From Corynebacterium uberis (GTDB lineage Bacteria; Actinomycetota; Actinomycetes; Mycobacteriales; Mycobacteriaceae), in contig NZ_CP085051.1 of NCBI RefSeq assembly GCF_020616335.1, positions 372,001-436,000 of the forward strand: a stretch of DNA of 64,000 bases. The letters are read 5' to 3'. A model generated the notes under the pieces. That model was not told the origin of the DNA. It made no database searches and saw nothing but the letters and a program-made list of their open reading frames with translations. Below are positions 1 through 64,000 of the stretch, one piece after another; the first letter of the stretch is position 1; every line of letters starts with the position of its first letter. Both the position numbers and the translations under genes were made by a program.

Positions 1-1272
1 GAGGAGCATGAGATTGATGCCCGCGATACCAAGCTGGGCGCCGAGGAGATCACCCGGGAGATCCCGAACGTCTCTGAGGACGTGCTGCGGGACCTGGACG
101 ATCGCGGCATCGTGCGCATTGGTGCGGACGTGCGCGCCGGCGACATCCTGGTGGGCAAGGTCACCCCGAAGGGTGAGACGGAGCTGACCCCGGAGGAGCG
201 CCTGCTGCGCGCCATCTTCGGCGAGAAGGCCCGCGAGGTGCGCGACACCTCCCTGAAGGTGCCCCACGGCGAGACCGGCAAGGTCATCGGCGTGCGCCGC
301 TTCTCCCGCGAGGACGATGATGATCTGGCCGCTGGCGTCAATGAGATGATCCGCGTCTACGTGGCCCAGAAGCGCAAGATCCAGGACGGCGATAAGCTGG
401 CCGGCCGCCACGGCAACAAGGGCGTGGTGGGCAAGATCCTGCCGCCGGAAGACATGCCGTTCATGGCCGATGGCACCCCCGTGGACATCATCCTGAACAC
501 CCACGGCGTGCCGCGGCGTATGAACATTGGTCAGGTGCTGGAAACGCACCTGGGCTGGCTGGCCGCCGCCGGCTGGAAGGTGGATCCGGAGGATCCCAAG
601 AACGCCGAGTTGATCAAGACCCTGCCCAAGGACCTCTATGACGTCCCGGCGGGCTCCCTGACCGCCACCCCGGTGTTCGACGGTGCGACCAATGCGGAGG
701 TTGCCGGTCTGCTGGCGAACTCCCGGCCGAACCGCGACGGCGACGTCATCGTGGACGGCGACGGCAAGACCATGCTTCTCGACGGCCGCTCCGGGGAACC
801 GTTCCCCTACCCGGTCTCGGTGGGCTACATGTACATGCTGAAGCTGCACCACCTGGTGGATGAGAAGATCCACGCCCGTTCCACCGGCCCGTACTCCATG
901 ATCACCCAGCAGCCGCTCGGCGGTAAGGCCCAGTTCGGTGGCCAGCGCTTCGGTGAGATGGAGGTGTGGGCCATGCAGGCCTACGGCGCCGCCTACACCC
1001 TGCAGGAACTGTTGACCATCAAGTCCGATGACGTGGTGGGCCGCGTCAAGGTCTATGAGGCGATTGTCAAGGGTGAGAACATCCCGGATCCGGGCATTCC
1101 GGAGTCCTTCAAGGTGTTGCTTAAGGAGCTGCAGTCCCTGTGCCTCAACGTTGAGGTGCTGTCCGTGGACGGAACTCCGATGGAACTGTCCGGCTCTGAC
1201 GACGATATGGAGACCACCTCACTGGGCATCAACCTGTCCCGTGATGAGCGCTCCGACGCCGACATCGCATAG
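1..1272 (+). CDS. rpoB: RNA polymerase beta subunit, C-terminal part (5' end outside window)
   Basis: The open frame runs in from the left edge and ends at TAG 1270-1272, giving about 423 residues of the C-terminal end of RpoB, the catalytic beta subunit of RNA polymerase. The visible part includes the conserved [11 protein letters not shown] segment, the [11 protein letters not shown] block that contributes to the active centre, and the [13 protein letters not shown] clamp/switch region near the C-terminus. It is followed after 130 bp by rpoC on the same strand, the universal rpoBC arrangement. The N-terminal two thirds, including the rifampicin-binding region, lie outside the window, so nothing can be said about resistance. 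The internal ATG at 82 is not a start. Confidence 0.98.
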
Positions 1273-1402
1273 GCGCGAGGGGTAGCACCCCACGCGCCAG
1301 CTGCACCCCACGCAGCTGACAAGTTCCCCCATTAGTCGCCATTTGAAAATCCCCTTAAACCCCCGCGATCTGCGCGCGGGGGAAAGGTGAAAGGGATAGT
1401 AC

Positions 1403-5413
<4,011 letters not shown>

Positions 5414-5445
5414 GGCCAGCTAGGCCGCCGGCCTGAAAGCGCACG

Positions 5446-5485
5446 CCCCGAGGTCCCCTGCACGCAGGGGTGCCTCGGGGTTTTG
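5446..5485 (+). terminator. rho-independent terminator after rpoC
   Basis: CCCCGAGG (5446-5453) pairs with CCTCGGGG (5473-5480), and an inner CCCCTGC/GCAGGGG stem extends it. The hairpin is followed by TTTTG. It lies 33 bp after the rpoC stop codon. Confidence 0.9.
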
Positions 5486-5808
5486 TGTTGGGTGGGGTGG
5501 GGGAGAACTGGCTTTCGCGGCGCCTTGGTGTCACTGTCGACTACGCGGGTCAGTTTGTTTGTTGACATGTGTTGAAAGAGCATCGTGGTTAGCCATCACC
5601 GGGCGCGCCTCCTGGGTTAAACTCCTCCGGGATGAGACTCCGTACAGTCACCCTCGGTGTCGATGCGGTGGAGCCCTCTGACTGGGTGGGTATTGCCTAG
5701 GCTTTCCACCTCCGCGCCAGATAGGGCAATGGGGCGGTGTCCCTTTGAATCACACCCACAGGCAGACCACGCGTCGGGATGGTCTCAGCGAGCGTTGCAG
5801 GATTAACG
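5486..5808. other. intergenic region between rpoC and the MFS gene
   Basis: There is no convincing gene in this stretch. A TTGACA at 5562-5567 and a GGTTAAACT at about 5615-5624 look like promoter pieces but are not spaced as one promoter. The G+C content drops from here into the following transporter gene. Confidence 0.4.
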
Positions 5809-7113
5809 ATGATCAAGGCACATAGTGACCGGACAGTGTTGGTGCTCGCCGGTGCTGAACTTTTAGGCGCTATAGGCATGCAAATAGCGGTGTTTGCGCT
5901 CCCGCTGGCAGCACTCGAAGTCTTCGATGCTTCGCCCATGCAGGTGGCATGCCTCAACCTCATGGAATCTGCCGCCGCCCTGGCGTTTGGGCTTGTGGTA
6001 GCGGCGTTCATCGACCGCGTGCCAGGAGCCACGGCAATCACCATCGCCAATGCTCTCCGGCTGATCGGATGCGCCTCGGTTGCGCTTTCCCTCTATGCGT
6101 GTCCTGCTTTCGCCATACTGTTTGTTTGCTTTTTTATTTTGGGAGTGTCCAACCTTATTAATGAGGCCGGGGTCAATTCAACGATTGTTTCGGTCGTCGG
6201 CCGCAACACTCAATCTCTGAATAGGGCAAACTCGCTGCTTCGCAGCTCTGGTGTCATCTCAGAGCTGGGTGGAATTGCGCTCGGCGGCATCGTGGTCAGT
6301 GTGCTGACGTTTGCCACCACTATGGCAGTTGGTGGGGTGAGCTTCGGCCTGGCCCTTGGTCTTTCTTTAATCCTGTGGGTTGGGCTTAGGCGTTCGGGCA
6401 AGCTTGGTGAGTATTTTTCCCGCGCCCGGGCAGATGCGGTCGATGAGTCCTCTTCGGAACTTCATGGATCTTCGCTCAGGGGCTTGCGGTATATCTTTGG
6501 AAGCATTTTTCTCAAAAGGCTTACCCTTACCTCGTTTCACTTCAACTTCTTCAGCGCGGTCTTCCAGGCCGTGTTCGTGGTGTATTGCGTCCAGGTCTTG
6601 GGCTTCAGGCCGTGGGCCTTGTCCGTCGTGGGCGTAGCTGGCGCGATAGGGGGTTTGGTGGGGGCGGTGGCGGCAAGTACCTCGTTTTCTTCTGAGAGGG
6701 CGAGGGGGATCTATGCATTATCTATAGGACTGCCAGCGCTGAGCATTGCTCTCATGCTCGCTTCGCAACTGAGTGAATCAACCCTCGTTCGTGTATCGAT
6801 TGTTGGGCTAGCGGAATTTATTTTCGGCTTATGTATGGTCCTGTGCATCGTCCTATTTAATACGGCCAGGCAGCAATGCTCGCCGGACTCAATGGTAGGC
6901 GAGATCTCGGCAACGGAACGCACGATTGCTCTTGCGGGAGAGGTCCCTGGCTTTTTGATTGGCGGGGTTCTGGCTACGGCATTTTCCTTGCAATTAGCAA
7001 TGTGGGTAGCGGTTGCAGGGATTGTCTTCGCTCCGGCGTGGCTCTGGCGTTTGCGGGTGTGGCCCTCGGAGGCTGGCATCGGGTCCACAACTGTGGAAAA
7101 GGAGATCGTGTGA
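5809..7113 (+). CDS. MFS transporter (drug-efflux-like), probably acquired
   Basis: This is a predicted 434-residue integral membrane protein with about 12 hydrophobic segments, a charged central loop near residues 200-225, and glycine/serine-rich helices. It resembles major facilitator efflux proteins of the macrolide/multidrug type, but no motif fixes the substrate. I chose ATG 5809 because GCAGGA sits 6-7 bases upstream; the ATG at 5779 would add ten residues without a good ribosome site. The gene is visibly richer in A+T, with runs such as TTTGTTTGCTTTTTTATTTT, and uses more ATT, TTA and TTT codons than the rpoC and tuf genes around it. This suggests horizontal transfer. It stands alone on its strand. 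Confidence 0.75.
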   Translation: MIKAHSDRTVLVLAGAELLGAIGMQIAVFALPLAALEVFDASPMQVACLNLMESAAALAFGLVVAAFIDRVPGATAITIANALRLIGCASVALSLYACPAFAILFVCFFILGVSNLINEAGVNSTIVSVVGRNTQSLNRANSLLRSSGVISELGGIALGGIVVSVLTFATTMAVGGVSFGLALGLSLILWVGLRRSGKLGEYFSRARADAVDESSSELHGSSLRGLRYIFGSIFLKRLTLTSFHFNFFSAVFQAVFVVYCVQVLGFRPWALSVVGVAGAIGGLVGAVAASTSFSSERARGIYALSIGLPALSIALMLASQLSESTLVRVSIVGLAEFIFGLCMVLCIVLFNTARQQCSPDSMVGEISATERTIALAGEVPGFLIGGVLATAFSLQLAMWVAVAGIVFAPAWLWRLRVWPSEAGIGSTTVEKEIV

Positions 7114-7160
7114 GCACCCGGTGAAGGTCTGTGGGGCGTGCGTTCTCGCGGATGGCTGGT

Positions 7161-7177
7161 GCCTGTCAATGACAGGC
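7161..7177. repeat. perfect 8-bp inverted repeat
   Basis: GCCTGTCA-A-TGACAGGC is a perfect palindrome with one central base, 48 bp after the MFS stop codon. No T-run follows, so it looks more like a protein-binding site than a terminator. It lies in the 266-bp gap before the lipoprotein gene. Confidence 0.5.
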
Positions 7178-7379
7178 GCAGCGCTAGGGATTGGCGATGA
7201 GCTCGGGCGTTTCGGTGGCAGTGCTTCATCCTGAGCATCCACTCCTGAGACGCCGTCCCGGCCCCAAGGGGTGGCGGAAAGCGTTGTTGGGGGTGAGAGC
7301 TCTCCGGGGGCGAAGGCTGGAACGCAGCCGATCAACGCATCAGGCACAATGGGTGACGCACTTACTGTAAGGAGCCACC

Positions 7380-7808
7380 GTGTACCGCCATGTTCCAGTT
7401 GCACTCCTGACCGTGTTCATAGCCCCCTTCGCTGCAGCATGTGCGGGGCAGGATGCAGATGAGCCGCCAGCGCAGAGCAAGACGATTCCTGAAAAGCCCA
7501 CGCGATCGGCGGGCCAGCCGATCCTTGGGGCGGTCTCCCACGATGGGCTGTGTGATCCCTCCGTCATAGATATTGACCATGAGAAAAACACGGCGTACAT
7601 CACGTACTGGGGGGACCCAGGCGACAAGGTCACGCTGGACATCTTTCTCAATGACGGCAAGGTGAAGAACGAGTCCTTCCAACTCGCACCGAACCAGCGT
7701 GGGGTGCATATCCCCAGCGGAATCTATAACGGCGATATTGACAGAATCCAGGTCCATGCTGGAGGGACGACGGGGAAACCCGGGTCCTGCACGATCGCAG
7801 TCAACTAG
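7380..7808 (+). CDS. small secreted lipoprotein of unknown function
   Basis: The predicted 142-residue protein starts at GTG 7380 behind AAGGAG. The N-terminus is a lipoprotein signal: a short basic start, a hydrophobic stretch, and a lipobox ending AAAC with Cys21 as the likely lipidation site. A Pro/Thr/Lys-rich linker follows, then a beta-rich domain of about 95 residues. Two further cysteines (in GLCDPS and GSCTIAVN) could form a disulfide. I do not recognise the family. It is followed 58 bp later by another gene on the same strand, so the two may be co-transcribed. Its site of action should be the outer face of the cytoplasmic membrane. Confidence 0.75.
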   Translation: MYRHVPVALLTVFIAPFAAACAGQDADEPPAQSKTIPEKPTRSAGQPILGAVSHDGLCDPSVIDIDHEKNTAYITYWGDPGDKVTLDIFLNDGKVKNESFQLAPNQRGVHIPSGIYNGDIDRIQVHAGGTTGKPGSCTIAVN

Positions 7809-7866
7809 GCCGTCGCGCAGCGGAGTCCTTCAGCGCTAGCAGGGTGAAACCTCGGCAGGAGCAGCA

Positions 7867-8754
7867 ATGATCCAATACGTGGCGTATGCGTTTAATCCGG
7901 AGACCTATGGCGAGCCGCTGGCCGGGTTTCCCACCTCTGAGGTGGAGCTTCATCAGCTGGAGGCGGAGCTTTCCAGTCGGTTTCCGGGGTGTGTCCTGCG
8001 GTGGCAGGACTACCAGGTGCACGGGGGTGAGATCGGGGATGTGGGCTTCATCGTGCTCAGCGGCAGTGCCAAGAAGTCGGTCTGGGATGACGATGACGTC
8101 GATGACCCCAACGTCACCCGTGTCTATGCGGACTTTTGGGAGGCCTTTTCTCGCTCGTTCCCCTTAGATCCGCGTGAGCTCATGCAGATCGTGCAGCACT
8201 ACGTCCTTCCGTTTCGTCCGGGGTGGAAGCGGGAAGGGTTCTTCGCGGATGGTTGTGCCTGGCCTTTGACCAGTGTGCCTGGTCAGCGGGAGGCTGAAGC
8301 GTGTGCCCCGACGGGTACGCCGTGTTGGGTGGCGTTTGTGAGGGATGCCGGGTCTGGGTTGCGTCAGATTGCGGGGTTCCCTGACGGTGAGCAGGAAATA
8401 AGACAACTCGAGCGTCGCTTGCGGGTGTCGGCCGAGCCTGGATCCCTGGAGATTGAAAGATTCGAGGTCCTGGGACGCCCGCGCAGTGACGTCCTCTTTG
8501 GCGTATTCCAAGGGCATTTCCCGCATCTAGTGCGCACGCGTCCGGGCTTGATGGGTGATTGCTCCTGTGATGGGGTGTACGGCAGTTATTGGGATGGGGT
8601 GGAAAACAAGTCCCCTCGTAGCGTTGAAGAATTAATGGACGGCGTGCGCAGTTGTGTGCTGCCTTTTCAGCCTGGGTGGTTGTACGAGGAATATATTGAC
8701 GGTGGTGCGCCGTGGCCTCCTGCCGAGGTCAGCGCGGCAACGTTTGCCCCTTAG
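7867..8754 (+). CDS. unknown protein built from two tandem copies of one domain
   Basis: The predicted 295-residue soluble protein has an ATG at 7867 behind GGCAGGAGCA. No known family was recognised. The two halves are clearly related. Residues 5-32 (VAYAFNPET...GFPTSEVELHQLEAELS) match residues 155-186 (VAFVRDAG...GFPDGEQEIRQLERRLR). Residues 113-136 (VLPFRPGW..EGFFADGCAWPL) match 264-287 (VLPFQPGW..EEYIDGGAPWPP). Each half is therefore one domain of about 140 residues ending in VLPFxPGWxxExxxDGxxWP. No signal peptide or membrane segment is seen, so it should be cytoplasmic. Confidence 0.75.
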   Translation: MIQYVAYAFNPETYGEPLAGFPTSEVELHQLEAELSSRFPGCVLRWQDYQVHGGEIGDVGFIVLSGSAKKSVWDDDDVDDPNVTRVYADFWEAFSRSFPLDPRELMQIVQHYVLPFRPGWKREGFFADGCAWPLTSVPGQREAEACAPTGTPCWVAFVRDAGSGLRQIAGFPDGEQEIRQLERRLRVSAEPGSLEIERFEVLGRPRSDVLFGVFQGHFPHLVRTRPGLMGDCSCDGVYGSYWDGVENKSPRSVEELMDGVRSCVLPFQPGWLYEEYIDGGAPWPPAEVSAATFAP

Positions 8755-8800
8755 CGGGGCAGCCGGCAACCCCTCCACGCGCACCCCTGCGCCGTTGACC

Positions 8801-9433
8801 TCACCCTGCCTGCTGCATATACACCCCTTCCGCGTCGACTCCGCGGGCCCATTGGACGTGCAGGGTGTGGCCCAGGGCGGCTACCTCATCCTGGAGTTGG
8901 GGTAGGTGCTTTTCCAGGATGCTGTTGGGCCAGACGGTGGTGCGGATCTGGCAGTCGATGCCGCTGGCGGCGACGATGCGCAGGGATTGCCAGGAGGCTG
9001 CGGCGATGTGGGCGGGGCGGCCGACCACGGCGGGCAGGTCGGCGGGTAGGGCTTTGATGTCGATGCCGATCCAGTCGGGGGTGGTGGCGGGGGCGTCGAG
9101 AAGCGCGGCGAGGCGTTTGGGTGCGTAGCCGCAGGTGTGCAGTCCTACCTTGAAGCCGTGGTGGTGGGTGGCGGCGATGGCGTGGGGCAGGTGGGGTTGT
9201 GCGGTGGGTTCGCCGCCGGAGATGACCAGGCCGTCGAGAAGCTCGCGGCGCTGATCCAGGTGGTCGAGCACGTCAGCGAAGGTCACCTCACCGCTGCGGA
9301 AGGGTTGGAGGGTGGGGTTGTGGCAGTAGGTGCAGCGCCAGGGGCAGCCTTGGGTGAAGATGGTGGCGGTGAGGTGGTCGGGCCAATCGGTGGCGGAGAA
9401 GGGGATTAGCCCGGCGATGGCAAGGTCAGGCAT
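8801..9433 (-). CDS. nrdG: anaerobic ribonucleotide reductase activating enzyme (radical SAM)
   Basis: This 210-residue radical-SAM activase installs the glycyl radical on NrdD, allowing dNTP synthesis without oxygen. The 4Fe-4S motif CxxxCxxC is C30, C34, C37 (CPWRCTYC), followed by the SAM-binding ISGGEP segment. The start overlaps the end of nrdD by 8 bp, implying translational coupling. The length is slightly above the roughly 155-200 residues usual for NrdG and matches the NrdG-like activases (TIGR02495 type) paired with non-enterobacterial NrdD. The gene is the last of its operon. Confidence 0.93.
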   Translation of the reverse strand: MPDLAIAGLIPFSATDWPDHLTATIFTQGCPWRCTYCHNPTLQPFRSGEVTFADVLDHLDQRRELLDGLVISGGEPTAQPHLPHAIAATHHHGFKVGLHTCGYAPKRLAALLDAPATTPDWIGIDIKALPADLPAVVGRPAHIAAASWQSLRIVAASGIDCQIRTTVWPNSILEKHLPQLQDEVAALGHTLHVQWARGVDAEGVYMQQAG

Positions 9434-11324
9434 GGGTTTCCTGGAAGTATTGCCGCTCGTGGAATTCGCCCTTTTTGCCGGTGTTGAAGCTGGCTACGGG
9501 GCGGAAGTAGCCCATGACGCGGGTCCACATTTCGGTGGTTTCGCCGCAGTCGGGGCAGTGGGGGTGTTCGCCGGAGCGGTAGCCGTGGTTGGGGCAGATG
9601 GAGAAGGTGGGGGTGATGGTGATGTAGGGCAGGCGGAAGTTTTCCAGGGCGCGGTGCACCAGGGTGGCGCAGGCCTGCGGGGAGCTCATGGCAGCGCCCA
9701 TGTAGAGGTGGAGAACGGTGCCGCCGGTGTATCGGGTTTGCAGGTCCTCCTGGGCGGCGAGCGCGGCGAAGGGGTCGGGGGTGTGGGCGACGGGCAGCTG
9801 GGAGGAGTTGGTGTAGTAGGGCTCGGCGTCGGTCCCGGCTTGCAGGATGCCAGGGAAGCGGGCGCGGTCTTCGCGGGCAAAGCGGTAGGTCGCACCCTCG
9901 GCGGGGGTGGCCTCCAGGTTGTACAGGTGCCCGGTGGTTTCCTGGGCGGAAACCAGCAGCTCGTTGAGGTGGTCGAGCAGGTCCACGACCATCTGGTGGC
10001 CTTGGGGGTCGGTGATGTCATAGGCATCGCCGGTGAAGTTGCGCACCATCTCATTGGCACCGTTGACGCCGATGGTGGAGAAGTGGTTGTCCAGGCTGGG
10101 CAGCCAGCGCCGGGTGTAGGGGTAGAGGCCGGCTTCGATGAGCTCGCCGACGGTGGTGCGGCGGCGCTCCAGCGTCTCGATGGCTACTTCGGTGAGCGTA
10201 TCGACGTCGCTAAGCACCCCCTCCCAGTCCCCTGCATGCAGGTAGCCCAGTCGCGCAAGGTTGAGGGTGACCACCCCGATGGAGCCGGTGTGCTCGGCCG
10301 AGCCGAACAGACCGTTGCCGCGCTTGAGCAGTTCGCGCAGGTCGAGCTGGAGGCGGCAGCACATGGAGCGGATCATGCCGGGGTCGAGGTCGGAGTTGAT
10401 GAAGTTTTGGAAGTACGGCAGCCCATAGCGCGCCGTCATGGCGAACAGCGCTTCCGTGTTCGGGCTGTCCCAGTCGAAGTCCTTGGTGATGTTGTAGGTG
10501 GGGATGGGAAAGGTAAACGGCCGCCCATCGGCATCGCCTGCGGACATGACCTCGATGAACGCGGCGTTGATCAGGTCCATCTCCGGCTGGAGGTCCCCGT
10601 AGGTGAAGTCCACAGGCTCCCCGCCGATGAACGGCACCTGATCGCGCAGGTCCTGCGGGCACACCCAGTCGAAGGTGAGGTTGGTAAAGGGGGTCTGGGT
10701 GCCCCAGCGCGAGGGCACGTTGAGGTTGAAGATGAACTCCTGCATGTACTGCACCACCTGGTCGCGGGTGAGGCGATCAAGCCGGACGAACGGCGCCATG
10801 TAGGTGTCAAAGCTGGAGAACGCCTGCGCACCGGCCCACTCGTTTTGCAGGGTGCCCAGGAAGTTGACCATCTGCCCGCACGCAGACGAGAAGTGGCGCG
10901 GCGGGGCGGAAGAGATGGCCCCAGGCACGCCGCCGAAGCCCTCCTCTAGCAGCTGGCGCAGGGACCAGCCGGCGCAGTAGCCAGACAGCATGTCCAGGTC
11001 GTGGATGTGGATGTCGCCCTCGCGGTGGGCGCGGCCCGCCTCGGGGGAGAATACGTGATCCAGCCAGTAGTTGGCGGTGACCTTGCCGGAGGTATTCAGG
11101 ATCATCCCGCCGAGCGAGTAGTCCTGGTTGGCGTTGGCGTTGACGCGCCAGTCGGAGCGGTCCAGGTATTCGCTGATGGTGGCGCCGGGGTCTACGGCTG
11201 CGGTGCGCGCGGCGGGAGCTGCGGTGGGCGCGGCGGGAGCTGCGGGGGTGGCTGCCTGGTGCTCCGCGGCGGGGCATGTGGCGTGCTGTGTGGCGTGGGT
11301 GCGGGGTGCTGTGGAGGAGGTCAT
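9426..11324 (-). CDS. nrdD: anaerobic ribonucleoside-triphosphate reductase
   Basis: This is the class III glycyl-radical ribonucleotide reductase, 632 residues. Visible marks are the HIHDLD segment, the SACGQMVNFLG active-site region, and a C-terminal zinc site (CPNHG at 577-581 and CPDCG at 590-594). The glycyl-radical motif RVMGY has Gly605. The N-terminus is unusual: about 45 Ala/Pro/Thr-rich residues come first and the catalytic domain begins at about 48, so no N-terminal ATP-cone is recognisable. Regulation by dATP through that domain may therefore be missing. The upstream ribosome site is weak and a start some codons downstream is possible. It is coupled to nrdG by overlap and implies a facultatively anaerobic lifestyle. 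Confidence 0.93.
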   Translation of the reverse strand: MTSSTAPRTHATQHATCPAAEHQAATPAAPAAPTAAPAARTAAVDPGATISEYLDRSDWRVNANANQDYSLGGMILNTSGKVTANYWLDHVFSPEAGRAHREGDIHIHDLDMLSGYCAGWSLRQLLEEGFGGVPGAISSAPPRHFSSACGQMVNFLGTLQNEWAGAQAFSSFDTYMAPFVRLDRLTRDQVVQYMQEFIFNLNVPSRWGTQTPFTNLTFDWVCPQDLRDQVPFIGGEPVDFTYGDLQPEMDLINAAFIEVMSAGDADGRPFTFPIPTYNITKDFDWDSPNTEALFAMTARYGLPYFQNFINSDLDPGMIRSMCCRLQLDLRELLKRGNGLFGSAEHTGSIGVVTLNLARLGYLHAGDWEGVLSDVDTLTEVAIETLERRRTTVGELIEAGLYPYTRRWLPSLDNHFSTIGVNGANEMVRNFTGDAYDITDPQGHQMVVDLLDHLNELLVSAQETTGHLYNLEATPAEGATYRFAREDRARFPGILQAGTDAEPYYTNSSQLPVAHTPDPFAALAAQEDLQTRYTGGTVLHLYMGAAMSSPQACATLVHRALENFRLPYITITPTFSICPNHGYRSGEHPHCPDCGETTEMWTRVMGYFRPVASFNTGKKGEFHERQYFQETHA

Positions 11325-11412
11325 GACCCGGACCCTACGCCAGCCCGCGAGCGAATCTCAATGGTGTAATTATTCCAAGATGATTCGGGGTTAGTTGATT
11401 ATATGGTGGTGG

Positions 11413-11460
11413 CAATTGTCACAGGCCCTACATGTAGTGGTTCAATGTAATGAACAATTG
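11413..11460. promoter_or_regulatory. nested inverted repeats upstream of nrdD
   Basis: Three palindromic elements lie 90-140 bp upstream of nrdD. The outer pair is CAATTGT (11413-11419) with ACAATTG (11454-11460). CTACATGTAG (11428-11437) is a perfect 10-bp palindrome. GTTCA (11440-11444) pairs with TGAAC (11451-11455). The surrounding DNA is A+T-rich. A redox or NrdR-type operator would be expected here, but none of the three matches a consensus I can name with confidence. Confidence 0.45.
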
Positions 11461-11636
11461 ATAGGGAAAGGCCGAAAACCGCAGGATCCCGCGCGTGACC
11501 CGCGCCCCAAGGTGTAGGGCCTGCCGGCCGGGTGGATCGCGCCCGGCCCCGGGGGTAGGCAAAAGCGCTGTACAGCGAGTGTGAGGGCTCTCCGGGGGTG
11601 CGTGGGTGACGGGCGTGGCGGCGGTGGGGGAGGGGG

Positions 11637-11647
11637 CGTCGATAAGC
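11637..11647 (+). repeat. CGTCGATAAGC motif, copy 1
   Basis: Exact 11-mer in the extended form GGCGTCGATAAGC, on the plus strand, in non-coding DNA upstream of rpsL. Confidence 0.9.
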
Positions 11648-11672
11648 TCTTAGTGAAACGCGAGGCGTGAGC

Positions 11673-11700
11673 TTGCGGGGCGGGGCGGTGTGCTGGTAAT
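11673..11700 (+). promoter_or_regulatory. candidate rpsL promoter
   Basis: TTGCGG at 11673-11678 and GGTAAT at 11695-11700 are 16 bp apart. The same TTGCGG -35 form appears upstream of the S10 operon at 22215. Confidence 0.4.
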
Positions 11701-11984
11701 GTGCCGGGAAGTCTCGCGCCCATTGTGGCGTGGGAGCCTCATGCCCGCAGGAAAGCCGGAAATCGGCACCACCGCGGCAGGGAGAAACAACGGAAGCGGC
11801 CCCGTCACTAGAGCCCCTTCCTTGTGCATGCCCAAAACGGGAAACGCGCCCCGTGCGCGTGACCGCCTAGGGGCCTCCCGCGAGGCGACACAGATCTACA
11901 CACGTAAGTCGGAAGTACGTGCGCGGCGCAAGGGGCCACCCCGCAGCCCGTGCCGCGAGGCTTCCGCGAGAAGAAAGCGACACT

Positions 11985-12356
11985 ATGCCCACTATTCAGC
12001 AACTCGTGCGCAAGGGGCGTCACGATAAGACGGCGAAGGTCTCCACCGCCGCCTTGAAGGGCTCCCCGCAGCGCCGTGGCGTGTGCACCCGCGTGTACAC
12101 CACCACCCCTAAGAAGCCGAACTCCGCCCTTCGGAAGGTCGCCCGTGTGCGCCTGACCTCCGGCATCGAGGTCTCCGCCTACATCCCGGGCGAGGGCCAC
12201 AACCTGCAGGAGCACTCCATGGTGCTCGTGCGCGGCGGCCGCGTGAAGGACCTTCCGGGTGTGCGTTACAAGATCATCCGCGGCACCCTGGACACCCAGG
12301 GCGTGAAGGACCGCAAGCAGGCCCGTTCCCGCTACGGCGCAAAGAAGGAGAAGTAA
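11985..12356 (+). CDS. rpsL: 30S ribosomal protein S12
   Basis: S12 sits at the decoding centre of the small subunit. The 123-residue length and the sequence [11 protein letters not shown] at the start, with the streptomycin loops [11 protein letters not shown] and [10 protein letters not shown], are canonical. Lysines are present at both classic streptomycin positions, so the sequence is of the sensitive type. The start is ATG 11985; the open frame extends further upstream but only MPTIQQ fits the family. It is followed after 3 bp by rpsG, whose ribosome site AAGGAG lies within the last codons of rpsL. Confidence 0.98.
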
Positions 12357-12359
12357 ACA

Positions 12360-12827
12360 GTGCGTAAGTCTCGAGCTCCTAAGCGCCCGATCATCAAGGA
12401 CCCGGTCTACGATTCCGAGCTGGTCACCCAGCTGGTGAACAAGGTCCTGCTGGACGGCAAGAAGTCCACCGCGCAGCGCATCGTCTACGGCGCGCTGGAG
12501 AAGTGCCGTGAGAAGACCGGCACCGACCCGGTGGGCACCCTGGACAAGGCCCTGGGCAACATCCGCCCCGACCTGGAGGTCCGCTCCCGCCGCGTCGGTG
12601 GCGCCACCTACCAGGTGCCGGTCGAGGTTCGCCCGGCCCGCTCCAACACCCTGGCCCTGCGCTGGCTGGTCACGTTCACCCGCCAGCGTCGTGAGCACAC
12701 GATGATGGAGCGCCTGGCCAATGAGATCCTGGACGCCTCCAACGGTTTGGGCGCCTCCGTCAAGCGGCGCGAGGACACCCACAAGATGGCCGAGGCCAAC
12801 CGCGCCTTCGCCCACTACCGCTGGTAG
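12360..12827 (+). CDS. rpsG: 30S ribosomal protein S7
   Basis: S7 organises the 3' domain of 16S rRNA and contacts the E-site tRNA. The protein is 155 residues, starting GTG 12360 with [10 protein letters not shown] and ending with the typical [14 protein letters not shown] tail. The gene is coupled to rpsL by a 3-bp gap and uses a ribosome site inside rpsL. In many bacteria S7 represses the str operon; here fusA follows only after a 393-bp gap, so the operon is partly split. Confidence 0.98.
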
Positions 12828-13220
12828 TACCAGGCCAGTCATGGCTCAGCACCAAGGCCCACTCGGCGAACCTGCGCTGCCGCTAGCCGGCACCTCGCGT
12901 CCGTGCGTTGCACCCTCATTGGCGTGCGCCGCGCGGGACCGAGCGCATCGGATGCGAGTGGGTCTTTTGGTCTGCTAGCTTCACGGGCGAGGTGCGCGCA
13001 CAGATGGCGCAACGCGTAAGCGCTGCGCTGAGTCTGGGTGTGGCCTGGCTTTGTCCGGCCGCCGCCGCACGCGTCTGAGATGCCCGGGGTAGCGCCCAGT
13101 GGCAAAATTGAACAAGAATTATCCGCCTAGGAGGTCGTCGCGCGCTGACATGCGCTGAAACAAACAGTGCAGCACGCAGTGCGCGGGGCATCCGACAACT
13201 AACGAGTTGGGGTAAAAACA
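12828..13220. other. intergenic region between rpsG and fusA
   Basis: This 393-bp stretch has no credible gene. It probably carries a separate fusA promoter; TTGAAC at about 13106 is a possible -35, but no well-spaced -10 is obvious. Hairpin-forming GC-rich stretches are present without a T-run. Confidence 0.4.
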
Positions 13221-15344
13221 GTGGCACAAGAAGTGCTCAAGGACCTCCACAAGGTCCGCAACATCGGCATCATGGCGCACATCGACGCCGGTAAGACCAC
13301 CACGACCGAGCGCATCCTCTTCTACACGGGTATCAACCGCAAGGTCGGCGAGACCCACGATGGCGCCTCCACCACCGACTGGATGGAGCAGGAAAAGGAA
13401 CGCGGCATCACCATTACGTCTGCCGCCGTGACCTGTTTCTGGAACGGCCACCAGATCAACATCATCGACACCCCGGGCCACGTCGACTTCACCGTCGAGG
13501 TGGAGCGCTCCCTGCGCGTGCTCGACGGTGCCGTCGCCGTCTTCGACGGCAAGGAAGGCGTGGAGCCGCAGTCCGAGCAGGTGTGGCGCCAGGCCGCCAA
13601 GTATGACGTCCCGCGTATCTGCTTTGTCAACAAGATGGACAAGCTGGGCGCTGACTTCTACTACACCGTGGGCACCATCGTGGACCGCCTCGGCGCCAAG
13701 CCGTTGGTCCTCCAGCTGCCCATCGGCGCCGAGGATGACTTCGACGGCGTGGTCGACCTGATCAACATGGAGGCCATCATGTGGCCGGGCAAGGTTGAGG
13801 TTGGTGCCGAGCCGACCCACACCGAGATCCCCGCCGAGCTCCAGGACAAGGCCGAGGAATACCGCGAGAAGCTACTCGAGGCCGTTGCCGAGTCCGACGA
13901 AGCCCTCATGGAGAAGTACTTCGGCGGCGAGGAACTCACCGTCGAGGAAATCAAGGGCGCCATCCGCAAGATGACCGTCAACTCTGAGCTCTACCCCGTG
14001 CTGTGCGGTACCGCCTACCGCAACAAGGGCGTGCAGCCGCTTCTCGACGCCATCGTGGACTACCTGCCCACTCCCCTCGACGTCGGAGAGGTGCACGGTC
14101 ACAAGGTCGGCGACGAGTCGGTTGAGCTGACCCGTAAGCCCTCCGATGACACCCCGCTGTCCGCCCTGGCCTTCAAGATCGCGGCACACCCGTTCTTTGG
14201 CAAGCTCACCTTCGTGCGCGTCTACTCCGGCACGCTGGAGCCGGGCGACCAGGTGCTCAACTCCACCAAGGGCAAGAAGGAGCGCGTGGGCAAGATCTTC
14301 CAGATGCACTCCAACAAGGAAAACCCGGTGGACTTCGCCCACGCCGGCAACATCTATGCCGTCATTGGCCTGAAGGACACCACCACCGGCGACACCCTGT
14401 GCGCCCAGTCCGACCCGATCATCCTGGAGTCCATGGACTTCCCGGACCCGGTTATTAAGGTCTCCATCGAGCCGAAGACCAAGTCCGACCAGGAGAAGCT
14501 GGGCGTGGCCATCCAGAAGCTCGCCGAAGAGGACCCGACGTTTACCGTCGAGCTCGACGAGGAGACCGGCCAGACCGTCATCGGCGGCATGGGCGAGCTC
14601 CACCTGGACGTCCTGGTGGACCGCATGAAGCGCGAGTTCAAGGTTGAGGCCAACGTGGGCGCCCCGCAGGTTGCCTACCGCGAGACCATCCGCAAGCCCG
14701 TGGAAAAGCTGGAATACACCCACAAGAAGCAGACGGGTGGTTCCGGCCAGTTCGCCAAGGTCATCATCGCCCTGGAGCCCTACAACCCGAGCGAGGACGA
14801 GCTGGAGGAAGGCGAGTCCGCAACCTACAAGTTCGACAACGCCGTCACCGGTGGTCGCGTGCCCAAGGAGTACATCCCCTCCGTGGACGCCGGCATCCAG
14901 GACGCCATGCAGTACGGCTACCTGGCCGGCTACCCGCTGGTCAACATCAAGGCCACCCTGCTCGACGGCGCCTACCACGAGGTGGACTCCTCCGAAATGG
15001 CCTTCAAGATCGCCGGTTCCCAGGCGCTCAAGGAGGCCGTGGCCAAGGCTAAGCCGATCCTGCTCGAGCCGCTCATGGCCGTCGAGGTGATCACGCCCGA
15101 GGAGTACATGGGCGAAGTCATCGGCGACATCAACTCCCGCCGCGGCCAGGTCTCCGCCATGGATGACCGCGCCGGTGCGAAGGTTGTCAAGGCCAAGGTG
15201 CCGCTGTCCGAGATGTTCGGCTACGTCGGCGACCTGCGCTCCAAGACGCAGGGCCGCGCCAACTACACCATGATCTTCGATTCCTATGGTGAGGTGCCCT
15301 CCAGCGTTTCCCAGCAGATCATCGAGGAGCGTGGCGGCCACTAA
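13221..15344 (+). CDS. fusA: translation elongation factor G
   Basis: EF-G is the GTPase that drives tRNA-mRNA translocation; 707 residues, full length. The start is GTG 13221 behind GAGTTGGGGT. GTPase motifs are AHIDAGKTT (G1, about residues 19-27), DTPGH (G3) and NKMD (G4), followed by the five-domain EF-G arrangement ending in [16 protein letters not shown]. It is co-oriented with rpsL-rpsG and tuf but separated from both by several hundred bases, and has its own terminator. Confidence 0.99.
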
Positions 15345-15369
15345 TCCTGGCTAGCGCGCGCCACACGTG

Positions 15370-15412
15370 CCCCGCCACCCCGGCATACACCGGGGGAGGC
15401 GGGGTTTCGTTT
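15370..15412 (+). terminator. rho-independent terminator after fusA
   Basis: CCCCGCC-A-CCCCGG pairs with CCGGGG-GA-GGCGGGG (15370-15404), followed by TTTCGTTT. It lies 25 bp after the fusA stop codon. Confidence 0.88.
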
Positions 15413-15588
15413 CTGTGCAACAGGGGCGAAACGGTGGCGTTCCGGGAGCGTCCTGGCGGCAAAGGTCCAGGCCGCGGGGGCATGTGGCATCTGGGAAGGT
15501 GAGGTGCTAGGTTGCAGGGACGGACCAACCGCGCCGCAGGATGCGGCAGGCGGTGCGTCCCCCGGGACTGATTCATTGGGGGTTGGGT

Positions 15589-15617
15589 TTGAAAATCGCC
15601 CGGCTAAAACCTAGGAT
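15589..15617 (+). promoter_or_regulatory. tuf promoter
   Basis: TTGAAA (15589-15594), a 17-bp spacer and TAGGAT (15612-15617) form a good sigma-70-type promoter. The leader to tuf would be about 130 bases. The rest of the 15405-15756 gap shows nothing else. Confidence 0.7.
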
Positions 15618-15756
15618 CAAGTAACTGGCACATTGTGTAACTGTCGTCCGGCGATTGTGCACGCCTGTTTTCGGGTGAGTGCCCGCCGGTAAGCCGGCAG
15701 AAATAACCACGTGGCTGCGAGAGTCGTAGCCACCATGAAGTCCAGGAGGGCATACA

Positions 15757-16947
15757 GTGGCAAAGGCGAAGTTCGAGCGTACGAAGCCGCACGTCAACAT
15801 CGGTACCATCGGTCACGTCGACCACGGCAAGACCACCACCACCGCGGCGATCACCAAGGTACTGGCGGACAAGTACCCCGAGGAGAACACCGCCTTCGCT
15901 TTCGACGCCATCGACAAGGCGCCGGAGGAGAAGGAGCGTGGTATCACGATTAACATCTCCCACGTTGAGTACTCCACCCCGAAGCGTCACTACGCTCACG
16001 TGGATGCCCCGGGCCACGCCGACTACATCAAGAACATGATCACCGGCGCCGCCCAGATGGATGGCGCGATCCTGGTTGTGGCCGCCACCGACGGCCCCAT
16101 GCCGCAGACCCGTGAGCACGTGCTGCTCGCGCGCCAGGTGGGCGTCCCCTACATCCTCGTTGCGCTGAACAAGTGCGACATGGTGGATGATGAGGAGATC
16201 ATCGAGCTCGTCGAGATGGAAATCCGCGAGCTGCTGGCCGAGCAGGAGTACGACGAAGAGGCTCCGATCGTCCACATCTCCGCTCTGAAGGCTCTTGAGG
16301 GCGACGAGAAGTGGGTTGAGTCCATCGTCGAGCTCATGGACGCCGTCGACGAGTCCATCCCGGACCCGGAGCGCGCCACCGACCAGCCCTTCCTGATGCC
16401 CATCGAGGACATCTTCACCATCACCGGTCGTGGCACCGTGGTCACCGGCCGTGTCGAGCGTGGTCGCCTGAACGTCAACGAGGACGTTGACATCATCGGC
16501 ATCAAGGACAAGGCCACCCACACCACCGTCACCGGCATCGAGATGTTCCGCAAGCTGCTGGACTACACCGAGGCTGGCGACAACTGTGGTCTGCTGCTGC
16601 GCGGTATCAAGCGCGAGGACGTCGAGCGTGGCCAGGTTGTCACCGCTCCGGGCGCCTACACCCCGCACCAGGAGTTCGAGGGCTCCGTCTACGTCCTGTC
16701 CAAGGATGAGGGCGGCCGCCACACCCCGTTCTTCGACAACTACCGTCCGCAGTTCTACTTCCGCACCACCGACGTCACCGGCGTTGTGCACCTCCCCGAG
16801 GGCACCGAGATGGTCATGCCCGGCGACAACGTTGAGATGCGCGTTGAGCTGATCCAGCCCGTCGCCATGGACGAGGGCCTGCGCTTCGCCATCCGCGAAG
16901 GCTCCCGCACCGTGGGCGCCGGCCGCGTCACCAAGATCATCAAGTAA
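15757..16947 (+). CDS. tuf: translation elongation factor Tu
   Basis: EF-Tu delivers aminoacyl-tRNA to the ribosome; 396 residues, canonical length. It starts GTG 15757 ([16 protein letters not shown]) behind a strong AGGAGGG. GTPase motifs [17 protein letters not shown] and NKCD are all intact. Domains 2 and 3 ([15 protein letters not shown] and [13 protein letters not shown]) are normal. Codon use is strongly biased, as expected for one of the most abundant proteins. It has its own promoter and a perfect terminator. Confidence 0.99.
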
Positions 16948-16979
16948 TGATCTTTTAGCGGGTACTACCCGCACTGTTT

Positions 16980-17011
16980 AACCCGCCTGGGCTTATCCCA
17001 GGCGGGTTTTT
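16980..17011 (+). terminator. rho-independent terminator after tuf
   Basis: AACCCGCCTGGG - CTTAT - CCCAGGCGGGTT is a perfect 12-bp stem followed by a T-run. It also runs directly into the promoter of the next gene. Confidence 0.96.
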
Positions 17012-17019
17012 GCTATCCC

Positions 17020-17031
17020 TACAATGAGCCC
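17020..17031 (+). promoter_or_regulatory. -10 element giving a leaderless start for the 17032 gene
   Basis: TACAAT at 17020-17025 is six bases from the ATG at 17032, exactly where transcription should begin. There is no ribosome site. Leaderless mRNAs are well known in corynebacteria. Confidence 0.65.
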
Positions 17032-17709
17032 ATGGACCCCTCCCGCATCCCCGACGTCCTGCGTGCCCTCGAGCGCGTCTGGGAAGGCCAACCCGACCTC
17101 CCCCTCGCAGCCATCTGGGGCGAACTGGCCAACCGCGGCGTGGGGTGGGCCACCAGCGACGCCGAACTCCTCGACCACCTCGAGGCCCTGCACGCTATGG
17201 CTCCCTCGCTTCTCGACGCCGCCCACCCCACCCTCGCGCTCGTGCGCACCGAAAGTCCGGCCTACTGGCTCACGATTGACACGAAGGCACACACGGTGGT
17301 GGTGCGCGACCCTGCCGGGCGTGTGGCCCCCGGAAGGTGGACGTTCGCGCCCACCGATTCCGTCCGGCTGAACTGGCCGTGCACGCTGACGGACACCAAC
17401 GGCACGCCGCACAGATTAGGCATTGCAGTGGCCATCGACATCCTTGACGGCCCGGTGCGCAGCGACCTGACGGGCCTGCGCCCCGGGGAAGGCCTCTACG
17501 GAGTGGAGCTTGCCGATGGGGCGGGAATGGTGGTGCTGTCCCGCCCAGCGCGAGCGTACCTGCGGGGACGGCGCACGACGGACGTCGAAAAGCTGGCGTG
17601 GACCCGCGTGCTGCGCGGTGTCGTCGGGGAGCCACTGGCCTTGGAGGACCCATATAGCGCTACGGTGACATTGCCGGAGATTTCTGCGGTGTTCCCCATC
17701 TCTGTGTAA
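17032..17709 (+). CDS. unknown soluble protein, probably translated from a leaderless mRNA
   Basis: The predicted protein has 225 residues and no signal peptide or membrane segment. The N-terminal 65 residues look helical (VLRALERVWEGQP...LLDHLEALHAM), and the remainder looks beta-rich with a WTFAPTDSVRLNW segment. I do not recognise a family. The start ATG 17032 is supported by the TACAAT -10 element six bases upstream and the absence of any ribosome site. It is followed 13 bp later by a membrane protein gene and probably shares its transcript. Confidence 0.7.
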   Translation: MDPSRIPDVLRALERVWEGQPDLPLAAIWGELANRGVGWATSDAELLDHLEALHAMAPSLLDAAHPTLALVRTESPAYWLTIDTKAHTVVVRDPAGRVAPGRWTFAPTDSVRLNWPCTLTDTNGTPHRLGIAVAIDILDGPVRSDLTGLRPGEGLYGVELADGAGMVVLSRPARAYLRGRRTTDVEKLAWTRVLRGVVGEPLALEDPYSATVTLPEISAVFPISV

Positions 17710-17722
17710 AAAAGGGCGAGTC

Positions 17723-18235
17723 ATGGTGATGCAGTTCGTGGCCTTTGGCGCCAATCTTGTGCTGTTTTGCGCGTTCCCCTGGATTGTCGGGCATGTGGTG
17801 CTCCGCAATTTCTCGGATAGACACGGAGCTCAGGGGTGGCCCGTGGCACGCACCGAGGCGGTGCTCGCGGCGAAGGGGGCGGCAACGGTGGGCATTGTGT
17901 GGGGCCTGTGGGACACGCTCGTGGGCGCGCCGGCATGGGCAATGTGGGGGCTGCCGACCGTGGTGGGGGCCATCACCCTGCTGGTTCTGCGGCCCACCAT
18001 GCGGCACCGCTGGGCCAGTCCGCTTGCCGGGGCACTGGGAGGCACCGCAGGGGCGGCGGCGGCCGTGGCTGTGGTGGTGCTGTGCGTCCCGGTGGCCGAA
18101 GACGACGGCATGGGTGGCCTGCTGGTCGCCGGAGTGTGGCTGTTGGTGGGGATTCCGCTGGGGTTGTGCGCCGTGGCCATCGGGATGCTGGGGGCACACA
18201 AAAGCCGGCGGCCCCAAGCGGGGAACGCCGGCTGA
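17723..18235 (+). CDS. unknown membrane protein, 4-5 transmembrane segments
   Basis: The predicted 170-residue protein consists almost entirely of hydrophobic segments (around residues 5-25, 50-66, 72-90, 103-122 and 133-158), with short charged loops and a basic C-terminal tail. No family is recognised. The start at ATG 17723 follows AGGGCGAG; ATG 17729 is the alternative. The gene lies 13 bp after the preceding gene and converges with the Asp23 cluster; its last codons contain the minus-strand terminator of that cluster. Confidence 0.65.
   Translation: MVMQFVAFGANLVLFCAFPWIVGHVVLRNFSDRHGAQGWPVARTEAVLAAKGAATVGIVWGLWDTLVGAPAWAMWGLPTVVGAITLLVLRPTMRHRWASPLAGALGGTAGAAAAVAVVVLCVPVAEDDGMGGLLVAGVWLLVGIPLGLCAVAIGMLGAHKSRRPQAGNAG
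18200..18233 (-). terminator. terminator of the Asp23 cluster, inside the 3' end of the convergent gene
   Basis: GCCGGCG (18204-18210) pairs with CGCCGGC (18226-18232), with an inner GCCCC/GGG pairing. On the minus strand the hairpin is followed by TTTTG, so it terminates the minus-strand operon while overlapping the last codons of the plus-strand gene. Confidence 0.7.
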
Positions 18236-18250
18236 AATGCGAGCGGTGTG

Positions 18251-18808
18251 TTAAGACTCCACGGGGGAGAGGTGGAGCTTGTACACGGTGTCCACGTCCA
18301 CATCGCGCACGGCGGTGCGGAAGTCGCGCTCAGACTGCTCGATAGCTTGGCGTAGCTGGCCCAGGTCGGCGGTCGCCTCGGCATTAACAGTCCAGGCGAT
18401 CGTCGGGCGGGAGCGGTCCATGGCCACCTTGTGGTTGACCCGGTTGACGCGGGGCAGCTCCTCAAGGTGCTCGTCCACAGCCGACGCGATGCGCTGAAGC
18501 GCAAGGTCAATAGCGCCGGAGTGATTCGAGGCGGAGGAACGCACCCGGTTGAAACCGCGCGGGTTCAGGTTGGCCAGGATCCACCAGATTCCCAGGATGA
18601 CGCCCAGGATGAGCACGGCCCAGAGGGTCACCTCATACCAGACGGTGTCCTGGAACGTCTTGATCTGGCCGGCATCGATGTGCTGGCCAATCTGGTTGGC
18701 CACATCAATGTTCGCCCACACGCCGATGCCCCACAGACCGGCGGCAATCGCGATGAGAGACAGCAGGAAGATGACGGTCCTATCCAAACCGGCAAGTCCA
18801 CGACTCAT
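18251..18808 (-). CDS. amaP: AmaP-like alkaline-shock membrane anchor protein
   Basis: The predicted 185-residue protein has two N-terminal transmembrane segments (about 11-31 and 58-79) and a soluble C-terminal domain. This is the layout of AmaP, which tethers Asp23 to the membrane in staphylococci. The NPRGFNRVRSS segment after the second helix and a beta-alpha domain with VDTVYKLHLSP at the end fit the family. It is the last gene of the minus-strand cluster, 3 bp after its neighbour. The family assignment rests on layout and neighbours more than on a diagnostic motif. Confidence 0.75.
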   Translation of the reverse strand: MSRGLAGLDRTVIFLLSLIAIAAGLWGIGVWANIDVANQIGQHIDAGQIKTFQDTVWYEVTLWAVLILGVILGIWWILANLNPRGFNRVRSSASNHSGAIDLALQRIASAVDEHLEELPRVNRVNHKVAMDRSRPTIAWTVNAEATADLGQLRQAIEQSERDFRTAVRDVDVDTVYKLHLSPVES

Positions 18809-18811
18809 GGT

Positions 18812-19390
18812 TTAGTTCACCTCCTGGGTCTGCTGGGTGTAATCCGGGCGGGTCAGCCGCACGGATAGGGGAGTATCGCCCACGATGGGCGCGAGGCGCG
18901 CCTGCACGGAGCTGCGCACCCGCTCTTCCAACGCCGGGTCGGCGCTGGAGCAGTCGGCGGCCAGGGTGATCCCGTTGCGCTTGACCGTGGTAGACGCGGA
19001 AGACACGCCGGGCACCCGCTTGGCGGACGCCGTACTGTAGCGGGCAATGTCCACCGGGCGGGCCCACAGGGACACCTCGGAGGTCAGCTGGCGGTGCGTG
19101 CGCCGGCGGGGGCGCAGCGCGATAACAAACAGCACGATGCCCACCAGCAGGGACAAAATCGCGGCCGGGATCATCCAATCCTGGAAGCGGTTCTGCGCCA
19201 GGTTGTCAGCCAGGGGGTTGAGCCAACTGGTCCAGGTGGTGGAATCCGAATAGTGGATCCACAGCTCCCGGCCCGCCACGGCGGCGATGCCAATGAGCAC
19301 CAGGCCGAGCAGGATGGCCGTGCCCCGGGCGATGGGGGAACCCTTCGGCTCCTGCCCCGGGTGGAAAGTGATGTCAGCGGACTCGGCCAT
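18812..19390 (-). CDS. membrane protein of the Asp23 cluster (DUF6286-like)
   Basis: The predicted 192-residue protein has transmembrane segments at about 22-40 and 73-92 and a C-terminal domain of about 95 residues. That domain contains the WARPVDIARYSTASAKRVPGV motif common in actinobacterial proteins encoded beside Asp23 genes. Its ATG at 19390 overlaps the end of the upstream gene by 17 bp, indicating translational coupling. Its job is probably in an envelope-stress complex with Asp23 and AmaP; that is inferred from context only. Confidence 0.7.
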   Translation of the reverse strand: MAESADITFHPGQEPKGSPIARGTAILLGLVLIGIAAVAGRELWIHYSDSTTWTSWLNPLADNLAQNRFQDWMIPAAILSLLVGIVLFVIALRPRRRTHRQLTSEVSLWARPVDIARYSTASAKRVPGVSSASTTVKRNGITLAADCSSADPALEERVRSSVQARLAPIVGDTPLSVRLTRPDYTQQTQEVN

Positions 19391-20372
19391 GGCGGCTGGC
19401 TCCCTTCGTGTTCGACGGGCTCAGCGGCGACAGCGGAATGACCCTGATGGGGGTCAAGGGACGCTCGGCTGGTTCGTGCACTGAGATAACCGGGGCCTGG
19501 CGCACCTCAATGGGCTTCAGCGGGCGCTGGATGGGCACGGAGACCTCGATGAGGCGATCCGCAAAGTCCGGCACCTGCACGGCCTTGAGCGGGGTCTCTT
19601 CCGGCACGGAGACGGGCACGGTGGGTACGTCGTCTGGTGCGGAGACGGCCTTGAGCGGGGTCTCCTCCGGTACGGAGATGGCCACCTCGCGGGAGTTCGA
19701 GCGAACTTCCACGGGGGTGGTGGCCTCCGGCGTGCCGGTTATGGTGACCGGAACGTCGGCGACATTGTTGGGGCGCACTTCCACCGGGACCTCGCGTGCG
19801 GTGGAGACCACCGCGACGTCGGCAAGCGGGCGCTGCGTGGAGCGGGCCGCGCTGGCGGGCTTGATCTCGGGGGAGCGCACGGGTAGTTCCCGGACCTTAA
19901 CGGGCGTGATCTGTGGGACCAGCGCGTGGGCGTCGAGGAACGTCTGCGAGACCCGCTGGGAGGTGTTGACCACGGAGCCGACCACCACGTTGACGTGGTC
20001 GACTTTCAGGCCGGTCATGCCCTGGACCCAATCGGTAATGGTCTCCCGGACGCGTTCAGCAACGCTGGTCACCGGCGACGGCCAGGCGACGGCGATGTAG
20101 GCCTCGATGGAGGCGATGCGCCGATCCTGGTCGACCAGGACGTCAAAACGCGGGAAGCTGCGTGAGGCGATGCGCTCAAGCGTGCGTCCCACTTCCACGG
20201 TCCCCGGCACCGCGCGGGTGGCGGCGGCGACGACGCGGGAGACGGCCTTTTCGCTGATGTTTACGTGCCCACCAACACCTGTTGTACTGGCGGCACCGTC
20301 TGTGACGGTCATGTCGGTGGGTAAGGTCCGGGTGGTGGACTCAGGTGCGGTGCCGCGCTGCGCGGCGGTCAC
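19374..20372 (-). CDS. Asp23/Gls24-family protein with long Pro/Val repeat tail
   Basis: The 332-residue protein has an Asp23/Gls24 domain at about residues 35-150 (VNISEKAVSRVVAAATRAVPG, then VRETITDWVQGMTGLKVDHVNVVV). Its C-terminal tail of about 180 residues is low in charge and rich in Pro, Val, Thr and Glu. The tail carries a repeated SVPEETPLKAV unit and several variant VPVEVR / PLKPIEV / PLTPIRV units. The start is GTG 20372, overlapping the upstream stop as GTGA behind GGAGG. The tail looks like an extended spacer or binding rod. The tail is unusual for the family. Confidence 0.85.
   Translation of the reverse strand: MTAAQRGTAPESTTRTLPTDMTVTDGAASTTGVGGHVNISEKAVSRVVAAATRAVPGTVEVGRTLERIASRSFPRFDVLVDQDRRIASIEAYIAVAWPSPVTSVAERVRETITDWVQGMTGLKVDHVNVVVGSVVNTSQRVSQTFLDAHALVPQITPVKVRELPVRSPEIKPASAARSTQRPLADVAVVSTAREVPVEVRPNNVADVPVTITGTPEATTPVEVRSNSREVAISVPEETPLKAVSAPDDVPTVPVSVPEETPLKAVQVPDFADRLIEVSVPIQRPLKPIEVRQAPVISVHEPAERPLTPIRVIPLSPLSPSNTKGASRHGRVR
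19581..19678. repeat. in-frame direct repeat in the Asp23 tail
   Basis: Two copies of about 32 bp (19581-19612 and 19647-19678) differ at only three or so positions and each encode the SVPEETPLKA unit. They show that part of the Pro/Val tail arose by DNA duplication. Confidence 0.8.
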
Positions 20373-20566
20373 CCCCTACCTCCGCGTGCGGAGGTGAGCT
20401 GGTCCCACACCGTCTTCAGGTCAATGCGGCCTTCGAAGTGGGCGCCAACGACTCCGCCGACGGCCCCGAAAACGAGGGCCCACAGGAAGCCGGGGAAGCC
20501 CCCGATGGCGGTGGCCAGCGCGACGGCCAGCCCGATGGCGATGCCAATTACTGTCAAGTTCTTCAT
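20369..20566 (-). CDS. small membrane protein of the Asp23 cluster (DUF2273-like)
   Basis: The 65-residue protein has two closely spaced hydrophobic segments (about 4-22 and 26-43, glycine-rich) and a short charged tail. DUF2273-type small membrane proteins are typically encoded next to Asp23 genes, which fits here. The stop codon overlaps the GTG start of the following Asp23 gene (GTGA). ATG 20566 is the only reasonable start. Confidence 0.75.
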   Translation of the reverse strand: MKNLTVIGIAIGLAVALATAIGGFPGFLWALVFGAVGGVVGAHFEGRIDLKTVWDQLTSARGGRG

Positions 20567-20748
20567 GCGTATTCCTCAAGTGGGATGAAAGTAGGATGGC
20601 GGCACTCTCGCGGTGGTGCCGAGGTCGTCTGCGAGGCGACCAGGGTCTTCGCGAAAGCGCCGCCCATGAAAAGCTAGCGTCGAGTAAAAACTGCGTGTCC
20701 CGTCCTAGGCGCGTGCCGGTTAAGCCCGGGCGAGCCTAGGGCGAGGCG
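20567..20748. other. short intergenic gap inside the Asp23 cluster
   Basis: This 182-bp stretch contains no gene. It could hold a secondary promoter for the downstream four genes; nothing well formed was found. Confidence 0.3.
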
Positions 20749-21174
20749 TCAGTCACGATTGCGGCGCACTGCGGTGGCGACGGACGAAGACTCCGACTCC
20801 TCAGACTGCGGCTCGGCATGCTCGACGGCATCGACGATGATGACGTCAACCGGGAAGGGGCTGCGCCCGACGCCGTGGCCCTGGGCTGGCCCCTGCGCGA
20901 TGCGCCGGATGTCCTGGCCAAGGTCATGCAGGCTCGAACCGGACTCATTGAGTGCGTGCAAGTCCGCGACGACACGAACCTCCAGGTGCTCCGAATCGTC
21001 TTCGGAAGACGTGGTCACATGCAGCCCGGGGATGCGCTCCCCTGGGAAGAGCAGGGCCTTTTCTCCGAAGTGTCCGGCGTGGAGGTGCGCCACACCGTCG
21101 AGGGCGGTGATGCCGTCGGCGATGGCGCGGGCGTCCTCATACGCGATGGGATCTTCAGTGGTCATAGGTGACAA
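20749..21174 (-). CDS. short Asp23-cluster protein, probably Asp23/Gls24-related
   Basis: The 141-residue protein has an N-terminal ARAIADGITALDGVAHLHAG segment followed by beta strands with EHLEVRVVADLHALNESGSSLHDLGQDI and FPVDVIIVDAVE. This pattern resembles a shortened Asp23/Gls24 domain. The C-terminus is acidic and serine-rich. TTG 21174 sits 6 bases after GAGGA and is my preferred start; ATG 21165 is the alternative with poor spacing. It lies in the same orientation as the other cluster genes, 100 bp after the first. Confidence 0.65.
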   Translation of the reverse strand: MSPMTTEDPIAYEDARAIADGITALDGVAHLHAGHFGEKALLFPGERIPGLHVTTSSEDDSEHLEVRVVADLHALNESGSSLHDLGQDIRRIAQGPAQGHGVGRSPFPVDVIIVDAVEHAEPQSEESESSSVATAVRRNRD

Positions 21175-21274
21175 CCCGATTCCTCGTCAAAGCGGTTGAT
21201 GCGAAAGGTGCCTGGCCTGGGGCCGGCCGGGCTAGGAGTACGTTGGTCCGGCCGGGCCCCGGGCGGTGGGGAAA

Positions 21275-21811
21275 CTACTGGACGCGGGGAGTGGAGGTCT
21301 CCTCGGCGCGGGCGCGCGCACGAGCGGCTTCCTTCTCCTTCTTCTCTGCGTCCTCGTCCTCATCGTCATCGTCGGACTCGAGGTGCACGTCGGTGACGTT
21401 GACGTTGACCTCGGTGACCTCCAGGCCGGTCATGCGCTCGATGGCCTTGATGATGTTGCGGCGGATGGCCTCGGCCAGCTCGTGGATAGCAACGCCGTAC
21501 TCGGCGACGATGGACAGATCCACCGCGGCCTGGCGCTCGCCGACCTCCACGTCCACACCCTGCTGGATGTTCTCGCCAGCGCCGAAAGCCTCACGGATGG
21601 CGCCCACGGTACGGGCTCCGCCGCCGCCGAGGGCGTGCACGCCGGTGACCTCACGGGCAGCCAGGCCGGCGATCTTGCCCACAACGTTGTCTTCGATCTG
21701 GGTCTTGCCGTGGGAGGTGTGAAGGTTGTCGTTCTTGGCAACCTCGGTGGACTCCTTGGACGCCGCGGTGGCCGCGGTGTTGTTCTTCGCGGGGGTGTTC
21801 TGCTCAGCCAT
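21275..21811 (-). CDS. Asp23/Gls24-family envelope stress protein
   Basis: This is the first gene of the cluster, 178 residues. A disordered Asn/Thr/Ala/Lys-rich N-terminus (about 1-35) is followed by the Asp23/Gls24 domain (IEDNVVGKIAGLAAREVTGVHAL, VDVEVGERQAAVDLSIVAEYG, IERMTGLEVTEVNVNVTDVHL). The tail is highly charged: a run of Asp/Glu (SDDDDEDEDAE), then Lys/Arg/Ala. ATG 21811 follows AAGGAG with 5-base spacing; the ATG-like start two codons upstream would overlap the ribosome site. Asp23 proteins are abundant membrane-associated proteins linked to alkaline or envelope stress. The strong ribosome site fits high expression. Confidence 0.88.
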   Translation of the reverse strand: MAEQNTPAKNNTAATAASKESTEVAKNDNLHTSHGKTQIEDNVVGKIAGLAAREVTGVHALGGGGARTVGAIREAFGAGENIQQGVDVEVGERQAAVDLSIVAEYGVAIHELAEAIRRNIIKAIERMTGLEVTEVNVNVTDVHLESDDDDEDEDAEKKEKEAARARARAEETSTPRVQ

Positions 21812-22129
21812 GTTCACTCCTTGGTTGTTGTACTTGCTGCTTCAAACAATCGGTCGTGGTGTGCATTGCAGCGCTAGCACGTAGGTAACTAATGCAATAA
21901 AAGTACTGCTTAAGTGGCCTGCATCCACGGCGCGGCACGTGCACCAATCAGTCTAGTTACTCTTGCCTGGCCGGTGCACGGCTCGACTTCTCAGCGTAGC
22001 AATATCCGGCCAATAGCGTCGCCGGCAAAGGCGCACTATGTGGATACAGGTGGCCCCGATGGGCTGCTAAATGTCCAGGAGCGGGCGATATGCTTCACTG
22101 TTGCTGGGTTATAACAATTTGGAAAAAAT

Positions 22130-22140
22130 GCTTATCGACG
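22130..22140 (-). repeat. CGTCGATAAGC motif, copy 2
   Basis: Exact 11-mer on the minus strand (extended GGCGTCGATAAGC) in the non-coding leader region upstream of rpsJ. Confidence 0.9.
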
Positions 22141-22214
22141 CCCCCCGTCCCCCGCGCCCGCACTATGGCGCACTGTCGGCGGCACGATTGGCGGGCGAAT
22201 CCCCCGGGTTGCGC

Positions 22215-22242
22215 TTGCGGCATCGACGTGGTTTACTACCTA
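22215..22242 (+). promoter_or_regulatory. candidate S10 operon promoter
   Basis: TTGCGG (22215-22220) and TACCTA (22237-22242) are separated by 16 bp. The -35 form equals that proposed for rpsL. Confidence 0.4.
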
Positions 22243-22711
22243 GGTTGCTTTAACACGGCAACTGCTTGTGCTGCGCGTAAGCGCAGGTCACATGCGGTGC
22301 CGATGGTGAGGTGAACATGACACCTTCGCACGCACCCTCTGGGTGTGACGAAGGCTCCGCAATCGGGGTAGGTCGGTCCAGTGAGACGCGGCATTCCCGA
22401 GCGTGGAGACCGGAGAAGGGGCATGGCAAATAAACAGCGGCAGTACGCAAGGGACTTATCCCTTCTACTCGACGGTGACGCTTCCTCCATTGCAGGGGGA
22501 AGGTTCCTGTGCGATGTTTGTGGACTTGTGCCCCACGCAGCGCGAAGGCTTGTCATGACGGTCAAGTAAGGAACTGGCGTTGCGCCGATCGTGCCCTGTA
22601 TTTCCAGGCTCCGGACAACGTTATAGAGAACATCAGGAAGCGACATTCCACCTCTGAAGCGGGATTTTCATCCTCCCGCCCATGTGGAACCGAGCGAGGA
22701 AGAGGATAAGC

Positions 22712-23017
22712 GTGGCGGGACAAAAGATCCGCATTCGGCTCAAGGCCTATGACCATGAGGCGATCGACGCGTCGGCACGCAAGATCGTCGAGACCGTCAC
22801 CCGCACGGGTGCACGCGTCGTCGGCCCTGTGCCGCTGCCCACCGAAAAGAACGTGTACGCCGTTATTCGTTCTCCCCACAAGTACAAGGACTCTCGCGAG
22901 CACTTCGAGATGCGCACGCACAAGCGCCTGATCGACATCCTCGACCCGACGCCGAAGACGGTTGACGCCCTCATGCGCATCGACCTGCCGGCCAGCGTCG
23001 ATGTGAACATCCAGTGA
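22712..23017 (+). CDS. rpsJ: 30S ribosomal protein S10
   Basis: S10 is both a small-subunit protein and the NusE antitermination factor. The 101-residue protein begins at GTG 22712 ([19 protein letters not shown]) behind GAAGAGGAT; the open frame extends ten codons further but the family start is clear. It is the first gene of the S10 operon. Confidence 0.98.
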
Positions 23018-23054
23018 TCGACGATCGACGACAAACTTTGGCGGAGAATTACTA

Positions 23055-23711
23055 ATGAGTGAAAACGAGATCAAGGGCATTCTGGGCACCAAGCTCGGCA
23101 TGACCCAGGTCTTCGACGAGCAGAACCGGGTCGTCCCGGTCACCGTCGTGGAGGCCGGGCCGTGCGTGGTCACCCAGATCCGTACTACCGAAACCGATGG
23201 CTACAACGCCATCCAGATCGCCTACGGCGAGATTGACCCCCGCAAGGTGGCCAAGCCGCAGGCAGGACATTACAAGAAGGCCGGCGTGACCCCGCGCCGC
23301 CACGTCACCGAGATCCGCATGGATGACGTCTCCGGCTACGAAGTTGGCCAGGACATCACCGTCGAGATCTTCAACGACGTCGAGTTCGTGGACGTCACCG
23401 GCACCACCAAGGGCAAGGGCTTTGCCGGCGGCATGAAGCGCCACGGCTTCTCCGGCCAGGGTGCCGCCCACGGTAACCAGGCCGCCCACCGCCGCGTCGG
23501 TGGCATCGGCGCTGCCGCGACCCCCGGTCGCATCTTCAAGGGCAAGCGCATGGCTGGCCGCATGGGTTCTGACCGTGTGACCACCCAGAACCTCAAGATC
23601 CAGAAGGTTGACGCTGAGGCCAACCTGTTGCTGATCAAGGGTGCAATCCCCGGCAACCGTGGCGGCCTTGTCACCGTTAAGACCGCAGTGAAGGGCGGTG
23701 CACACGCATGA
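23055..23711 (+). CDS. rplC: 50S ribosomal protein L3
   Basis: L3 nucleates 50S assembly and reaches the peptidyl-transferase centre. The protein is 218 residues, with [14 protein letters not shown] at the start and the central GHQ-type loop [22 protein letters not shown] 23055 follows GGAGAATTACTA. It overlaps rplD as ATGA. Confidence 0.98.
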
Positions 23712-24361
23712 GCAATCTGAAGTTGGACGTCCTCACCGCGGACGGCAAGACCAACGGCCAGGTTGAGCTCCCGGAGGAGATCTTCGACCGCGAGGCATCT
23801 GTTGCTTTGATGCACCAGGTTGTCACCGCGCAGCTGGCTGCCAAGCGCCAGGGCACCCACGCCACCAAGACGCGTGGCATGGTCCGTGGCGGCGGCAAGA
23901 AGCCGTTCCGTCAGAAGGGCACCGGCCGCGCCCGCCAGGGCTCGATCCGCGCGCCGCACTTCACCGGCGGCGGCATCGTTCACGGCCCGCAGCCGCGTGA
24001 CTACTCGCAGCGCACCCCCAAGAAGATGAAGGCTGCCGCCCTGCGTGGCGCCCTGACCAACCGTGCTGCCAACGAGCGCATCCACGTCATTGAAGAGCTC
24101 GTCCCGGGCCAGAAGCCGTCCACCAAGTCGGCTCGCGCCTTCATCGAGCGCATCACTGACCGCAAGCGCGTGCTGCTCGTCGTCGGCGCGGAGGACCTGA
24201 ACGCCCAGCGCAGCGCCAACAACCTGCCCAACGTTCACATCCTCGTCCCGGAGCAGCTCAACACCTATGACGTGCTCAACTCCGACGATGTTGTGTTCTC
24301 GGTCGAGGCCCTGCACACCTTCATCAACCGCGCCAACGGTGCGGACAAGGAGGACAACTAA
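23708..24361 (+). CDS. rplD: 50S ribosomal protein L4
   Basis: L4 is an assembly protein lining the exit tunnel, and in some bacteria a repressor of this operon. The protein is 217 residues, with the tunnel loop [20 protein letters not shown] intact. It overlaps rplC by 4 bp at the start and rplW by 1 bp at the end, so translation is tightly coupled. Confidence 0.98.
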
Positions 24362-24666
24362 TGGCTAAGATCTACAACCCGCGCGACATCATCCTCGCGC
24401 CTGTGGTCTCTGAGAAGTCCTACGGCCTCATGGAGCAGAACACCTACACGTTCTACGTGGCCAAGGACTCCAACAAGACCCAGATCAAGCAGGCGATCGA
24501 GGACATCTTTGGTGTCGACGTCGCCTCCGTGAACACCGTCAACCGCGAGGGCAAGCGCAAGCGCACGCGCACTGGTTTCGGCCGCCGCAAGGCCACCAAG
24601 CGTGCCTACGTCACCCTGCGCGAGGGCAGCGACTCCATCGACATCTTCGGCGGCGCGACCGCTTAA
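24361..24666 (+). CDS. rplW: 50S ribosomal protein L23
   Basis: L23 sits at the exit of the peptide tunnel and docks trigger factor and SRP. The protein is 101 residues; ATG 24361 overlaps the rplD stop (TAATG). The basic [20 protein letters not shown] loop is typical. A 38-bp gap follows before rplB. Confidence 0.98.
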
Positions 24667-24704
24667 GCGGAACCGTCAGGACGTCGAGAAGCAAAGGAAC
24701 CATT

Positions 24705-25538
24705 ATGGCTATTCGCAAGTACAAGCCGACAACTCCGGGTCGCCGCCAGAGCTCCGTTTCCATGTTCGAAGAGATCACTCGTTCGACGCCGGAAAAGAGC
24801 CTGCTGCGCCCGCTGCACAAGACCGGCGGCCGTAACACCCACGGCCACATCACCACTCGTCACAAGGGCGGCGGACACAAGCGTCGTTACCGCGTGATCG
24901 ACTTCCGCCGCGCCGACAAAGACGGCGTGCCGGCCAAGGTCGCGCACATCGAGTATGACCCGAACCGCACCGCGAACATCGCGCTGCTGCACTACTACGA
25001 CGGCGAGAAGCGCTACATCATCGCCCCCAAGGGCCTGAAGCAGGGCACCGTCGTGGAGGCCGGCCCCAACGCCGACATCAAGGTGGGCAACAACCTGCCG
25101 CTGCGCAACATCCCCACCGGTACCACCATCCACGGTGTGGAACTCAAGCCCGGTGCCGGCGCCAAGCTGGCCCGCTCGGCTGGCGCGTCCATCCAGCTCC
25201 TCGGTAAGGAAGGCTCCTACGCCGTGCTGCGTATGCCCTCCTCCGAGATCCGCCGCGTGGACATCCGCTGCCGCGCCACCGTGGGTGAGGTTGGCAACGC
25301 CGACCAGATCAACATCCGCTGGGGCAAGGCCGGCCGCATGCGCTGGAAGGGCGTGCGCCCGACCGTCCGTGGTGTTGTGATGAACCCGGTCGACCACCCG
25401 CACGGTGGTGGTGAGGGTAAGACCTCGGGTGGCCGCCACCCGGTCAGCCCGTGGGGCCAGAAGGAAGGCCGCACCCGCAACCCGAACCGATACTCCAACA
25501 ACATGATCGTGCGTCGCCGCCGGTCCAAGAAGCGCTAA
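24705..25538 (+). CDS. rplB: 50S ribosomal protein L2
   Basis: L2 is needed for subunit association and peptidyl transfer. The protein is 277 residues. The conserved HPHGGGEGK segment near the C-terminus, including the functionally important histidine, is present. It starts at ATG 24705 behind AAAGGA. Confidence 0.98.
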
Positions 25539-25554
25539 GAGGAGGTAAGTCACA

Positions 25555-25833
25555 ATGCCACGCAGCCTGAAGAAGGGCCCGTTCGTCGATGAGCACCTCC
25601 TCAACAAGGTCGATGCTCAGAACGAAAAGGGCACCAAGCAGGTCATCAAGACCTGGTCGCGCCGTTCTACCATCCTGCCCGACTTCATCGGTCACACCTT
25701 CGCCGTCCACGACGGCCGCAAGCATGTGCCGGTGTTCGTCGACGACTCGATGGTCGGACACAAGCTGGGCGAGTTCGCCCCCACCAAGACCTTCAAGGGT
25801 CACGTCAAGGACGACAAGAAGGGACGTCGATAA
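25555..25833 (+). CDS. rpsS: 30S ribosomal protein S19
   Basis: S19 binds the head of the 30S subunit with S13. The protein is 92 residues, starting [14 protein letters not shown], with a strong GAGGAGG ribosome site upstream. It is followed by rplV after 3 bp. Confidence 0.98.
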
Positions 25834-25836
25834 GCG

Positions 25837-26199
25837 ATGAGTGACACCATCACCTCCGCACGCGCCACCGCGCGCTACGTTCGCGTCACCCCGATGAAGG
25901 CCCGCCGCGTCATCGACCTGGTCCGCGGTAAGTCCGTCTCCGAGGCCCTGGCCATCCTGAAGTACGCCCCCCAGGGCGCCGCCAAGCCGGTGGCCAAGGT
26001 CGTCGCCTCGGCAGCCGCGAACGCCGAAAACAACTTCGGCCTGGACCGCCGCACGCTGGTCATCTCCGAGGCATACGCCGACGAGGGCCCCACCATGCGC
26101 CGCTTCCAGCCGCGCGCCCAGGGCCGTGCCTACCAGATCCGCAAGCGCACCAGCCACATCACCGTGGTTGTTGAGAGCCAGAAGGAAGGGGCCAAGTAG
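25837..26199 (+). CDS. rplV: 50S ribosomal protein L22
   Basis: L22 lines the peptide tunnel with L4. The protein is 120 residues, with the tunnel loop [21 protein letters not shown] conserved. Its stop overlaps the rpsC GTG by one base (TAGTG). Confidence 0.98.
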
Positions 26200-26954
26200 T
26201 GGGCCAGAAGATTCATCCCCACGGCCTCCGGCTGGGTATCACTTCCGACTGGAAGTCCCACTGGTACGCCGACAAGAACTACAAAGACTACGTCGCTGAA
26301 GACATCAAGATCCGCGAGTTCCTCTCCAAGGGACTCGAGCGCGCCGGCATTGCCGACGTCGTGATCGAGCGCACCCGCGACCGCGTCCGCGTGGACATCC
26401 ACACCGCCCGGCCGGGCATCGTCATCGGCCGCCGCGGCTCCGAGGCTGACCGCATTCGCCGCGAGCTGGAAAAGCTCACCGGCAAGCAGGTTGCGCTCAA
26501 CATCCTCGAGGTCAAGAACGTTGACGCCAACGCTCAGCTCGTCGCGCAGAACATCGCCGACCAGCTCGCCGGCCGCGTCGCCTTCCGCCGCGCCATGCGC
26601 AAGGCCATTCAGTCCGCGATGCGCCAGCCGCAGGTCAAGGGCATCAAGGTGCAGTGCTCCGGGCGTCTCGGCGGTGCCGAAATGTCCCGCACCGAGCGCT
26701 ACCACGAAGGCCGCGTTCCGCTGCACACGCTGCGCGCCGAAATCGACTACGGCTTCCACGAGGCCCACACCACCTTCGGGCGCATCGGCGTCAAGGTGTG
26801 GATCTACAAGGGCGACGTCGTCGGTGGCCGCCGCGAGAGCGAAATCAACGCACCGTCCGAGCGCCGCGGCCGCGGCGACCGTGGAGACCGCGCCGGTCGC
26901 CCGCGTCGTGGTGGGCAGCGTCGTCAGCGCGCTGAGAAGAAGCAGGAGGGCTAA
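26199..26954 (+). CDS. rpsC: 30S ribosomal protein S3
   Basis: S3 forms part of the mRNA entry channel. The protein is 251 residues, with a KH domain ([16 protein letters not shown]). The C-terminal tail is longer than in E. coli and very rich in Arg, Gly and Asp ([19 protein letters not shown]), as in other Actinobacteria. It starts with GTG 26199, overlapping rplV. Confidence 0.98.
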
Positions 26955-26956
26955 AC

Positions 26957-27373
26957 GTGCTTATTCCTAAGCGTGTCAAGTACCGCCGCCAGCACCGCCC
27001 GACCCGTCGCGGCGTGTCCAAGGGTGGCAACCGCATCACCTTCGGTGACTACGCCATCCAGGCCCTCGAGCCGGCGTACGTGACCAACCGTCAGATCGAG
27101 GCCGCTCGTATTGCCATCAACCGCCACGTCAAGCGTGGTGGCAAGGTGTGGATCAACATCTTCCCGGACCGTCCCCTGACCCAGAAGCCGCTCGGCGTGC
27201 GTATGGGTTCCGGTAAGGGCCCCGTGGAGAAGTGGGTGGCCAACGTCAAGCCGGGCCGTGTCCTGTTCGAGATGAGCTACCCGGATCGCGCCGTCGCCGT
27301 TGAGGCCCTGCGCCGCGCCGGCCAGAAGCTGCCGTGCAAGGTCCGCATCATCGAAAAGGAGGACCAGTTCTAA
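26957..27373 (+). CDS. rplP: 50S ribosomal protein L16
   Basis: L16 helps bind the A-site tRNA. The protein is 138 residues, starting GTG 26957 ([15 protein letters not shown]). The [19 protein letters not shown] region is conserved. The stop overlaps the rpmC start (TAATG). Confidence 0.98.
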
Positions 27374-27603
27374 TGGCTACCGGTACCCCCGCACACGAAT
27401 TCCGCGAGCTGTCCGCCGAGGAACTGACCACGCGTCTGACCGAGGCCAAGGAAGAGCTGTTCAACCTGCGCTTCCAGAAGGCCACCGGCCAGCTGACCAA
27501 CAACCGCCGACTGCGGACGGTCAAGCGCGACATCGCCCGTATCTACACCGTGATCCGCGAGCGCGAGCTGGGCCTGTCCGTCGTCCCGGGAGCTGAGGCT
27601 TAA
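27373..27603 (+). CDS. rpmC: 50S ribosomal protein L29
   Basis: L29 is a small helical protein at the exit tunnel rim. The protein is 76 residues from ATG 27373, with [26 protein letters not shown] as the typical coiled region (given here as family context). The open frame continues upstream but overlaps rplP, so ATG 27373 is the start. Confidence 0.97.
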
Positions 27604-27882
27604 ATGAGTGAGGCAAACGTGACCAAGAAGGAAAAGGGCGCGCAGAAGGTCCGCATCGGCTACGTGGTTTCTGACAAGATGCAGAAGACCATCGTCGTTG
27701 AGCTGGAAGACCGCAAGCGCCACGCCCTCTACGGCAAGACCATGCGCACCAACTCCAAGGTGAAGGTGCATGACGAAGACGAGATCGCCGGCGTTGGCGA
27801 CCGCGTCCAGATCGCCGAGACCCGGCCGCTGTCCAAGGACAAGCACTTCCGTCTCGTCGAGATCATCGAGAAGGCCAAGTAA
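27604..27882 (+). CDS. rpsQ: 30S ribosomal protein S17
   Basis: S17 is a primary 16S rRNA binding protein. The protein is 92 residues, directly following rpmC, with the family motif [20 protein letters not shown]. It is the last gene of this block: a terminator follows, and rplN, its usual next neighbour, is 33 kb away. Confidence 0.98.
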
Positions 27883-27906
27883 TTTTGCGCTAGCTCGATA
27901 AAGATC

Positions 27907-27937
27907 AAGCCCCCAGGTTCTTCCTGGGGGCTTTTTT
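27907..27937 (+). terminator. rho-independent terminator after rpsQ
   Basis: AAGCCCCCAGG (27907-27917) pairs with CCTGGGGGCTT (27923-27933), with a T-run at 27932-27937. It also serves the convergent small gene on the minus strand. Confidence 0.95.
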
Positions 27938-27938
27938 C

Positions 27939-27949
27939 GCTTATCGACG
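27939..27949 (-). repeat. CGTCGATAAGC motif, copy 3
   Basis: Exact 11-mer, minus orientation, non-coding, two bases after the T-run of the rpsQ terminator. Confidence 0.9.
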
Positions 27950-28010
27950 CCCCGGTGCGTTGCGCTCCCCACAATCAGAGCTGTGCTCCGCTATCGATGG
28001 GCACCGGGCG

Positions 28011-28172
28011 CTATTTCCGGCGCCAGGTACTTACCAACACACTGACTGCGTACATCGCCAACAGAATCGCTGCGGCTGAAAGACCCCACGCAGCATCGCC
28101 GAGGAGGAAGCCCACGACGACCAAGATGGCGGCGCAGATGAGGGACCACTTGGTGAGCTGATGGAGATCCAT
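28011..28172 (-). CDS. small membrane protein, 53 residues
   Basis: A minus-strand frame from ATG 28172 to TAG 28011-28013 encodes MDLHQLTKWS, then two hydrophobic stretches (about residues 11-24 and 29-46), then a basic end STWRRK. It would be a two-pass membrane miniprotein. A ribosome site (GGCAGGGA, 6 bases before the start) supports it. It is shorter than usual gene-finding limits. It converges on rpsQ. The function is unknown. Confidence 0.65.
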   Translation of the reverse strand: MDLHQLTKWSLICAAILVVVGFLLGDAAWGLSAAAILLAMYAVSVLVSTWRRK

Positions 28173-28350
28173 GTCGTTTCCCTGCCTTCCTTCGTTCTGA
28201 GTTTGTGGCGTAAGTGCGTGACTACCGGCGCGGGGCCACTGCAGTGAGCGAGTCTACCGGTAATGCTGTACCGCCACGCCGTTGTTCCCTTATGTCTACC
28301 GCCTTGGCGATCCCCGATGTCGAGACCAGTGGTGCGCGCGGAGCACGCGG

Positions 28351-28361
28351 CGTCGATAAGC
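28351..28361 (+). repeat. CGTCGATAAGC motif, copy 4
   Basis: Exact 11-mer (GGCGTCGATAAGC) on the plus strand, non-coding, 44 bp left of the first inverted-end element. Confidence 0.9.
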
Positions 28362-28404
28362 GGGACTGGGGCACGGCAAAGGGGGGGACAGGAGCCTCGT
28401 CCCC

Positions 28405-28510
28405 GCACCGTGTGACTGGTGTGACTGGCCGAGTGCGTTTTCGGGGGTGAAAAGCGGCCTTTTCGGGGGTGTTTTGTGCACCGTGTAAACCCCACCAGTC
28501 ACACGTCGCA
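28405..28510 (+). repeat. 105-107 bp inverted-end element, copy A
   Basis: The left end GCACCGTGTGACTGGTG and the right end CACCAGTCACACG form terminal inverted repeats. The core reads TTTTCGGGGGTGAAAAGC...TTTTCGGGGGTGTTTTG and contains two GGGGGTG blocks. Copy B, 104 bp to the right, is nearly identical. The element has no coding capacity and looks like a small non-autonomous mobile or structured-RNA repeat. Confidence 0.9.
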
Positions 28511-28613
28511 TGTGGAGGGCCGCCGACTGCGGCCGAAGCGCTGTTGGGGACTGCCCCCGCGGTTTTCTCAGCCCGGGTCTTAGCAATCGGTGGTCGTCCG
28601 GAGCCCTGCCTCT

Positions 28614-28720
28614 GCACCGTGTGACTGGTGTGACTGGCCGAGTGCGTTTTCGGGGGTGAAAAGCGGCCGTTTTGGGGGTGTTTTGTGCACCGTGTAAACC
28701 CCACCAGTCACACGTCGCAT
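28614..28720 (+). repeat. 105-107 bp inverted-end element, copy B
   Basis: Same orientation and nearly the same sequence as copy A; the core differs at about three positions (GGCCGTTTTGGGGG instead of GGCCTTTTCGGGGG). Confidence 0.9.
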
Positions 28721-28926
28721 TAGGGCGCACGGCGGGGACACGGCGGGGGCACGGCAGGCGCACGCCGGAACCGTCACTCGAAACGCCCAGTGTCAGCGCA
28801 GTAACGCGTAGCGACGCCCCGCGCCCCCCAGACCACAGCCACCCACAGCCCCTCGCTCTAGAAAAACAAGAGGCCGTGCGCACAGCATGAGGAGTGCGCA
28901 CGGGCTGCCGCCGGGAAGAAGGGAAT

Positions 28927-29754
28927 CTATAGGCCGTCCTGGAAGACGGTGTCTTGCCAGCGGATGGCGCCGTCGGGCTCGGTGACAAAGTCGCCGGCGC
29001 AGGTGCCGCCTAGGGCGGTGATCACGGCGGCGATGGCCTCGTGTTGCAGGGGTTCTAGGGAGTGGTGGAGTCCGCCGCCGCCGAGGCCGAACAGGGGCAG
29101 CGGTAGGGGGGTGATGCGGCATTGGCCGCCGTCGAGACGCCCGTCGGCCCATTCGTGGGCGGAGCGCAGGGAGTAGTAGTGGGTGGTGCCGGGGGTGTCG
29201 TCACCCGCGTTGAGGGCGGTGAGGAAGTCGGAGCCGGGGCAGAGGTCGCGGGCGAGGCCTTGTTGGACGCAGGCGCCGGGGCTGCCGTATTGGGGGCTGC
29301 CCATGGCGATGTAGGACTCAATGATCCCGGCCCCGCCGCCATGGACGAGGTATTCGCGGGCGCTCATGCCGCCTGCGCTGTGGCCTACCAGGGAGATGCG
29401 GGCGTGGGGGTTGGTTGCCCGGATGGAGGTGACTTCGGCGGCGATGGCGGCGGCGTCGGCACGCAGGTCGGTGCCGGCGAGGTCGAGGATGCGGGCGTTG
29501 TAGCCGGCGGTGCGCAGGGAGTTGGCTAGGGGGCCGTAGGGCAGGGTGCCTACGGATTGGCCGGGGATGATGAGCACGGTGGGGGCGTCGGGGGCCACGG
29601 TGGCGGGGGCGGAGGAGCCCTCCGCGACCGGCGGCACCCCAGGCAACCCGGGCACCGAAGGCAACCCAGGCACCGAAGGCACAGCAGCCGTAGCCAGCGG
29701 CGCGGCCAGCGCCACTGCGGCGAGTGCGCAGGCAAATCGCGAGCGGAGTTTCAT
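28927..29754 (-). CDS. secreted alpha/beta-hydrolase (lipase/esterase)
   Basis: The 275-residue protein has an N-terminal signal peptide (about 1-24, ending ATAA). A short VPSVPGLPSVPGLPGVPP repeat follows, then an alpha/beta-hydrolase domain. The nucleophile elbow is GHSAGG with Ser126, and VLIIPGQSVG is the likely oxyanion strand. It resembles the extracellular lipase/esterase family seen in Actinobacteria. It starts 3 bp after the MFS gene and so is probably the last gene of the siderophore operon. That position leaves open a role on an ester-bearing siderophore, but a lipid substrate is equally possible. Confidence 0.8.
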   Translation of the reverse strand: MKLRSRFACALAAVALAAPLATAAVPSVPGLPSVPGLPGVPPVAEGSSAPATVAPDAPTVLIIPGQSVGTLPYGPLANSLRTAGYNARILDLAGTDLRADAAAIAAEVTSIRATNPHARISLVGHSAGGMSAREYLVHGGGAGIIESYIAMGSPQYGSPGACVQQGLARDLCPGSDFLTALNAGDDTPGTTHYYSLRSAHEWADGRLDGGQCRITPLPLPLFGLGGGGLHHSLEPLQHEAIAAVITALGGTCAGDFVTEPDGAIRWQDTVFQDGL

Positions 29755-29757
29755 GGT

Positions 29758-31026
29758 TTATGAACCTGCCTTTCGTAGGATCCAGGACAGCCCCGCGCCG
29801 ACGAGCGCGGTGGCTGCGAACAAGAGGAAGGGGGCTTGGCTGGCGCCGGTGGAGGCGACGAGCACGCCGGTGACCCAGGGCCCGATGATGGCGCCGAGGC
29901 GGCCCATGCCCAGTGACCAGCCGACGCCGGTGGTGCGTGCGGCGGCGGGGTAGGAGCGGGTCACCCAGCCGTTGATGAGGGTTTGGGTGGCCACGGCTCC
30001 GTAGCCGGCGAAGATGGCAATGCCTAGCAGTACGGCGGTGGAGCCTACGAACGCGAAGGCGCAGATGGCCACGGCGCCGATGATAAAGGAGGCGGTGACT
30101 ACGATGCGGGAGCCGAGTTTGTCTGCCACCACCCCGGCGGCGATGCCGCCGATGATGGCGCCGGCGTTGAAGCACATGAGGAAGGCCAGTGAGCTGCGGA
30201 AGGCGTGCCCGTTGGCTTCCATGAGTGCGGGCAGCCAGGTGTTGGCGCCGTAGACGAAGAGGAGGGAGCAGAAGCTGATTGCCCAGAACGCGATGGTCAT
30301 GGCGCGCAGGTGGGGTGCGAAGATGATGCGCAATCCGGCGGTGTGGTCATTGCTTGCGGCATCTTCGCGGGAATCGGGTAGCCATTTCCAGGCGGCGGGG
30401 ACGACGGTGATCAGCGGTAGGGCGCCGATGAGGTACATCCAGTGCCAGGACAGGTTGGGGATGACCCACATGGCGATCAGGGAGGCGGCGACCCCGCCGA
30501 TGGGGTAGCCGGATTGCATGAGCACGTAGGCTACGGCGCGGCGCCCGGGTGGGGCGAATTCTGTGGTCAGTGCGGCGGCCAGCGGCATGACTCCGCCGAG
30601 GCCTAGGCCTGCGAGGAAGCGGAGGACGGCGAAGAGTACGGGCCCGCCGGCGGCGGCGCAGGCGGCCATGAGCACGCTGAACCAGATCAGGCAGGCCAGG
30701 AAGGTGCGTTTGCGTCCCCACAGGCTGGCGAAGCTGCCCACTAGGATCGCGCCGAGCAGCATGCCGGCGAGGGCGGAGGAGCCGACGAGTCCGGCGGTGC
30801 TGGGGTCGAGGCCCCATTCGTCACGCAGGCGCGACAGGGTGGTGCCGTAGACGACGATGTCGTAGCCATCGAAGGCGATCGCCGCCCCGCAGATGGCAAT
30901 GATCGCCCCGGGCAGGCGGGTGGTTACCCCGCCCTGCTTATCGACGCCCCCGGCGCCACGCAGGGCGTCCCCGTCACGGGAGGGCGCAGCGGCGGGGGCG
31001 CCGCTGGGTAGTGGATCTGTGCTCAC
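29758..31026 (-). CDS. MFS transporter, AAHS (aromatic acid:H+ symporter) type
   Basis: The 422-residue protein has 12 predicted transmembrane segments. The first helix contains FDGYDIVVYG, the hallmark of the aromatic-acid symporter group, followed by GRKRTF after helix 2. GTG 31026 is preferred, since AAGGAA lies just upstream; the longer frame from 31110 overlaps entF. The N-terminal cytoplasmic stretch contains a GGVDKQGG string created by a CGTCGATAAGC motif. It follows entF by 31 bp, so a role in moving the siderophore, dihydroxybenzoate or a breakdown product is plausible but unproven. Confidence 0.8.
   Translation of the reverse strand: MSTDPLPSGAPAAAPSRDGDALRGAGGVDKQGGVTTRLPGAIIAICGAAIAFDGYDIVVYGTTLSRLRDEWGLDPSTAGLVGSSALAGMLLGAILVGSFASLWGRKRTFLACLIWFSVLMAACAAAGGPVLFAVLRFLAGLGLGGVMPLAAALTTEFAPPGRRAVAYVLMQSGYPIGGVAASLIAMWVIPNLSWHWMYLIGALPLITVVPAAWKWLPDSREDAASNDHTAGLRIIFAPHLRAMTIAFWAISFCSLLFVYGANTWLPALMEANGHAFRSSLAFLMCFNAGAIIGGIAAGVVADKLGSRIVVTASFIIGAVAICAFAFVGSTAVLLGIAIFAGYGAVATQTLINGWVTRSYPAAARTTGVGWSLGMGRLGAIIGPWVTGVLVASTGASQAPFLLFAATALVGAGLSWILRKAGS
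30936..30946 (-). repeat. CGTCGATAAGC motif, copy 5
   Basis: Exact 11-mer, minus orientation, inside the variable N-terminal tail of the MFS gene, where it encodes GVDK. Confidence 0.85.
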
Positions 31027-31057
31027 GGTGTGTTCCTTCTTAGGTGGTGTGGGTGTG

Positions 31058-34000
31058 TTAAGCGGGGGCGTTGAGGACCGTTGCCACGGCAGCCAGGCTG
31101 TCTGGGGCAACGAGTCCCGGGTGGGTGACGTCGAGGCGGTGGACGCGCAGTCCGCCCAGGTAGTCCTGCCAAATAGTGTGGTCCATGTGTTCGGGGTTGC
31201 GTTCGGCGCGGAAGAAGTCGGCGGTGCCGGACCACGGGTGGGTGGTGTGTTCGCGCATGATGCGTGCGTTGTGGGCGATCATGGTGGTAATTGCCCCGAG
31301 GACGGATTCGGGCAGGGCGCCGAAGGCGCCGCCGCTGGCGCGCAGGGCGGCGATGACGTGGGATTCGTCCAGCTCGTCGCCTTCCTCGGCCCAGTCGCGC
31401 CCGGCCATGGTCAGCACGCCTTGGAGGAGTTCGTGGTGGGTGGGGGCGGGCCGGCCTTGCCAGAGTTCGGCGGGGTAGGCGTCGAGCAGGCACAGGCGGC
31501 GCACCTGGGGGGTGTGGGTGGAGCCTGCGGCGGCGGCTTCGAGTTGGGCGGCAACCTCTTGGGCGAGCACCCCGCCGACGGACCAGCCGACCAGGTCTAC
31601 CTGGGTCAGGCCCCGGGCGCGGATGTCGGCGACCACGAGTGCGGCGGCGGCGCTTAAGGTGTCCGCCGGCGCGGTGTGGGGCAGCAGCCCGGGCGATTGG
31701 GCCAGGATGACGCCCCGCCGCGCATCCGTAAGCAGCGGCAGCAGTCCGGTGTAGGACCAGCTCAGCCCGCCTGCGGGGTAGAGGCAGTACAGCGGCACCC
31801 CGTCGCGGTGTTCGCGCAGCACCAGGAAGGGGTCGAAGCCGGAGGGCCCGGCGTTCGGTGCGCCTTCCGGGCTGGTTGCAGCGCTGGCGGCAGCGTTGGT
31901 ACTCGCACCGGCCTCCAGCCGGGTGGCCAGCGCGGCGACGGTGGGTGCGGCGAAGATGTCTGCCACGCTGATCGCCCCGTCGAGGGCGACGGTGAGCTCT
32001 ACGGCGGACAGGGAGGTGCCGCCGAGCTCAAAGAAGTGGGCGTCGCGGCTTAAGCTCCCGTGGCCGCAGCGCCCCAACACCCGGCCCATGGCCGCGGCGA
32101 CGCGTTCCTCGGTGGGGGTGGCCGGCGCGGGCCCGTCTGCGCCGGTGTCCAGCTCGGGCAGGGGCAGGGCCCGGGTGTCCAGCTTCCCGGAGGTGGTGGT
32201 GGGCAGCGCGTCGAGTTCGACGACGGCGGTGGGCACCATGTAGGCGGGCAGGTGGGCGCGGGCGTGGTCGAGAAGCGTGCTGGTGTCCAGGGGGGTCGCC
32301 GCGTCCGGGGTGGGCACAACCCAGGCGACTAGAGACTCCGTGGTGCTATCGCTAGCGTCGCTGCCGAGCCCCACCACTCCCACGGCCACCTGCGCGACAT
32401 CGGGGTGGGAGTGGAGGACGTCTTCGATCTCGGCGGGTTCGAGGCGCTGTCCGCGCAGCTTGACCTGGGAGTCGGCGCGGCCCAGGTAGTCGAGGGTCCC
32501 GTCGGGGCGCCACCGGGCCAGGTCGCCGGAGTCATACATGCGCCCTTCGGCGAAGGGATCTTCCTGGAAGGCGGCGGCGGTCAGCTCGTGCCGGCCGATG
32601 TATCCGGTGGCCACCTGGACGCCGGCGAGCCACAGCCGCCCGGTGGCCCCAACGGGCAGGATCCGCCCGGCGGTATCGCGCACGTAGCAGCGGGTATTCC
32701 ACACCGGCGCGCCGATGGGAACGGTGTCTTCGGTGCCCGTGATCGTGTAGGCGGTCACGTCCACGGAGGCCTCGGTGGGCCCGTAGAGGTTGTGCAGTGC
32801 GCAGTGGAGCTTTTCGACGCCCCGGTGGGCCACGCTTACAGGCAGCGCCTCGCCGGAGCAGATCACCGCCCGCAGGTCCGGCAGGAGGGTGTCCTGCGGT
32901 GCGCTGGTGGCATCCGCCCAGGCGAGGAAGGCCTTGAGAGCGGAAGGGACGAAGTGACAGATGGTGGCGCGGGCGTCGGCAAGCTCTGTGCACAACGTGG
33001 CGGGATCGCGGTGCGCGTCGGGGCTGGCCACGGCCTGCGCGCAGCCGTGGGTGAAGGGCAGGAGGAATTCCCATACGGACACGTCAAAGGACGAGTGCGT
33101 CTTTTGCATGATCGTGTCGCCGCTGCCGATGCCGTAGTAGGCGGCCATCCACTCCAGCCGGTTGGCGATGCCACACTGCGGCACCTCCACCCCCTTGGGC
33201 TTTCCGGTGGACCCGGAGGTAAACAGCACATAGGCCGGGTCGGTGGGGCTGGCCTGCTCCCACTCCGGCGCCGGGTGGGCGGGGGAGTCGGTAAGCAGGG
33301 GGCGCGCCGGATCGATGACCTGTGGGTCCAGGTGCACATCCGCTTCCGGCGTAGCGCCCACGCGCAGCACCGGGTGGGCGATGCTGCGCATGTAGGCGGT
33401 GCGCGCGGCGGGCAGCTCCGGGTCGATGGGCAGCCAGGCGCAGCCGACCAGCGCGCACGCAGCGATGGTGAGAGACAGCGCGGGGCTGCGCGGCAGCTCC
33501 ACGGCCACCAGCGTGCCGGGGCGCGCGCCCAGCTCGGCAAGCCGGGCGGCCACGGCGTCAACCTGCTGCCACAGTGCGGCGCGGTCGAGCCACTGCCCGG
33601 ACCACCACAGCCCACCCCCGTCCCCCGTGGCCCGGCACGCCTGCACGGCCTGCTGCACGGTCGGGTGGGCCGTGGCATGCGCGGTGGCGTTGAAGGTGCC
33701 TAAGACGGTGGCCTTTTCTTCCGGGGTAGCAACCTCAAGGGCGGCCAGCGGCGCGTCGGCCGAGGCGTGGGCGGCGGCGCTAACCAGGTGCGCCAGGCGG
33801 GTGATGTGGGCGGCCAGGGTGGCCTCGTCGGCGTCGGTGCCGTGGGCAAGGCCCTGAATGAGCATGCCGCCGTCCATCTCTGACTGGAAGATCAGCTCCA
33901 CGTCATGGACCAGGCCCACCGAAATGGTGCGCAGCGCGGCGCTGGCCGGACCGAAGGAAAAGACGGGGCTAAAGGGGCGCAGGTTGATGCTCGGCCCGGT

Positions 34001-35026
34001 GAACTGGTGGGAGGGGTCAGACACCCCCAGCAGGCGGCGCAGCTCCTCGCCGCGCATGGTGTCATGGGCGCGCAGGGCCGCAATCGCGGCCGCCGCCGCG
34101 GCGTAGGACTGCGCGGCGTTCTGGTCGCGGGCGGTTGCATCCAGGGGGGTCAGCGTCAGCGGCAGCACGTTGACCGCCGGTTCGAGGGCCACGGTGCGTG
34201 CCCCCAGCGGGCGGTTCATCAGCGGCAGGCCCAGGCTGACGGTCTCGGCGCCGGTCATGGCGGCGGTGTAGTGGGCGCTCAAGGCCGCAAGGACATCAAG
34301 CTCGCTGACCGAGCAGGCGGTGGCGCTGGCGCGCAGTGCGCGGCGGGTGGGGGCGCTAATCAGCGCGGTGGCGGCGATGGGGCGGCCGGTGGTGGCGGGC
34401 CGGTCTGTCCGCAGCAGGGTCGGCGGGTTGGCGGTAATGCTGCGCGCCGGGTCGGTCCAAAAGTCCTCGTCGGCGGCGCTGATGGGGCGGGTGTCGGCGG
34501 GGTCGGCGGGTCGCAGTGGGCAGGCCACGCCCGCGGGGTCCTCGCCGACGAGCAGCGCCTGGTAGGTCTGGCCCACCCAGCGGATCAGCGAGTTGATGGC
34601 AAAGCCGTCGGCGATGATGTGGTGGAAGCGGGCCAGCCAAACCACCTGCCCGGACGCGGTGGTCATGATGTGGTGACCGTGAAGCTGCTGCCCGGCGATG
34701 CGGGTGCCGTCCGTCATCGCCTTCGCAGCGGCGACGGTGGTGGCCGCCCAGGTGACCGGGTCGGTGTCGGCGTCCAGGTTGCCAAAGCTCAGATGCTCCG
34801 CGGCCGGGCGGGCCTGCGGATCCGGCACCGCCCGCGGGGTGGCCTGCGCGTCGAGCTCATAGGAGGCGCTCAAGGCGGGCAGGGCGTCCAGGCAGTGGCA
34901 CAGGGCGCGACCCAGCAGCTGCGGGTCCACCTCGCCGGTGAAGGTCAGCAGCTCCGCGCATTGCAGGGCGCTGCTGTTCGGCAGGGCGGCCTGGGCGAAC
35001 CAGAGGGCGGTTTGGCCGGGGGTCAT
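31058..35026 (-). CDS. entF: enterobactin-type synthetase, C-A-T-TE module
   Basis: This 1322-residue nonribosomal peptide synthetase has the exact domain order of EntF. The condensation domain has HHIIADG at 135-141. The adenylation domain has FTSGSTGKPKG near 600 and NLYGPTE. The carrier domain has ELGGTSLS near 1002, and the thioesterase has GWSVGG near 1145. Adenylation pocket positions read from the sequence (FDVSVWEF, CHFVPS, ICSGE, LHNLYGPTEASVDV) give DVWH-x-S-L-V, close to the EntF serine code. It should join dihydroxybenzoate to serine and cyclise three units. The ATG overlaps the upstream esterase stop (ATGA). No MbtH-like partner is seen in the window. Confidence 0.92.
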   Translation of the reverse strand: MTPGQTALWFAQAALPNSSALQCAELLTFTGEVDPQLLGRALCHCLDALPALSASYELDAQATPRAVPDPQARPAAEHLSFGNLDADTDPVTWAATTVAAAKAMTDGTRIAGQQLHGHHIMTTASGQVVWLARFHHIIADGFAINSLIRWVGQTYQALLVGEDPAGVACPLRPADPADTRPISAADEDFWTDPARSITANPPTLLRTDRPATTGRPIAATALISAPTRRALRASATACSVSELDVLAALSAHYTAAMTGAETVSLGLPLMNRPLGARTVALEPAVNVLPLTLTPLDATARDQNAAQSYAAAAAAIAALRAHDTMRGEELRRLLGVSDPSHQFTGPSINLRPFSPVFSFGPASAALRTISVGLVHDVELIFQSEMDGGMLIQGLAHGTDADEATLAAHITRLAHLVSAAAHASADAPLAALEVATPEEKATVLGTFNATAHATAHPTVQQAVQACRATGDGGGLWWSGQWLDRAALWQQVDAVAARLAELGARPGTLVAVELPRSPALSLTIAACALVGCAWLPIDPELPAARTAYMRSIAHPVLRVGATPEADVHLDPQVIDPARPLLTDSPAHPAPEWEQASPTDPAYVLFTSGSTGKPKGVEVPQCGIANRLEWMAAYYGIGSGDTIMQKTHSSFDVSVWEFLLPFTHGCAQAVASPDAHRDPATLCTELADARATICHFVPSALKAFLAWADATSAPQDTLLPDLRAVICSGEALPVSVAHRGVEKLHCALHNLYGPTEASVDVTAYTITGTEDTVPIGAPVWNTRCYVRDTAGRILPVGATGRLWLAGVQVATGYIGRHELTAAAFQEDPFAEGRMYDSGDLARWRPDGTLDYLGRADSQVKLRGQRLEPAEIEDVLHSHPDVAQVAVGVVGLGSDASDSTTESLVAWVVPTPDAATPLDTSTLLDHARAHLPAYMVPTAVVELDALPTTTSGKLDTRALPLPELDTGADGPAPATPTEERVAAAMGRVLGRCGHGSLSRDAHFFELGGTSLSAVELTVALDGAISVADIFAAPTVAALATRLEAGASTNAAASAATSPEGAPNAGPSGFDPFLVLREHRDGVPLYCLYPAGGLSWSYTGLLPLLTDARRGVILAQSPGLLPHTAPADTLSAAAALVVADIRARGLTQVDLVGWSVGGVLAQEVAAQLEAAAAGSTHTPQVRRLCLLDAYPAELWQGRPAPTHHELLQGVLTMAGRDWAEEGDELDESHVIAALRASGGAFGALPESVLGAITTMIAHNARIMREHTTHPWSGTADFFRAERNPEHMDHTIWQDYLGGLRVHRLDVTHPGLVAPDSLAAVATVLNAPA

Positions 35027-36435
35027 TGGGCACTACCTTTCGCGGTGGTGGGTAAGTCTGTCAGGGCGGGGCCGACATCGGGGAGTGATTCGGGGCTGAG
35101 AATGGCGTGCAGCCGGGTGGTCAGCGCGCAGCGCCACCAGGCGTAGTCGTGGCCGCCGTCGTAGAGGTGCAGCGGGGTGTCGAGCACCTGGGCGAGCATG
35201 TGCATGCGCGCCACGGAGAGCTTTTCTTGCAGGCCCACGTCGAGGTGGATGGGCGGCAGCCGTACCCCACTGGCCTCGGCGCTACCGGCACCGGCCGCGG
35301 CGGCGGCAAGCTCCCCGGTGATCCAGTCGATGGTGCGCTCGCCGAGGTGCGCGGGGAAGCGGTTTTCCCCGGGCACCCACCACAGGGAGGGCGACTGGGC
35401 GATGATGTGGTCCCAGGCCTGCGGCAGCTCGCGGGCGGCGAGCAGCGCGGTCAGCCCGCCGAGGGATTGCCCGGCGAGGATCCGCGGTCCGGAGAGCGCC
35501 ACCCCGGCGGCCTTGGCCTGGGCGCGCGCCCAGTCGGTGGCCCGGCCGGCGACCTCGTGCACAAACACGGGGTTGGCGCCCAGGGTGGCCTTGCGGTCGG
35601 GTACCGAGTTGTTGGCCAGGCCCAGCACCGCCAGCGGGGGCAGGACCCCGTCCGCGGTGGCGGCGGCCAGGATGTCCGGCAGGTGAAGGCGGTCGAACCA
35701 GACGTGGGCGTCAAAGATGGTCAGCAGGCCGCACGCCGCCGTGTCGGCGGGCAGGTACAGGTAGGCGCCGCGGGTCAGCTCGGCGTCGGGGTGCGCGGCG
35801 GCGGTGTCCGGGAAGTCCAGGTCAGCCACGGTGTAGCCGCGGTGGGGCGGGGCGTCCGGGGTGCCCTGGCGGTGTGTTTCCCACAGCGGGTCGGCGGGCG
35901 CGCCGGGCCCGCGCAGCAGGGACAGCCCCCGGCCGGGCTGGTCGCCGCGGACCATGGGCGCGGTGGTGGCGGTGGTGTCCAGGAACCCGGCGTAGGTGTT
36001 GTGTGCGGGCGGCCCTTTGCGCACCTGCCCGCCGGCGGCGACGGGGTTGAAGCAGTAGGAGGCGCGCAGCGTCGGCGGCAGGATGAGCGTGCGCGCCCAG
36101 ATGTCCGTGCCCGGGATGGGCAGCATCATGCCGCGCGCCTGCTGGTCCTTGTCCGTGATGCGGTTGAGCGCCAGGTGTACTGCCTCGGGGGTGTCCAGGC
36201 CCGGCGGTGTGCGCCACAGGAATGTCCAGCGGTTGGTCTGCTTATCGACGACCGGCGTGCCCCCGGAAGTCAGTTCCTGCCACAGGGCATCCCCCGACGC
36301 GGGCAGACTGTGGTCTTCCGCGCGGCGGATGAGGTCGTCATCGGTGAAAAAAGAAGCGGGCATTGCGGTGGCATCATCCAGATCTGAAGCTGACTCAATA
36401 AGGGCACACAAGGGGCGGGGCCAGGCCGGCCCCAC
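35023..36435 (-). CDS. iroD: ferric enterobactin/salmochelin esterase (IroD/Fes-like)
   Basis: The 470-residue cytoplasmic alpha/beta-hydrolase has an N-terminal Fes-type domain with WTFLWR and LNRITDKDQQARGMM...TDIWARTLILP. The catalytic part has AGQSLGG as nucleophile elbow and GGHDYAWWR with the catalytic histidine. The GGHDYAWWR ending and the TDIW block recall IroD more than E. coli Fes. It would hydrolyse the trilactone after import to release iron. The frame opens at GTG 36435, but ATG 36363 (MPASFF) may be the true start. It follows the ATPase gene by 21 bp and overlaps entF. Confidence 0.88.
   Translation of the reverse strand: MGPAWPRPLCALIESASDLDDATAMPASFFTDDDLIRRAEDHSLPASGDALWQELTSGGTPVVDKQTNRWTFLWRTPPGLDTPEAVHLALNRITDKDQQARGMMLPIPGTDIWARTLILPPTLRASYCFNPVAAGGQVRKGPPAHNTYAGFLDTTATTAPMVRGDQPGRGLSLLRGPGAPADPLWETHRQGTPDAPPHRGYTVADLDFPDTAAAHPDAELTRGAYLYLPADTAACGLLTIFDAHVWFDRLHLPDILAAATADGVLPPLAVLGLANNSVPDRKATLGANPVFVHEVAGRATDWARAQAKAAGVALSGPRILAGQSLGGLTALLAARELPQAWDHIIAQSPSLWWVPGENRFPAHLGERTIDWITGELAAAAAGAGSAEASGVRLPPIHLDVGLQEKLSVARMHMLAQVLDTPLHLYDGGHDYAWWRCALTTRLHAILSPESLPDVGPALTDLPTTAKGSAQ
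36240..36250 (-). repeat. CGTCGATAAGC motif, copy 6
   Basis: Exact 11-mer, minus orientation, in the esterase gene, encoding VVDKQ. The base before the core differs from the usual GGCG context (GGTCG). Confidence 0.85.
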
Positions 36436-36456
36436 GTCCCCCTAGCATAGGACACG

Positions 36457-37239
36457 CTAACTTTGGGGCGGTCCGATGGGCACGATGATGGGCGCGCCAT
36501 TATCCGGGTGGGTCAGCACGTGGACGCGCTGACCGTAGACCTCGAGAATGCGCTCCGGGGTCAGCGCCTGGTCCGGGGGTGCGGCGCAGACCACGCGGCC
36601 CTGCTTGAGCATGACAATGCGGTCTGCGTAGCGCGCGGCGACGTTGAGGTCGTGGAGGACCACAATGACCGTCTTTCCCTCCCGCGCCCACCGGTGTGCC
36701 TGGGCGAGCACGATTTCCTGGTGGCGCAGGTCGAGGGCGGCGGTGGGTTCGTCGAGAAGCACCACCTGTGCGTCCTGGACCTGGGCGCGGGCGAATTGCA
36801 CCCGGGCGGCCTCCCCGCCGGACAGGGTGGTCACCGAGCGGCGTGCCATCGACTCCAGCTCCGTGGTCTCCAGGGCGGCGATGACGCGGCGGCGATCGCC
36901 CTGGCGATCCACCTTGTAGGGCAGGCGCCCCATGGCCACGGACTCATCGACGGTGAAACCAAAATGGGCGTCGTGGCGCTGCAGCATCACCGAGCGCACC
37001 TGCGCCAACTCCTTGGGGCGGAACGTGTTGACCGCCTTGTCGGCGATGCGCACAGCGCCCGCCGCGGTGGGATCGTCTCCCGCCACGACCCCAAGGAGCG
37101 TGGATTTTCCCGCCCCATTGGGGCCCACCAGGGCCGTGACCTGACCGTGCAGGAAGTCCACGTGCACATCGTCGAGGAGCACCCGGCCCCCGGCGCGTAC
37201 CGTCACGCCGGCGACGTGGACTGCACAATCCGCGTTCAT
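36457..37239 (-). CDS. iron-complex ABC importer, ATP-binding subunit
   Basis: The 260-residue ATPase has Walker A GPNGAGKST, Q-loop, signature LSGGE, Walker B VVLLDEP and the H-loop HDLN, all intact. The MLQRHDAHFGFTVDESVAMGRLPY segment resembles HmuV-type hemin ATPases as much as FepC, so the family alone does not settle the substrate. The context (esterase and entF directly downstream) favours a ferric siderophore. The ATG overlaps the permease stop (ATGA). Confidence 0.9.
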   Translation of the reverse strand: MNADCAVHVAGVTVRAGGRVLLDDVHVDFLHGQVTALVGPNGAGKSTLLGVVAGDDPTAAGAVRIADKAVNTFRPKELAQVRSVMLQRHDAHFGFTVDESVAMGRLPYKVDRQGDRRRVIAALETTELESMARRSVTTLSGGEAARVQFARAQVQDAQVVLLDEPTAALDLRHQEIVLAQAHRWAREGKTVIVVLHDLNVAARYADRIVMLKQGRVVCAAPPDQALTPERILEVYGQRVHVLTHPDNGAPIIVPIGPPQS

Positions 37240-38324
37240 CGCACCACCCGCTTTTCACGCAGCACCAAGAACAGGAAGAACGGGGCGCCCACCGCGGCGG
37301 TGAACAGCCCAATGGGCACCTCTGCTGGCGGGGCGATGGTGCGCGCGGCGGCGTCGGCAGCCACGATGAGCACCGCGCCGGCGACCGCGGATGCTGGCAG
37401 CAACGCGCGGTGACCCGGGCCGACGATGAAGCGCACGATGTGGGGAACCACCAGGCCGATAAAGCCGATGGCGCCCGCGAAGGCCACCGCAGACGCCGTG
37501 AGCAGCGCGGTGACAATGATCACCAGGAACCGGGCGCGGCGCACGTCCAGACCCAGGTGTTGGGCCTCCCGCTCGCCGAGCGTGAGCACGTCCAAGGCCT
37601 TGGCCAAGAACACCACCAGCACCACGCCCAGCACAAAGACGGGGCTGACGGCGCCCAGCTGGGGCCAGGTGACCTTGCCCAGCGAGCCCATCTGCCAAAA
37701 CACCAGCGATTGCAGCTGCTTCTCATCGGCGGTGTAGGTCAAAAATCCCACCACCGCCTGGCAGGCAGCGCCGACCGCGATGCCCACCAGCAGCATCCGC
37801 GCGGTGCCGTGGTTGCGTCCCGGGCGCGCCAGCGCATAGATGAGCAGGGTGACGGACAGGCCGGCGACGAATGCCCCGATGGGCACCGTCCACGTGGTGG
37901 CCGAATCAACCAGCACGATCGCCGCGACCGCGCCTGCCGAACACCCGCCGGTCACGCCCACGATGCCGGGGTCTGCCAGCGGGTTGTTAAACAGGCTTTG
38001 CAGCGCGGCGCCGGATATGGCCAAGCCCGCGCCCACGATCACGCCCATGACCACGCGCGGGAGCCGCAGCGACCACACCACGGAGGAGTCGCGGGGGTTG
38101 ATTCCCAGCGCGGCGTCCGGCTGCGGGCCGGCACCGACGATTGTCCACACCTGGTCAAAGGGGATGCGCAGCGGGCCGATGGACACGGAGACCACCGCCA
38201 CCACGGCGAGGAGGGCCACACCGATACCCAAGAACAGCGCCAGGGGGATGCGGCGGACCTCCGCCTGGGGTTCCTTACTTCTTGGTGTCAAGGAGCGCCT
38301 TTGCCAGGGCCTGGGCCCCCTCAC
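37236..38324 (-). CDS. iron-complex ABC importer, permease (FecCD family)
   Basis: The 362-residue protein has about 9-10 transmembrane segments and the FecCD signatures LRLPRVVMGVIVGAGLAISGAALQ, NPLADPGIVGVTGG and GFIGLVVPHIVR. It is a single permease, so it should work as a homodimer. The GTG at 38324 would overlap the binding-protein gene by 50 bp; TTG 38291 would shorten the overlap to 17 bp and is a good alternative. It is coupled to the ATPase gene downstream. Confidence 0.9.
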   Translation of the reverse strand: MRGPRPWQRRSLTPRSKEPQAEVRRIPLALFLGIGVALLAVVAVVSVSIGPLRIPFDQVWTIVGAGPQPDAALGINPRDSSVVWSLRLPRVVMGVIVGAGLAISGAALQSLFNNPLADPGIVGVTGGCSAGAVAAIVLVDSATTWTVPIGAFVAGLSVTLLIYALARPGRNHGTARMLLVGIAVGAACQAVVGFLTYTADEKQLQSLVFWQMGSLGKVTWPQLGAVSPVFVLGVVLVVFLAKALDVLTLGEREAQHLGLDVRRARFLVIIVTALLTASAVAFAGAIGFIGLVVPHIVRFIVGPGHRALLPASAVAGAVLIVAADAAARTIAPPAEVPIGLFTAAVGAPFFLFLVLREKRVVR

Positions 38325-39387
38325 CGATCTGCGGGCTGGTGTAACGGATGAAGGAATCCGGCAGCACGATGATGCGGTTGGCCGTTCCGGCAGGGGTGTC
38401 CTTCAGGGTGGGGAAGGCCTCGAACAGGCCGTCGGCCCCGCCCCACTTGCTTAAGTCCGACTCCGCCAGGATGATCACGTCCGGGGCAGAAGACAAGATG
38501 CCCTCGTTGCTGAACTCGCGGGAGAATCCGCGGAAGCCGGACTCCTTGCCCACGCTGGTCAGGCCCAGGGTTTCTACCAGCTCGGTGCCGGGCGCGCCCA
38601 CGCCGGCGACGGAGTTCTGCCCGCCCGCACCGGTGGCGGTGACCTGGATGATGCGCAGGGAGCCCAGATCATTGTCGGCGACGAGCTTCTTGGCCTCGTC
38701 GAAGTCCTTGTTGATCGCCGCGACGAGCTCCTTGCCGGTGTCCGCGGCGCCAACGAAGTCGGCGACGTCCTGGATCTTTTCTACCTGCGGCTTCTTATCG
38801 TCGAGCACCACCGCGTCGGTGTGGGCGTCGCGGAACTGCTTGGCCACGTCGCCGTGGCGCTTGGAGTTATCGCCAATGAACAGGGTGCCGTTCATGGCCA
38901 GCAGGCCCTCGGCGCCGGTGGACTTGTTAAACGCGAAGTGCTCCGGGGCGCATTCGCCCTCCGGGGAGGTGCTGTTTTCCGGGGCGGCGGCGATGTTGCC
39001 GGCCAGGCCCAGGGCGCCCAGGGTGGCGGAGACGCCGTCGCCGGCGGAGATGATGCGGGAGGCGTCGTGGATTTCTACGCTCGTGCCGGTGCCGTCGGTG
39101 ACGGTGGTGGGCAGGGAGGGGGTGGCGTGCAGGTCGGTGCTGGTGTAGTCAGCGGTGACGCGCACCCAGCCGTCGGGTAGCGCTGTTTGGGACATCGTGT
39201 GGCGCTTGTCGTCCAGGCAGGACTGTGCAGAGCTGCTGGCGGCGCTGGACTGGGTTGCTCCGGCGGCCTCGGTGGAGTCGGTGGATCCGGTGCCGGCGTT
39301 GCTGCACGCGGAAATCAGGCCCACGGACAGGATTGCGGCGGGCGCGAGGGCGCGCATCCAGCCGCGCCGGGCAGAAAGGGTAGTCAT
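38275..39387 (-). CDS. iron-complex ABC importer, substrate-binding lipoprotein
   Basis: The 370-residue protein has a lipoprotein signal with the lipobox LISAC and Cys28 as the lipidated residue. A Ser/Ala/Thr-rich linker follows, then a class III binding-protein fold. Features such as ATGAGGQNSVAGVGAP and DTPAG near the end resemble HmuT-type hemin binders, although the rest is compatible with a siderophore binder. It is the first gene of the minus-strand operon that runs through the permease, ATPase, esterase, entF, the MFS gene and the lipase. A ribosome site AAGGAG precedes it by 10 bases. Confidence 0.88.
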   Translation of the reverse strand: MTTLSARRGWMRALAPAAILSVGLISACSNAGTGSTDSTEAAGATQSSAASSSAQSCLDDKRHTMSQTALPDGWVRVTADYTSTDLHATPSLPTTVTDGTGTSVEIHDASRIISAGDGVSATLGALGLAGNIAAAPENSTSPEGECAPEHFAFNKSTGAEGLLAMNGTLFIGDNSKRHGDVAKQFRDAHTDAVVLDDKKPQVEKIQDVADFVGAADTGKELVAAINKDFDEAKKLVADNDLGSLRIIQVTATGAGGQNSVAGVGAPGTELVETLGLTSVGKESGFRGFSREFSNEGILSSAPDVIILAESDLSKWGGADGLFEAFPTLKDTPAGTANRIIVLPDSFIRYTSPQIGEGAQALAKALLDTKK

Positions 39388-39608
39388 GGGTGTGTATCTC
39401 CTTGGGTGGGGAGGTCTATCGACGATGGGCGTGTGGTGACGCCGGCCGGGTGAGGCGCGGCGCTGCCACGGTTTCTACACGGAGTGCGCAGTCGATCACG
39501 CCCGGAGAATGTGGTGAGCTTTGCGCAACCTAGTTAACTCCTACGCGATAGCTGCGCTGCGTGCAAGCTTCCTGGACGCCGGGTGTGGTGGCCATGATAA
39601 CCGCTTTT

Positions 39609-39621
39609 AGGTCAATGACCT
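39609..39621. promoter_or_regulatory. perfect AGGTCA-A-TGACCT palindrome
   Basis: A 6+1+6 perfect inverted repeat midway between the divergent siderophore operons; a candidate operator for an unknown regulator. Confidence 0.45.
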
Positions 39622-39681
39622 GCGCGAATACCTACATTGCGGAGTAGGGGTAGCGCTATATGGGGGTAGTGGCCAGCAGGA

Positions 39682-39700
39682 TTAGGTCAGGAAAACCAAT
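39682..39700 (+). promoter_or_regulatory. DtxR-type iron box upstream of iroB
   Basis: TTAGGTCAGGAAAACCAAT matches 14 of 19 positions of the DtxR consensus TTAGGTTAGGCTAACCTAA. A well-conserved half site CCTAACC follows at about 39711-39717. Iron-repressed expression of the siderophore genes would be expected. Confidence 0.6.
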
Positions 39701-39831
39701 TGCTGCTAAACCTAACCGAGGCATTCCCTGCGCTGCACGCTAGTGCGGCGCGTGGAAAGCCTTCTCGTGTTGCTTTGCTTCCCCACACCCCACGCGGCCG
39801 CCGAGCCGCCGCTTGTTAAGAAAGGCGCCTA

Positions 39832-40995
39832 GTGAAGGTCCTCTTCATCGCCCCACCGCTCTATGGACTGACCTACCCCATCATCACCCTGGCCCAAGCC
39901 TTCCGCACCGCAGGAGCCCGCACCATCGTGGCCACCGCCGGTGCCATGGCCACCAAAGTCGCCCACGCCGGGCTAGCCGCCTATGACGCCGCCCCCGACT
40001 GCGACGCCGACGCGGAGTACGCCCGCTGGGAGGACAAGCGCAAGCAGGCCCACGCCGGCACCCGCCCCATGGGCTTCCCCTTCTTCAGCGACCTGCTTAT
40101 CGACGCCGCCGATGCCCTCATCCAGGACTGGCACCCGGACCTGATCATCTACCCACCCTTAGGCGTGTGCGCCCGCGTGCTGGGGACCCGCCACGAGATC
40201 CCCACCGTCATGCAGACCGTCGGCTTTGCCCACCAGGCCCACCACGTGGACGTGGTCACCCAGGCGCTGCTGGACGCGCGCCCGGACCTGGGCCTTCAGG
40301 TAGCGGACCTGGCGGCCGATCGCGCGTGGATCGACGTCGCCCCGCCGAGCATGACCGTGTTGGAATGCCCCGCCCCGCAGTGCCTGCCCATGCGCTACGT
40401 GCCCTACAACGGCGGCGCCGTGGTAGGAAACCTGTGGCCGCGCCATACCCAGGACGATGCTGAATCGGATGCAGCACGGACCCCGCGCCGGGTGGCCGTG
40501 AGCCTGGGCACGCTCAAGCCGATGGTCGATGGGCTGGGCTTGCTCGCCACCATCCTCAACGGCCAGGACGATGCCGTAGCCGACGTGGACTACGTCATCC
40601 AACTGCGCCACAACGCGCGCGCCGAGCTGCCGGAGCGCCTGCCGGACAATGTGCGCGTGGTGGACTGGTTCCCCGGCGGCGTGCTCGATGATGCAGACCT
40701 GTTCATCCACCACGGCGGGGCGGGCAATACCTTGACCGCCCTGCACCACGGGGTGCCCCAGATTGTCTTTGGTCAGGGGGCGGACCGGCCGCTCAACGCT
40801 CGGCTTGTTGCCGATGCCGGCTGCGGGCTCATCCCCGGCGAGGACGGCCTGACCGCACAGCTGGTGGCAGGCGCGCTGGATGACGCCCAGCTGGCTGAGG
40901 CCGCGCGGCGCGTGCGCGCAGAGATGGCGCAGATGCCCAGCCCGGCGCAGGTGGTTGAGCAGCTGGCGGACCTGACCTCCCGGCAGCGCGGATAG
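39832..40995 (+). CDS. iroB: enterobactin C-glucosyltransferase (IroB-like)
   Basis: The 387-residue GT-B glycosyltransferase has many blocks I recognise from Salmonella/E. coli IroB. These are PPLYGL.YP..LAQAFR at the N-terminus, YPPLGV, VMQTVGF, WIDVAPPSM, YVPYNGGAV, VSLGT.KPMVDGL, and the donor-site block HHGGAGNTLTALH (HHGG from 293) followed by PQIVFGQGADRPLNAR. IroB attaches glucose by a C-C bond to the dihydroxybenzoyl rings of enterobactin, making salmochelin. The length matches IroB (about 370-390). GTG 39832 follows AAGAAAGG. The stop codon abuts the iroC ATG with no gap, so the pair is one operon. Confidence 0.9.
   Translation: MKVLFIAPPLYGLTYPIITLAQAFRTAGARTIVATAGAMATKVAHAGLAAYDAAPDCDADAEYARWEDKRKQAHAGTRPMGFPFFSDLLIDAADALIQDWHPDLIIYPPLGVCARVLGTRHEIPTVMQTVGFAHQAHHVDVVTQALLDARPDLGLQVADLAADRAWIDVAPPSMTVLECPAPQCLPMRYVPYNGGAVVGNLWPRHTQDDAESDAARTPRRVAVSLGTLKPMVDGLGLLATILNGQDDAVADVDYVIQLRHNARAELPERLPDNVRVVDWFPGGVLDDADLFIHHGGAGNTLTALHHGVPQIVFGQGADRPLNARLVADAGCGLIPGEDGLTAQLVAGALDDAQLAEAARRVRAEMAQMPSPAQVVEQLADLTSRQRG
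40095..40105 (-). repeat. CGTCGATAAGC motif, copy 7
   Basis: Exact 11-mer, minus orientation, within iroB, where the plus strand reads LLIDAAD. Confidence 0.85.
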
Positions 40996-43900
40996 ATGGT
41001 CGGCCCAGGTGTGCGGCTCATAGTGGCCGAAGTTCGCCATCACGCGCGGCAATTGTGGTGGATTCTCGCGGTCACGGTGATCAGCGTCAGCGGCATGGTG
41101 CTCACCCCGCTGCTGACGCGAGGGGCGCTCAATGACGCCGTGGTGCAGCGCGTCGATCGAGTGACCTGGTGCGCACTGGGCATCGTGGCGCTGGCCGCGG
41201 TGGACTTTGCGGGCGATTATGTGCGCCGATGGTTCGCCGGGAAGCTGTCGCTGGATGTGCAACACCGGCTGCGGGTGCGCATGTACGCCGCCGCACAGAA
41301 CAGCTCGGCGGCGCAGTCGGGATTGCTGAGCCCACACGAGATTGTGACGCGGACCAACTCGGATTTGCAGCAGATCCAGCTGGTCTTGACCATGATCCCC
41401 GTGCCCGTCGCCGTGGCGGTCTATTACACCCTGGGCCTGGGGTTGATGCTGTGGCTTTCGGTGCCGTTGACGCTCATTGTCGTGCTGACGGTCGTGGTCT
41501 TCGGGTGCGTGGTGGCGCGAGTGCGCATTGTGGTTACCGATGTCGCCGGACAGGTCCAAGACCTGTTCAGCGTGTTCGGCCAGCTCGTCGCCGAGCTGGT
41601 GTCCGCGCATACCTTGATTGTGTCGGAGGGGTTGCAGCACCGCGGCCTCGCCGCGGTCAAGGAGGTCACGTCCAGGCTGTATCAGGCGCGGATGAGTTTG
41701 GCGCGCACGCAGGCCCCCCTGTCCGCGGCTTTGCAGGTCATCCCCTGGTGTGGGCAGCTGGCCGTGGTGGGTGTGGGCGCGCTGTTGGTTATTCGCGGGT
41801 CCGTGGATGTGGGGGCGTTGGTCGCGTTTTCCCTGTATCTGGGCATGCTGGTGGGCCCGACTCGGGTGCTGGCCATGTATGTGATTAACCTGTCGCGGGC
41901 GGTGCCCAGCATGAACAGGGTGGCTGCGGTCTTAGCCGCCCCGGCGGTGGATGTGAGCGCTGGGCGTCCTGCCCCGCAGGGCGCAGACATGGAGCTGGCG
42001 TTGACCAAGCAACAGCCGCCTATACGGGTGCGCCCTGGTGCGGTGCTGGTGGTGGATTGTCCATCGTCGGCGCAGGTGGAACACGTCTGCGCGTTGCTAG
42101 CGCGCAGCGAGCAAGCCTCGCAGTGCCCCGGTTCGGTGCGCCTGGGTGGGTGCGCGGTAGAGGATTTGTCTTTGGAGTCCTATTGGCGCGAGGTAGTCAC
42201 CGTGGGGCGCGCGCCCTTCTTTGCCACGGGCAGCATCGCGCAGGCGTTGTGCGATGGCCAGGAGTGGGACGCCGCACGGGGACAGGCGGCGCTGCGGGTT
42301 GCGGGTCTTGATGCGCTCATAGCGCAGCTACCCGGCGGTACGGACTATGAGCTGACCGAGGGGGCGGAGAATCTTTCCGGGGGCCAACGGGCGCGCCTGG
42401 CCGTGGCGCGCGCATGGTATTCGCAGGCCCCGTGGCTGGTGTTGCAGGAGCCCGCGGCGGCGGTGGATCCGGTGACCGCTGCGGAGGTCTTTGGGCGGCT
42501 GGGGCGGGCCGTGGGGGCGTCGCAAAGCAGCAGGGGCGTCATCGTGGTGACCACGGATGCCGCCGCGGTGGCGCGTGCGATACCGGAGGCGGTGCTGGTG
42601 GAGGCTCCGGTGCAAGACGCGCAGCCGGCCGCCGACGCGCAGGCGCGAACACCGCAGCTGAGCTCTGTGTGGGATGGCCCCGGCGCGCAGGTGGTCACGG
42701 AAGAACAGGCGTTGCGGGTGCGCACCCTGGTGGCGCGCTCGGGGTGGCGTTTTGTGTGCGCGGCGCTGTTGATGCTGATCACCACGGGGCTCACGGTGGG
42801 CTTCTCGCGGGTGTACGATCACGTGCTTACCAGCGCCTCCCCGCCGCAGGATGCCGCCTACCCCACGCGGTGGTTGCTTCTTGCAGTGGCCATCGTGGTG
42901 GCCTGGGCGATCATCGACTGCGTGCAGGCAATCGTGTGTGCCACGGCGGCAGAAACGGTGCAGCGCCAGGTGCGGCGTCTTGCGGCCCAGCAGGTGGTGC
43001 TCACCCCGGTGGGGATTGCTCGCAGCACGCGCCGCGGCGAGGTGTTGACCAAGGTGGTCGCGGATGTGGAATCCTTGGCCCGATTTTTGCAGCAGGGGCT
43101 GGCGCCGGCGCTGTCCGCACTCATCACCATCGTTGTGGTGGCCGTATCCATGCTGGTTATCGCCCCTGGGGTGACCAGCGTGGCGTTGACCAACGTGGTG
43201 ATCGTGGTGGGGGCGACGGTGGTGTTCAATGTGGTGCTGGACCGCAGCTATACCCGGGCGCGCCGCCACATGGGCCAGGTCAACGCGGCGCTGGATGAGG
43301 ATACGCGCGGCCGGGATCACGTGATGCGCAGTGGGCAGGCCCGGCAGGCAGGAAACCGCTTTGCGGCGTTGTCTGATACTTACGCTCGGGCGCGGCTGCG
43401 CGCGCAAAAGGCGATGGCCTTCTACTTCCCGTTCGTGGCGTTTAATGCGCAGGTCACCACGGCCCTGGTGGTGTGGCTGTGCGCGCGCGAGATCGCCGCG
43501 GGCCAGCTGGGGGTGGGGGTGTGCGCGGCGTTGCTGTTGTTAGCCGGACAGCTCTTCGGCCCCGTCCAGCAGGTGGCCTCCATCATCGATGGCTGGAAGC
43601 AGGCCACCGTGGCGGCCCTGAAGCTCAACGAGTTCTTTGCCCAACCGCGCGAACCCCTTGACCAGGCCACCGTCGAGCCGGCACCGCGGCCACGCCATCC
43701 CGGCGAATTGAGCGTTGATCAGGTCTCGTGGGGCTACGCGGCCGATGCGCCCGTGGTGCGCAACGTGTCCCTGCGCGTGCCCGCGGGCCAGGTGTTGGGC
43801 ATCGTGGGGCAGTCCGGCGCGGGCAAGACCACGTTGATCCGCCTGTGCGCGGGGCTCGAGCACCCGCAGCAGGGCCGCATCATCGCGGAAGGGTGGTGCG

Positions 43901-44472
43901 AGTCGCGCGCGCACCGCGATGCTTATCGACGCCGCGTGAGCTACCTGCCCCAAGAACCCATCCTGCTCAGCGCGAGCATCCGCACTACGATCACGGCGAG
44001 CGACCTCACCGGGGGAGGGGCGGCAGCCACACCTATCGATGCCGCACGGTTGGACTATGCCGTGCGCGCGGCGGGGCTGACTAACACGGTGAGCGTGCTG
44101 CCCGGCGGGCTGGATTATGTTGTGGGCGCCCAAGCCAGCGAATTGCCGGACCAGGATCGCCAGCGGGTCAGCATCGCGCGGGTGCTCTACAGCCAGGCCC
44201 CCATCGTGGTGTTGGACGAGCCCTCGGCCGCGATGACCGATGCGGAACAGCGCAGCCTCATCGCGGCCGTGCGCGAGCAGGGCCGCACGTGTGTGGTGGT
44301 CACCCACCAGCCGGCCACTGCGGCGGCGTGCGATCAGGTGGCCGTCCTGGAGGCAGGCCAGCTGGCCTGCGTGGGCGACCCGGCGCACCTCCAGCAGCAG
44401 GGTGGCAATGCCTTCGCCCGGTGGTGGGCGGCGGGATCACGCCAGTACCCGGAGGCTACCGGCGCTGACTAG
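40996..44472 (+). CDS. iroC: fused ABC exporter TMD-NBD-TMD-NBD (IroC-like)
   Basis: The 1158-residue protein consists of two ABC exporter halves fused head to tail, the architecture of the salmochelin exporter IroC, and it directly follows iroB. The halves are complementary. NBD1 has an intact signature LSGGQ (460-464) but no P-loop (DCPSSAQ at 354-360), a Walker B with Gln484 in place of Asp, and Thr520 in place of the H-loop His. NBD2 has an intact P-loop GQSGAGKTT (938-946), Walker B VVLDEP and His1104, but its signature reads LPDQD (1050-1054). Pairing of the halves would therefore give one consensus and one degenerate ATP site. The predicted role is export of the glucosylated siderophore. 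Confidence 0.9.
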   Translation: MVGPGVRLIVAEVRHHARQLWWILAVTVISVSGMVLTPLLTRGALNDAVVQRVDRVTWCALGIVALAAVDFAGDYVRRWFAGKLSLDVQHRLRVRMYAAAQNSSAAQSGLLSPHEIVTRTNSDLQQIQLVLTMIPVPVAVAVYYTLGLGLMLWLSVPLTLIVVLTVVVFGCVVARVRIVVTDVAGQVQDLFSVFGQLVAELVSAHTLIVSEGLQHRGLAAVKEVTSRLYQARMSLARTQAPLSAALQVIPWCGQLAVVGVGALLVIRGSVDVGALVAFSLYLGMLVGPTRVLAMYVINLSRAVPSMNRVAAVLAAPAVDVSAGRPAPQGADMELALTKQQPPIRVRPGAVLVVDCPSSAQVEHVCALLARSEQASQCPGSVRLGGCAVEDLSLESYWREVVTVGRAPFFATGSIAQALCDGQEWDAARGQAALRVAGLDALIAQLPGGTDYELTEGAENLSGGQRARLAVARAWYSQAPWLVLQEPAAAVDPVTAAEVFGRLGRAVGASQSSRGVIVVTTDAAAVARAIPEAVLVEAPVQDAQPAADAQARTPQLSSVWDGPGAQVVTEEQALRVRTLVARSGWRFVCAALLMLITTGLTVGFSRVYDHVLTSASPPQDAAYPTRWLLLAVAIVVAWAIIDCVQAIVCATAAETVQRQVRRLAAQQVVLTPVGIARSTRRGEVLTKVVADVESLARFLQQGLAPALSALITIVVVAVSMLVIAPGVTSVALTNVVIVVGATVVFNVVLDRSYTRARRHMGQVNAALDEDTRGRDHVMRSGQARQAGNRFAALSDTYARARLRAQKAMAFYFPFVAFNAQVTTALVVWLCAREIAAGQLGVGVCAALLLLAGQLFGPVQQVASIIDGWKQATVAALKLNEFFAQPREPLDQATVEPAPRPRHPGELSVDQVSWGYAADAPVVRNVSLRVPAGQVLGIVGQSGAGKTTLIRLCAGLEHPQQGRIIAEGWCESRAHRDAYRRRVSYLPQEPILLSASIRTTITASDLTGGGAAATPIDAARLDYAVRAAGLTNTVSVLPGGLDYVVGAQASELPDQDRQRVSIARVLYSQAPIVVLDEPSAAMTDAEQRSLIAAVREQGRTCVVVTHQPATAAACDQVAVLEAGQLACVGDPAHLQQQGGNAFARWWAAGSRQYPEATGAD
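43921..43931 (-). repeat. CGTCGATAAGC motif, copy 8
   Basis: Exact 11-mer, minus orientation, in iroC in a different reading frame (plus strand AYRRRV), so not explained by a shared peptide. Confidence 0.85.
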
Positions 44473-44625
44473 CCTCGCCTGCCCGGTAGGCGTTGCCGGG
44501 CAGCCGCGCGAGCAGGGCCATCGGCGGGTGTCCTGCTACTTTGGGGCCAACACCTCCACGATCACGCAGAGCGCCAAGCTGGTGGGGCGGTGACGCGAAA
44601 ATACATAACGCACAGTGAGGTACGC

Positions 44626-45128
44626 ATGGTGGACAAACTCACGTTTCATGAACTCGCCTGGGCCCCGGGCCCGACTAGGGCCTTGATGGCCGCACTTCTC
44701 TGGGGGCTTGGGCTGGTATTCCTGTTCCTTGGAGGGATCAGCTTTTATATCTGGTGTGGCGTTTTTGCCCTCGTTGGATTTTCGTGCGCCATCTTTAACG
44801 TCTCCACAAAATGTGCCGAAGGTGGGGTCCTGTGCGTGTATGTCTGCGGCATTCGCATCTTTAAGGTGGATGCCGCGCAGGTGCGTTCCATACGCCTGGT
44901 GAACAATGCTGCGACGTCCTGGACTACCCGCTGGCTTTTTGGCCTGTACATCGCGGGCCGACGGAAATGGTGGGCTGCGGCAGGGGTCCCGTGGTGGAGA
45001 TTGACGCCGGTGAAAAGGCTCTGCTTGTGACGCTGGGCAGGCATGAGGAGCTGGCCAGGGTCGTGGCGGGTGTGACGGGCCGAAGCGTGGACGAGATTGT
45101 AGGGGAAACGAGCATCCTGGGAATCTAG
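44626..45128 (+). pseudogene. frameshifted two-pass membrane protein gene
   Basis: From ATG 44626 (5 bases after GAGG) the frame encodes about 134 residues with two hydrophobic segments, then runs into an unconvincing tail VPWWRLTPVKRLCL and a stop at 45030. Adding one G in the CCGTGGTGG stretch near 44991 would continue the protein as GVPVVEIDAGEKALLVTLGRHEEL and end it naturally at TAG 45126-45128. The reading frame therefore seems broken by a one-base loss, either a real mutation or a sequencing error. The restored protein (about 167 residues) resembles a bacterial two-helix plus beta-domain membrane protein. It lies between iroC and the SdpI gene. Confidence 0.7.
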
Positions 45129-45277
45129 TTTCACACCAAAACGCCGAGGTTCTTGTGGGTGTGCGCCGTGGGGACGCGTAGTGGGACCGGTGATGACCGC
45201 AGTTCCCACGACCCGCGATGAAACGTCGGTTGCGGCCAGGATTCCGGTAAAGCCAGGCAGCGATGGGAAAGGAAAAG

Positions 45278-45664
45278 ATGGCAGTGTGGATCACTGTCCT
45301 GACCGGATTGCTTTCTCTGTTTTGCGCACTCCTTTTTGCCCTTATTGCAGAGAAGAGCCGCCGGGGAACCCTGCCGCGGAATCCGATTGTGGGCATTCGA
45401 TTGCCCAGCACCATGCAATCCGACGAGGCCTGGAAGGTAGCTCACCAGCGGACCTGGATAGGCACCGCTCTTGTCGCCCTTCTATTTCTTGTGGGCAGCA
45501 TCTTCATGCTTGCCTGCTGGGAAATAACAGACATCTCCGATGCGGTTGTGGTGGCTGTCATATTGAGTGCGGCGGTGCCTGTCTTAGTGGTTCAGGCATC
45601 GTGCGCAAAGAAGGCAGCTCTGGGTTGGGTGGAAGCGCCCCCAAAGGGGACGGATGAAGCATGA
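45278..45664 (+). CDS. SdpI-family membrane protein
   Basis: The 128-residue protein has three hydrophobic segments. The SdpI-family signature NPIVGIRLPSTMQSDEAWKVAHQ follows the first helix (residues about 35-57). SdpI is the immunity protein against the SDP toxin in Bacillus, but most family members have no known toxin. ATG 45278 is preferred (GGAAAGGAAAAG upstream); ATG 45263 would add five residues. It is a plus-strand passenger within the siderophore cluster, with no toxin gene visible nearby. Confidence 0.8.
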   Translation: MAVWITVLTGLLSLFCALLFALIAEKSRRGTLPRNPIVGIRLPSTMQSDEAWKVAHQRTWIGTALVALLFLVGSIFMLACWEITDISDAVVVAVILSAAVPVLVVQASCAKKAALGWVEAPPKGTDEA

Positions 45665-45847
45665 GCGGGCAACCTAGGAAGGGGAAAAGAGGGTGTGGCG
45701 CTGTGTGGGCATTCAGGGCCGCATGCGAGGCAGCCACCCATCATGTGTGACTGTGCACAGCGCGACGCTGACGGTGGCCGGCTCGGTGGGTGGTGCGGTA
45801 GGCCTTGGCCTTGGTTGTGGGGTCAAGGCCAAGGATGCCGCGGGGCA

Positions 45848-46075
45848 TTAGACCAGCAGGGCCACCCACTCATCCAGGGTGGGGGCCATCATGATCTGGT
45901 TGAAGTCCACCTCTGCGCCGTCGGCGCGCCAGTTTTCCACCAGCATGACGGTGCGCAGTGAGTCGAGTCCCTGGTCGGCCAGCGGAGTGGTGGGGTTGAC
46001 CTCGTCGGGGGTAATGCCGAGGGCTTCGGCAATGTCGGCGGTGATGCGCTCGCGGGTCAGTGTGGTCTCGGCCAT
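45848..46075 (-). CDS. free-standing aryl carrier protein
   Basis: The 75-residue carrier protein has the phosphopantetheine motif DQGLDSLR with Ser39. In E. coli this domain is the C-terminal part of EntB; here it is a separate gene at the end of the ent operon. It should carry 2,3-dihydroxybenzoate, loaded by EntE, to the condensation domain of EntF. It lies 3 bp after entE. It must be activated by a phosphopantetheinyl transferase, which is not encoded in this window. Confidence 0.9.
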   Translation of the reverse strand: MAETTLTRERITADIAEALGITPDEVNPTTPLADQGLDSLRTVMLVENWRADGAEVDFNQIMMAPTLDEWVALLV

Positions 46076-46078
46076 GGG

Positions 46079-47713
46079 CTATTCTCCTTGGGTTTCAGTG
46101 TCGGTCAGCAGTGCGGCGAGTTTGCGGCGCAGGGCCTTGCGGGAGATCTTGCCCACGCCGGTCAGTGGGAAGGAGTCCGCGAATTCAAAGCGGTCCGGGA
46201 TCTTGTAGGTGGCCACGCCGCGTTCGCGCAGGAAGTCGCGCAGGTCTGCGGCGGTGGGGGTCTCAGCGCTGATCACGTAGGCACACGAGCGCTCGCCGAG
46301 GTAGTCGTCGGGGACGGCGACTAAGGCGGCGTCGATAACCGCTGGGTGGGCGATGAGATGGTTTTCAATCTCCTCGGCAGAAACTTTCTCCCCGCCGCGG
46401 TTGATCTGGTCCTTGTCGCGGCCCTCCACAACCAGGTGGCCGCTGGGCAGTTGGCGCACGATGTCGCCGGTGCGGTAGAAGCCGTCGGGGGTAAAGGAGC
46501 CCGGGTCGGCGCCGTGGAAGTAGCCGCGGATGGTGTAGGGCCCGCGGGTAAACAGGTTGCCGCGCTCGCTGTCCGGCACGGGGTTGCCTTCATCGTCGAG
46601 GATGAGGATTTCATCGTCGGGGGAGATGGGCCGGCCCTGGGTGCCCACGACGAGCTCGTCGGGGTCCTCGTTGCGGGTGTAGTTGACCAGCCCTTCGGCC
46701 ATGCCAAAGACTTGGCGCAGCCGGCAGCCGAGGACGGGGCGCACGCGCGCGGCGGCCTCCGGGGTGAACTTCGCGCCGCCGACGCCGAGCTCTTCGAGGG
46801 TGTCTAGGGTGGCGTCGATGCGCGGGCGCATCTGTAGCCACATCATTGCCAGCGGTGGGACGGCGCAGGTGTAGGTGATTTTCTCGGCGTCGATAAGCCG
46901 AAACACTGAGGTCGGCGTGGGGTCCTCGGTGAGCACGCAGCACCCGCCGGCGCCGATGACGCCCAGAATGCCCGGCGAGCTCATAGTGAAATTGTGCGAA
47001 ACCGGCAGCACCACCAGCATGCGGGTGTCCTGCGTGATGTGGCAGATGCGGTTGGACTCGCGCACGGAATACAGGTAGTCCGCGTGAGCGCGCGGAATGA
47101 GCTTAGGAATACCCGTCGTGCCACCGGAGACCTGCAAAAAGGCCAGGGACTCCGGATCCACCTCAGCAGGCTTATCGACGCCCCGGGGGTCCTCCTCCAG
47201 CGCATCCTCACCGCACACGATGAGCTGCGTATCCGCCCCCAGGGAGGCGATCACCTCGGCGGCGATGGCCGGGAAATCCACCCCTCCGCGCGCCTGCGTG
47301 GTCACCAGCGCCGCAGCCTGAGTCTCCCGCAGGAAGTGCGTCAACTCCGCGCCCCGGTGGGCCGGCAGCGCGAAAACGGGGCGCGCCCCCAGATAAAACA
47401 CCGCAAACACCACGCGGAAATACTCCACCACGTTGGGCAGCTGGACCAGCACAAAGTCATCCCGGCCAATGCCGTGCTCAGCCAGCGCCGCCGCAGTGCT
47501 GCGCACGGCAGCCAGCAACTCCGCATAGGTCCAGCGCACCTCCTGGCCAGCCAGGTCATGGCCCACCAGCGCCGGGGCGTCCGGGTGAGCGGCGGCAGCC
47601 TGCGGCAGCCAGGTGGCTAAGGTGTCCTCATTCCAGTACCCGGCCGCGCGGTAGCGGCGCGCAAACTCCTCAGGAAACAGGGCGGCATTCTTCTCCGTCA
47701 CAGCACCAATCAT
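46079..47713 (-). CDS. entE: 2,3-dihydroxybenzoate-AMP ligase
   Basis: The 544-residue stand-alone adenylation enzyme activates dihydroxybenzoate and loads it on the aryl carrier protein. Marks are the AMP-binding motif SGGTTGIPKLIPR, the PVSHNFTMSSPG pocket segment typical of EntE/DhbE, YRTGD, and the C-terminal GKISRKALR lysine. The ATG overlaps the entC stop (ATGA). Two CGTCGATAAGC motifs lie within the gene, in opposite orientations. Confidence 0.95.
   Translation of the reverse strand: MIGAVTEKNAALFPEEFARRYRAAGYWNEDTLATWLPQAAAAHPDAPALVGHDLAGQEVRWTYAELLAAVRSTAAALAEHGIGRDDFVLVQLPNVVEYFRVVFAVFYLGARPVFALPAHRGAELTHFLRETQAAALVTTQARGGVDFPAIAAEVIASLGADTQLIVCGEDALEEDPRGVDKPAEVDPESLAFLQVSGGTTGIPKLIPRAHADYLYSVRESNRICHITQDTRMLVVLPVSHNFTMSSPGILGVIGAGGCCVLTEDPTPTSVFRLIDAEKITYTCAVPPLAMMWLQMRPRIDATLDTLEELGVGGAKFTPEAAARVRPVLGCRLRQVFGMAEGLVNYTRNEDPDELVVGTQGRPISPDDEILILDDEGNPVPDSERGNLFTRGPYTIRGYFHGADPGSFTPDGFYRTGDIVRQLPSGHLVVEGRDKDQINRGGEKVSAEEIENHLIAHPAVIDAALVAVPDDYLGERSCAYVISAETPTAADLRDFLRERGVATYKIPDRFEFADSFPLTGVGKISRKALRRKLAALLTDTETQGE
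46888..46898 (+). repeat. CGTCGATAAGC motif, copy 9
   Basis: Exact 11-mer (GGCGTCGATAAGC), plus orientation, in entE, where the gene strand reads RLIDAEK. Confidence 0.85.
47170..47180 (-). repeat. CGTCGATAAGC motif, copy 10
   Basis: Exact 11-mer, minus orientation, in entE, encoding RGVDKPAE. Confidence 0.85.
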
Positions 47714-48843
47714 CCTTCCTTGTGGCTCAAACCATCTAGCGTATCTACGCCCAGCGCCGCGCGCACCGGGCCCAACTTGGTGGACGTTTCCGCCACCTCC
47801 ACATCCGGGTCAGAGGTGGCCACTAGGCCGCCGCCGGCATGCGCGATGACCTGCGTGCCGGCGACCACCGCGCTGCGGATGACCACCCGCCACTCGCCGT
47901 TGCCGGCGCTATCAGACCAGCCCACCGCCCCGGCATAGAAGCCGCGATCCGGCTCCCGGCGCGCCAACTCCTCGCGCGCCTCGGCGCTGGGGAAGCCCGC
48001 CACCGCCGGGGTGGGATGCAGCGCCTGCGCCAGCTCCAGGGCGCTGACCTTCGGGTCTTTGAGCTGGCCGGTGATCCGGGTGCCCAGGTGCCAGGTAAAC
48101 GCCGTGCGCGTCAGGCTCGGGCGCGCCGGGATGATCAGCTCGGTGCACAGGGGCTCGAGCACGCGGCGGATCTCCCGGGTGACGTAGGAGTGCTCATCAA
48201 GATCCTTGGCAGACAGCATCAGCTCCGTGGCGCGGGCCTGATCCTCCACCGGGTCCACGCTGCGCGGGGCGGTGCCCGCCAGGGGGTGCGACTCAATGTA
48301 GGGGCCGCGCTTGTATATCAGCAGCTCCGGGCTGGAGCCCACCAGCCACTGCCGGGCGTGGGTAGGGCCGGCGCTGGACAGGTCCACCAGGTGCCCGTGG
48401 CCGGTACCCGAATGCGCGATGAAGCGACTGAGCAGGACCTCCGGGTCGGCGGGCTTGTCCAGCTCAAAGGCCATCGCCCGGGATAACACCAGCTTGCGCA
48501 ACTGCCCGTCGCGCAGGGTGCGCACGGCTTGGGCCACGCGCTGGCGATGCTCGTTGGCGCTGGGAATCGCGCGCTGCCCGACCACCCGGGCAGGAGAGTC
48601 AGCAGGGGTGCGAAACTCCGGTGCGCCGTGGCTAAACCAGTACCGCAGCGGGGTAAACAACGCCGGGGCATCCGTGGGGTGGAAGGGCAACGCGCCGGCG
48701 ATGAGGCTAGGGCGCTGCGTGCCGCCGGCATGCAACGCCGTGATGGCCTGGCGCACATCCGGCCAGCTGCGCTGCGCCCCAATGCCTAACAGCGTGGAGC
48801 GGCTATCCGTCAAGACCAGACTATGGGCGGTATCGGAGGTCAC
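47710..48843 (-). CDS. entC: isochorismate synthase
   Basis: The 377-residue chorismate-utilising enzyme converts chorismate to isochorismate, the entry step to dihydroxybenzoate. Family blocks are KLVLSRAMAFEL, ESHPLAGTAPRS, SAKDLDEHSYVTREI, LHPTPAVAGFP and the C-terminal GRGFYAGAVGW-type segment (here PDRGFYAGAVGW). The start is GTG 48843, overlapping the entB stop as GTGA. The end overlaps entE. Confidence 0.95.
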   Translation of the reverse strand: MTSDTAHSLVLTDSRSTLLGIGAQRSWPDVRQAITALHAGGTQRPSLIAGALPFHPTDAPALFTPLRYWFSHGAPEFRTPADSPARVVGQRAIPSANEHRQRVAQAVRTLRDGQLRKLVLSRAMAFELDKPADPEVLLSRFIAHSGTGHGHLVDLSSAGPTHARQWLVGSSPELLIYKRGPYIESHPLAGTAPRSVDPVEDQARATELMLSAKDLDEHSYVTREIRRVLEPLCTELIIPARPSLTRTAFTWHLGTRITGQLKDPKVSALELAQALHPTPAVAGFPSAEAREELARREPDRGFYAGAVGWSDSAGNGEWRVVIRSAVVAGTQVIAHAGGGLVATSDPDVEVAETSTKLGPVRAALGVDTLDGLSHKEG

Positions 48844-49475
48844 TGCTGGGCCTCCAGCGATGCCACGGCGGCCGCGGTGGTCATGGCCACACCAGCACGG
48901 GTGCCCACCCAGTTGATCGCGCCGGCGTGCTCGCGGGCGCTAAAGTCCGCGATGGCATCAGTGATGAGGAAGGCCTCAATGTCATTCATGAACGCATCGG
49001 CCGCGCTGACCTGGCAGCCCATATGCCCGTACACGCCGGTGATGACCAGCTGATCGCGTCGCGCATGGGCCAGCGTCTCGCGCAGGTCGGTGCGCTGGAA
49101 CGCCGAATAGCGCCACTTGGTCACCACGTGGTGGTGCGGCTGCGGGTGCAGCGCCTCGATGACGGCGGCCTGCTGCTTGGTAGACATGCCTTGGCCCCAG
49201 ACCTCGGTGAGCAGACCGCGGCGCAGCGGATCCTGCGCGGGCGGCTGCACGGAGTAGAAGACGGGGGCCCCGGCGGCGTCGAAAAGCGCAATGAGCTGCT
49301 GGATATTGGCGATGACCGTGCGGATGGGATCCGCATCCGGGTCGAAGGCATCGATGAAATAGTTCTGCATGTCATGGACCAGCAAAGCCGCACGCTGCGG
49401 CTGGAGAGTCCAGTCCACGACGGGGGTCGGAAGGTCCGAAGGAATGCGATAAGACTCGATATGCGGAATGGGCAC
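48840..49475 (-). CDS. entB: isochorismatase (EntB N-terminal type, no carrier domain)
   Basis: The 211-residue isochorismatase converts isochorismate to 2,3-dihydro-2,3-dihydroxybenzoate. LVHDMQNYFIDAF with the catalytic Asp, KWRYSAFQRTDL, and GVYGHMGCQVSAADAFMNDI are typical. In E. coli EntB the isochorismatase is fused to an aryl carrier domain; here the protein stops before it and the carrier is encoded separately at 45848-46075. It overlaps entC by 4 bp and follows entA by 38 bp. Confidence 0.95.
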   Translation of the reverse strand: MPIPHIESYRIPSDLPTPVVDWTLQPQRAALLVHDMQNYFIDAFDPDADPIRTVIANIQQLIALFDAAGAPVFYSVQPPAQDPLRRGLLTEVWGQGMSTKQQAAVIEALHPQPHHHVVTKWRYSAFQRTDLRETLAHARRDQLVITGVYGHMGCQVSAADAFMNDIEAFLITDAIADFSAREHAGAINWVGTRAGVAMTTAAAVASLEAQQ

Positions 49476-49513
49476 AGGCCCGGCAACCTTTCTGTTTGTG
49501 GTGCGCGAAGAAT

Positions 49514-50290
49514 CTAAGAATCAAGGGTGGCGCCGCCATCGACGCGCAGGTCATGCATGGTGATGTGCCGGGCGGCAGGGGAGATGAGGAAAGCGCACGC
49601 CGCCGCGATATCCTCCGGCGAACCCAGCGTCGCGTCCGGAATGCCCAGCCGAAACTCCTCCGGGCTGCCAGCGATGACCCGGGCTGACTGATCCGTGCCC
49701 TCCGGCCACATACCGCGCAACATCGGCGTATCCGTGGAACCAGGAGAAACGATGTTGCAGCGCACCCCATGGCCAGCGCACTCCAGCGCCAGGACCCGAG
49801 TCCAGGCAGTCGCCGCAGCCTTCGACGCACAGTACGAGGCCATGCCCATCCGCGGCGTCGTCGCCGCATTAGAAGACACCACCACGATCGCCCCGCGGCC
49901 GCGCGCAATCATCAGCTCAGCCACCACGGAACACACATTGACCACCCCGCCCACGTTGACCTGAAGGCTGTGGCTCAAGCCCTGGGGATCCGGGGTGACG
50001 GCAGCATCCGCATGCAGGACGCCGGCGGCATGGACGAGGGCGTCGATAGGCTGGCGCGCGTCGAGAGCGCGCACCGTGGCGGCGATTGCCGCAGCATCGG
50101 TGACGTCATGATCAGGCAGATCCAAACCCGTCACCGTATCCCCCTGCGCCTCTAGCAGCGCGACCAGCGCGCGCCCGACGCCCCCCGCCGCGCCGGTGAC
50201 AACAACGTGGCGAGGTGGTGCAGCGGCTTCAGCGGGGGTTGGTGCGGCAGCCTGTGCAGAAGGTGTTGCGGGGGCTTGGGATGACGGCAC
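49514..50290 (-). CDS. entA: 2,3-dihydro-2,3-dihydroxybenzoate dehydrogenase
   Basis: The short-chain dehydrogenase makes 2,3-dihydroxybenzoate. It has the Rossmann motif TGAAGGVG, catalytic Ser in VVVSSNAA, and YCASK with Tyr and Lys. The C-terminal [10 protein letters not shown] is typical of EntA. I prefer GTG 50290, behind AAGGAG with 11-base spacing, giving 258 residues with an Ala/Pro-rich N-terminus of about 28 residues. A longer open frame extends to 50464 but has no better start. It is the first gene of the operon entA-entB-entC-entE-carrier. Confidence 0.93.
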
Positions 50291-51050
50291 GATTGCACAT
50301 TCTCCTTGCAAGTCACGAGCGGCCCGTCCCGGGGTACAGAGCACCGGGGTTCGGGCGCGCGAATCGGGGTCAGATGGGGGGCTAGGGGGTTCTGGGGTTA
50401 GGGGTCCACGCCGTCTCCCCGCATGGAGCGCGCGGCCCCTGCTGCTCCGAGCAGAGCGCCACACCTCCTGCGGGAAGCTAAGGCGGTGCTAATTGTAGGC
50501 CACGGATGCCGGTGCGGGAAGGTGAGGTGTGGGCCTGCCGCACAGGTTCACAACTCGGGTCATAACCCGGGATGTGCCAGGGGTGCCACGCTGCCACGGG
50601 GGTGAACCGCCCCTTATCCGGGTGTGTTCCATCGGCCCAACTTTTCGGGCCAAAGGATACCTATCAATTAGCGCTGATTCATTCATCAACGCGCTGTGCT
50701 GGGCTTATGATGGTACGTTCCAGGGCGAAAGTACCTGGTGAGGGGCATAAGCGGGGTGCAAGGTGGCGTCCAGAAAATGGCAAGGCTCCCAGCGAAACCT
50801 TAAAATTCAAGGGGCACTAACCGAGGAGCGAAAAACACCGCCAACCTTGGGCCCCATCCGTTCTATAACCTCATAACCACAGGATCCGGTGACTGCCCCA
50901 CCACGACCCCACCCGGGGCCAGCGGCAGGGCAACCCGGCCGGAACCACACCTCACCCCCTGACCCAACCGGGCACAACAAGGGGGGACAGGTTCCCCGCA
51001 ATCGTGCACCACGGGGACCGGTCGATACCGCCAAACCGAAAGGCACTCTC
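50291..51050. other. intergenic region between the ent operon and secreted paralogs
   Basis: About 760 bp without a gene I can support. The entA promoter candidate lies in its left part (50475-50520). The right half is rather C/A-rich and probably contains the promoter and leader of the secreted gene at 51051. No DtxR box as good as the one upstream of iroB was found. Confidence 0.5.
50475..50520 (-). promoter_or_regulatory. candidate entA promoter with TTAGC direct repeat
   Basis: On the minus strand, TTCCCG (50520-50515), 17 bp, and TACAAT (50497-50492) form a possible promoter. Just after the -10 lies TTAGC-ACCGCC-TTAGC, an 11-bp-period direct repeat overlapping the likely transcription start. 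It resembles a degenerate DtxR half-site pair and may be an iron operator. Confidence 0.4.
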
Positions 51051-51599
51051 ATGCGCAACAAGATCATTGCCACGCTGACCGCAGGTGTAATCACCATGGG
51101 TGGCGTCGCTTTCGCGCCGCTGGCCTCCGCCGCCGTCCCGGTCGTCCCGGGCACCGTCGGCGAATCCTGCTCCGCTGAAGGCCAGCGCGGCCAGGAACTC
51201 AAGATCACCGGCTCCACCTTCGAGGTCGAAGGCACCGCCACCGTGGCCAACTTCAACGACTCCGATCTGCCCCTGACGCAGACCATCCGCGAAGGCAAGT
51301 CCAAGACCTGGAACGTCGGCGGCTCCGTCGACTTCGACCTGCTCAAGCTGTTCCACGTCACCTTCAACGCCGGCTACTCCTCCACCCAAACCTGGGAAGT
51401 CGGCCAGACCATCGGCCCGTACCAGGTCAAGCCCGGATACACCGGCGTCCTGGAGTACGGCTTCCTCAACCACGACTTCCAGGGCACCCACATTCGCTGC
51501 TCCGGCGGCACCTGGGTTGACGAGGGTCGCCCCTTCCACGGCACCATCCCCAAGGAGCGCCACGTGAAGGTCTCCATGCGGGAAAACAGCAACAACTAA
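51051..51599 (+). CDS. secreted beta-rich protein, paralog 1 of 3
   Basis: The 182-residue protein has a clear signal peptide (1-27, ending LASA). The mature part has alternating hydrophobic residues (about 45-145), W-containing strands, the motif GQTIGPYQVKPGYTGVLEYG, and two conserved cysteines (Cys40 and the HIRC cysteine) that could form a disulfide. It ends with PKERHVKVSM. ATG 51051 follows GAAAGGC. I do not recognise a named family; the amphipathic beta pattern suggests an aerolysin/ETX-type or similar secreted beta fold, but this is conjecture. It heads three related genes. Confidence 0.75.
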   Translation: MRNKIIATLTAGVITMGGVAFAPLASAAVPVVPGTVGESCSAEGQRGQELKITGSTFEVEGTATVANFNDSDLPLTQTIREGKSKTWNVGGSVDFDLLKLFHVTFNAGYSSTQTWEVGQTIGPYQVKPGYTGVLEYGFLNHDFQGTHIRCSGGTWVDEGRPFHGTIPKERHVKVSMRENSNN

Positions 51600-51680
51600 C
51601 CACCGTGAGCCACCCGGGGTTGGGGTGCCGCACCGCACACCCCATGTCCGGGCCATCCACCCTCAGCTAAGGACAACACA

Positions 51681-52361
51681 ATGAGGAAGACCATAGTTAG
51701 CGCCATCTGCGCGCTGGCAGTCGGAATCGGGCCCTTCGCCGCACCGGCATTCGCCGGCCCCAGCGGCAACGTCACCCCCGACCAGGATGAGCACCGGGAC
51801 AGCTTCATTAACGATGAGGCGTGTGACCCGAACTCTGCCGAAGGGCAGCGTCACCCCTGGGAGCAATGGGTCAAAGACGAGTGGGACCGCTACAACGGCA
51901 CCACCTCCTTTACCAACACCTCCGACCGCCCCATCACCTTCTCCCTGGAAGTCACCGAAGGCGTCAACGAGTCCGTCTCCGCGATGAGCTCCGGTAACAC
52001 CTGGGACGTCTTCTTGAGCGGCGTGAAGAACCGGTACGGGATCGTGGAGACCTCCGAATGGTCCGTCGGCGACAAGCTCGGCCCCGTCACCGTCAAGCCC
52101 GGCGAAACCGTGCGCGCAGACTACGGCGTCCACATGAAGGAATTCATCGGCCGCGTCCGCACCTGCGACAAGCGCACCCAACTGTGGCGCACCGAACGCT
52201 ACTTCGGTGAATACCACGGCAAGGGCCCCAGCACCCGGTTTGTGGTCTGGCACCGCACCACCAAGGAAGGCGACTACCGCCAGAACTACGTCCCGGTTGC
52301 CGGAAACAAGGGCTCCCAGGGCGATTCCGGCCCCGGCGCCGCGACGATTGATGGGAAGTAA
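51681..52361 (+). CDS. secreted beta-rich protein, paralog 2 of 3
   Basis: The 226-residue protein has a signal peptide ending about residue 25 (PAFA). It shares the family layout with its neighbours: the first cysteine in EACDPNSAEG, FTNTSDRPITFSLEV, WSVGDKLGPVTVKPGETVRADYG, and the second cysteine in VRTC. It has a longer acidic and glycine-rich tail ending SGPGAATIDGK. ATG 51681 follows AAGGACAAC. It is 81 bp after paralog 1 and 6 bp before paralog 3, so the three are probably one operon. Confidence 0.75.
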   Translation: MRKTIVSAICALAVGIGPFAAPAFAGPSGNVTPDQDEHRDSFINDEACDPNSAEGQRHPWEQWVKDEWDRYNGTTSFTNTSDRPITFSLEVTEGVNESVSAMSSGNTWDVFLSGVKNRYGIVETSEWSVGDKLGPVTVKPGETVRADYGVHMKEFIGRVRTCDKRTQLWRTERYFGEYHGKGPSTRFVVWHRTTKEGDYRQNYVPVAGNKGSQGDSGPGAATIDGK

Positions 52362-52367
52362 ATAGCC

Positions 52368-52973
52368 ATGCACATGCGCACAACTGCCGCCACCGTCGTG
52401 GCCGCCGCGACCCTCCTGAGCAGCCTCGCCGGAATCACCACCGCCGGCGCGGAAGAAATCGAGAGCAACAAGACCGGCACCACCGCCGATGGCTGGACCC
52501 CCGTGCCCGCGCTCAAGGAAGTCGAACGCGGTCCTGAACCCGGAACCCAGTGCGAATCCCGCGGCGAAGTCCGCGAATTTGTCAAGGCAACCGGATCCCA
52601 CTTCGACGTTGAAGGCCAAATCTCCTCGGCCAACGACACCGACGGCGTGGTCCCGCTCAAGCAGCAGCTCAAGGAAACCAAGAAGAAGAAGTGGACCTGG
52701 TCCACCACGGTGACCATCAAGCTGACCCAGGAAATCTCCAAGAAGTACCAGTGGGAATACAACCGGGAAATGATCTGGTCCATGGGCCAGGTTGTGGGGC
52801 CCTATGACCTCAAGCCCGGCGAAAAGGGAACCCTGGCCTGGGGCTTCATCATGGATGACTACACCAGCCAGCGAGTGCGTTGCGACGGCTCTTCGTGGCA
52901 GTCCATTGGCCGCCAGAACTTCGGTTCCGCCCCGCGCGAGCGCCACGTGGAGGCCCGCATCGAAAAGATGTAA
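52368..52973 (+). CDS. secreted beta-rich protein, paralog 3 of 3
   Basis: The 201-residue protein has a signal peptide ending near residue 28 (TAGA). The mature part follows paralog 1 closely: TQCESRGEVREFVKATGSHF, WSMGQVVGPYDLKPGEKGTLAWG and QRVRCDG, ending PRERHVEARIEKM. A Lys-rich stretch (KETKKKKW) in the middle corresponds to REGKSKTW in paralog 1. A terminator follows 34 bp after the stop. The function is unknown; all three should be exported by Sec. Confidence 0.75.
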   Translation: MHMRTTAATVVAAATLLSSLAGITTAGAEEIESNKTGTTADGWTPVPALKEVERGPEPGTQCESRGEVREFVKATGSHFDVEGQISSANDTDGVVPLKQQLKETKKKKWTWSTTVTIKLTQEISKKYQWEYNREMIWSMGQVVGPYDLKPGEKGTLAWGFIMDDYTSQRVRCDGSSWQSIGRQNFGSAPRERHVEARIEKM

Positions 52974-53006
52974 CGCTTCACCTGCGTAGCGTTTCCGCTC
53001 ACGCGT

Positions 53007-53061
53007 AACCCCCTTTCCTCCCCATCACGCCACCAGCTGGCCGGGGCGGGAAGGGGGTTTT
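53007..53061 (+). terminator. terminator after the secreted paralogs
   Basis: AACCCCCTTTCCTCCCC (53007-53023) pairs with GGGGCGGGAAGGGGGTT (53043-53059), with one or two mismatches, followed by TTTG. Confidence 0.8.
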
Positions 53062-53133
53062 GTGCGTTGCTTTTGGGGAATGGGTGCTGCTGGCCGCCTA
53101 GAGGCGGTGGAGGGGGCGCGGTGCCCCGCACAT

Positions 53134-53239
53134 GCACCGTGTGACTGGTGTGACTACCCGAGTGCGCAAAACACCCCCGAAAACGCCCATTTTCACCCCC
53201 GAAAACGCACCGTGTAAACCCCACCAGTCACACGGTGCA
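53134..53239 (+). repeat. inverted-end element, copy C (core inverted)
   Basis: The ends GCACCGTGTGACTGGTG and CACCAGTCACACGGTGC are a perfect 17-bp inverted repeat. The flanks have the same orientation as in copies A and B, but the core (CAAAACACCCCCGAAAACG...) is the reverse complement of theirs. Confidence 0.9.
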
Positions 53240-53382
53240 ATCGATGCCGTGCGCGCCCTCCTCAAGCCATAGGCCGAACGGGGAGGGAAGAGGGGTGTGC
53301 GCTGTCCGAGTAGGGGGCCGGGCGAGCAGCGCTGCGGTGGAGCTCGACCTTGGGGGAAAGGGCGTCGAGTAGCGTGCGGCGC

Positions 53383-53487
53383 GCACCGTGTGACTGGTGT
53401 GACTACCCGAGTGCGCAAAACACCCCCGAAAACGCCCTTTTTCACCCCCGAAAACGCACCGTGTAAACCCCACCAGTCACACGGTGC
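53383..53487 (+). repeat. inverted-end element, copy D (core inverted)
   Basis: Nearly identical to copy C and in the same orientation, 143 bp further on. Only the centre differs (GCCCTTTTTCACC against GCCCATTTTCACC). Confidence 0.9.
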
Positions 53488-53578
53488 AAGTGAGGCCGCG
53501 CAAGGGACACCGCGCACGCGACGCCGCCGGACGCACACCACGCCTCTCTGGCGACGCGGAGCAAGGCCCGCGGGTCGG

Positions 53579-54490
53579 CTAGCGCTCGGCGGTGAGGAAT
53601 TCCTGGAGCTCGGCGCTGGTGGGCGGCTGGGCGCCGGTGCGCGAGCAGGTGATGGCGGCAGCGGCGGCGGCGGTGCGGATGATGTCGCGCCAGGTGTCGG
53701 TGGGGACGTCGGTAAGCGAGTCGGCCGTGGTGGCACCGCGTTGGTCGAGTTCGGCGACGATGGTTCCCATGATGGTGTCGCCGGCGCCGATGGTGTCGGC
53801 AACGGTGGTCGGGTAGGCGGGGACAGTATCGGCCTGATCGGCGCGGTAGAAGGTGAGGCCTTCGCCGCCGTCGGTGACAACGATGTAGGGCACGCCGGTG
53901 GCGCGCAGTGTGTCGATGCCGCCGAAGAAGTCGACCTCGTCGGCGGAGAGTTTGAGCAGGGTGGTGGAAGCGCAGAGCTCGAGGAGGCGGGCGCGGTGGG
54001 CGTCGGTGGCAAAGGAGGGGCGGATGTTGGGGTCGACGGCGATGATCCCGCCGTTGCGGGCATGCTCTTGTGCGACGGTGAGGTAGCGGGATGCGGCGGG
54101 TTCCCAGGCCAGGGAGCAGGTGCCAAAGACGGCCAGAGCAGCTGGGTCGGTGGGTGCGGTGGGGTGGGCGAGCCGGTCGGCGGTGGCGTCGTTGTAGAAG
54201 TTGAAGGAGGCGGAGCCGTCTTCGGCAAGCGCGGTGACCGCGAGGGTTGTGGGCTCGTCGCCTTCTTCTACGCCGCTGGTGTCTACCCCTTCGTCTTGGA
54301 GGCGTTGGCGCAGGGCCTGGCCGAAGGCATCGGTGGACAGTCGGGAGTGGAAGCGCACGGGGCGGCCTTGGCGGGCGGTGGCGATTGCTACGTTGTAGGG
54401 GCCGCCGCCGAGTGCGGGTACAAGCGGAGACAGGGGGGTGTTGTCCTGGGGGACGAGGTCGATGAGGCCTTCGCCGTAGACGTCGATCAT
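53579..54490 (-). CDS. fructokinase-like PfkB sugar kinase
   Basis: The 303-residue ribokinase-family kinase from ATG 54490 (MIDVYGEGLIDLVP) has the N-terminal GGGPYNVAIATARQG motif and the C-terminal catalytic ADTIGAGDTIMG. Its position divergent from the sucrose hydrolase and PTS genes suggests fructokinase: it would phosphorylate the fructose released from sucrose-6-phosphate. The frame runs 25 codons further upstream, but only MIDVYGE fits the family and AAGG lies before it. Confidence 0.85.
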   Translation of the reverse strand: MIDVYGEGLIDLVPQDNTPLSPLVPALGGGPYNVAIATARQGRPVRFHSRLSTDAFGQALRQRLQDEGVDTSGVEEGDEPTTLAVTALAEDGSASFNFYNDATADRLAHPTAPTDPAALAVFGTCSLAWEPAASRYLTVAQEHARNGGIIAVDPNIRPSFATDAHRARLLELCASTTLLKLSADEVDFFGGIDTLRATGVPYIVVTDGGEGLTFYRADQADTVPAYPTTVADTIGAGDTIMGTIVAELDQRGATTADSLTDVPTDTWRDIIRTAAAAAAITCSRTGAQPPTSAELQEFLTAER

Positions 54491-54736
54491 GGTGGTAAGT
54501 GCCTTCCTGGCTAGGCCGTCAAGGGGGCGGTGGTGGTGGCTAAGACTAGGACGTAAGGCTAGCAAGTATGGCGCTGCTTCGATCGGATGTTGGCTGCTGG
54601 CGTGTGGCTGCGCCCGCCGCCGAACAGGCCCATTCGGGCTGTTAGGCCTGTGCTGCCCCTGAGAAACAAACTAAATCGGGTGAGATCGGACACAAAACTC
54701 ACAAATTGTGGGGGTGGAACGGCTAAGGTGAGTGCC
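54491..54736. promoter_or_regulatory. divergent promoter region of the sucrose locus
   Basis: These 246 bp separate the kinase from the hydrolase gene. The sequence near 54690-54720 (ACACAAAACTCACAAATTGTG) is A+T-rich and could hold the hydrolase promoter and an operator. No clear named site was found. Confidence 0.45.
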
Positions 54737-56242
54737 ATGGCGAGCACTCACTATCGTCCCGTCTTCCATGTCAGTCCTCCGCTGGGTCGGCTCAATGATC
54801 CTAATGGCTTGTTTCTGGGGGATAACGGGGATCTGCACGTGTTTTATCAGCATGATCCCTACTTCCCCCACGCGGCCAAGCGCACCGGGTGGGGGCATGT
54901 GGTGATTCCGCTCGCCGGCGGGCAGGCTGGGATTCCTCGCCATCTTCCGGACGCGCTGGTCCCGGACCGGGACTATGACAGCCACGGCTGCTATTCCGGC
55001 TGCGCGGTGCGCCCCGCCGCCAACCAGCGCCCCGCCGCCGACCAGCACCACGGCAGCGACCAGCGCCCCGCCGCCAACCAGCACCACGGCAGCGACACCC
55101 CGCACGAACCCATCCGCCTCTTCTACACCGGCAACCACAAGTCCGACACCGGCCGTGTGGCCACCCAGAACGTGGTGGTGGTCGATGACCCGGATGGCCC
55201 GCTCGGCGGCACGTATACCAAGGCGCCTACAAATCCGGTGATCGCTGATCGCGCGCCGGGCACGACTCCGCATTTCCGGGATCCTCATGTCAGCGCGGAC
55301 CCGCAGACTCCCGGGGCCTGGCGCATGGTGCTGGGCGCGCAGCTTGGTCAGGGCGAGGGTGGCGAAGGCGCAGGGACCGGCGCGATTGCGTTGTATCGCA
55401 GCGATGATCTGGATTCCTGGGATTTCGCCGGCATGCTCAGCTTTGATACTTCCCAGGCAACCCCGGGCGATGCCCCGGATCTGGTGCCGGGCGGCTACAT
55501 GTGGGAGTGCCCGAATCTGGTGCGCCTGCGCGACGAGGCCACCGGCCAGGACCAGGACGTGCTGGTGTTGTGTCCGCAGGGCCTCGAAGAGGTCGAGGAG
55601 ATGGACCCGGATCACCCGGATGTCATGTTCACCCATTACGCCAGCTCGGATCAGTGCGGCTACCTGGTGGGTCGCCTCGAGGGCACTACTTTCCACGTCA
55701 CCCGGGGTTTTAGCGAGCTGGATGTGGGCCATGAGTTTTATGCCCCGCAGCTGTTGGGCACCGGCGATGGGGCGGCGCTGATGCTGGGGTGGATGGGCCT
55801 GCCCGGCCAGGATGACAAGCCCACGTTGGCGGAGGGCTGGGTGCACATGTTGACGTGCGTGCGCCGGGTCACCTTGCGCGACGGGTGGCTCTATCAGCGC
55901 CCGCTGGTGCCCGAGCAGTGCCCGCGGTGGCGTGGGCAGCTGGGGGAGCGGGACGTCGATAAGCAGCTTGTCGACGCCGCCGGTGCCCCGGTGGTGCGCA
56001 TCTCCTACGACGCGCAGGCGCACGCGCTGAGCATCGCTCGGCGCGGCGGCGGGCCCGGTCTGGATCGCGGGGATGGCAATTCCTGGGACACGCGCACCGT
56101 CCGGGTGCCGCGGGGGGACGTGGAGATCATCGTCGATGGGGCGGCCGTGGAGGTCTTTGCCGGCGATGGCGCCGTCAGCGCCGCATTGCAGGCCTACCCG
56201 CTGATCGATATTGCAGAATTCAACAAGAAAGATGAACACTAG
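54737..56242 (+). CDS. scrB: sucrose-6-phosphate hydrolase (GH32)
   Basis: The 501-residue GH32 enzyme has the nucleophile motif LNDPNG (Asp21), the stabilising RDPHV, and the acid/base WECPNL. ATG 54737 follows AAGGTGAG. It splits sucrose-6-phosphate, the product of the downstream PTS, into glucose-6-phosphate and fructose. An unusual insertion follows the YSGCAV strand: a 12-residue unit QRPAA(D/N)QHHGSD repeated twice (97-120). A CGTCGATAAGC motif near the C-terminus encodes RDVDKQ. The stop overlaps the PTS start by one base. Confidence 0.9.
55025..55096 (+). repeat. in-frame tandem repeat 2 x 36 bp in scrB
   Basis: Two adjacent 36-bp units encode [12 protein letters not shown] and [12 protein letters not shown], differing by one base. 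Further pieces of the unit flank both sides. The copy number may vary between strains. Confidence 0.85.
55954..55964 (+). repeat. CGTCGATAAGC motif, copy 11
   Basis: Exact 11-mer, plus orientation, in scrB (encodes DVDKQ). It is immediately followed by an inverted near-copy, GCTTGTCGACG at 55966-55976. Confidence 0.85.
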
Positions 56243-58287
56243 TGGATCACAAAGACGTAGCCAGCCGGGTGCTGGCCGCGGTCGGCGGTGAGGACAACAT
56301 CGTCGCCGCCGCGCACTGCGCCACCCGCCTGCGGATGGTGCTCAAGGATGACAAGGCCATCGACCGCGCGGCGCTGGACAACGACCCGGACCTGAAGGGC
56401 ACCTTCGAATCCGGCGGCATGTTCCAGGTCATCGTGGGCCCTGGCGATGTCAACGAGGTATTCAAAAACCTCGACGCCATGACCACCAAGAGCATTGCGG
56501 TGAGCACCGACGAGCTGAAGAACGTGGCCGCCAACTCCGGCAACTGGTTCTCCCGCGCCGTGAAAATGCTGGCCGATATCTTCGTCCCGCTCATCCCCAT
56601 CCTCGTCGGTGGCGGTCTCCTCATGGCACTCAACAACGTGCTCACCGCCGAGGGGATCTTCGGGGACCAATCGCTTATCGACGCCCACCCGGCCATCGCC
56701 GACATCTCCGGGCTGATCAACCTGCTCGCCGCCGCCCCCTTCGCCTTCCTGCCCGTCCTGGTCGGGTTCACCGCAACCAAACGCTTCGGCGGCAACGAAT
56801 ACCTCGGCGCCGGCATGGGCATGGCCATGGTCATGCCCTCCCTGGTCAATGGCTACGAAGTCGCCGCCACCACCGCCGCCGGCGAGATGCCCTACTGGGA
56901 CATCTTTGGCCTGCACGTAGCCCAAGCCGGCTACCAGGGCACCGTCCTGCCCGTGCTGGTGGTCTCCTGGCTGCTAGCCACCACGGAGAAGTTCCTCCAC
57001 CGCCACCTCAAGGGCACCGTCGACTTCCTGGTCACGCCCGTGCTCACCCTGCTGGTCACCGGATTTATCACGTTCATTGCCGTCGGCCCGGTCATGCGCA
57101 CCGCCGGCGACTGGCTGGGCGAAGGCCTGGCCTGGCTCTACAACGTCGCCGGCCCGGTCGGCGGCCTGCTCTTTGGCCTGGTCTACTCGCCGATCGTGAT
57201 CACCGGCCTGCACCAGTCCTTCCCGCCCATTGAAATCCAACTGTGGGCCTCCGACAACGGCTCCTTCATCTTCGCCGTCGCCTCCATGGCCAACATCGCC
57301 CAAGGCGCAGTCACCCTCGCCGTGTGGACGCTGGCCAAGTCCGACAAGCTCAAGGGCCTGGCCGGGGCTTCAGGCTTCTCCGCCATCTTTGGCATCACCG
57401 AACCGGCCATCTTCGGCGTGAACCTGCGGCTGCGCTGGCCCTTCTTCATCGGCATGGGCGCGGCCGCCATCGGCGGTGCGCTCATCGCGCTTCTCGACGT
57501 CAAGGCCGTGGCCCTCGGCGCGGCCGGCTTCATCGGCGTGGTCTCCATGCGCGCCGGCGACTGGGGTGCCTTCCTCGGCTGCGCCGTCGCCGTGTTCATC
57601 CTGGCCTTCGCCGCCGCCTGGAGCTACGGGCGCTACCTGATCAAGCGCAATGGCTCCATCGATCCTGACGCAGTCGAGGCGCCGGGGGCCAGCGCTGCGG
57701 CCGGTGCTGCCGGTGCGGGTGCTGCCGGTGCCGGTGCTGCTGGTGCTGCCGCTGTGGCCGCCGCCGACGCCGCCCACGTCGCCTCCCCGCTGACCGGATC
57801 CGTCACCGAACTCGCCGCCGTCTCCGACCCGATGTTCGCCGCCGGCAAGCTCGGCGCCGGGCTGGCCATCACCCCCACGGTCGGCGAACTGCGCAGCCCG
57901 CTTAACGGCACGGTCACCGTCGCCTTCCCCTCCGGGCATGCGTTCGCCGTGCGAGGCACCGACGAGAAGGGCAACAACGTCGACGTGCTCATGCACATCG
58001 GCTTTGACACCGTCAACCTGGAAGGCAAGCACTTCAACCCGCGGGCCGCAAAGGGCGACACCGTGCGTGCCGGTGACGTGCTGTGTGAGTTTGACATCGC
58101 CGGGATTAAGGACGCCGGCTATGAGGTCACCACCCCCGTGGTGGTAGCCAACTCCAAGAAGACCGGGCCGGTTCTGCCCGCCGCAGGGCTGGCACTTCCT
58201 GGCGAGGTTGCCGCTGGTGAGGAACTGTTTACCGTCGATCCCAAGCAACCGGCGCAGGCGCAGGCCCCGGCACAGCCACAGGCCTAG
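56242..58287 (+). CDS. ptsS: sucrose PTS transporter EIIBCA
   Basis: The 681-residue phosphotransferase permease has three domains. EIIB has phospho-cysteine Cys26 ([12 protein letters not shown]). EIIC, about residues 110-465, has roughly ten membrane segments. EIIA has phospho-histidine His585 ([14 protein letters not shown]). An Ala/Gly-rich linker (about 478-515) joins EIIC and EIIA. It takes up sucrose as sucrose-6-phosphate. Context with the GH32 hydrolase and fructokinase supports the substrate. The GTG start overlaps the scrB stop (TAGTG). Confidence 0.92.
56673..56683 (-). repeat. CGTCGATAAGC motif, copy 12
   Basis: Exact 11-mer, minus orientation, in the PTS gene, where the plus strand reads SLIDAHP. 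Confidence 0.85.
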
Positions 58288-58348
58288 GCACCTCGCCGCG
58301 AGCGCCCCGCCGCGTGCGAGGCGCCGCGCGCCCAACGCACCCCAATTC

Positions 58349-58380
58349 GCGCCCCGTACCTCTTTCGGTGCGGGGCGCTT
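58349..58380 (+). terminator. terminator after the PTS gene
   Basis: GCGCCCCGTACC pairs with GGTGCGGGGCGC (58349-58378), followed only by TT. It overlaps the -10 element of the next gene. Confidence 0.7.
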
Positions 58381-58392
58381 ATCCTGTGCAGC
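58380..58392 (+). promoter_or_regulatory. -10 element giving a leaderless start for the 58393 gene
   Basis: TATCCT at 58380-58385 lies seven bases before the ATG at 58393, with no ribosome site. It matches the leaderless pattern also seen at 17020. Confidence 0.55.
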
Positions 58393-58644
58393 ATGACCGG
58401 TCCCCGCGATCTGCGCTTCCCGTCGCTGACGTTGAACCTCCTCGACGCGCGCGACCGCTTCACCGTGCTGCGTAGCCGTCGCCGCCGTGAATCACCCACC
58501 GGTGACCAGGTCTCCAGCGTCTATCTTTTCGACCCAACCACCTTTAATGAGGTCCTCGTAGGTTTCGTGGCGGACGAAGCCCTGATCCCGACGCTGGCCA
58601 CCCGGCTTCGCCCAGAGTGGAAGAGCTATGAGCTGCCGTTATAA
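58393..58644 (+). CDS. small unknown protein
   Basis: The 83-residue protein has a basic stretch RSRRRRESP in the middle and a beta-like C-terminal half (VSSVYLFDPTTFNEVLVGFVADEALI). No family is recognised. A -10 element seven bases upstream suggests a leaderless transcript. Confidence 0.5.
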   Translation: MTGPRDLRFPSLTLNLLDARDRFTVLRSRRRRESPTGDQVSSVYLFDPTTFNEVLVGFVADEALIPTLATRLRPEWKSYELPL

Positions 58645-58885
58645 GGTATTTCCTACAGTTCTTGGTAGGGCGATGCGTTCTCCAATACCTGAAACGTTCG
58701 GATGGCGCGAAGCTAAATCAAAAGGTGTTGCTGACACAGGAAGCCTGCATAATCAATTTGTTTGCCATCCTCTGTCTCAGGTGGCCCGAGTAAAAGCCAG
58801 TTGGAATCTTGAATCCTGGCGTCCAGATGTAGGTATTGCGCGCACGATCGCGGCCCGATGCAATCCTGGAGGCGGGGATGACTGA
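58628..58885 (+). CDS. DUF2599-like domain, apparently lacking its signal peptide
   Basis: The 85-residue frame contains FVCHPLSQVARVKASWNLESWRPDVG and RCNPGG, the signature of the DUF2599 family of secreted actinobacterial proteins. Family members usually have a signal peptide and a longer N-terminal part; here the frame starts abruptly and overlaps the previous gene by 17 bp. It may be a 5'-truncated remnant. The DNA is less G+C-rich than its neighbours. Confidence 0.6.
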   Translation: MSCRYKVFPTVLGRAMRSPIPETFGWREAKSKGVADTGSLHNQFVCHPLSQVARVKASWNLESWRPDVGIARTIAARCNPGGGDD

Positions 58886-59141
58886 TTCTGGTGGCCTCCA
58901 TGAGGCCTCGGCAAAAAGAGGTAGCAAGAAATCTCGGCTGCAAATCCTTCTGATTATTCTGACCTCAGCCTCATTCGTGCTGATGGTTATAGTGAATTAT
59001 GCAGTCGGGATCAGCGCGGACGAGACTTACTATGGGTCGCGCAGCTGGCATGTCTTAGGCTGGGTGACTGTAGGCGTGTTCATATCCATGTGTGCGGTGA
59101 CCTTGCTCACCTATCTCATGCGGCGAAAATGCACTCCCTAG
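58878..59141 (+). CDS. small two-pass membrane protein
   Basis: The 87-residue protein from ATG 58878, behind GGAGGCGGGG, has hydrophobic segments at about 21-43 and 58-80. It ends with basic residues (MRRKCTP). The start overlaps the end of the DUF2599-like frame, so the two may be coupled. The function is unknown. Confidence 0.6.
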   Translation: MTDSGGLHEASAKRGSKKSRLQILLIILTSASFVLMVIVNYAVGISADETYYGSRSWHVLGWVTVGVFISMCAVTLLTYLMRRKCTP

Positions 59142-59199
59142 GAAGGTCAGTATTGACCTGTCCGTCTTGGGCAGGGGGCTGCACCTTCCGGAGCTTTAA

Positions 59200-60453
59200 T
59201 TAGCCACGCCCTAGCCACGCGCAGGCCGCGACAACGATGGCCTCCACGCCGCGGTCGAGGGTCGGACGCATGTCTGGCGCGAAGCCGGGGTGGTGGTTGC
59301 CGGGTGCGGCGGCGGCATCGGCAAACCCGCCGAGGCCCCAGTAGACGTAGGGGCAGCCGAGGGAGTCGGGAATGATGGAGAAGTCTTCCGACGCGGATTG
59401 CCGGGCCATGTCTACGGAGTCATCCCCGAAGTAGTGGTCAAAGGCGGCGCGCACGGTTGCGGTGGCGGCTGCGTCATTGTCGGTGATGGGGAATTGGCTA
59501 TAAAACTCAAATTCCGGCGGCGTGGGGCACGCGGCCCCTTCGCATTCTGCGGTGATGATGCGCACGATGCCCTGGTGGAGTGTGTCGCGCACCTCGGGTG
59601 AAAAGGCGCGCACGTTGATCATGAGGGTGGCGGTGTCCGGGATGATATTCGGTGCGCTTCCGGCCTGGATAGAGCCGACTGTGACCACGCCGAAGTCGTG
59701 CGGGGCGAGGCTGCGGGAGACCAATGTTTGCAGCTTCATCACCGCACTGCTGGCCACCACTACGGGGTCGACCGCCAGCTGCGGCATGGATCCGTGCCCG
59801 CCGCGCCCAAAGATGGTCACTGTCATGGATTCGGCGGTGGAAAACACCGGCCCGGCGATGGTGCCCACGCATCCGCCCGGGATGGTGCCCAGCACGTGCT
59901 GGCCGAGGTACACATCGGGGCGGGGGTCAAGCAGCTTGTCGACGCCCCCGTCCACCATCGCGCGCGCCCCCTCGCCGGTCTCCTCGCCGGGCTGGAACAC
60001 CGCGTGGAAGGTCCCGGACCACGCCTCCGGGTGGGCGGCGAGCGCCTGCACGGCACCCAGCAGGGCGGTGATGTGGACGTCGTGGCCGCAGGCGTGAGCC
60101 ACCGGCACTTCTTCGCCGGCCCGGTTGACCTGCGTGGCGGTGGAGGCGTAGTCCTTGCCGGAGTCTTCTTTGACCGGCAGGCCGTCATAGTCCGCGCGCA
60201 TGGCCACGGTGGGGCCGTCGCCGTTGCGCAGCGTGGCAACGATCCCGGTGGTGCCCGGGCTGATGGGGGTGACCGTCGCGGCGTCGATAAGCGAAAGCTC
60301 GTGGATGATGCGCTCGGCGGTTGCGTGCTCCTGCATGGACAGCTCGGGGTGGCGGTGGAACTGCGTGTACAGGGCCTCGCGCGCGGGGCGCGTGGCCGCC
60401 AGCTCGCCCAGAATGCGCTGGATATCCTGGGTATGCGCGCGGTTGTCAGGCAT
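59200..60453 (-). CDS. M20-family amidohydrolase (hippurate hydrolase-like)
   Basis: The 417-residue metallopeptidase-family amidohydrolase has the metal-binding blocks RHPELS (34-39), MRADYDGLP (85-93) and HACGHDVH (120-127), followed by a dimerisation domain. Family members cleave N-acyl amino acids such as hippurate or N-acetylated peptides. The exact substrate cannot be read from sequence. ATG 60453 follows GAAAGGGG. It is a single-gene unit just left of rplN. A CGTCGATAAGC motif lies in it. Confidence 0.88.
   Translation of the reverse strand: MPDNRAHTQDIQRILGELAATRPAREALYTQFHRHPELSMQEHATAERIIHELSLIDAATVTPISPGTTGIVATLRNGDGPTVAMRADYDGLPVKEDSGKDYASTATQVNRAGEEVPVAHACGHDVHITALLGAVQALAAHPEAWSGTFHAVFQPGEETGEGARAMVDGGVDKLLDPRPDVYLGQHVLGTIPGGCVGTIAGPVFSTAESMTVTIFGRGGHGSMPQLAVDPVVVASSAVMKLQTLVSRSLAPHDFGVVTVGSIQAGSAPNIIPDTATLMINVRAFSPEVRDTLHQGIVRIITAECEGAACPTPPEFEFYSQFPITDNDAAATATVRAAFDHYFGDDSVDMARQSASEDFSIIPDSLGCPYVYWGLGGFADAAAAPGNHHPGFAPDMRPTLDRGVEAIVVAACAWLGRG
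60282..60292 (+). repeat. CGTCGATAAGC motif, copy 13
   Basis: Exact 11-mer (GGCGTCGATAAGC), plus orientation, in the amidohydrolase gene, whose strand reads SLIDAAT. Confidence 0.85.
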
Positions 60454-60832
60454 GGGTTTTCCCCTTTCGTGGGCGGAAGATATGGGTGCGGCGCCACCAA
60501 GAAGAGTGAATCGTCATACCAACGATAGGTCGGCTGTACGCGGGTTGGCTAGCGGGGGCGGTCAGTAGGGCCGATGATGAGGGTCGTTCGGGGCGCCGCG
60601 GCACCCTTTGCCCTCCGCAGGTCGGGTGTGGTTAAATGTTCGGGTTGCGTGCACAGGTCGGCGTGGCCGGTGCGTTTCCGAGCCGCCGCGCCGAGACCCT
60701 CCGACCAGCAAGGTTCGGCGTCTCACCTGCGGCAAGACCACAGGCAGATGTGTCACGCAAGAGAACAGTAATAGACCGCGTGCGTACAGGCCGGAAATCT
60801 GGCGCACAGTAATCCAGGTCAGGAGACCAGCA
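60454..60832. other. leader of the rplN operon
   Basis: This 379-bp divergent region has a candidate promoter (TTGCCC 60608-60613, 18 bp, TTAAAT 60632-60637) and a leader of about 195 bases. Nothing else was recognised. Confidence 0.5.
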
Positions 60833-61201
60833 GTGATTCAGCAAGAATCGCGTCTGAAGGTCGCCGATAACACCGGTGCCAGGGAGATCCTGTGCATCCG
60901 CGTGCTCGGCGGCTCTACCCGACGCTTTGCCGGTATCGGTGACACGATCGTCGCCACCGTCAAGGAAGCCACCCCGGGTGGCAATGTCAAGGCCGGTGAG
61001 GTTGTTAAGGCCGTCATCGTGCGGGCGAAGAAGGAGACCCGTCGCGTGGACGGCTCCTACATCGCTTTCGATGAGAACGCCGCCGTTCTGATCAAGAACG
61101 ACAACGAGCCCCGCGGCACCCGTATCTTCGGGCCCGTGGCGCGCGAGCTGCGTGAGAAGAAGTTCATGAAGATCGTGTCCCTGGCACCGGAGGTGATCTA
61201 G
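60833..61201 (+). CDS. rplN: 50S ribosomal protein L14
   Basis: L14 is at the subunit interface. The protein is 122 residues from GTG 60833 ([16 protein letters not shown]), behind AGGAGA with 7-base spacing. The frame extends far upstream but only this start fits the family. It has its own promoter here because the S10/spc block is interrupted after rpsQ. Confidence 0.98.
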
Positions 61202-61516
61202 TTGAAGATCCATAAGGGCGATATGGTCCTGGTTATCTCCGGCCCCGACAAGGGTGCCCGCGGCAAGGTGATTCAGGCTTTCCCGAAGAACAGCAAGGTC
61301 CTCGTTGAGGGCGTTAACCGCATCAAGAAGCACGTGGCCAACTCTGCTCCGGAGCGTGGCGCCGAGTCCGGCGGAATTGTCACCCAGGAGGCGCCTATTC
61401 ACGTCTCCAACGTGATGGTGCTGGATTCTGACGGCAACCCGACGCGCGTGGGCTACCGTTTCGATGAGAACGGCAAGAAGGTCCGTATCTCGCGTCGCAA
61501 CGGGAAGGACATCTAA
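61202..61516 (+). CDS. rplX: 50S ribosomal protein L24
   Basis: L24 is an early assembly protein. The protein is 104 residues, starting with a rare TTG directly after the rplN stop (TAGTTG). The KOW motif [19 protein letters not shown] is intact. Confidence 0.97.
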
Positions 61517-62101
61517 ATGAGCGAGAACTACACCCCCCGTCTCAAGACCGTCTACCGCGACGAGATCCGCACCAAGCTCAATGACAAGTACGTCTACGAC
61601 AACGTCATGCAGATCCCTGGCCTGACCAAGATTGTGGTCAACATGGGTGTCGGCGACGCTGCTCGTGACTCCAAGCTCATCAACGGTGCCATCGAGGATC
61701 TGACCGCGATCACCGGCCAGAAGCCGCAGATCCGCCGCGCGAAGAAGTCGATTGCTAACTTCAAGCTGCGTGAGGGCATGCCCATCGGCGCGAAGGTCAC
61801 GCTGCGTGGCGACCGCATGTGGGAGTTCCTCGACCGCCTGCTCACCGTTGCGCTGCCGCGTATCCGCGACTTCCGCGGCCTGTCTGACCGCCAGTTCGAC
61901 GGCCACGGCAACTACACCTTCGGCCTGACCGAGCAGACCATGTTCTATGAGATCGACGTGGACAAGATTGACCGTCCGCGCGGCATGGACATCACCGTGG
62001 TCACCTCCTCGACCAACGACGAGGAAGGCCGCTCGCTGCTGCGCCTGCTGGGCTTCCCCTTCAAGGACGCCGAGGGCAAGATGCAGGCCAAGGAGGCCTA
62101 G
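61517..62101 (+). CDS. rplE: 50S ribosomal protein L5
   Basis: L5 binds 5S rRNA. The protein is 194 residues with [14 protein letters not shown] and [15 protein letters not shown] motif (here [11 protein letters not shown]). ATG 61517 follows the rplX stop directly. A terminator follows, so rpsN/rpsH, the next genes of the usual spc order, are not here. Confidence 0.98.
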
Positions 62102-62128
62102 TCTTCAGCTTTCACAGCTGTAACACTC

Positions 62129-62164
62129 GAAGGCGGATCCGCGTGCAGCGGGTCCGCCTTTGTG
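62129..62164 (+). terminator. terminator after rplE
   Basis: AAGGCGGA-TCCGC pairs with GCGGG-TCCGCCTT (62130-62160), followed by TGTGTT. Confidence 0.85.
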
Positions 62165-62166
62165 TT

Positions 62167-62177
62167 GCTTATCGACG
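62167..62177 (-). repeat. CGTCGATAAGC motif, copy 14
   Basis: Exact 11-mer, minus orientation, non-coding, just after the rplE terminator. This repeats the placement of copy 3 after the rpsQ terminator. Confidence 0.9.
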
Positions 62178-62518
62178 CCCCTGTCGCCGGGCACCCGGCA
62201 CGCACGCTGCGGCGAGAACGGGGGTGGGGGAGATGGCGGTAGCGCAGCGGAGGGGCGGTGAGGGGGTCGAGCGGGGGGAGTTGCGGGGGTAACCGGATCG
62301 GCGGTGTACACGCAGAATACTGCCCAAATTCTGTTATAGTCTGTAACTGCTAATGTCTAGACATCTTTAGGCTTTGGTGTCCCTTGCTGCCAGTACCGTC
62401 TACGCCGACTGTCACTGCCCGCCGGCGGCCCACGTTTCCCGCGGTAGCAAGGGGGGTACCGCTAGCGATCCAGCGCCGCGCAACCAGGCGCTCGACAGTA
62501 GGAAAGCGAGAAAGCTCT
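62178..62518. promoter_or_regulatory. promoter region and leader of the secreted lipase
   Basis: TGTTATAGT (62332-62340) is an extended -10 element. A perfect 12-bp palindrome ATGTCTAGACAT (62353-62364) lies just downstream, near the likely transcription start, and could be an operator. The leader to ATG 62519 would be about 170 bases. No gene is visible. Confidence 0.55.
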
Positions 62519-63970
62519 ATGAAAAGGACTGCCATTGCAGTGCTGACAGCGTCAGTGTTGGTCGGCTCCACCATCACCGCGACCGCGGCACCAGAGCCGC
62601 TGTTGAGCTCGGACAAGAACAAGGAAGCCAGCTCCGTATTCATCCCGCAGGACCTGGTTCCCGATCACGGCCAAGGCTCCTCCGTCACCGACCCCCTAGG
62701 CACCCAGTTCAACGGCCCGGAAAAGGGCGCCCCCTTGGGTGGCTCCTCCGTGGTGCAGCCGGACGGCGGGTTCTTTGCCAATGACCAGGACCTCACCGGC
62801 AAGGCACCCGGCGAGATCATCGGGTCCCGCGAGCTGAACTACTCGCTGGCAGGCCTACCCACGCCCCTGCGGGTGGTGCAGCTGAAGTTTGTCACCACCG
62901 ACGGGTTGGGCAGGCCTGCCATGGGTATTACCTCCGTGGTCAAGCCCCCGCGCAACAGCATCAATAAGGTGCTGTCCTTCCACTCCGTGTATGACTCCCT
63001 CAACCCGGAGCACAGCCCCTCCCGCGCCATCCAGGGCAACCTGCAGCTGGGCACCATGGCCTCCATGACCGAAACCGCGGTGCTGTTGCCCTTCCTGGAA
63101 CAGGGCTACACCGTGGTGGTCACGGACATTGAAGGCCAACAGGCAAACCTGGGCGCCGGGCCCGTGTACGGCACGAACACGCTCGACGGGCTGCGCGCGA
63201 CGCTCGCCTCCCCGCTGACCGGGGTGACTGCTGACGCGCCGATCGGCCTGCTCGGCTACTCCGGCGGCGCCATCGCCACCAACTGGGCGGCGCAGCTGGC
63301 GCCGTCCTACGCGCCGGACATCAATGACAACCTGGTCGGGGCGGCTTCGGGCGGCCTGCTGGTCAACCCGATCACCAACATCGCCTACCTGGATGGCGCC
63401 GGCAACTGGTCGCCGCTGTTGGCCATGACCATCGTGGGCCTGAGCCGGGAGTACGGGATCAACCCGGAGCCCTACCTGTCGGACTACGGTATGGAGGTCT
63501 ACCGGCGTCTGGAGCACGCGACCATCCTGGAGGTCTACGCGCTGCACCGGCACATGACCTGGGGCTCGCTGTTCAAGCCGGAGTACCAGGACCCGCGCTC
63601 CATCCCGGAGCTGGTTGAGGTGCTCAACAAGGTCAACCTGGGCCTGGCCCCGGATCCCACCGTGCCCTTCTTCTACGGCCAGGCCAACGCCGGCTACCTG
63701 GATGGCACGGCCACCGGGGGTCCGGGCGTGGGCCACGGCGACGGCGTGATGGTCACCGGCGATACCCGCACCCTGGCACGCAAGGCGTGTGCCGCGGGCG
63801 TGCCGGTGGACTACCGCGAGTATGACAACGTCAGCCACACCATGGCTTTCGTCGCGTGGTACCCGGCGGCGACGGCGTGGATGCTCGGCCGCTTCAACGG
63901 CCAGCCGGCGCCGAATACGTGTGCGTCGATTCCGGAGGGCAACGATCTCTCCGCCATCAAGCCGCTGTAG
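62519..63970 (+). CDS. secreted lipase (secretory lipase family)
   Basis: The 483-residue protein has a signal peptide (1-23, ending ATAA). It resembles the secretory lipase family (LIP, PF03583): the nucleophile elbow is GYSGGA with Ser248, and FFYGQANAGYLDG and a histidine in NVSHTMAF complete the probable triad region. Corynebacteria commonly encode several such lipases to use host or environmental lipids. ATG 62519 is preferred because the family begins with this signal peptide; the open frame extends 45 codons upstream. The stop is at 63968-63970. Confidence 0.88.
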   Translation: MKRTAIAVLTASVLVGSTITATAAPEPLLSSDKNKEASSVFIPQDLVPDHGQGSSVTDPLGTQFNGPEKGAPLGGSSVVQPDGGFFANDQDLTGKAPGEIIGSRELNYSLAGLPTPLRVVQLKFVTTDGLGRPAMGITSVVKPPRNSINKVLSFHSVYDSLNPEHSPSRAIQGNLQLGTMASMTETAVLLPFLEQGYTVVVTDIEGQQANLGAGPVYGTNTLDGLRATLASPLTGVTADAPIGLLGYSGGAIATNWAAQLAPSYAPDINDNLVGAASGGLLVNPITNIAYLDGAGNWSPLLAMTIVGLSREYGINPEPYLSDYGMEVYRRLEHATILEVYALHRHMTWGSLFKPEYQDPRSIPELVEVLNKVNLGLAPDPTVPFFYGQANAGYLDGTATGGPGVGHGDGVMVTGDTRTLARKACAAGVPVDYREYDNVSHTMAFVAWYPAATAWMLGRFNGQPAPNTCASIPEGNDLSAIKPL

Positions 63971-64000
63971 CGTGGGCGTATCCTCCCCCGGCGGTCCCCA

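Follow-up and report, generated by a model that had tools for sequence, protein, structure and literature searches.

Positions 31058-50290 of the window, the 64,000 nt stretch of the Corynebacterium uberis genome analysed here, encode what looks like a salmochelin-type pathway for a glucosylated siderophore, resembling the system of Salmonella and Escherichia coli. The locus comprises entA, entB, entC, entE and entF along with genes for a free-standing aryl carrier and a Fes-like esterase. It also encodes a C-glycosyltransferase resembling IroB, a double ABC exporter resembling IroC, and an ABC importer. From sequence comparisons, the locus looks composite, with an actinobacterial importer-iroB-iroC block slotted into an older Corynebacterium enterobactin gene set, and we regard a salmochelin-type pathway of this mixed origin as the likely explanation of the whole. 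By rpoC, the host lies near C. mastitidis, C. oculi and C. lowii.

In the proposed pathway, chorismate would be converted to 2,3-dihydroxybenzoate (DHB) by EntC, EntB and EntA, and the DHB loaded by EntE onto the stand-alone carrier. EntF would couple DHB to serine, its thioesterase closing the cyclic trimer, enterobactin, to whose DHB rings IroB would add glucose from UDP-glucose. The glucosylated product would be exported by IroC, perhaps assisted by a Major Facilitator Superfamily (MFS) protein; its ferric form would be bound by a lipoprotein and imported via a permease and ATPase, and then opened by the Fes-like esterase, freeing the iron.

All genes named in an earlier note on this DNA are open frames, at or very near the coordinates assigned to them, and the expected domains of the locus proteins clear the curated Pfam cut-offs. 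The proposal that they form three transcripts is compatible with the gene spacing, with 4-base overlaps or gaps of < 45 bases inside each predicted operon; when the longest-start ORFs are taken, the binding protein and permease genes overlap by 50 bases and the EntF and MFS genes by 53 bases.

Predicted synthesis of the catecholate scaffold

The genes for DHB synthesis and activation, accompanied by an aryl carrier, lie on the reverse strand. EntA, the 2,3-dihydro-2,3-dihydroxybenzoate dehydrogenase (about 49514-50290; the start is uncertain, as the ORF extends to 50464), scores 247.7 bits against TIGR04316, below the cut-off of 300, and is up to 62% identical to EntA in other Corynebacterium loci. 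The EntB isochorismatase (48840-49475; PF00857) has isochorismatases as its best solved relatives, including E. coli EntB (2fq1, named Isochorismatase); the E. coli protein has an aryl carrier domain fused to it, which is absent here. The isochorismate synthase EntC (47710-48843) exceeds the TIGR00543 cut-off of 224.75 with 237.1 bits, while EntE, the 2,3-dihydroxybenzoate-AMP ligase (46079-47713), misses that of TIGR02275 (640 bits against 723.55). Among solved structures EntE matches two DHB-AMP ligases at 605 and 565 bits, a salicylate ligase at 536 and E. coli EntE at 466. The aryl carrier protein (ArCP; 45848-46075), 75 aa in length and with the motif DQGLDSL, scores 43.3 bits against PF00550 and has counterparts (45-62% matches) between entE and fes or entF in other Corynebacterium loci.

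EntF (31058-35026, reverse strand) is a single-module non-ribosomal peptide synthetase (NRPS) with the Pfam domain order C-A-PCP-TE, which aligns end to end with the E. coli EntF structure 5ja1 (532 bits) and retains the motifs HHIIADG, GGTSL and GWSVGG. The serine code ascribed to it is borne out, as DVWHISLVDK equals the DVWHFSLVDK of two EntF-named relatives at nine of ten positions. Among 97 NCBIfam models matched, the EntF equivalog scores best, with 593.6 bits against a cut-off of 2400; as this cut-off is a naming threshold, the name EntF is used here in the sense of a protein that works like EntF. Adjoining it, on the same strand, is a 470 aa Fes/IroD-like ferric enterobactin esterase (35023-36435) that exceeds the cut-offs of both PF11806 and PF00756. 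It falls under the NCBIfam enterochelin esterase cut-off (124.8 bits against 222) and, among solved structures, matches the enterochelin esterases 3mga at 57.5 bits and 2b20 at 46.3. The genome has a single phosphopantetheinyl transferase match, which is outside the window. The biosynthetic set as a whole predicts enterobactin as its product.

Predicted glucosylation and export

The putative enterobactin C-glucosyltransferase IroB (39832-40995, forward strand; 387 aa) is 48-50% identical to IroB-named proteins of Klebsiella, E. coli, Salmonella, Gibbsiella and Serratia, and 42% identical over 80% to a further IroB-named sequence from Salmonella indica. Grouping with macrolide or other glycosyltransferases, the outcome named in the earlier note as contrary to an IroB identity, was examined with a tree, from which one IroB-named sequence (P0090) was left out. 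The result favours IroB: the window protein lies within a 51-member IroB clade (100/100) containing the tree's five IroB-named sequences, and the 16 other glycosyltransferases fall outside it, ruling out a macrolide or other UGT identity and supporting orthology to IroB. At the positions of E. coli IroB residues E60, E67, W264 and D304, the window protein has D, E, W and D; E. coli H65 and H66 are replaced by R and W, and by R and R in the IroB sequences of Klebsiella and Salmonella. That the enzyme instead belongs to antibiotic or macrolide metabolism, with no tie to a siderophore, is hardly credible: in its favour, the NCBIfam models matched are TIGR04516, MGT and three more antibiotic glycosyltransferase models, all far under cut-off, but this reading is contradicted by the tree, the identities and the neighbouring genes.

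Alternatively, the substrate of IroB might be the product of a second, dimodular NRPS drawing on the same DHB supply, or both products might be glucosylated. This synthetase (genome positions 1969512-1976570) ends in a TE domain and has the codes DSSDYGAVDK in module 1 and DFWNIGMVHK, presumably of threonine type, in module 2; nearby are two FecCD permeases, a binding protein and Fes-like matches, which is consistent with this alternative, as is the fact that the genome offers no strong match to the EntE family besides the window protein, the runner-up scoring 126 bits. No match to EntA, EntB or EntC was found in the 20 kb examined around the second NRPS. However, iroB is part of the entF locus, and in Kocuria, Rothia koreensis and Brevibacterium too the related genes adjoin ent genes; furthermore, DHB use by the second NRPS is itself an assumption, and its module 1 code has no assigned substrate. 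We therefore consider glucosylation of its product improbable, and enterobactin is preferred as the substrate.

Adjoining iroB is the gene for an IroC-like double (TMD-NBD)x2 ABC exporter (40996-44472, forward strand; 1158 aa), with two ABC_membrane and two ABC_tran Pfam domains. Comparison of its motifs with those of eight relatives revealed that the Walker A motif of NBD1 has been lost, although NBD2 retains Walker A and B and NBD1 its LSGGQ. An acquired exporter lacking one Walker A, and several proteins scoring under their family cut-offs, could mean that the cluster is decaying and that the glucosylated siderophore is no longer made. The exporter is also shorter than its eight relatives, 1158 aa from the ATG against 1236-1310 aa, the latter measured stop to stop. 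Yet every frame of the cluster is open, the EntF motifs are kept along with the NBD2 Walker A/B and NBD1 LSGGQ of IroC, and a single LSGGQ per protein is equally found in all eight relatives, making decay a very slight probability next to a functional pathway.

A second candidate transporter is encoded 3' of entF: an MFS protein of the aromatic acid/H+ symport type (29758-31110, reverse strand), whose true start is probably inside this ORF. It scores 155 bits against MFS_1 and below cut-off against TIGR00895, and homologues at 55-58% identity are likewise 3' of entF in two of ten other Corynebacterium loci. It is possible that this protein is an exporter or a DHB transporter.

The importer and its probable ligand

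Upstream of iroB, in the opposite orientation, are the genes of an HmuTUV-family importer: a lipoprotein-like binding protein (38275-39387), a FecCD permease (37236-38324) and an ATPase (36457-37239), all on the reverse strand. The ABC import genes expected from the earlier note are present; by sequence and fold, however, they belong to a heme importer family, and heme-site residues are replaced, so that salmochelin is a putative substrate. The ATPase exceeds the cut-off of the heme ATPase model NF010068 (279.1 bits against 261), and the binding protein, whose closest fold is HmuT, matches 11 distinct PDB sequences, all of them heme binders. In Foldseek/VIA, siderophore binders rank below heme binders, a ranking that is not informative on the ligand.

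These similarities are the basis for an alternative in which the ent and iro genes make and export glucosylated enterobactin while the linked ABC system imports heme, the ferric siderophore entering through another transporter, such as the system with two permeases encoded next to the second NRPS; the genome has ten further matches to the family of the binding protein. By contrast, the HmuT heme-site residues His141, Tyr240 and Arg242 are K, T and T in the window protein, and K, T and then T or N in all five of its relatives. HtaA matches in this genome only at 2129188-2131077, away from the importer, in a separate htaA-hmuT heme locus whose HmuT keeps all three heme residues. Together with the replaced residues, this locus disfavours a plain heme importer, and importers of the window type accompany catecholate genes in Kocuria, Rothia koreensis, Brevibacterium and, as a search with the binding protein showed, one further Corynebacterium, where the binding protein is encoded beside fes and entA, entB and entC. 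Hence we consider heme as the ligand unlikely, if to be kept in mind, and the replacement of the three residues suggests that the importer has probably been retooled for a ferric siderophore.

Iron may also govern transcription. The divergent promoter region between the importer and iroB (39388-39831) holds two DtxR-box-like sites, at 39682 (14/19) and 39515 (13/19), that score highest in the window against a DtxR consensus; the best match to it upstream of entA is 11/19, and no box with three or fewer mismatches occurs in the window. When the importer-iroB gap was resampled 5000 times under a Markov model, 32 resamples reached 14/19 and six reached both scores. A DtxR-type repressor probably shuts this promoter when iron is plentiful.

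Proposed origin and relatives of the locus

The genes entABCE-ArCP-fes-entF are collinear with their counterparts at the enterobactin-type loci found in other species of the genus. Among ten such loci, ArCP adjoins fes in five and entF in five, and S10 ribosomal genes lie 3' of entF in four, as they do in the window. Here, ArCP and fes are instead separated by 9.4 kb carrying the importer, iroB and iroC (block at 36457-45664), whose closest relatives occur in Kocuria, Rothia and Brevibacterium. No iroB was found in any of the ten loci, within the 31-40 kb examined around each; across 242 Corynebacterium genomes IroB occurs in one and EntF in 20, the present genome being counted in both. EntE and EntB group with two Corynebacterium genomes (G103 and G114; 100/98 and 99/97), while the importer permease groups with Kocuria, Rothia and Brevibacterium (99/98). 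Unlike the block genes, fes is probably of the genus's own type. Of 22 iroB neighbourhoods, one fragment (L020) was set aside; where IroB was at least 43% identical, Fes was nearby in 16/16 and an IroC-like exporter in 14/16, and where identity was 39% or less, Fes was nearby in 0/5. Among the repeat families listed (20 of 22 direct, and 10 inverted), no pair marks both edges of the block.

Rather than an iroA/ent system taken up from enterobacteria, the locus has the appearance of a Corynebacterium ent locus into which the actinobacterial block has been inserted. The ent genes would be of the genus type and the block, perhaps in a single acquisition, would have been gained as a unit akin to those of Kocuria, Rothia and Brevibacterium, its importer descending from a heme importer. 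A more specific reading, to which we give an even chance, is that an ancestral Corynebacterium enterobactin locus captured a self-contained block for glucosylation, export and import, and that the heme site of the block's importer was rebuilt to accommodate the ferric form of a glucosylated tricatecholate, His/Tyr/Arg becoming Lys/Thr/Thr.

Relative to iroBCDEN and ent of Salmonella, E. coli and Klebsiella, shared features are an IroB of the same clade, an IroC-like double ABC exporter, a Fes/IroD-like esterase, the predicted EntA-B-C-E-F activities and a single-module, serine-type EntF. Unlike those systems, in which import is by FepBCDG, the present genes form one locus with a free aryl carrier and an HmuTUV-type importer, IroB is only 48-50% identical and IroC NBD1 lacks its Walker A. 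In a Corynebacterium, TonB receptors of the IroN type would not be expected. The C. glutamicum HmuTUV heme importer shares family, fold and ATPase model with the window importer, and differs in retaining His141, Tyr240 and Arg242 and in its adjacent HtaA.

In enterobacteria, C-glucosylated enterobactin is known as a means of countering siderocalin, a protein of the host. The gene set in Corynebacterium, with relatives in Kocuria, Rothia, Brevibacterium and Streptomyces (iroB, iroC and fes), suggests that this chemistry is shared beyond the pathogen setting, and it may serve competition or the avoidance of piracy outside hosts. Should the capture reading be true, a heme importer has been turned into a siderophore importer and glucosylated stealth siderophores extend to actinobacteria. 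How a heme importer comes to switch substrate could be tested directly on the HmuT-type binding protein, whose site residues are altered.

No salmochelin pathway in Corynebacterium was described in the accessible parts of the literature searched, in keeping with the earlier note, but the novelty is smaller than it supposed: an IroB-like sequence from C. hindlerae (P0015) is in public data, and a 2017 report on Brevibacterium ATCC 9174, in its accessible text, describes a catecholate cluster with a 'glycosyltransferase IroB', an NRPS, four DHB enzymes, an importer and an exporter, inserted at a tRNA-Gly gene (PMC5719810). The window locus likewise unites IroB, NRPS, DHB enzymes, importer and exporter, and the closest relatives of its IroB, permease and binding protein include proteins from Brevibacterium; whereas the whole cluster was inserted in that strain, only the importer-iroB-iroC block is of Brevibacterium type here, the ent genes being of Corynebacterium type. 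The accessible text of another study lists entF among the NRPS core genes of Corynebacterium (PMC12188740), and the window shares with such loci the EntE-ArCP-(fes)-entF order and the S10 ribosomal neighbour, differing from the ten examined in possessing iroB. Enterobactin production by Rothia mucilaginosa, as cited in PMC13347742, is a further actinobacterial counterpart of the pathway predicted here from its genes; the word stem 'glycosyl' is absent from the main text of that article.

As a separate observation, one plasmid record of the permease, from Shinella, was encountered (54% over 77%).

Gene content of the ent/iro locus

The host genome is a single contig of 2,533,318 bases, of which the window comprises bases 372001-436000. 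Judged by its rpoC product, the host belongs to Corynebacterium: identity is 93% with C. mastitidis, C. oculi, C. lowii and an unclassified Corynebacterium, compared with at most 91% for other named rows. The locus, flanked on one side by S10 ribosomal genes (L3, L4, L2 and S3; 23055-26951) and on the other by small ORFs from 50889, consists of three gene runs. The first, on the minus strand from 39387 down to 29758, comprises genes for a binding protein, permease, ATPase, Fes-like esterase, EntF and an MFS protein; the second, on the plus strand (39832-44472), is made up of iroB and iroC with zero gap between them; and the third, on the minus strand from 50290 down to 45848, contains entA, entB, entC, entE and an aryl carrier gene. 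Families were assigned using Pfam and NCBIfam models, which, along with structure and tree comparisons, bear out the gene set described in the earlier note: ent genes, iroB, iroC, an importer and fes. Judged from sequence, this set reads as a salmochelin-type pathway.

EntF, with domain order C-A-PCP-TE, aligns end-to-end with the E. coli EntF structure 5ja1 (532 bits) and retains the motifs HHIIADG, GGTSL and GWSVGG. Its ten-residue code, DVWHISLVDK, is indeed close to that of EntF, as had been claimed: two EntF-named relatives have DVWHFSLVDK, which is found in eight of 14 aligned relatives, including both Brevibacterium proteins, with the remaining six differing from it by one or two conservative letters. 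EntE matches the solved structures of two DHB-AMP ligases (605 and 565 bits), a salicylate ligase (536 bits) and E. coli EntE (466 bits), and is the sole strong EntE-family match in the host genome (640 bits; next best 126). EntB is an isochorismatase without a carrier domain, and a free 75-residue aryl carrier comes after EntE. EntF, EntE, EntA and Fes all fall below NCBIfam naming cut-offs, and EntC exceeds one, at subfamily level. One PPTase-family match, within a 230 aa frame, is located elsewhere in the genome.

The IroB glycosyltransferase and IroC exporter

In a search of a large protein set, the window glycosyltransferase shared 46-57% identity with a group of full-length proteins, among them IroB-named ones from Klebsiella, E. 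coli, Salmonella, Gibbsiella and Serratia (48-49%; 49-50% in a separate alignment containing four of these five). Below this came a 40-45% tier of Streptomyces proteins and unnamed rows, to which one Salmonella indica row named IroB also belongs (42% over 80%); lower still were further full-length glycosyltransferases, at no more than 38%. A 71-row tree placed the window protein and the five IroB-named rows present in it within a 51-row clade (support 100/100) that excluded 16 other glycosyltransferases, upholding the proposed IroB-like identity; the next to join were four rows, three from Streptomyces (55 rows, 100/99). Within the clade, the window protein is one of 15 rows grouped at 97/86, the others being from Rothia, Brevibacterium and C. 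hindlerae or unnamed; it sits on a long terminal branch, and its sister is unsure (89/61).

IroB-type patterns identified 78 loci in named genomes, of which 22 were inspected; one, a fragment, was excluded from neighbourhood counts. Where IroB identity was at least 43%, all 16 loci had a Fes-like gene close by and 14 also had a nearby ABC gene of IroC-like type; in Hafnia and Cedecea, all ABC matches were weak. Among the five loci with identity of 39% or less, none had a Fes match and two had ABC exporter-like matches. The IroB loci of Kocuria, Rothia koreensis and two Brevibacterium also have entA, B, C and E, and that of Streptomyces varsoviensis has matches resembling IroB, IroC and Fes.

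IroC is 1158 aa long and lacks the NBD1 Walker A motif, which is present in all eight relatives compared; a single LSGGQ-type motif, in NBD1, is found in all nine proteins. As Walker A and B of NBD2 and the NBD1 signature are kept, the site they form looks whole and the other degenerate. Asymmetric ABC exporters with one degenerate site do work.

Related systems appear in several papers. Brevibacterium ATCC 9174 is described as having a cluster, attributed to horizontal transfer, that encodes an NRPS, the glycosyltransferase IroB, the four DHB enzymes and transporters (PMC5719810); entF is reported in Corynebacterium (PMC12188740); Rothia mucilaginosa is cited as an enterobactin source (PMC13347742); and catechols framed on DHB-serine are reported from a different strain of S. 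varsoviensis in the title of a paper whose examined text names salmochelin solely in the introduction (PMC10188961). No description of salmochelin in Corynebacterium was found in the available text of the literature matches listed.

Probable mixed origin of the locus

EntF was found in 20 of 242 genus genomes, including the host (E 1e-150 or better), and IroB in the host alone (1e-60); in a family sample, IroB was found in one of 401 genomes (1e-50). Since C. hindlerae has a deposited IroB-like protein (P0015) that did not appear in the genus sample, IroB carriage across Corynebacterium is patchy.

Flanks of 31 to 40 kb were compared for ten of the other 19 EntF genomes. In all ten, the gene immediately after the carrier gene is fes (five) or entF (five), and none contains an IroB match. 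Four of the ten have S10 genes downstream of entF, oriented relative to it as in the window, at a distance of 3 to 19 kb vs 4 kb in the window. The window's carrier gene and fes are 9.4 kb apart; the intervening stretch holds the importer genes, iroB and iroC, along with two small frames for membrane proteins between iroC and the carrier gene: a membrane-like ORF (44590-45030) and an SdpI-family protein (45263-45664).

In trees, EntE and EntB group with those of two other Corynebacterium, G103 and G114 (100/98 and 99/97, respectively). EntA falls in an all-Corynebacterium set (88/92) and Fes with five Corynebacterium rows (94/93), neither being starred; a sixth Fes (G017) is placed elsewhere. 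The permease groups with Kocuria, Rothia and Brevibacterium (99/98; 87/99 once the host's own HmuU is added), as does the ATPase (86/91). EntE shares 66-68% identity with G103 and G114 vs 44-48% with its counterparts in Kocuria, Rothia koreensis and Brevibacterium, whereas the permease shares 66-69% with Kocuria, Rothia and Brevibacterium vs 30-44% with the permeases found in its own genome and in the ten ent loci; it is also 69% identical to that of another Corynebacterium, G019. Fes shows greater identity with its Kocuria and Rothia counterparts (41-42%) than with those of Corynebacterium (32-37%). Among the repeat families listed (20 of 22 direct, 10 inverted), none marked both edges of the importer-iroB-iroC block. 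Gene order and trees suggest a composite locus of mixed origin, short of proving a single event, and the importer is probably re-tooled; these two predicted features are what make the locus distinctive. A contig stretch from G019 (C97:1-20000) combines an importer of this type with fes and entA, B and C but gave no IroB match, and may be an enterobactin-only context for such an importer.

Putative regulation, a second NRPS and neighbouring genes

A scan of all 64 kb with a DtxR consensus put its two best matches (14 and 13 of 19) within the 444-base importer-iroB gap, a result equalled in six of 5000 resamples of this gap; the best match upstream of entA is 11 of 19, and no site was found at up to three mismatches. 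A perfect inverted repeat, AGGTCA-A-TGACCT (39609-39621), is present in the same gap near the DtxR-like sites.

The host genome encodes a second NRPS (G000:C1:1969512-1976570; 5512-12570, minus strand, of the extracted 20-kb stretch L140), a 2353 aa protein with two modules, coded DSSDYGAVDK and DFWNIGMVHK, and a TE domain. Near it lie genes for a binding protein, two FecCD permeases and one ATPase, as well as Fes-like matches, with no EntA, B or C match within the 20 kb examined; it may share the window's DHB supply.

Beyond the locus, 50889-52973 holds three successive plus-strand ORFs, 201-236 aa long and lacking Pfam matches, the two inspected in translation having signal-peptide-like stretches near their starts. 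These are followed by a GH32 glycosidase gene and then a PTS EII transporter gene (54587-58287), likely a pair for sucrose or fructan use, and by a gene of the secretory lipase family (PF03583; 62384-63970).
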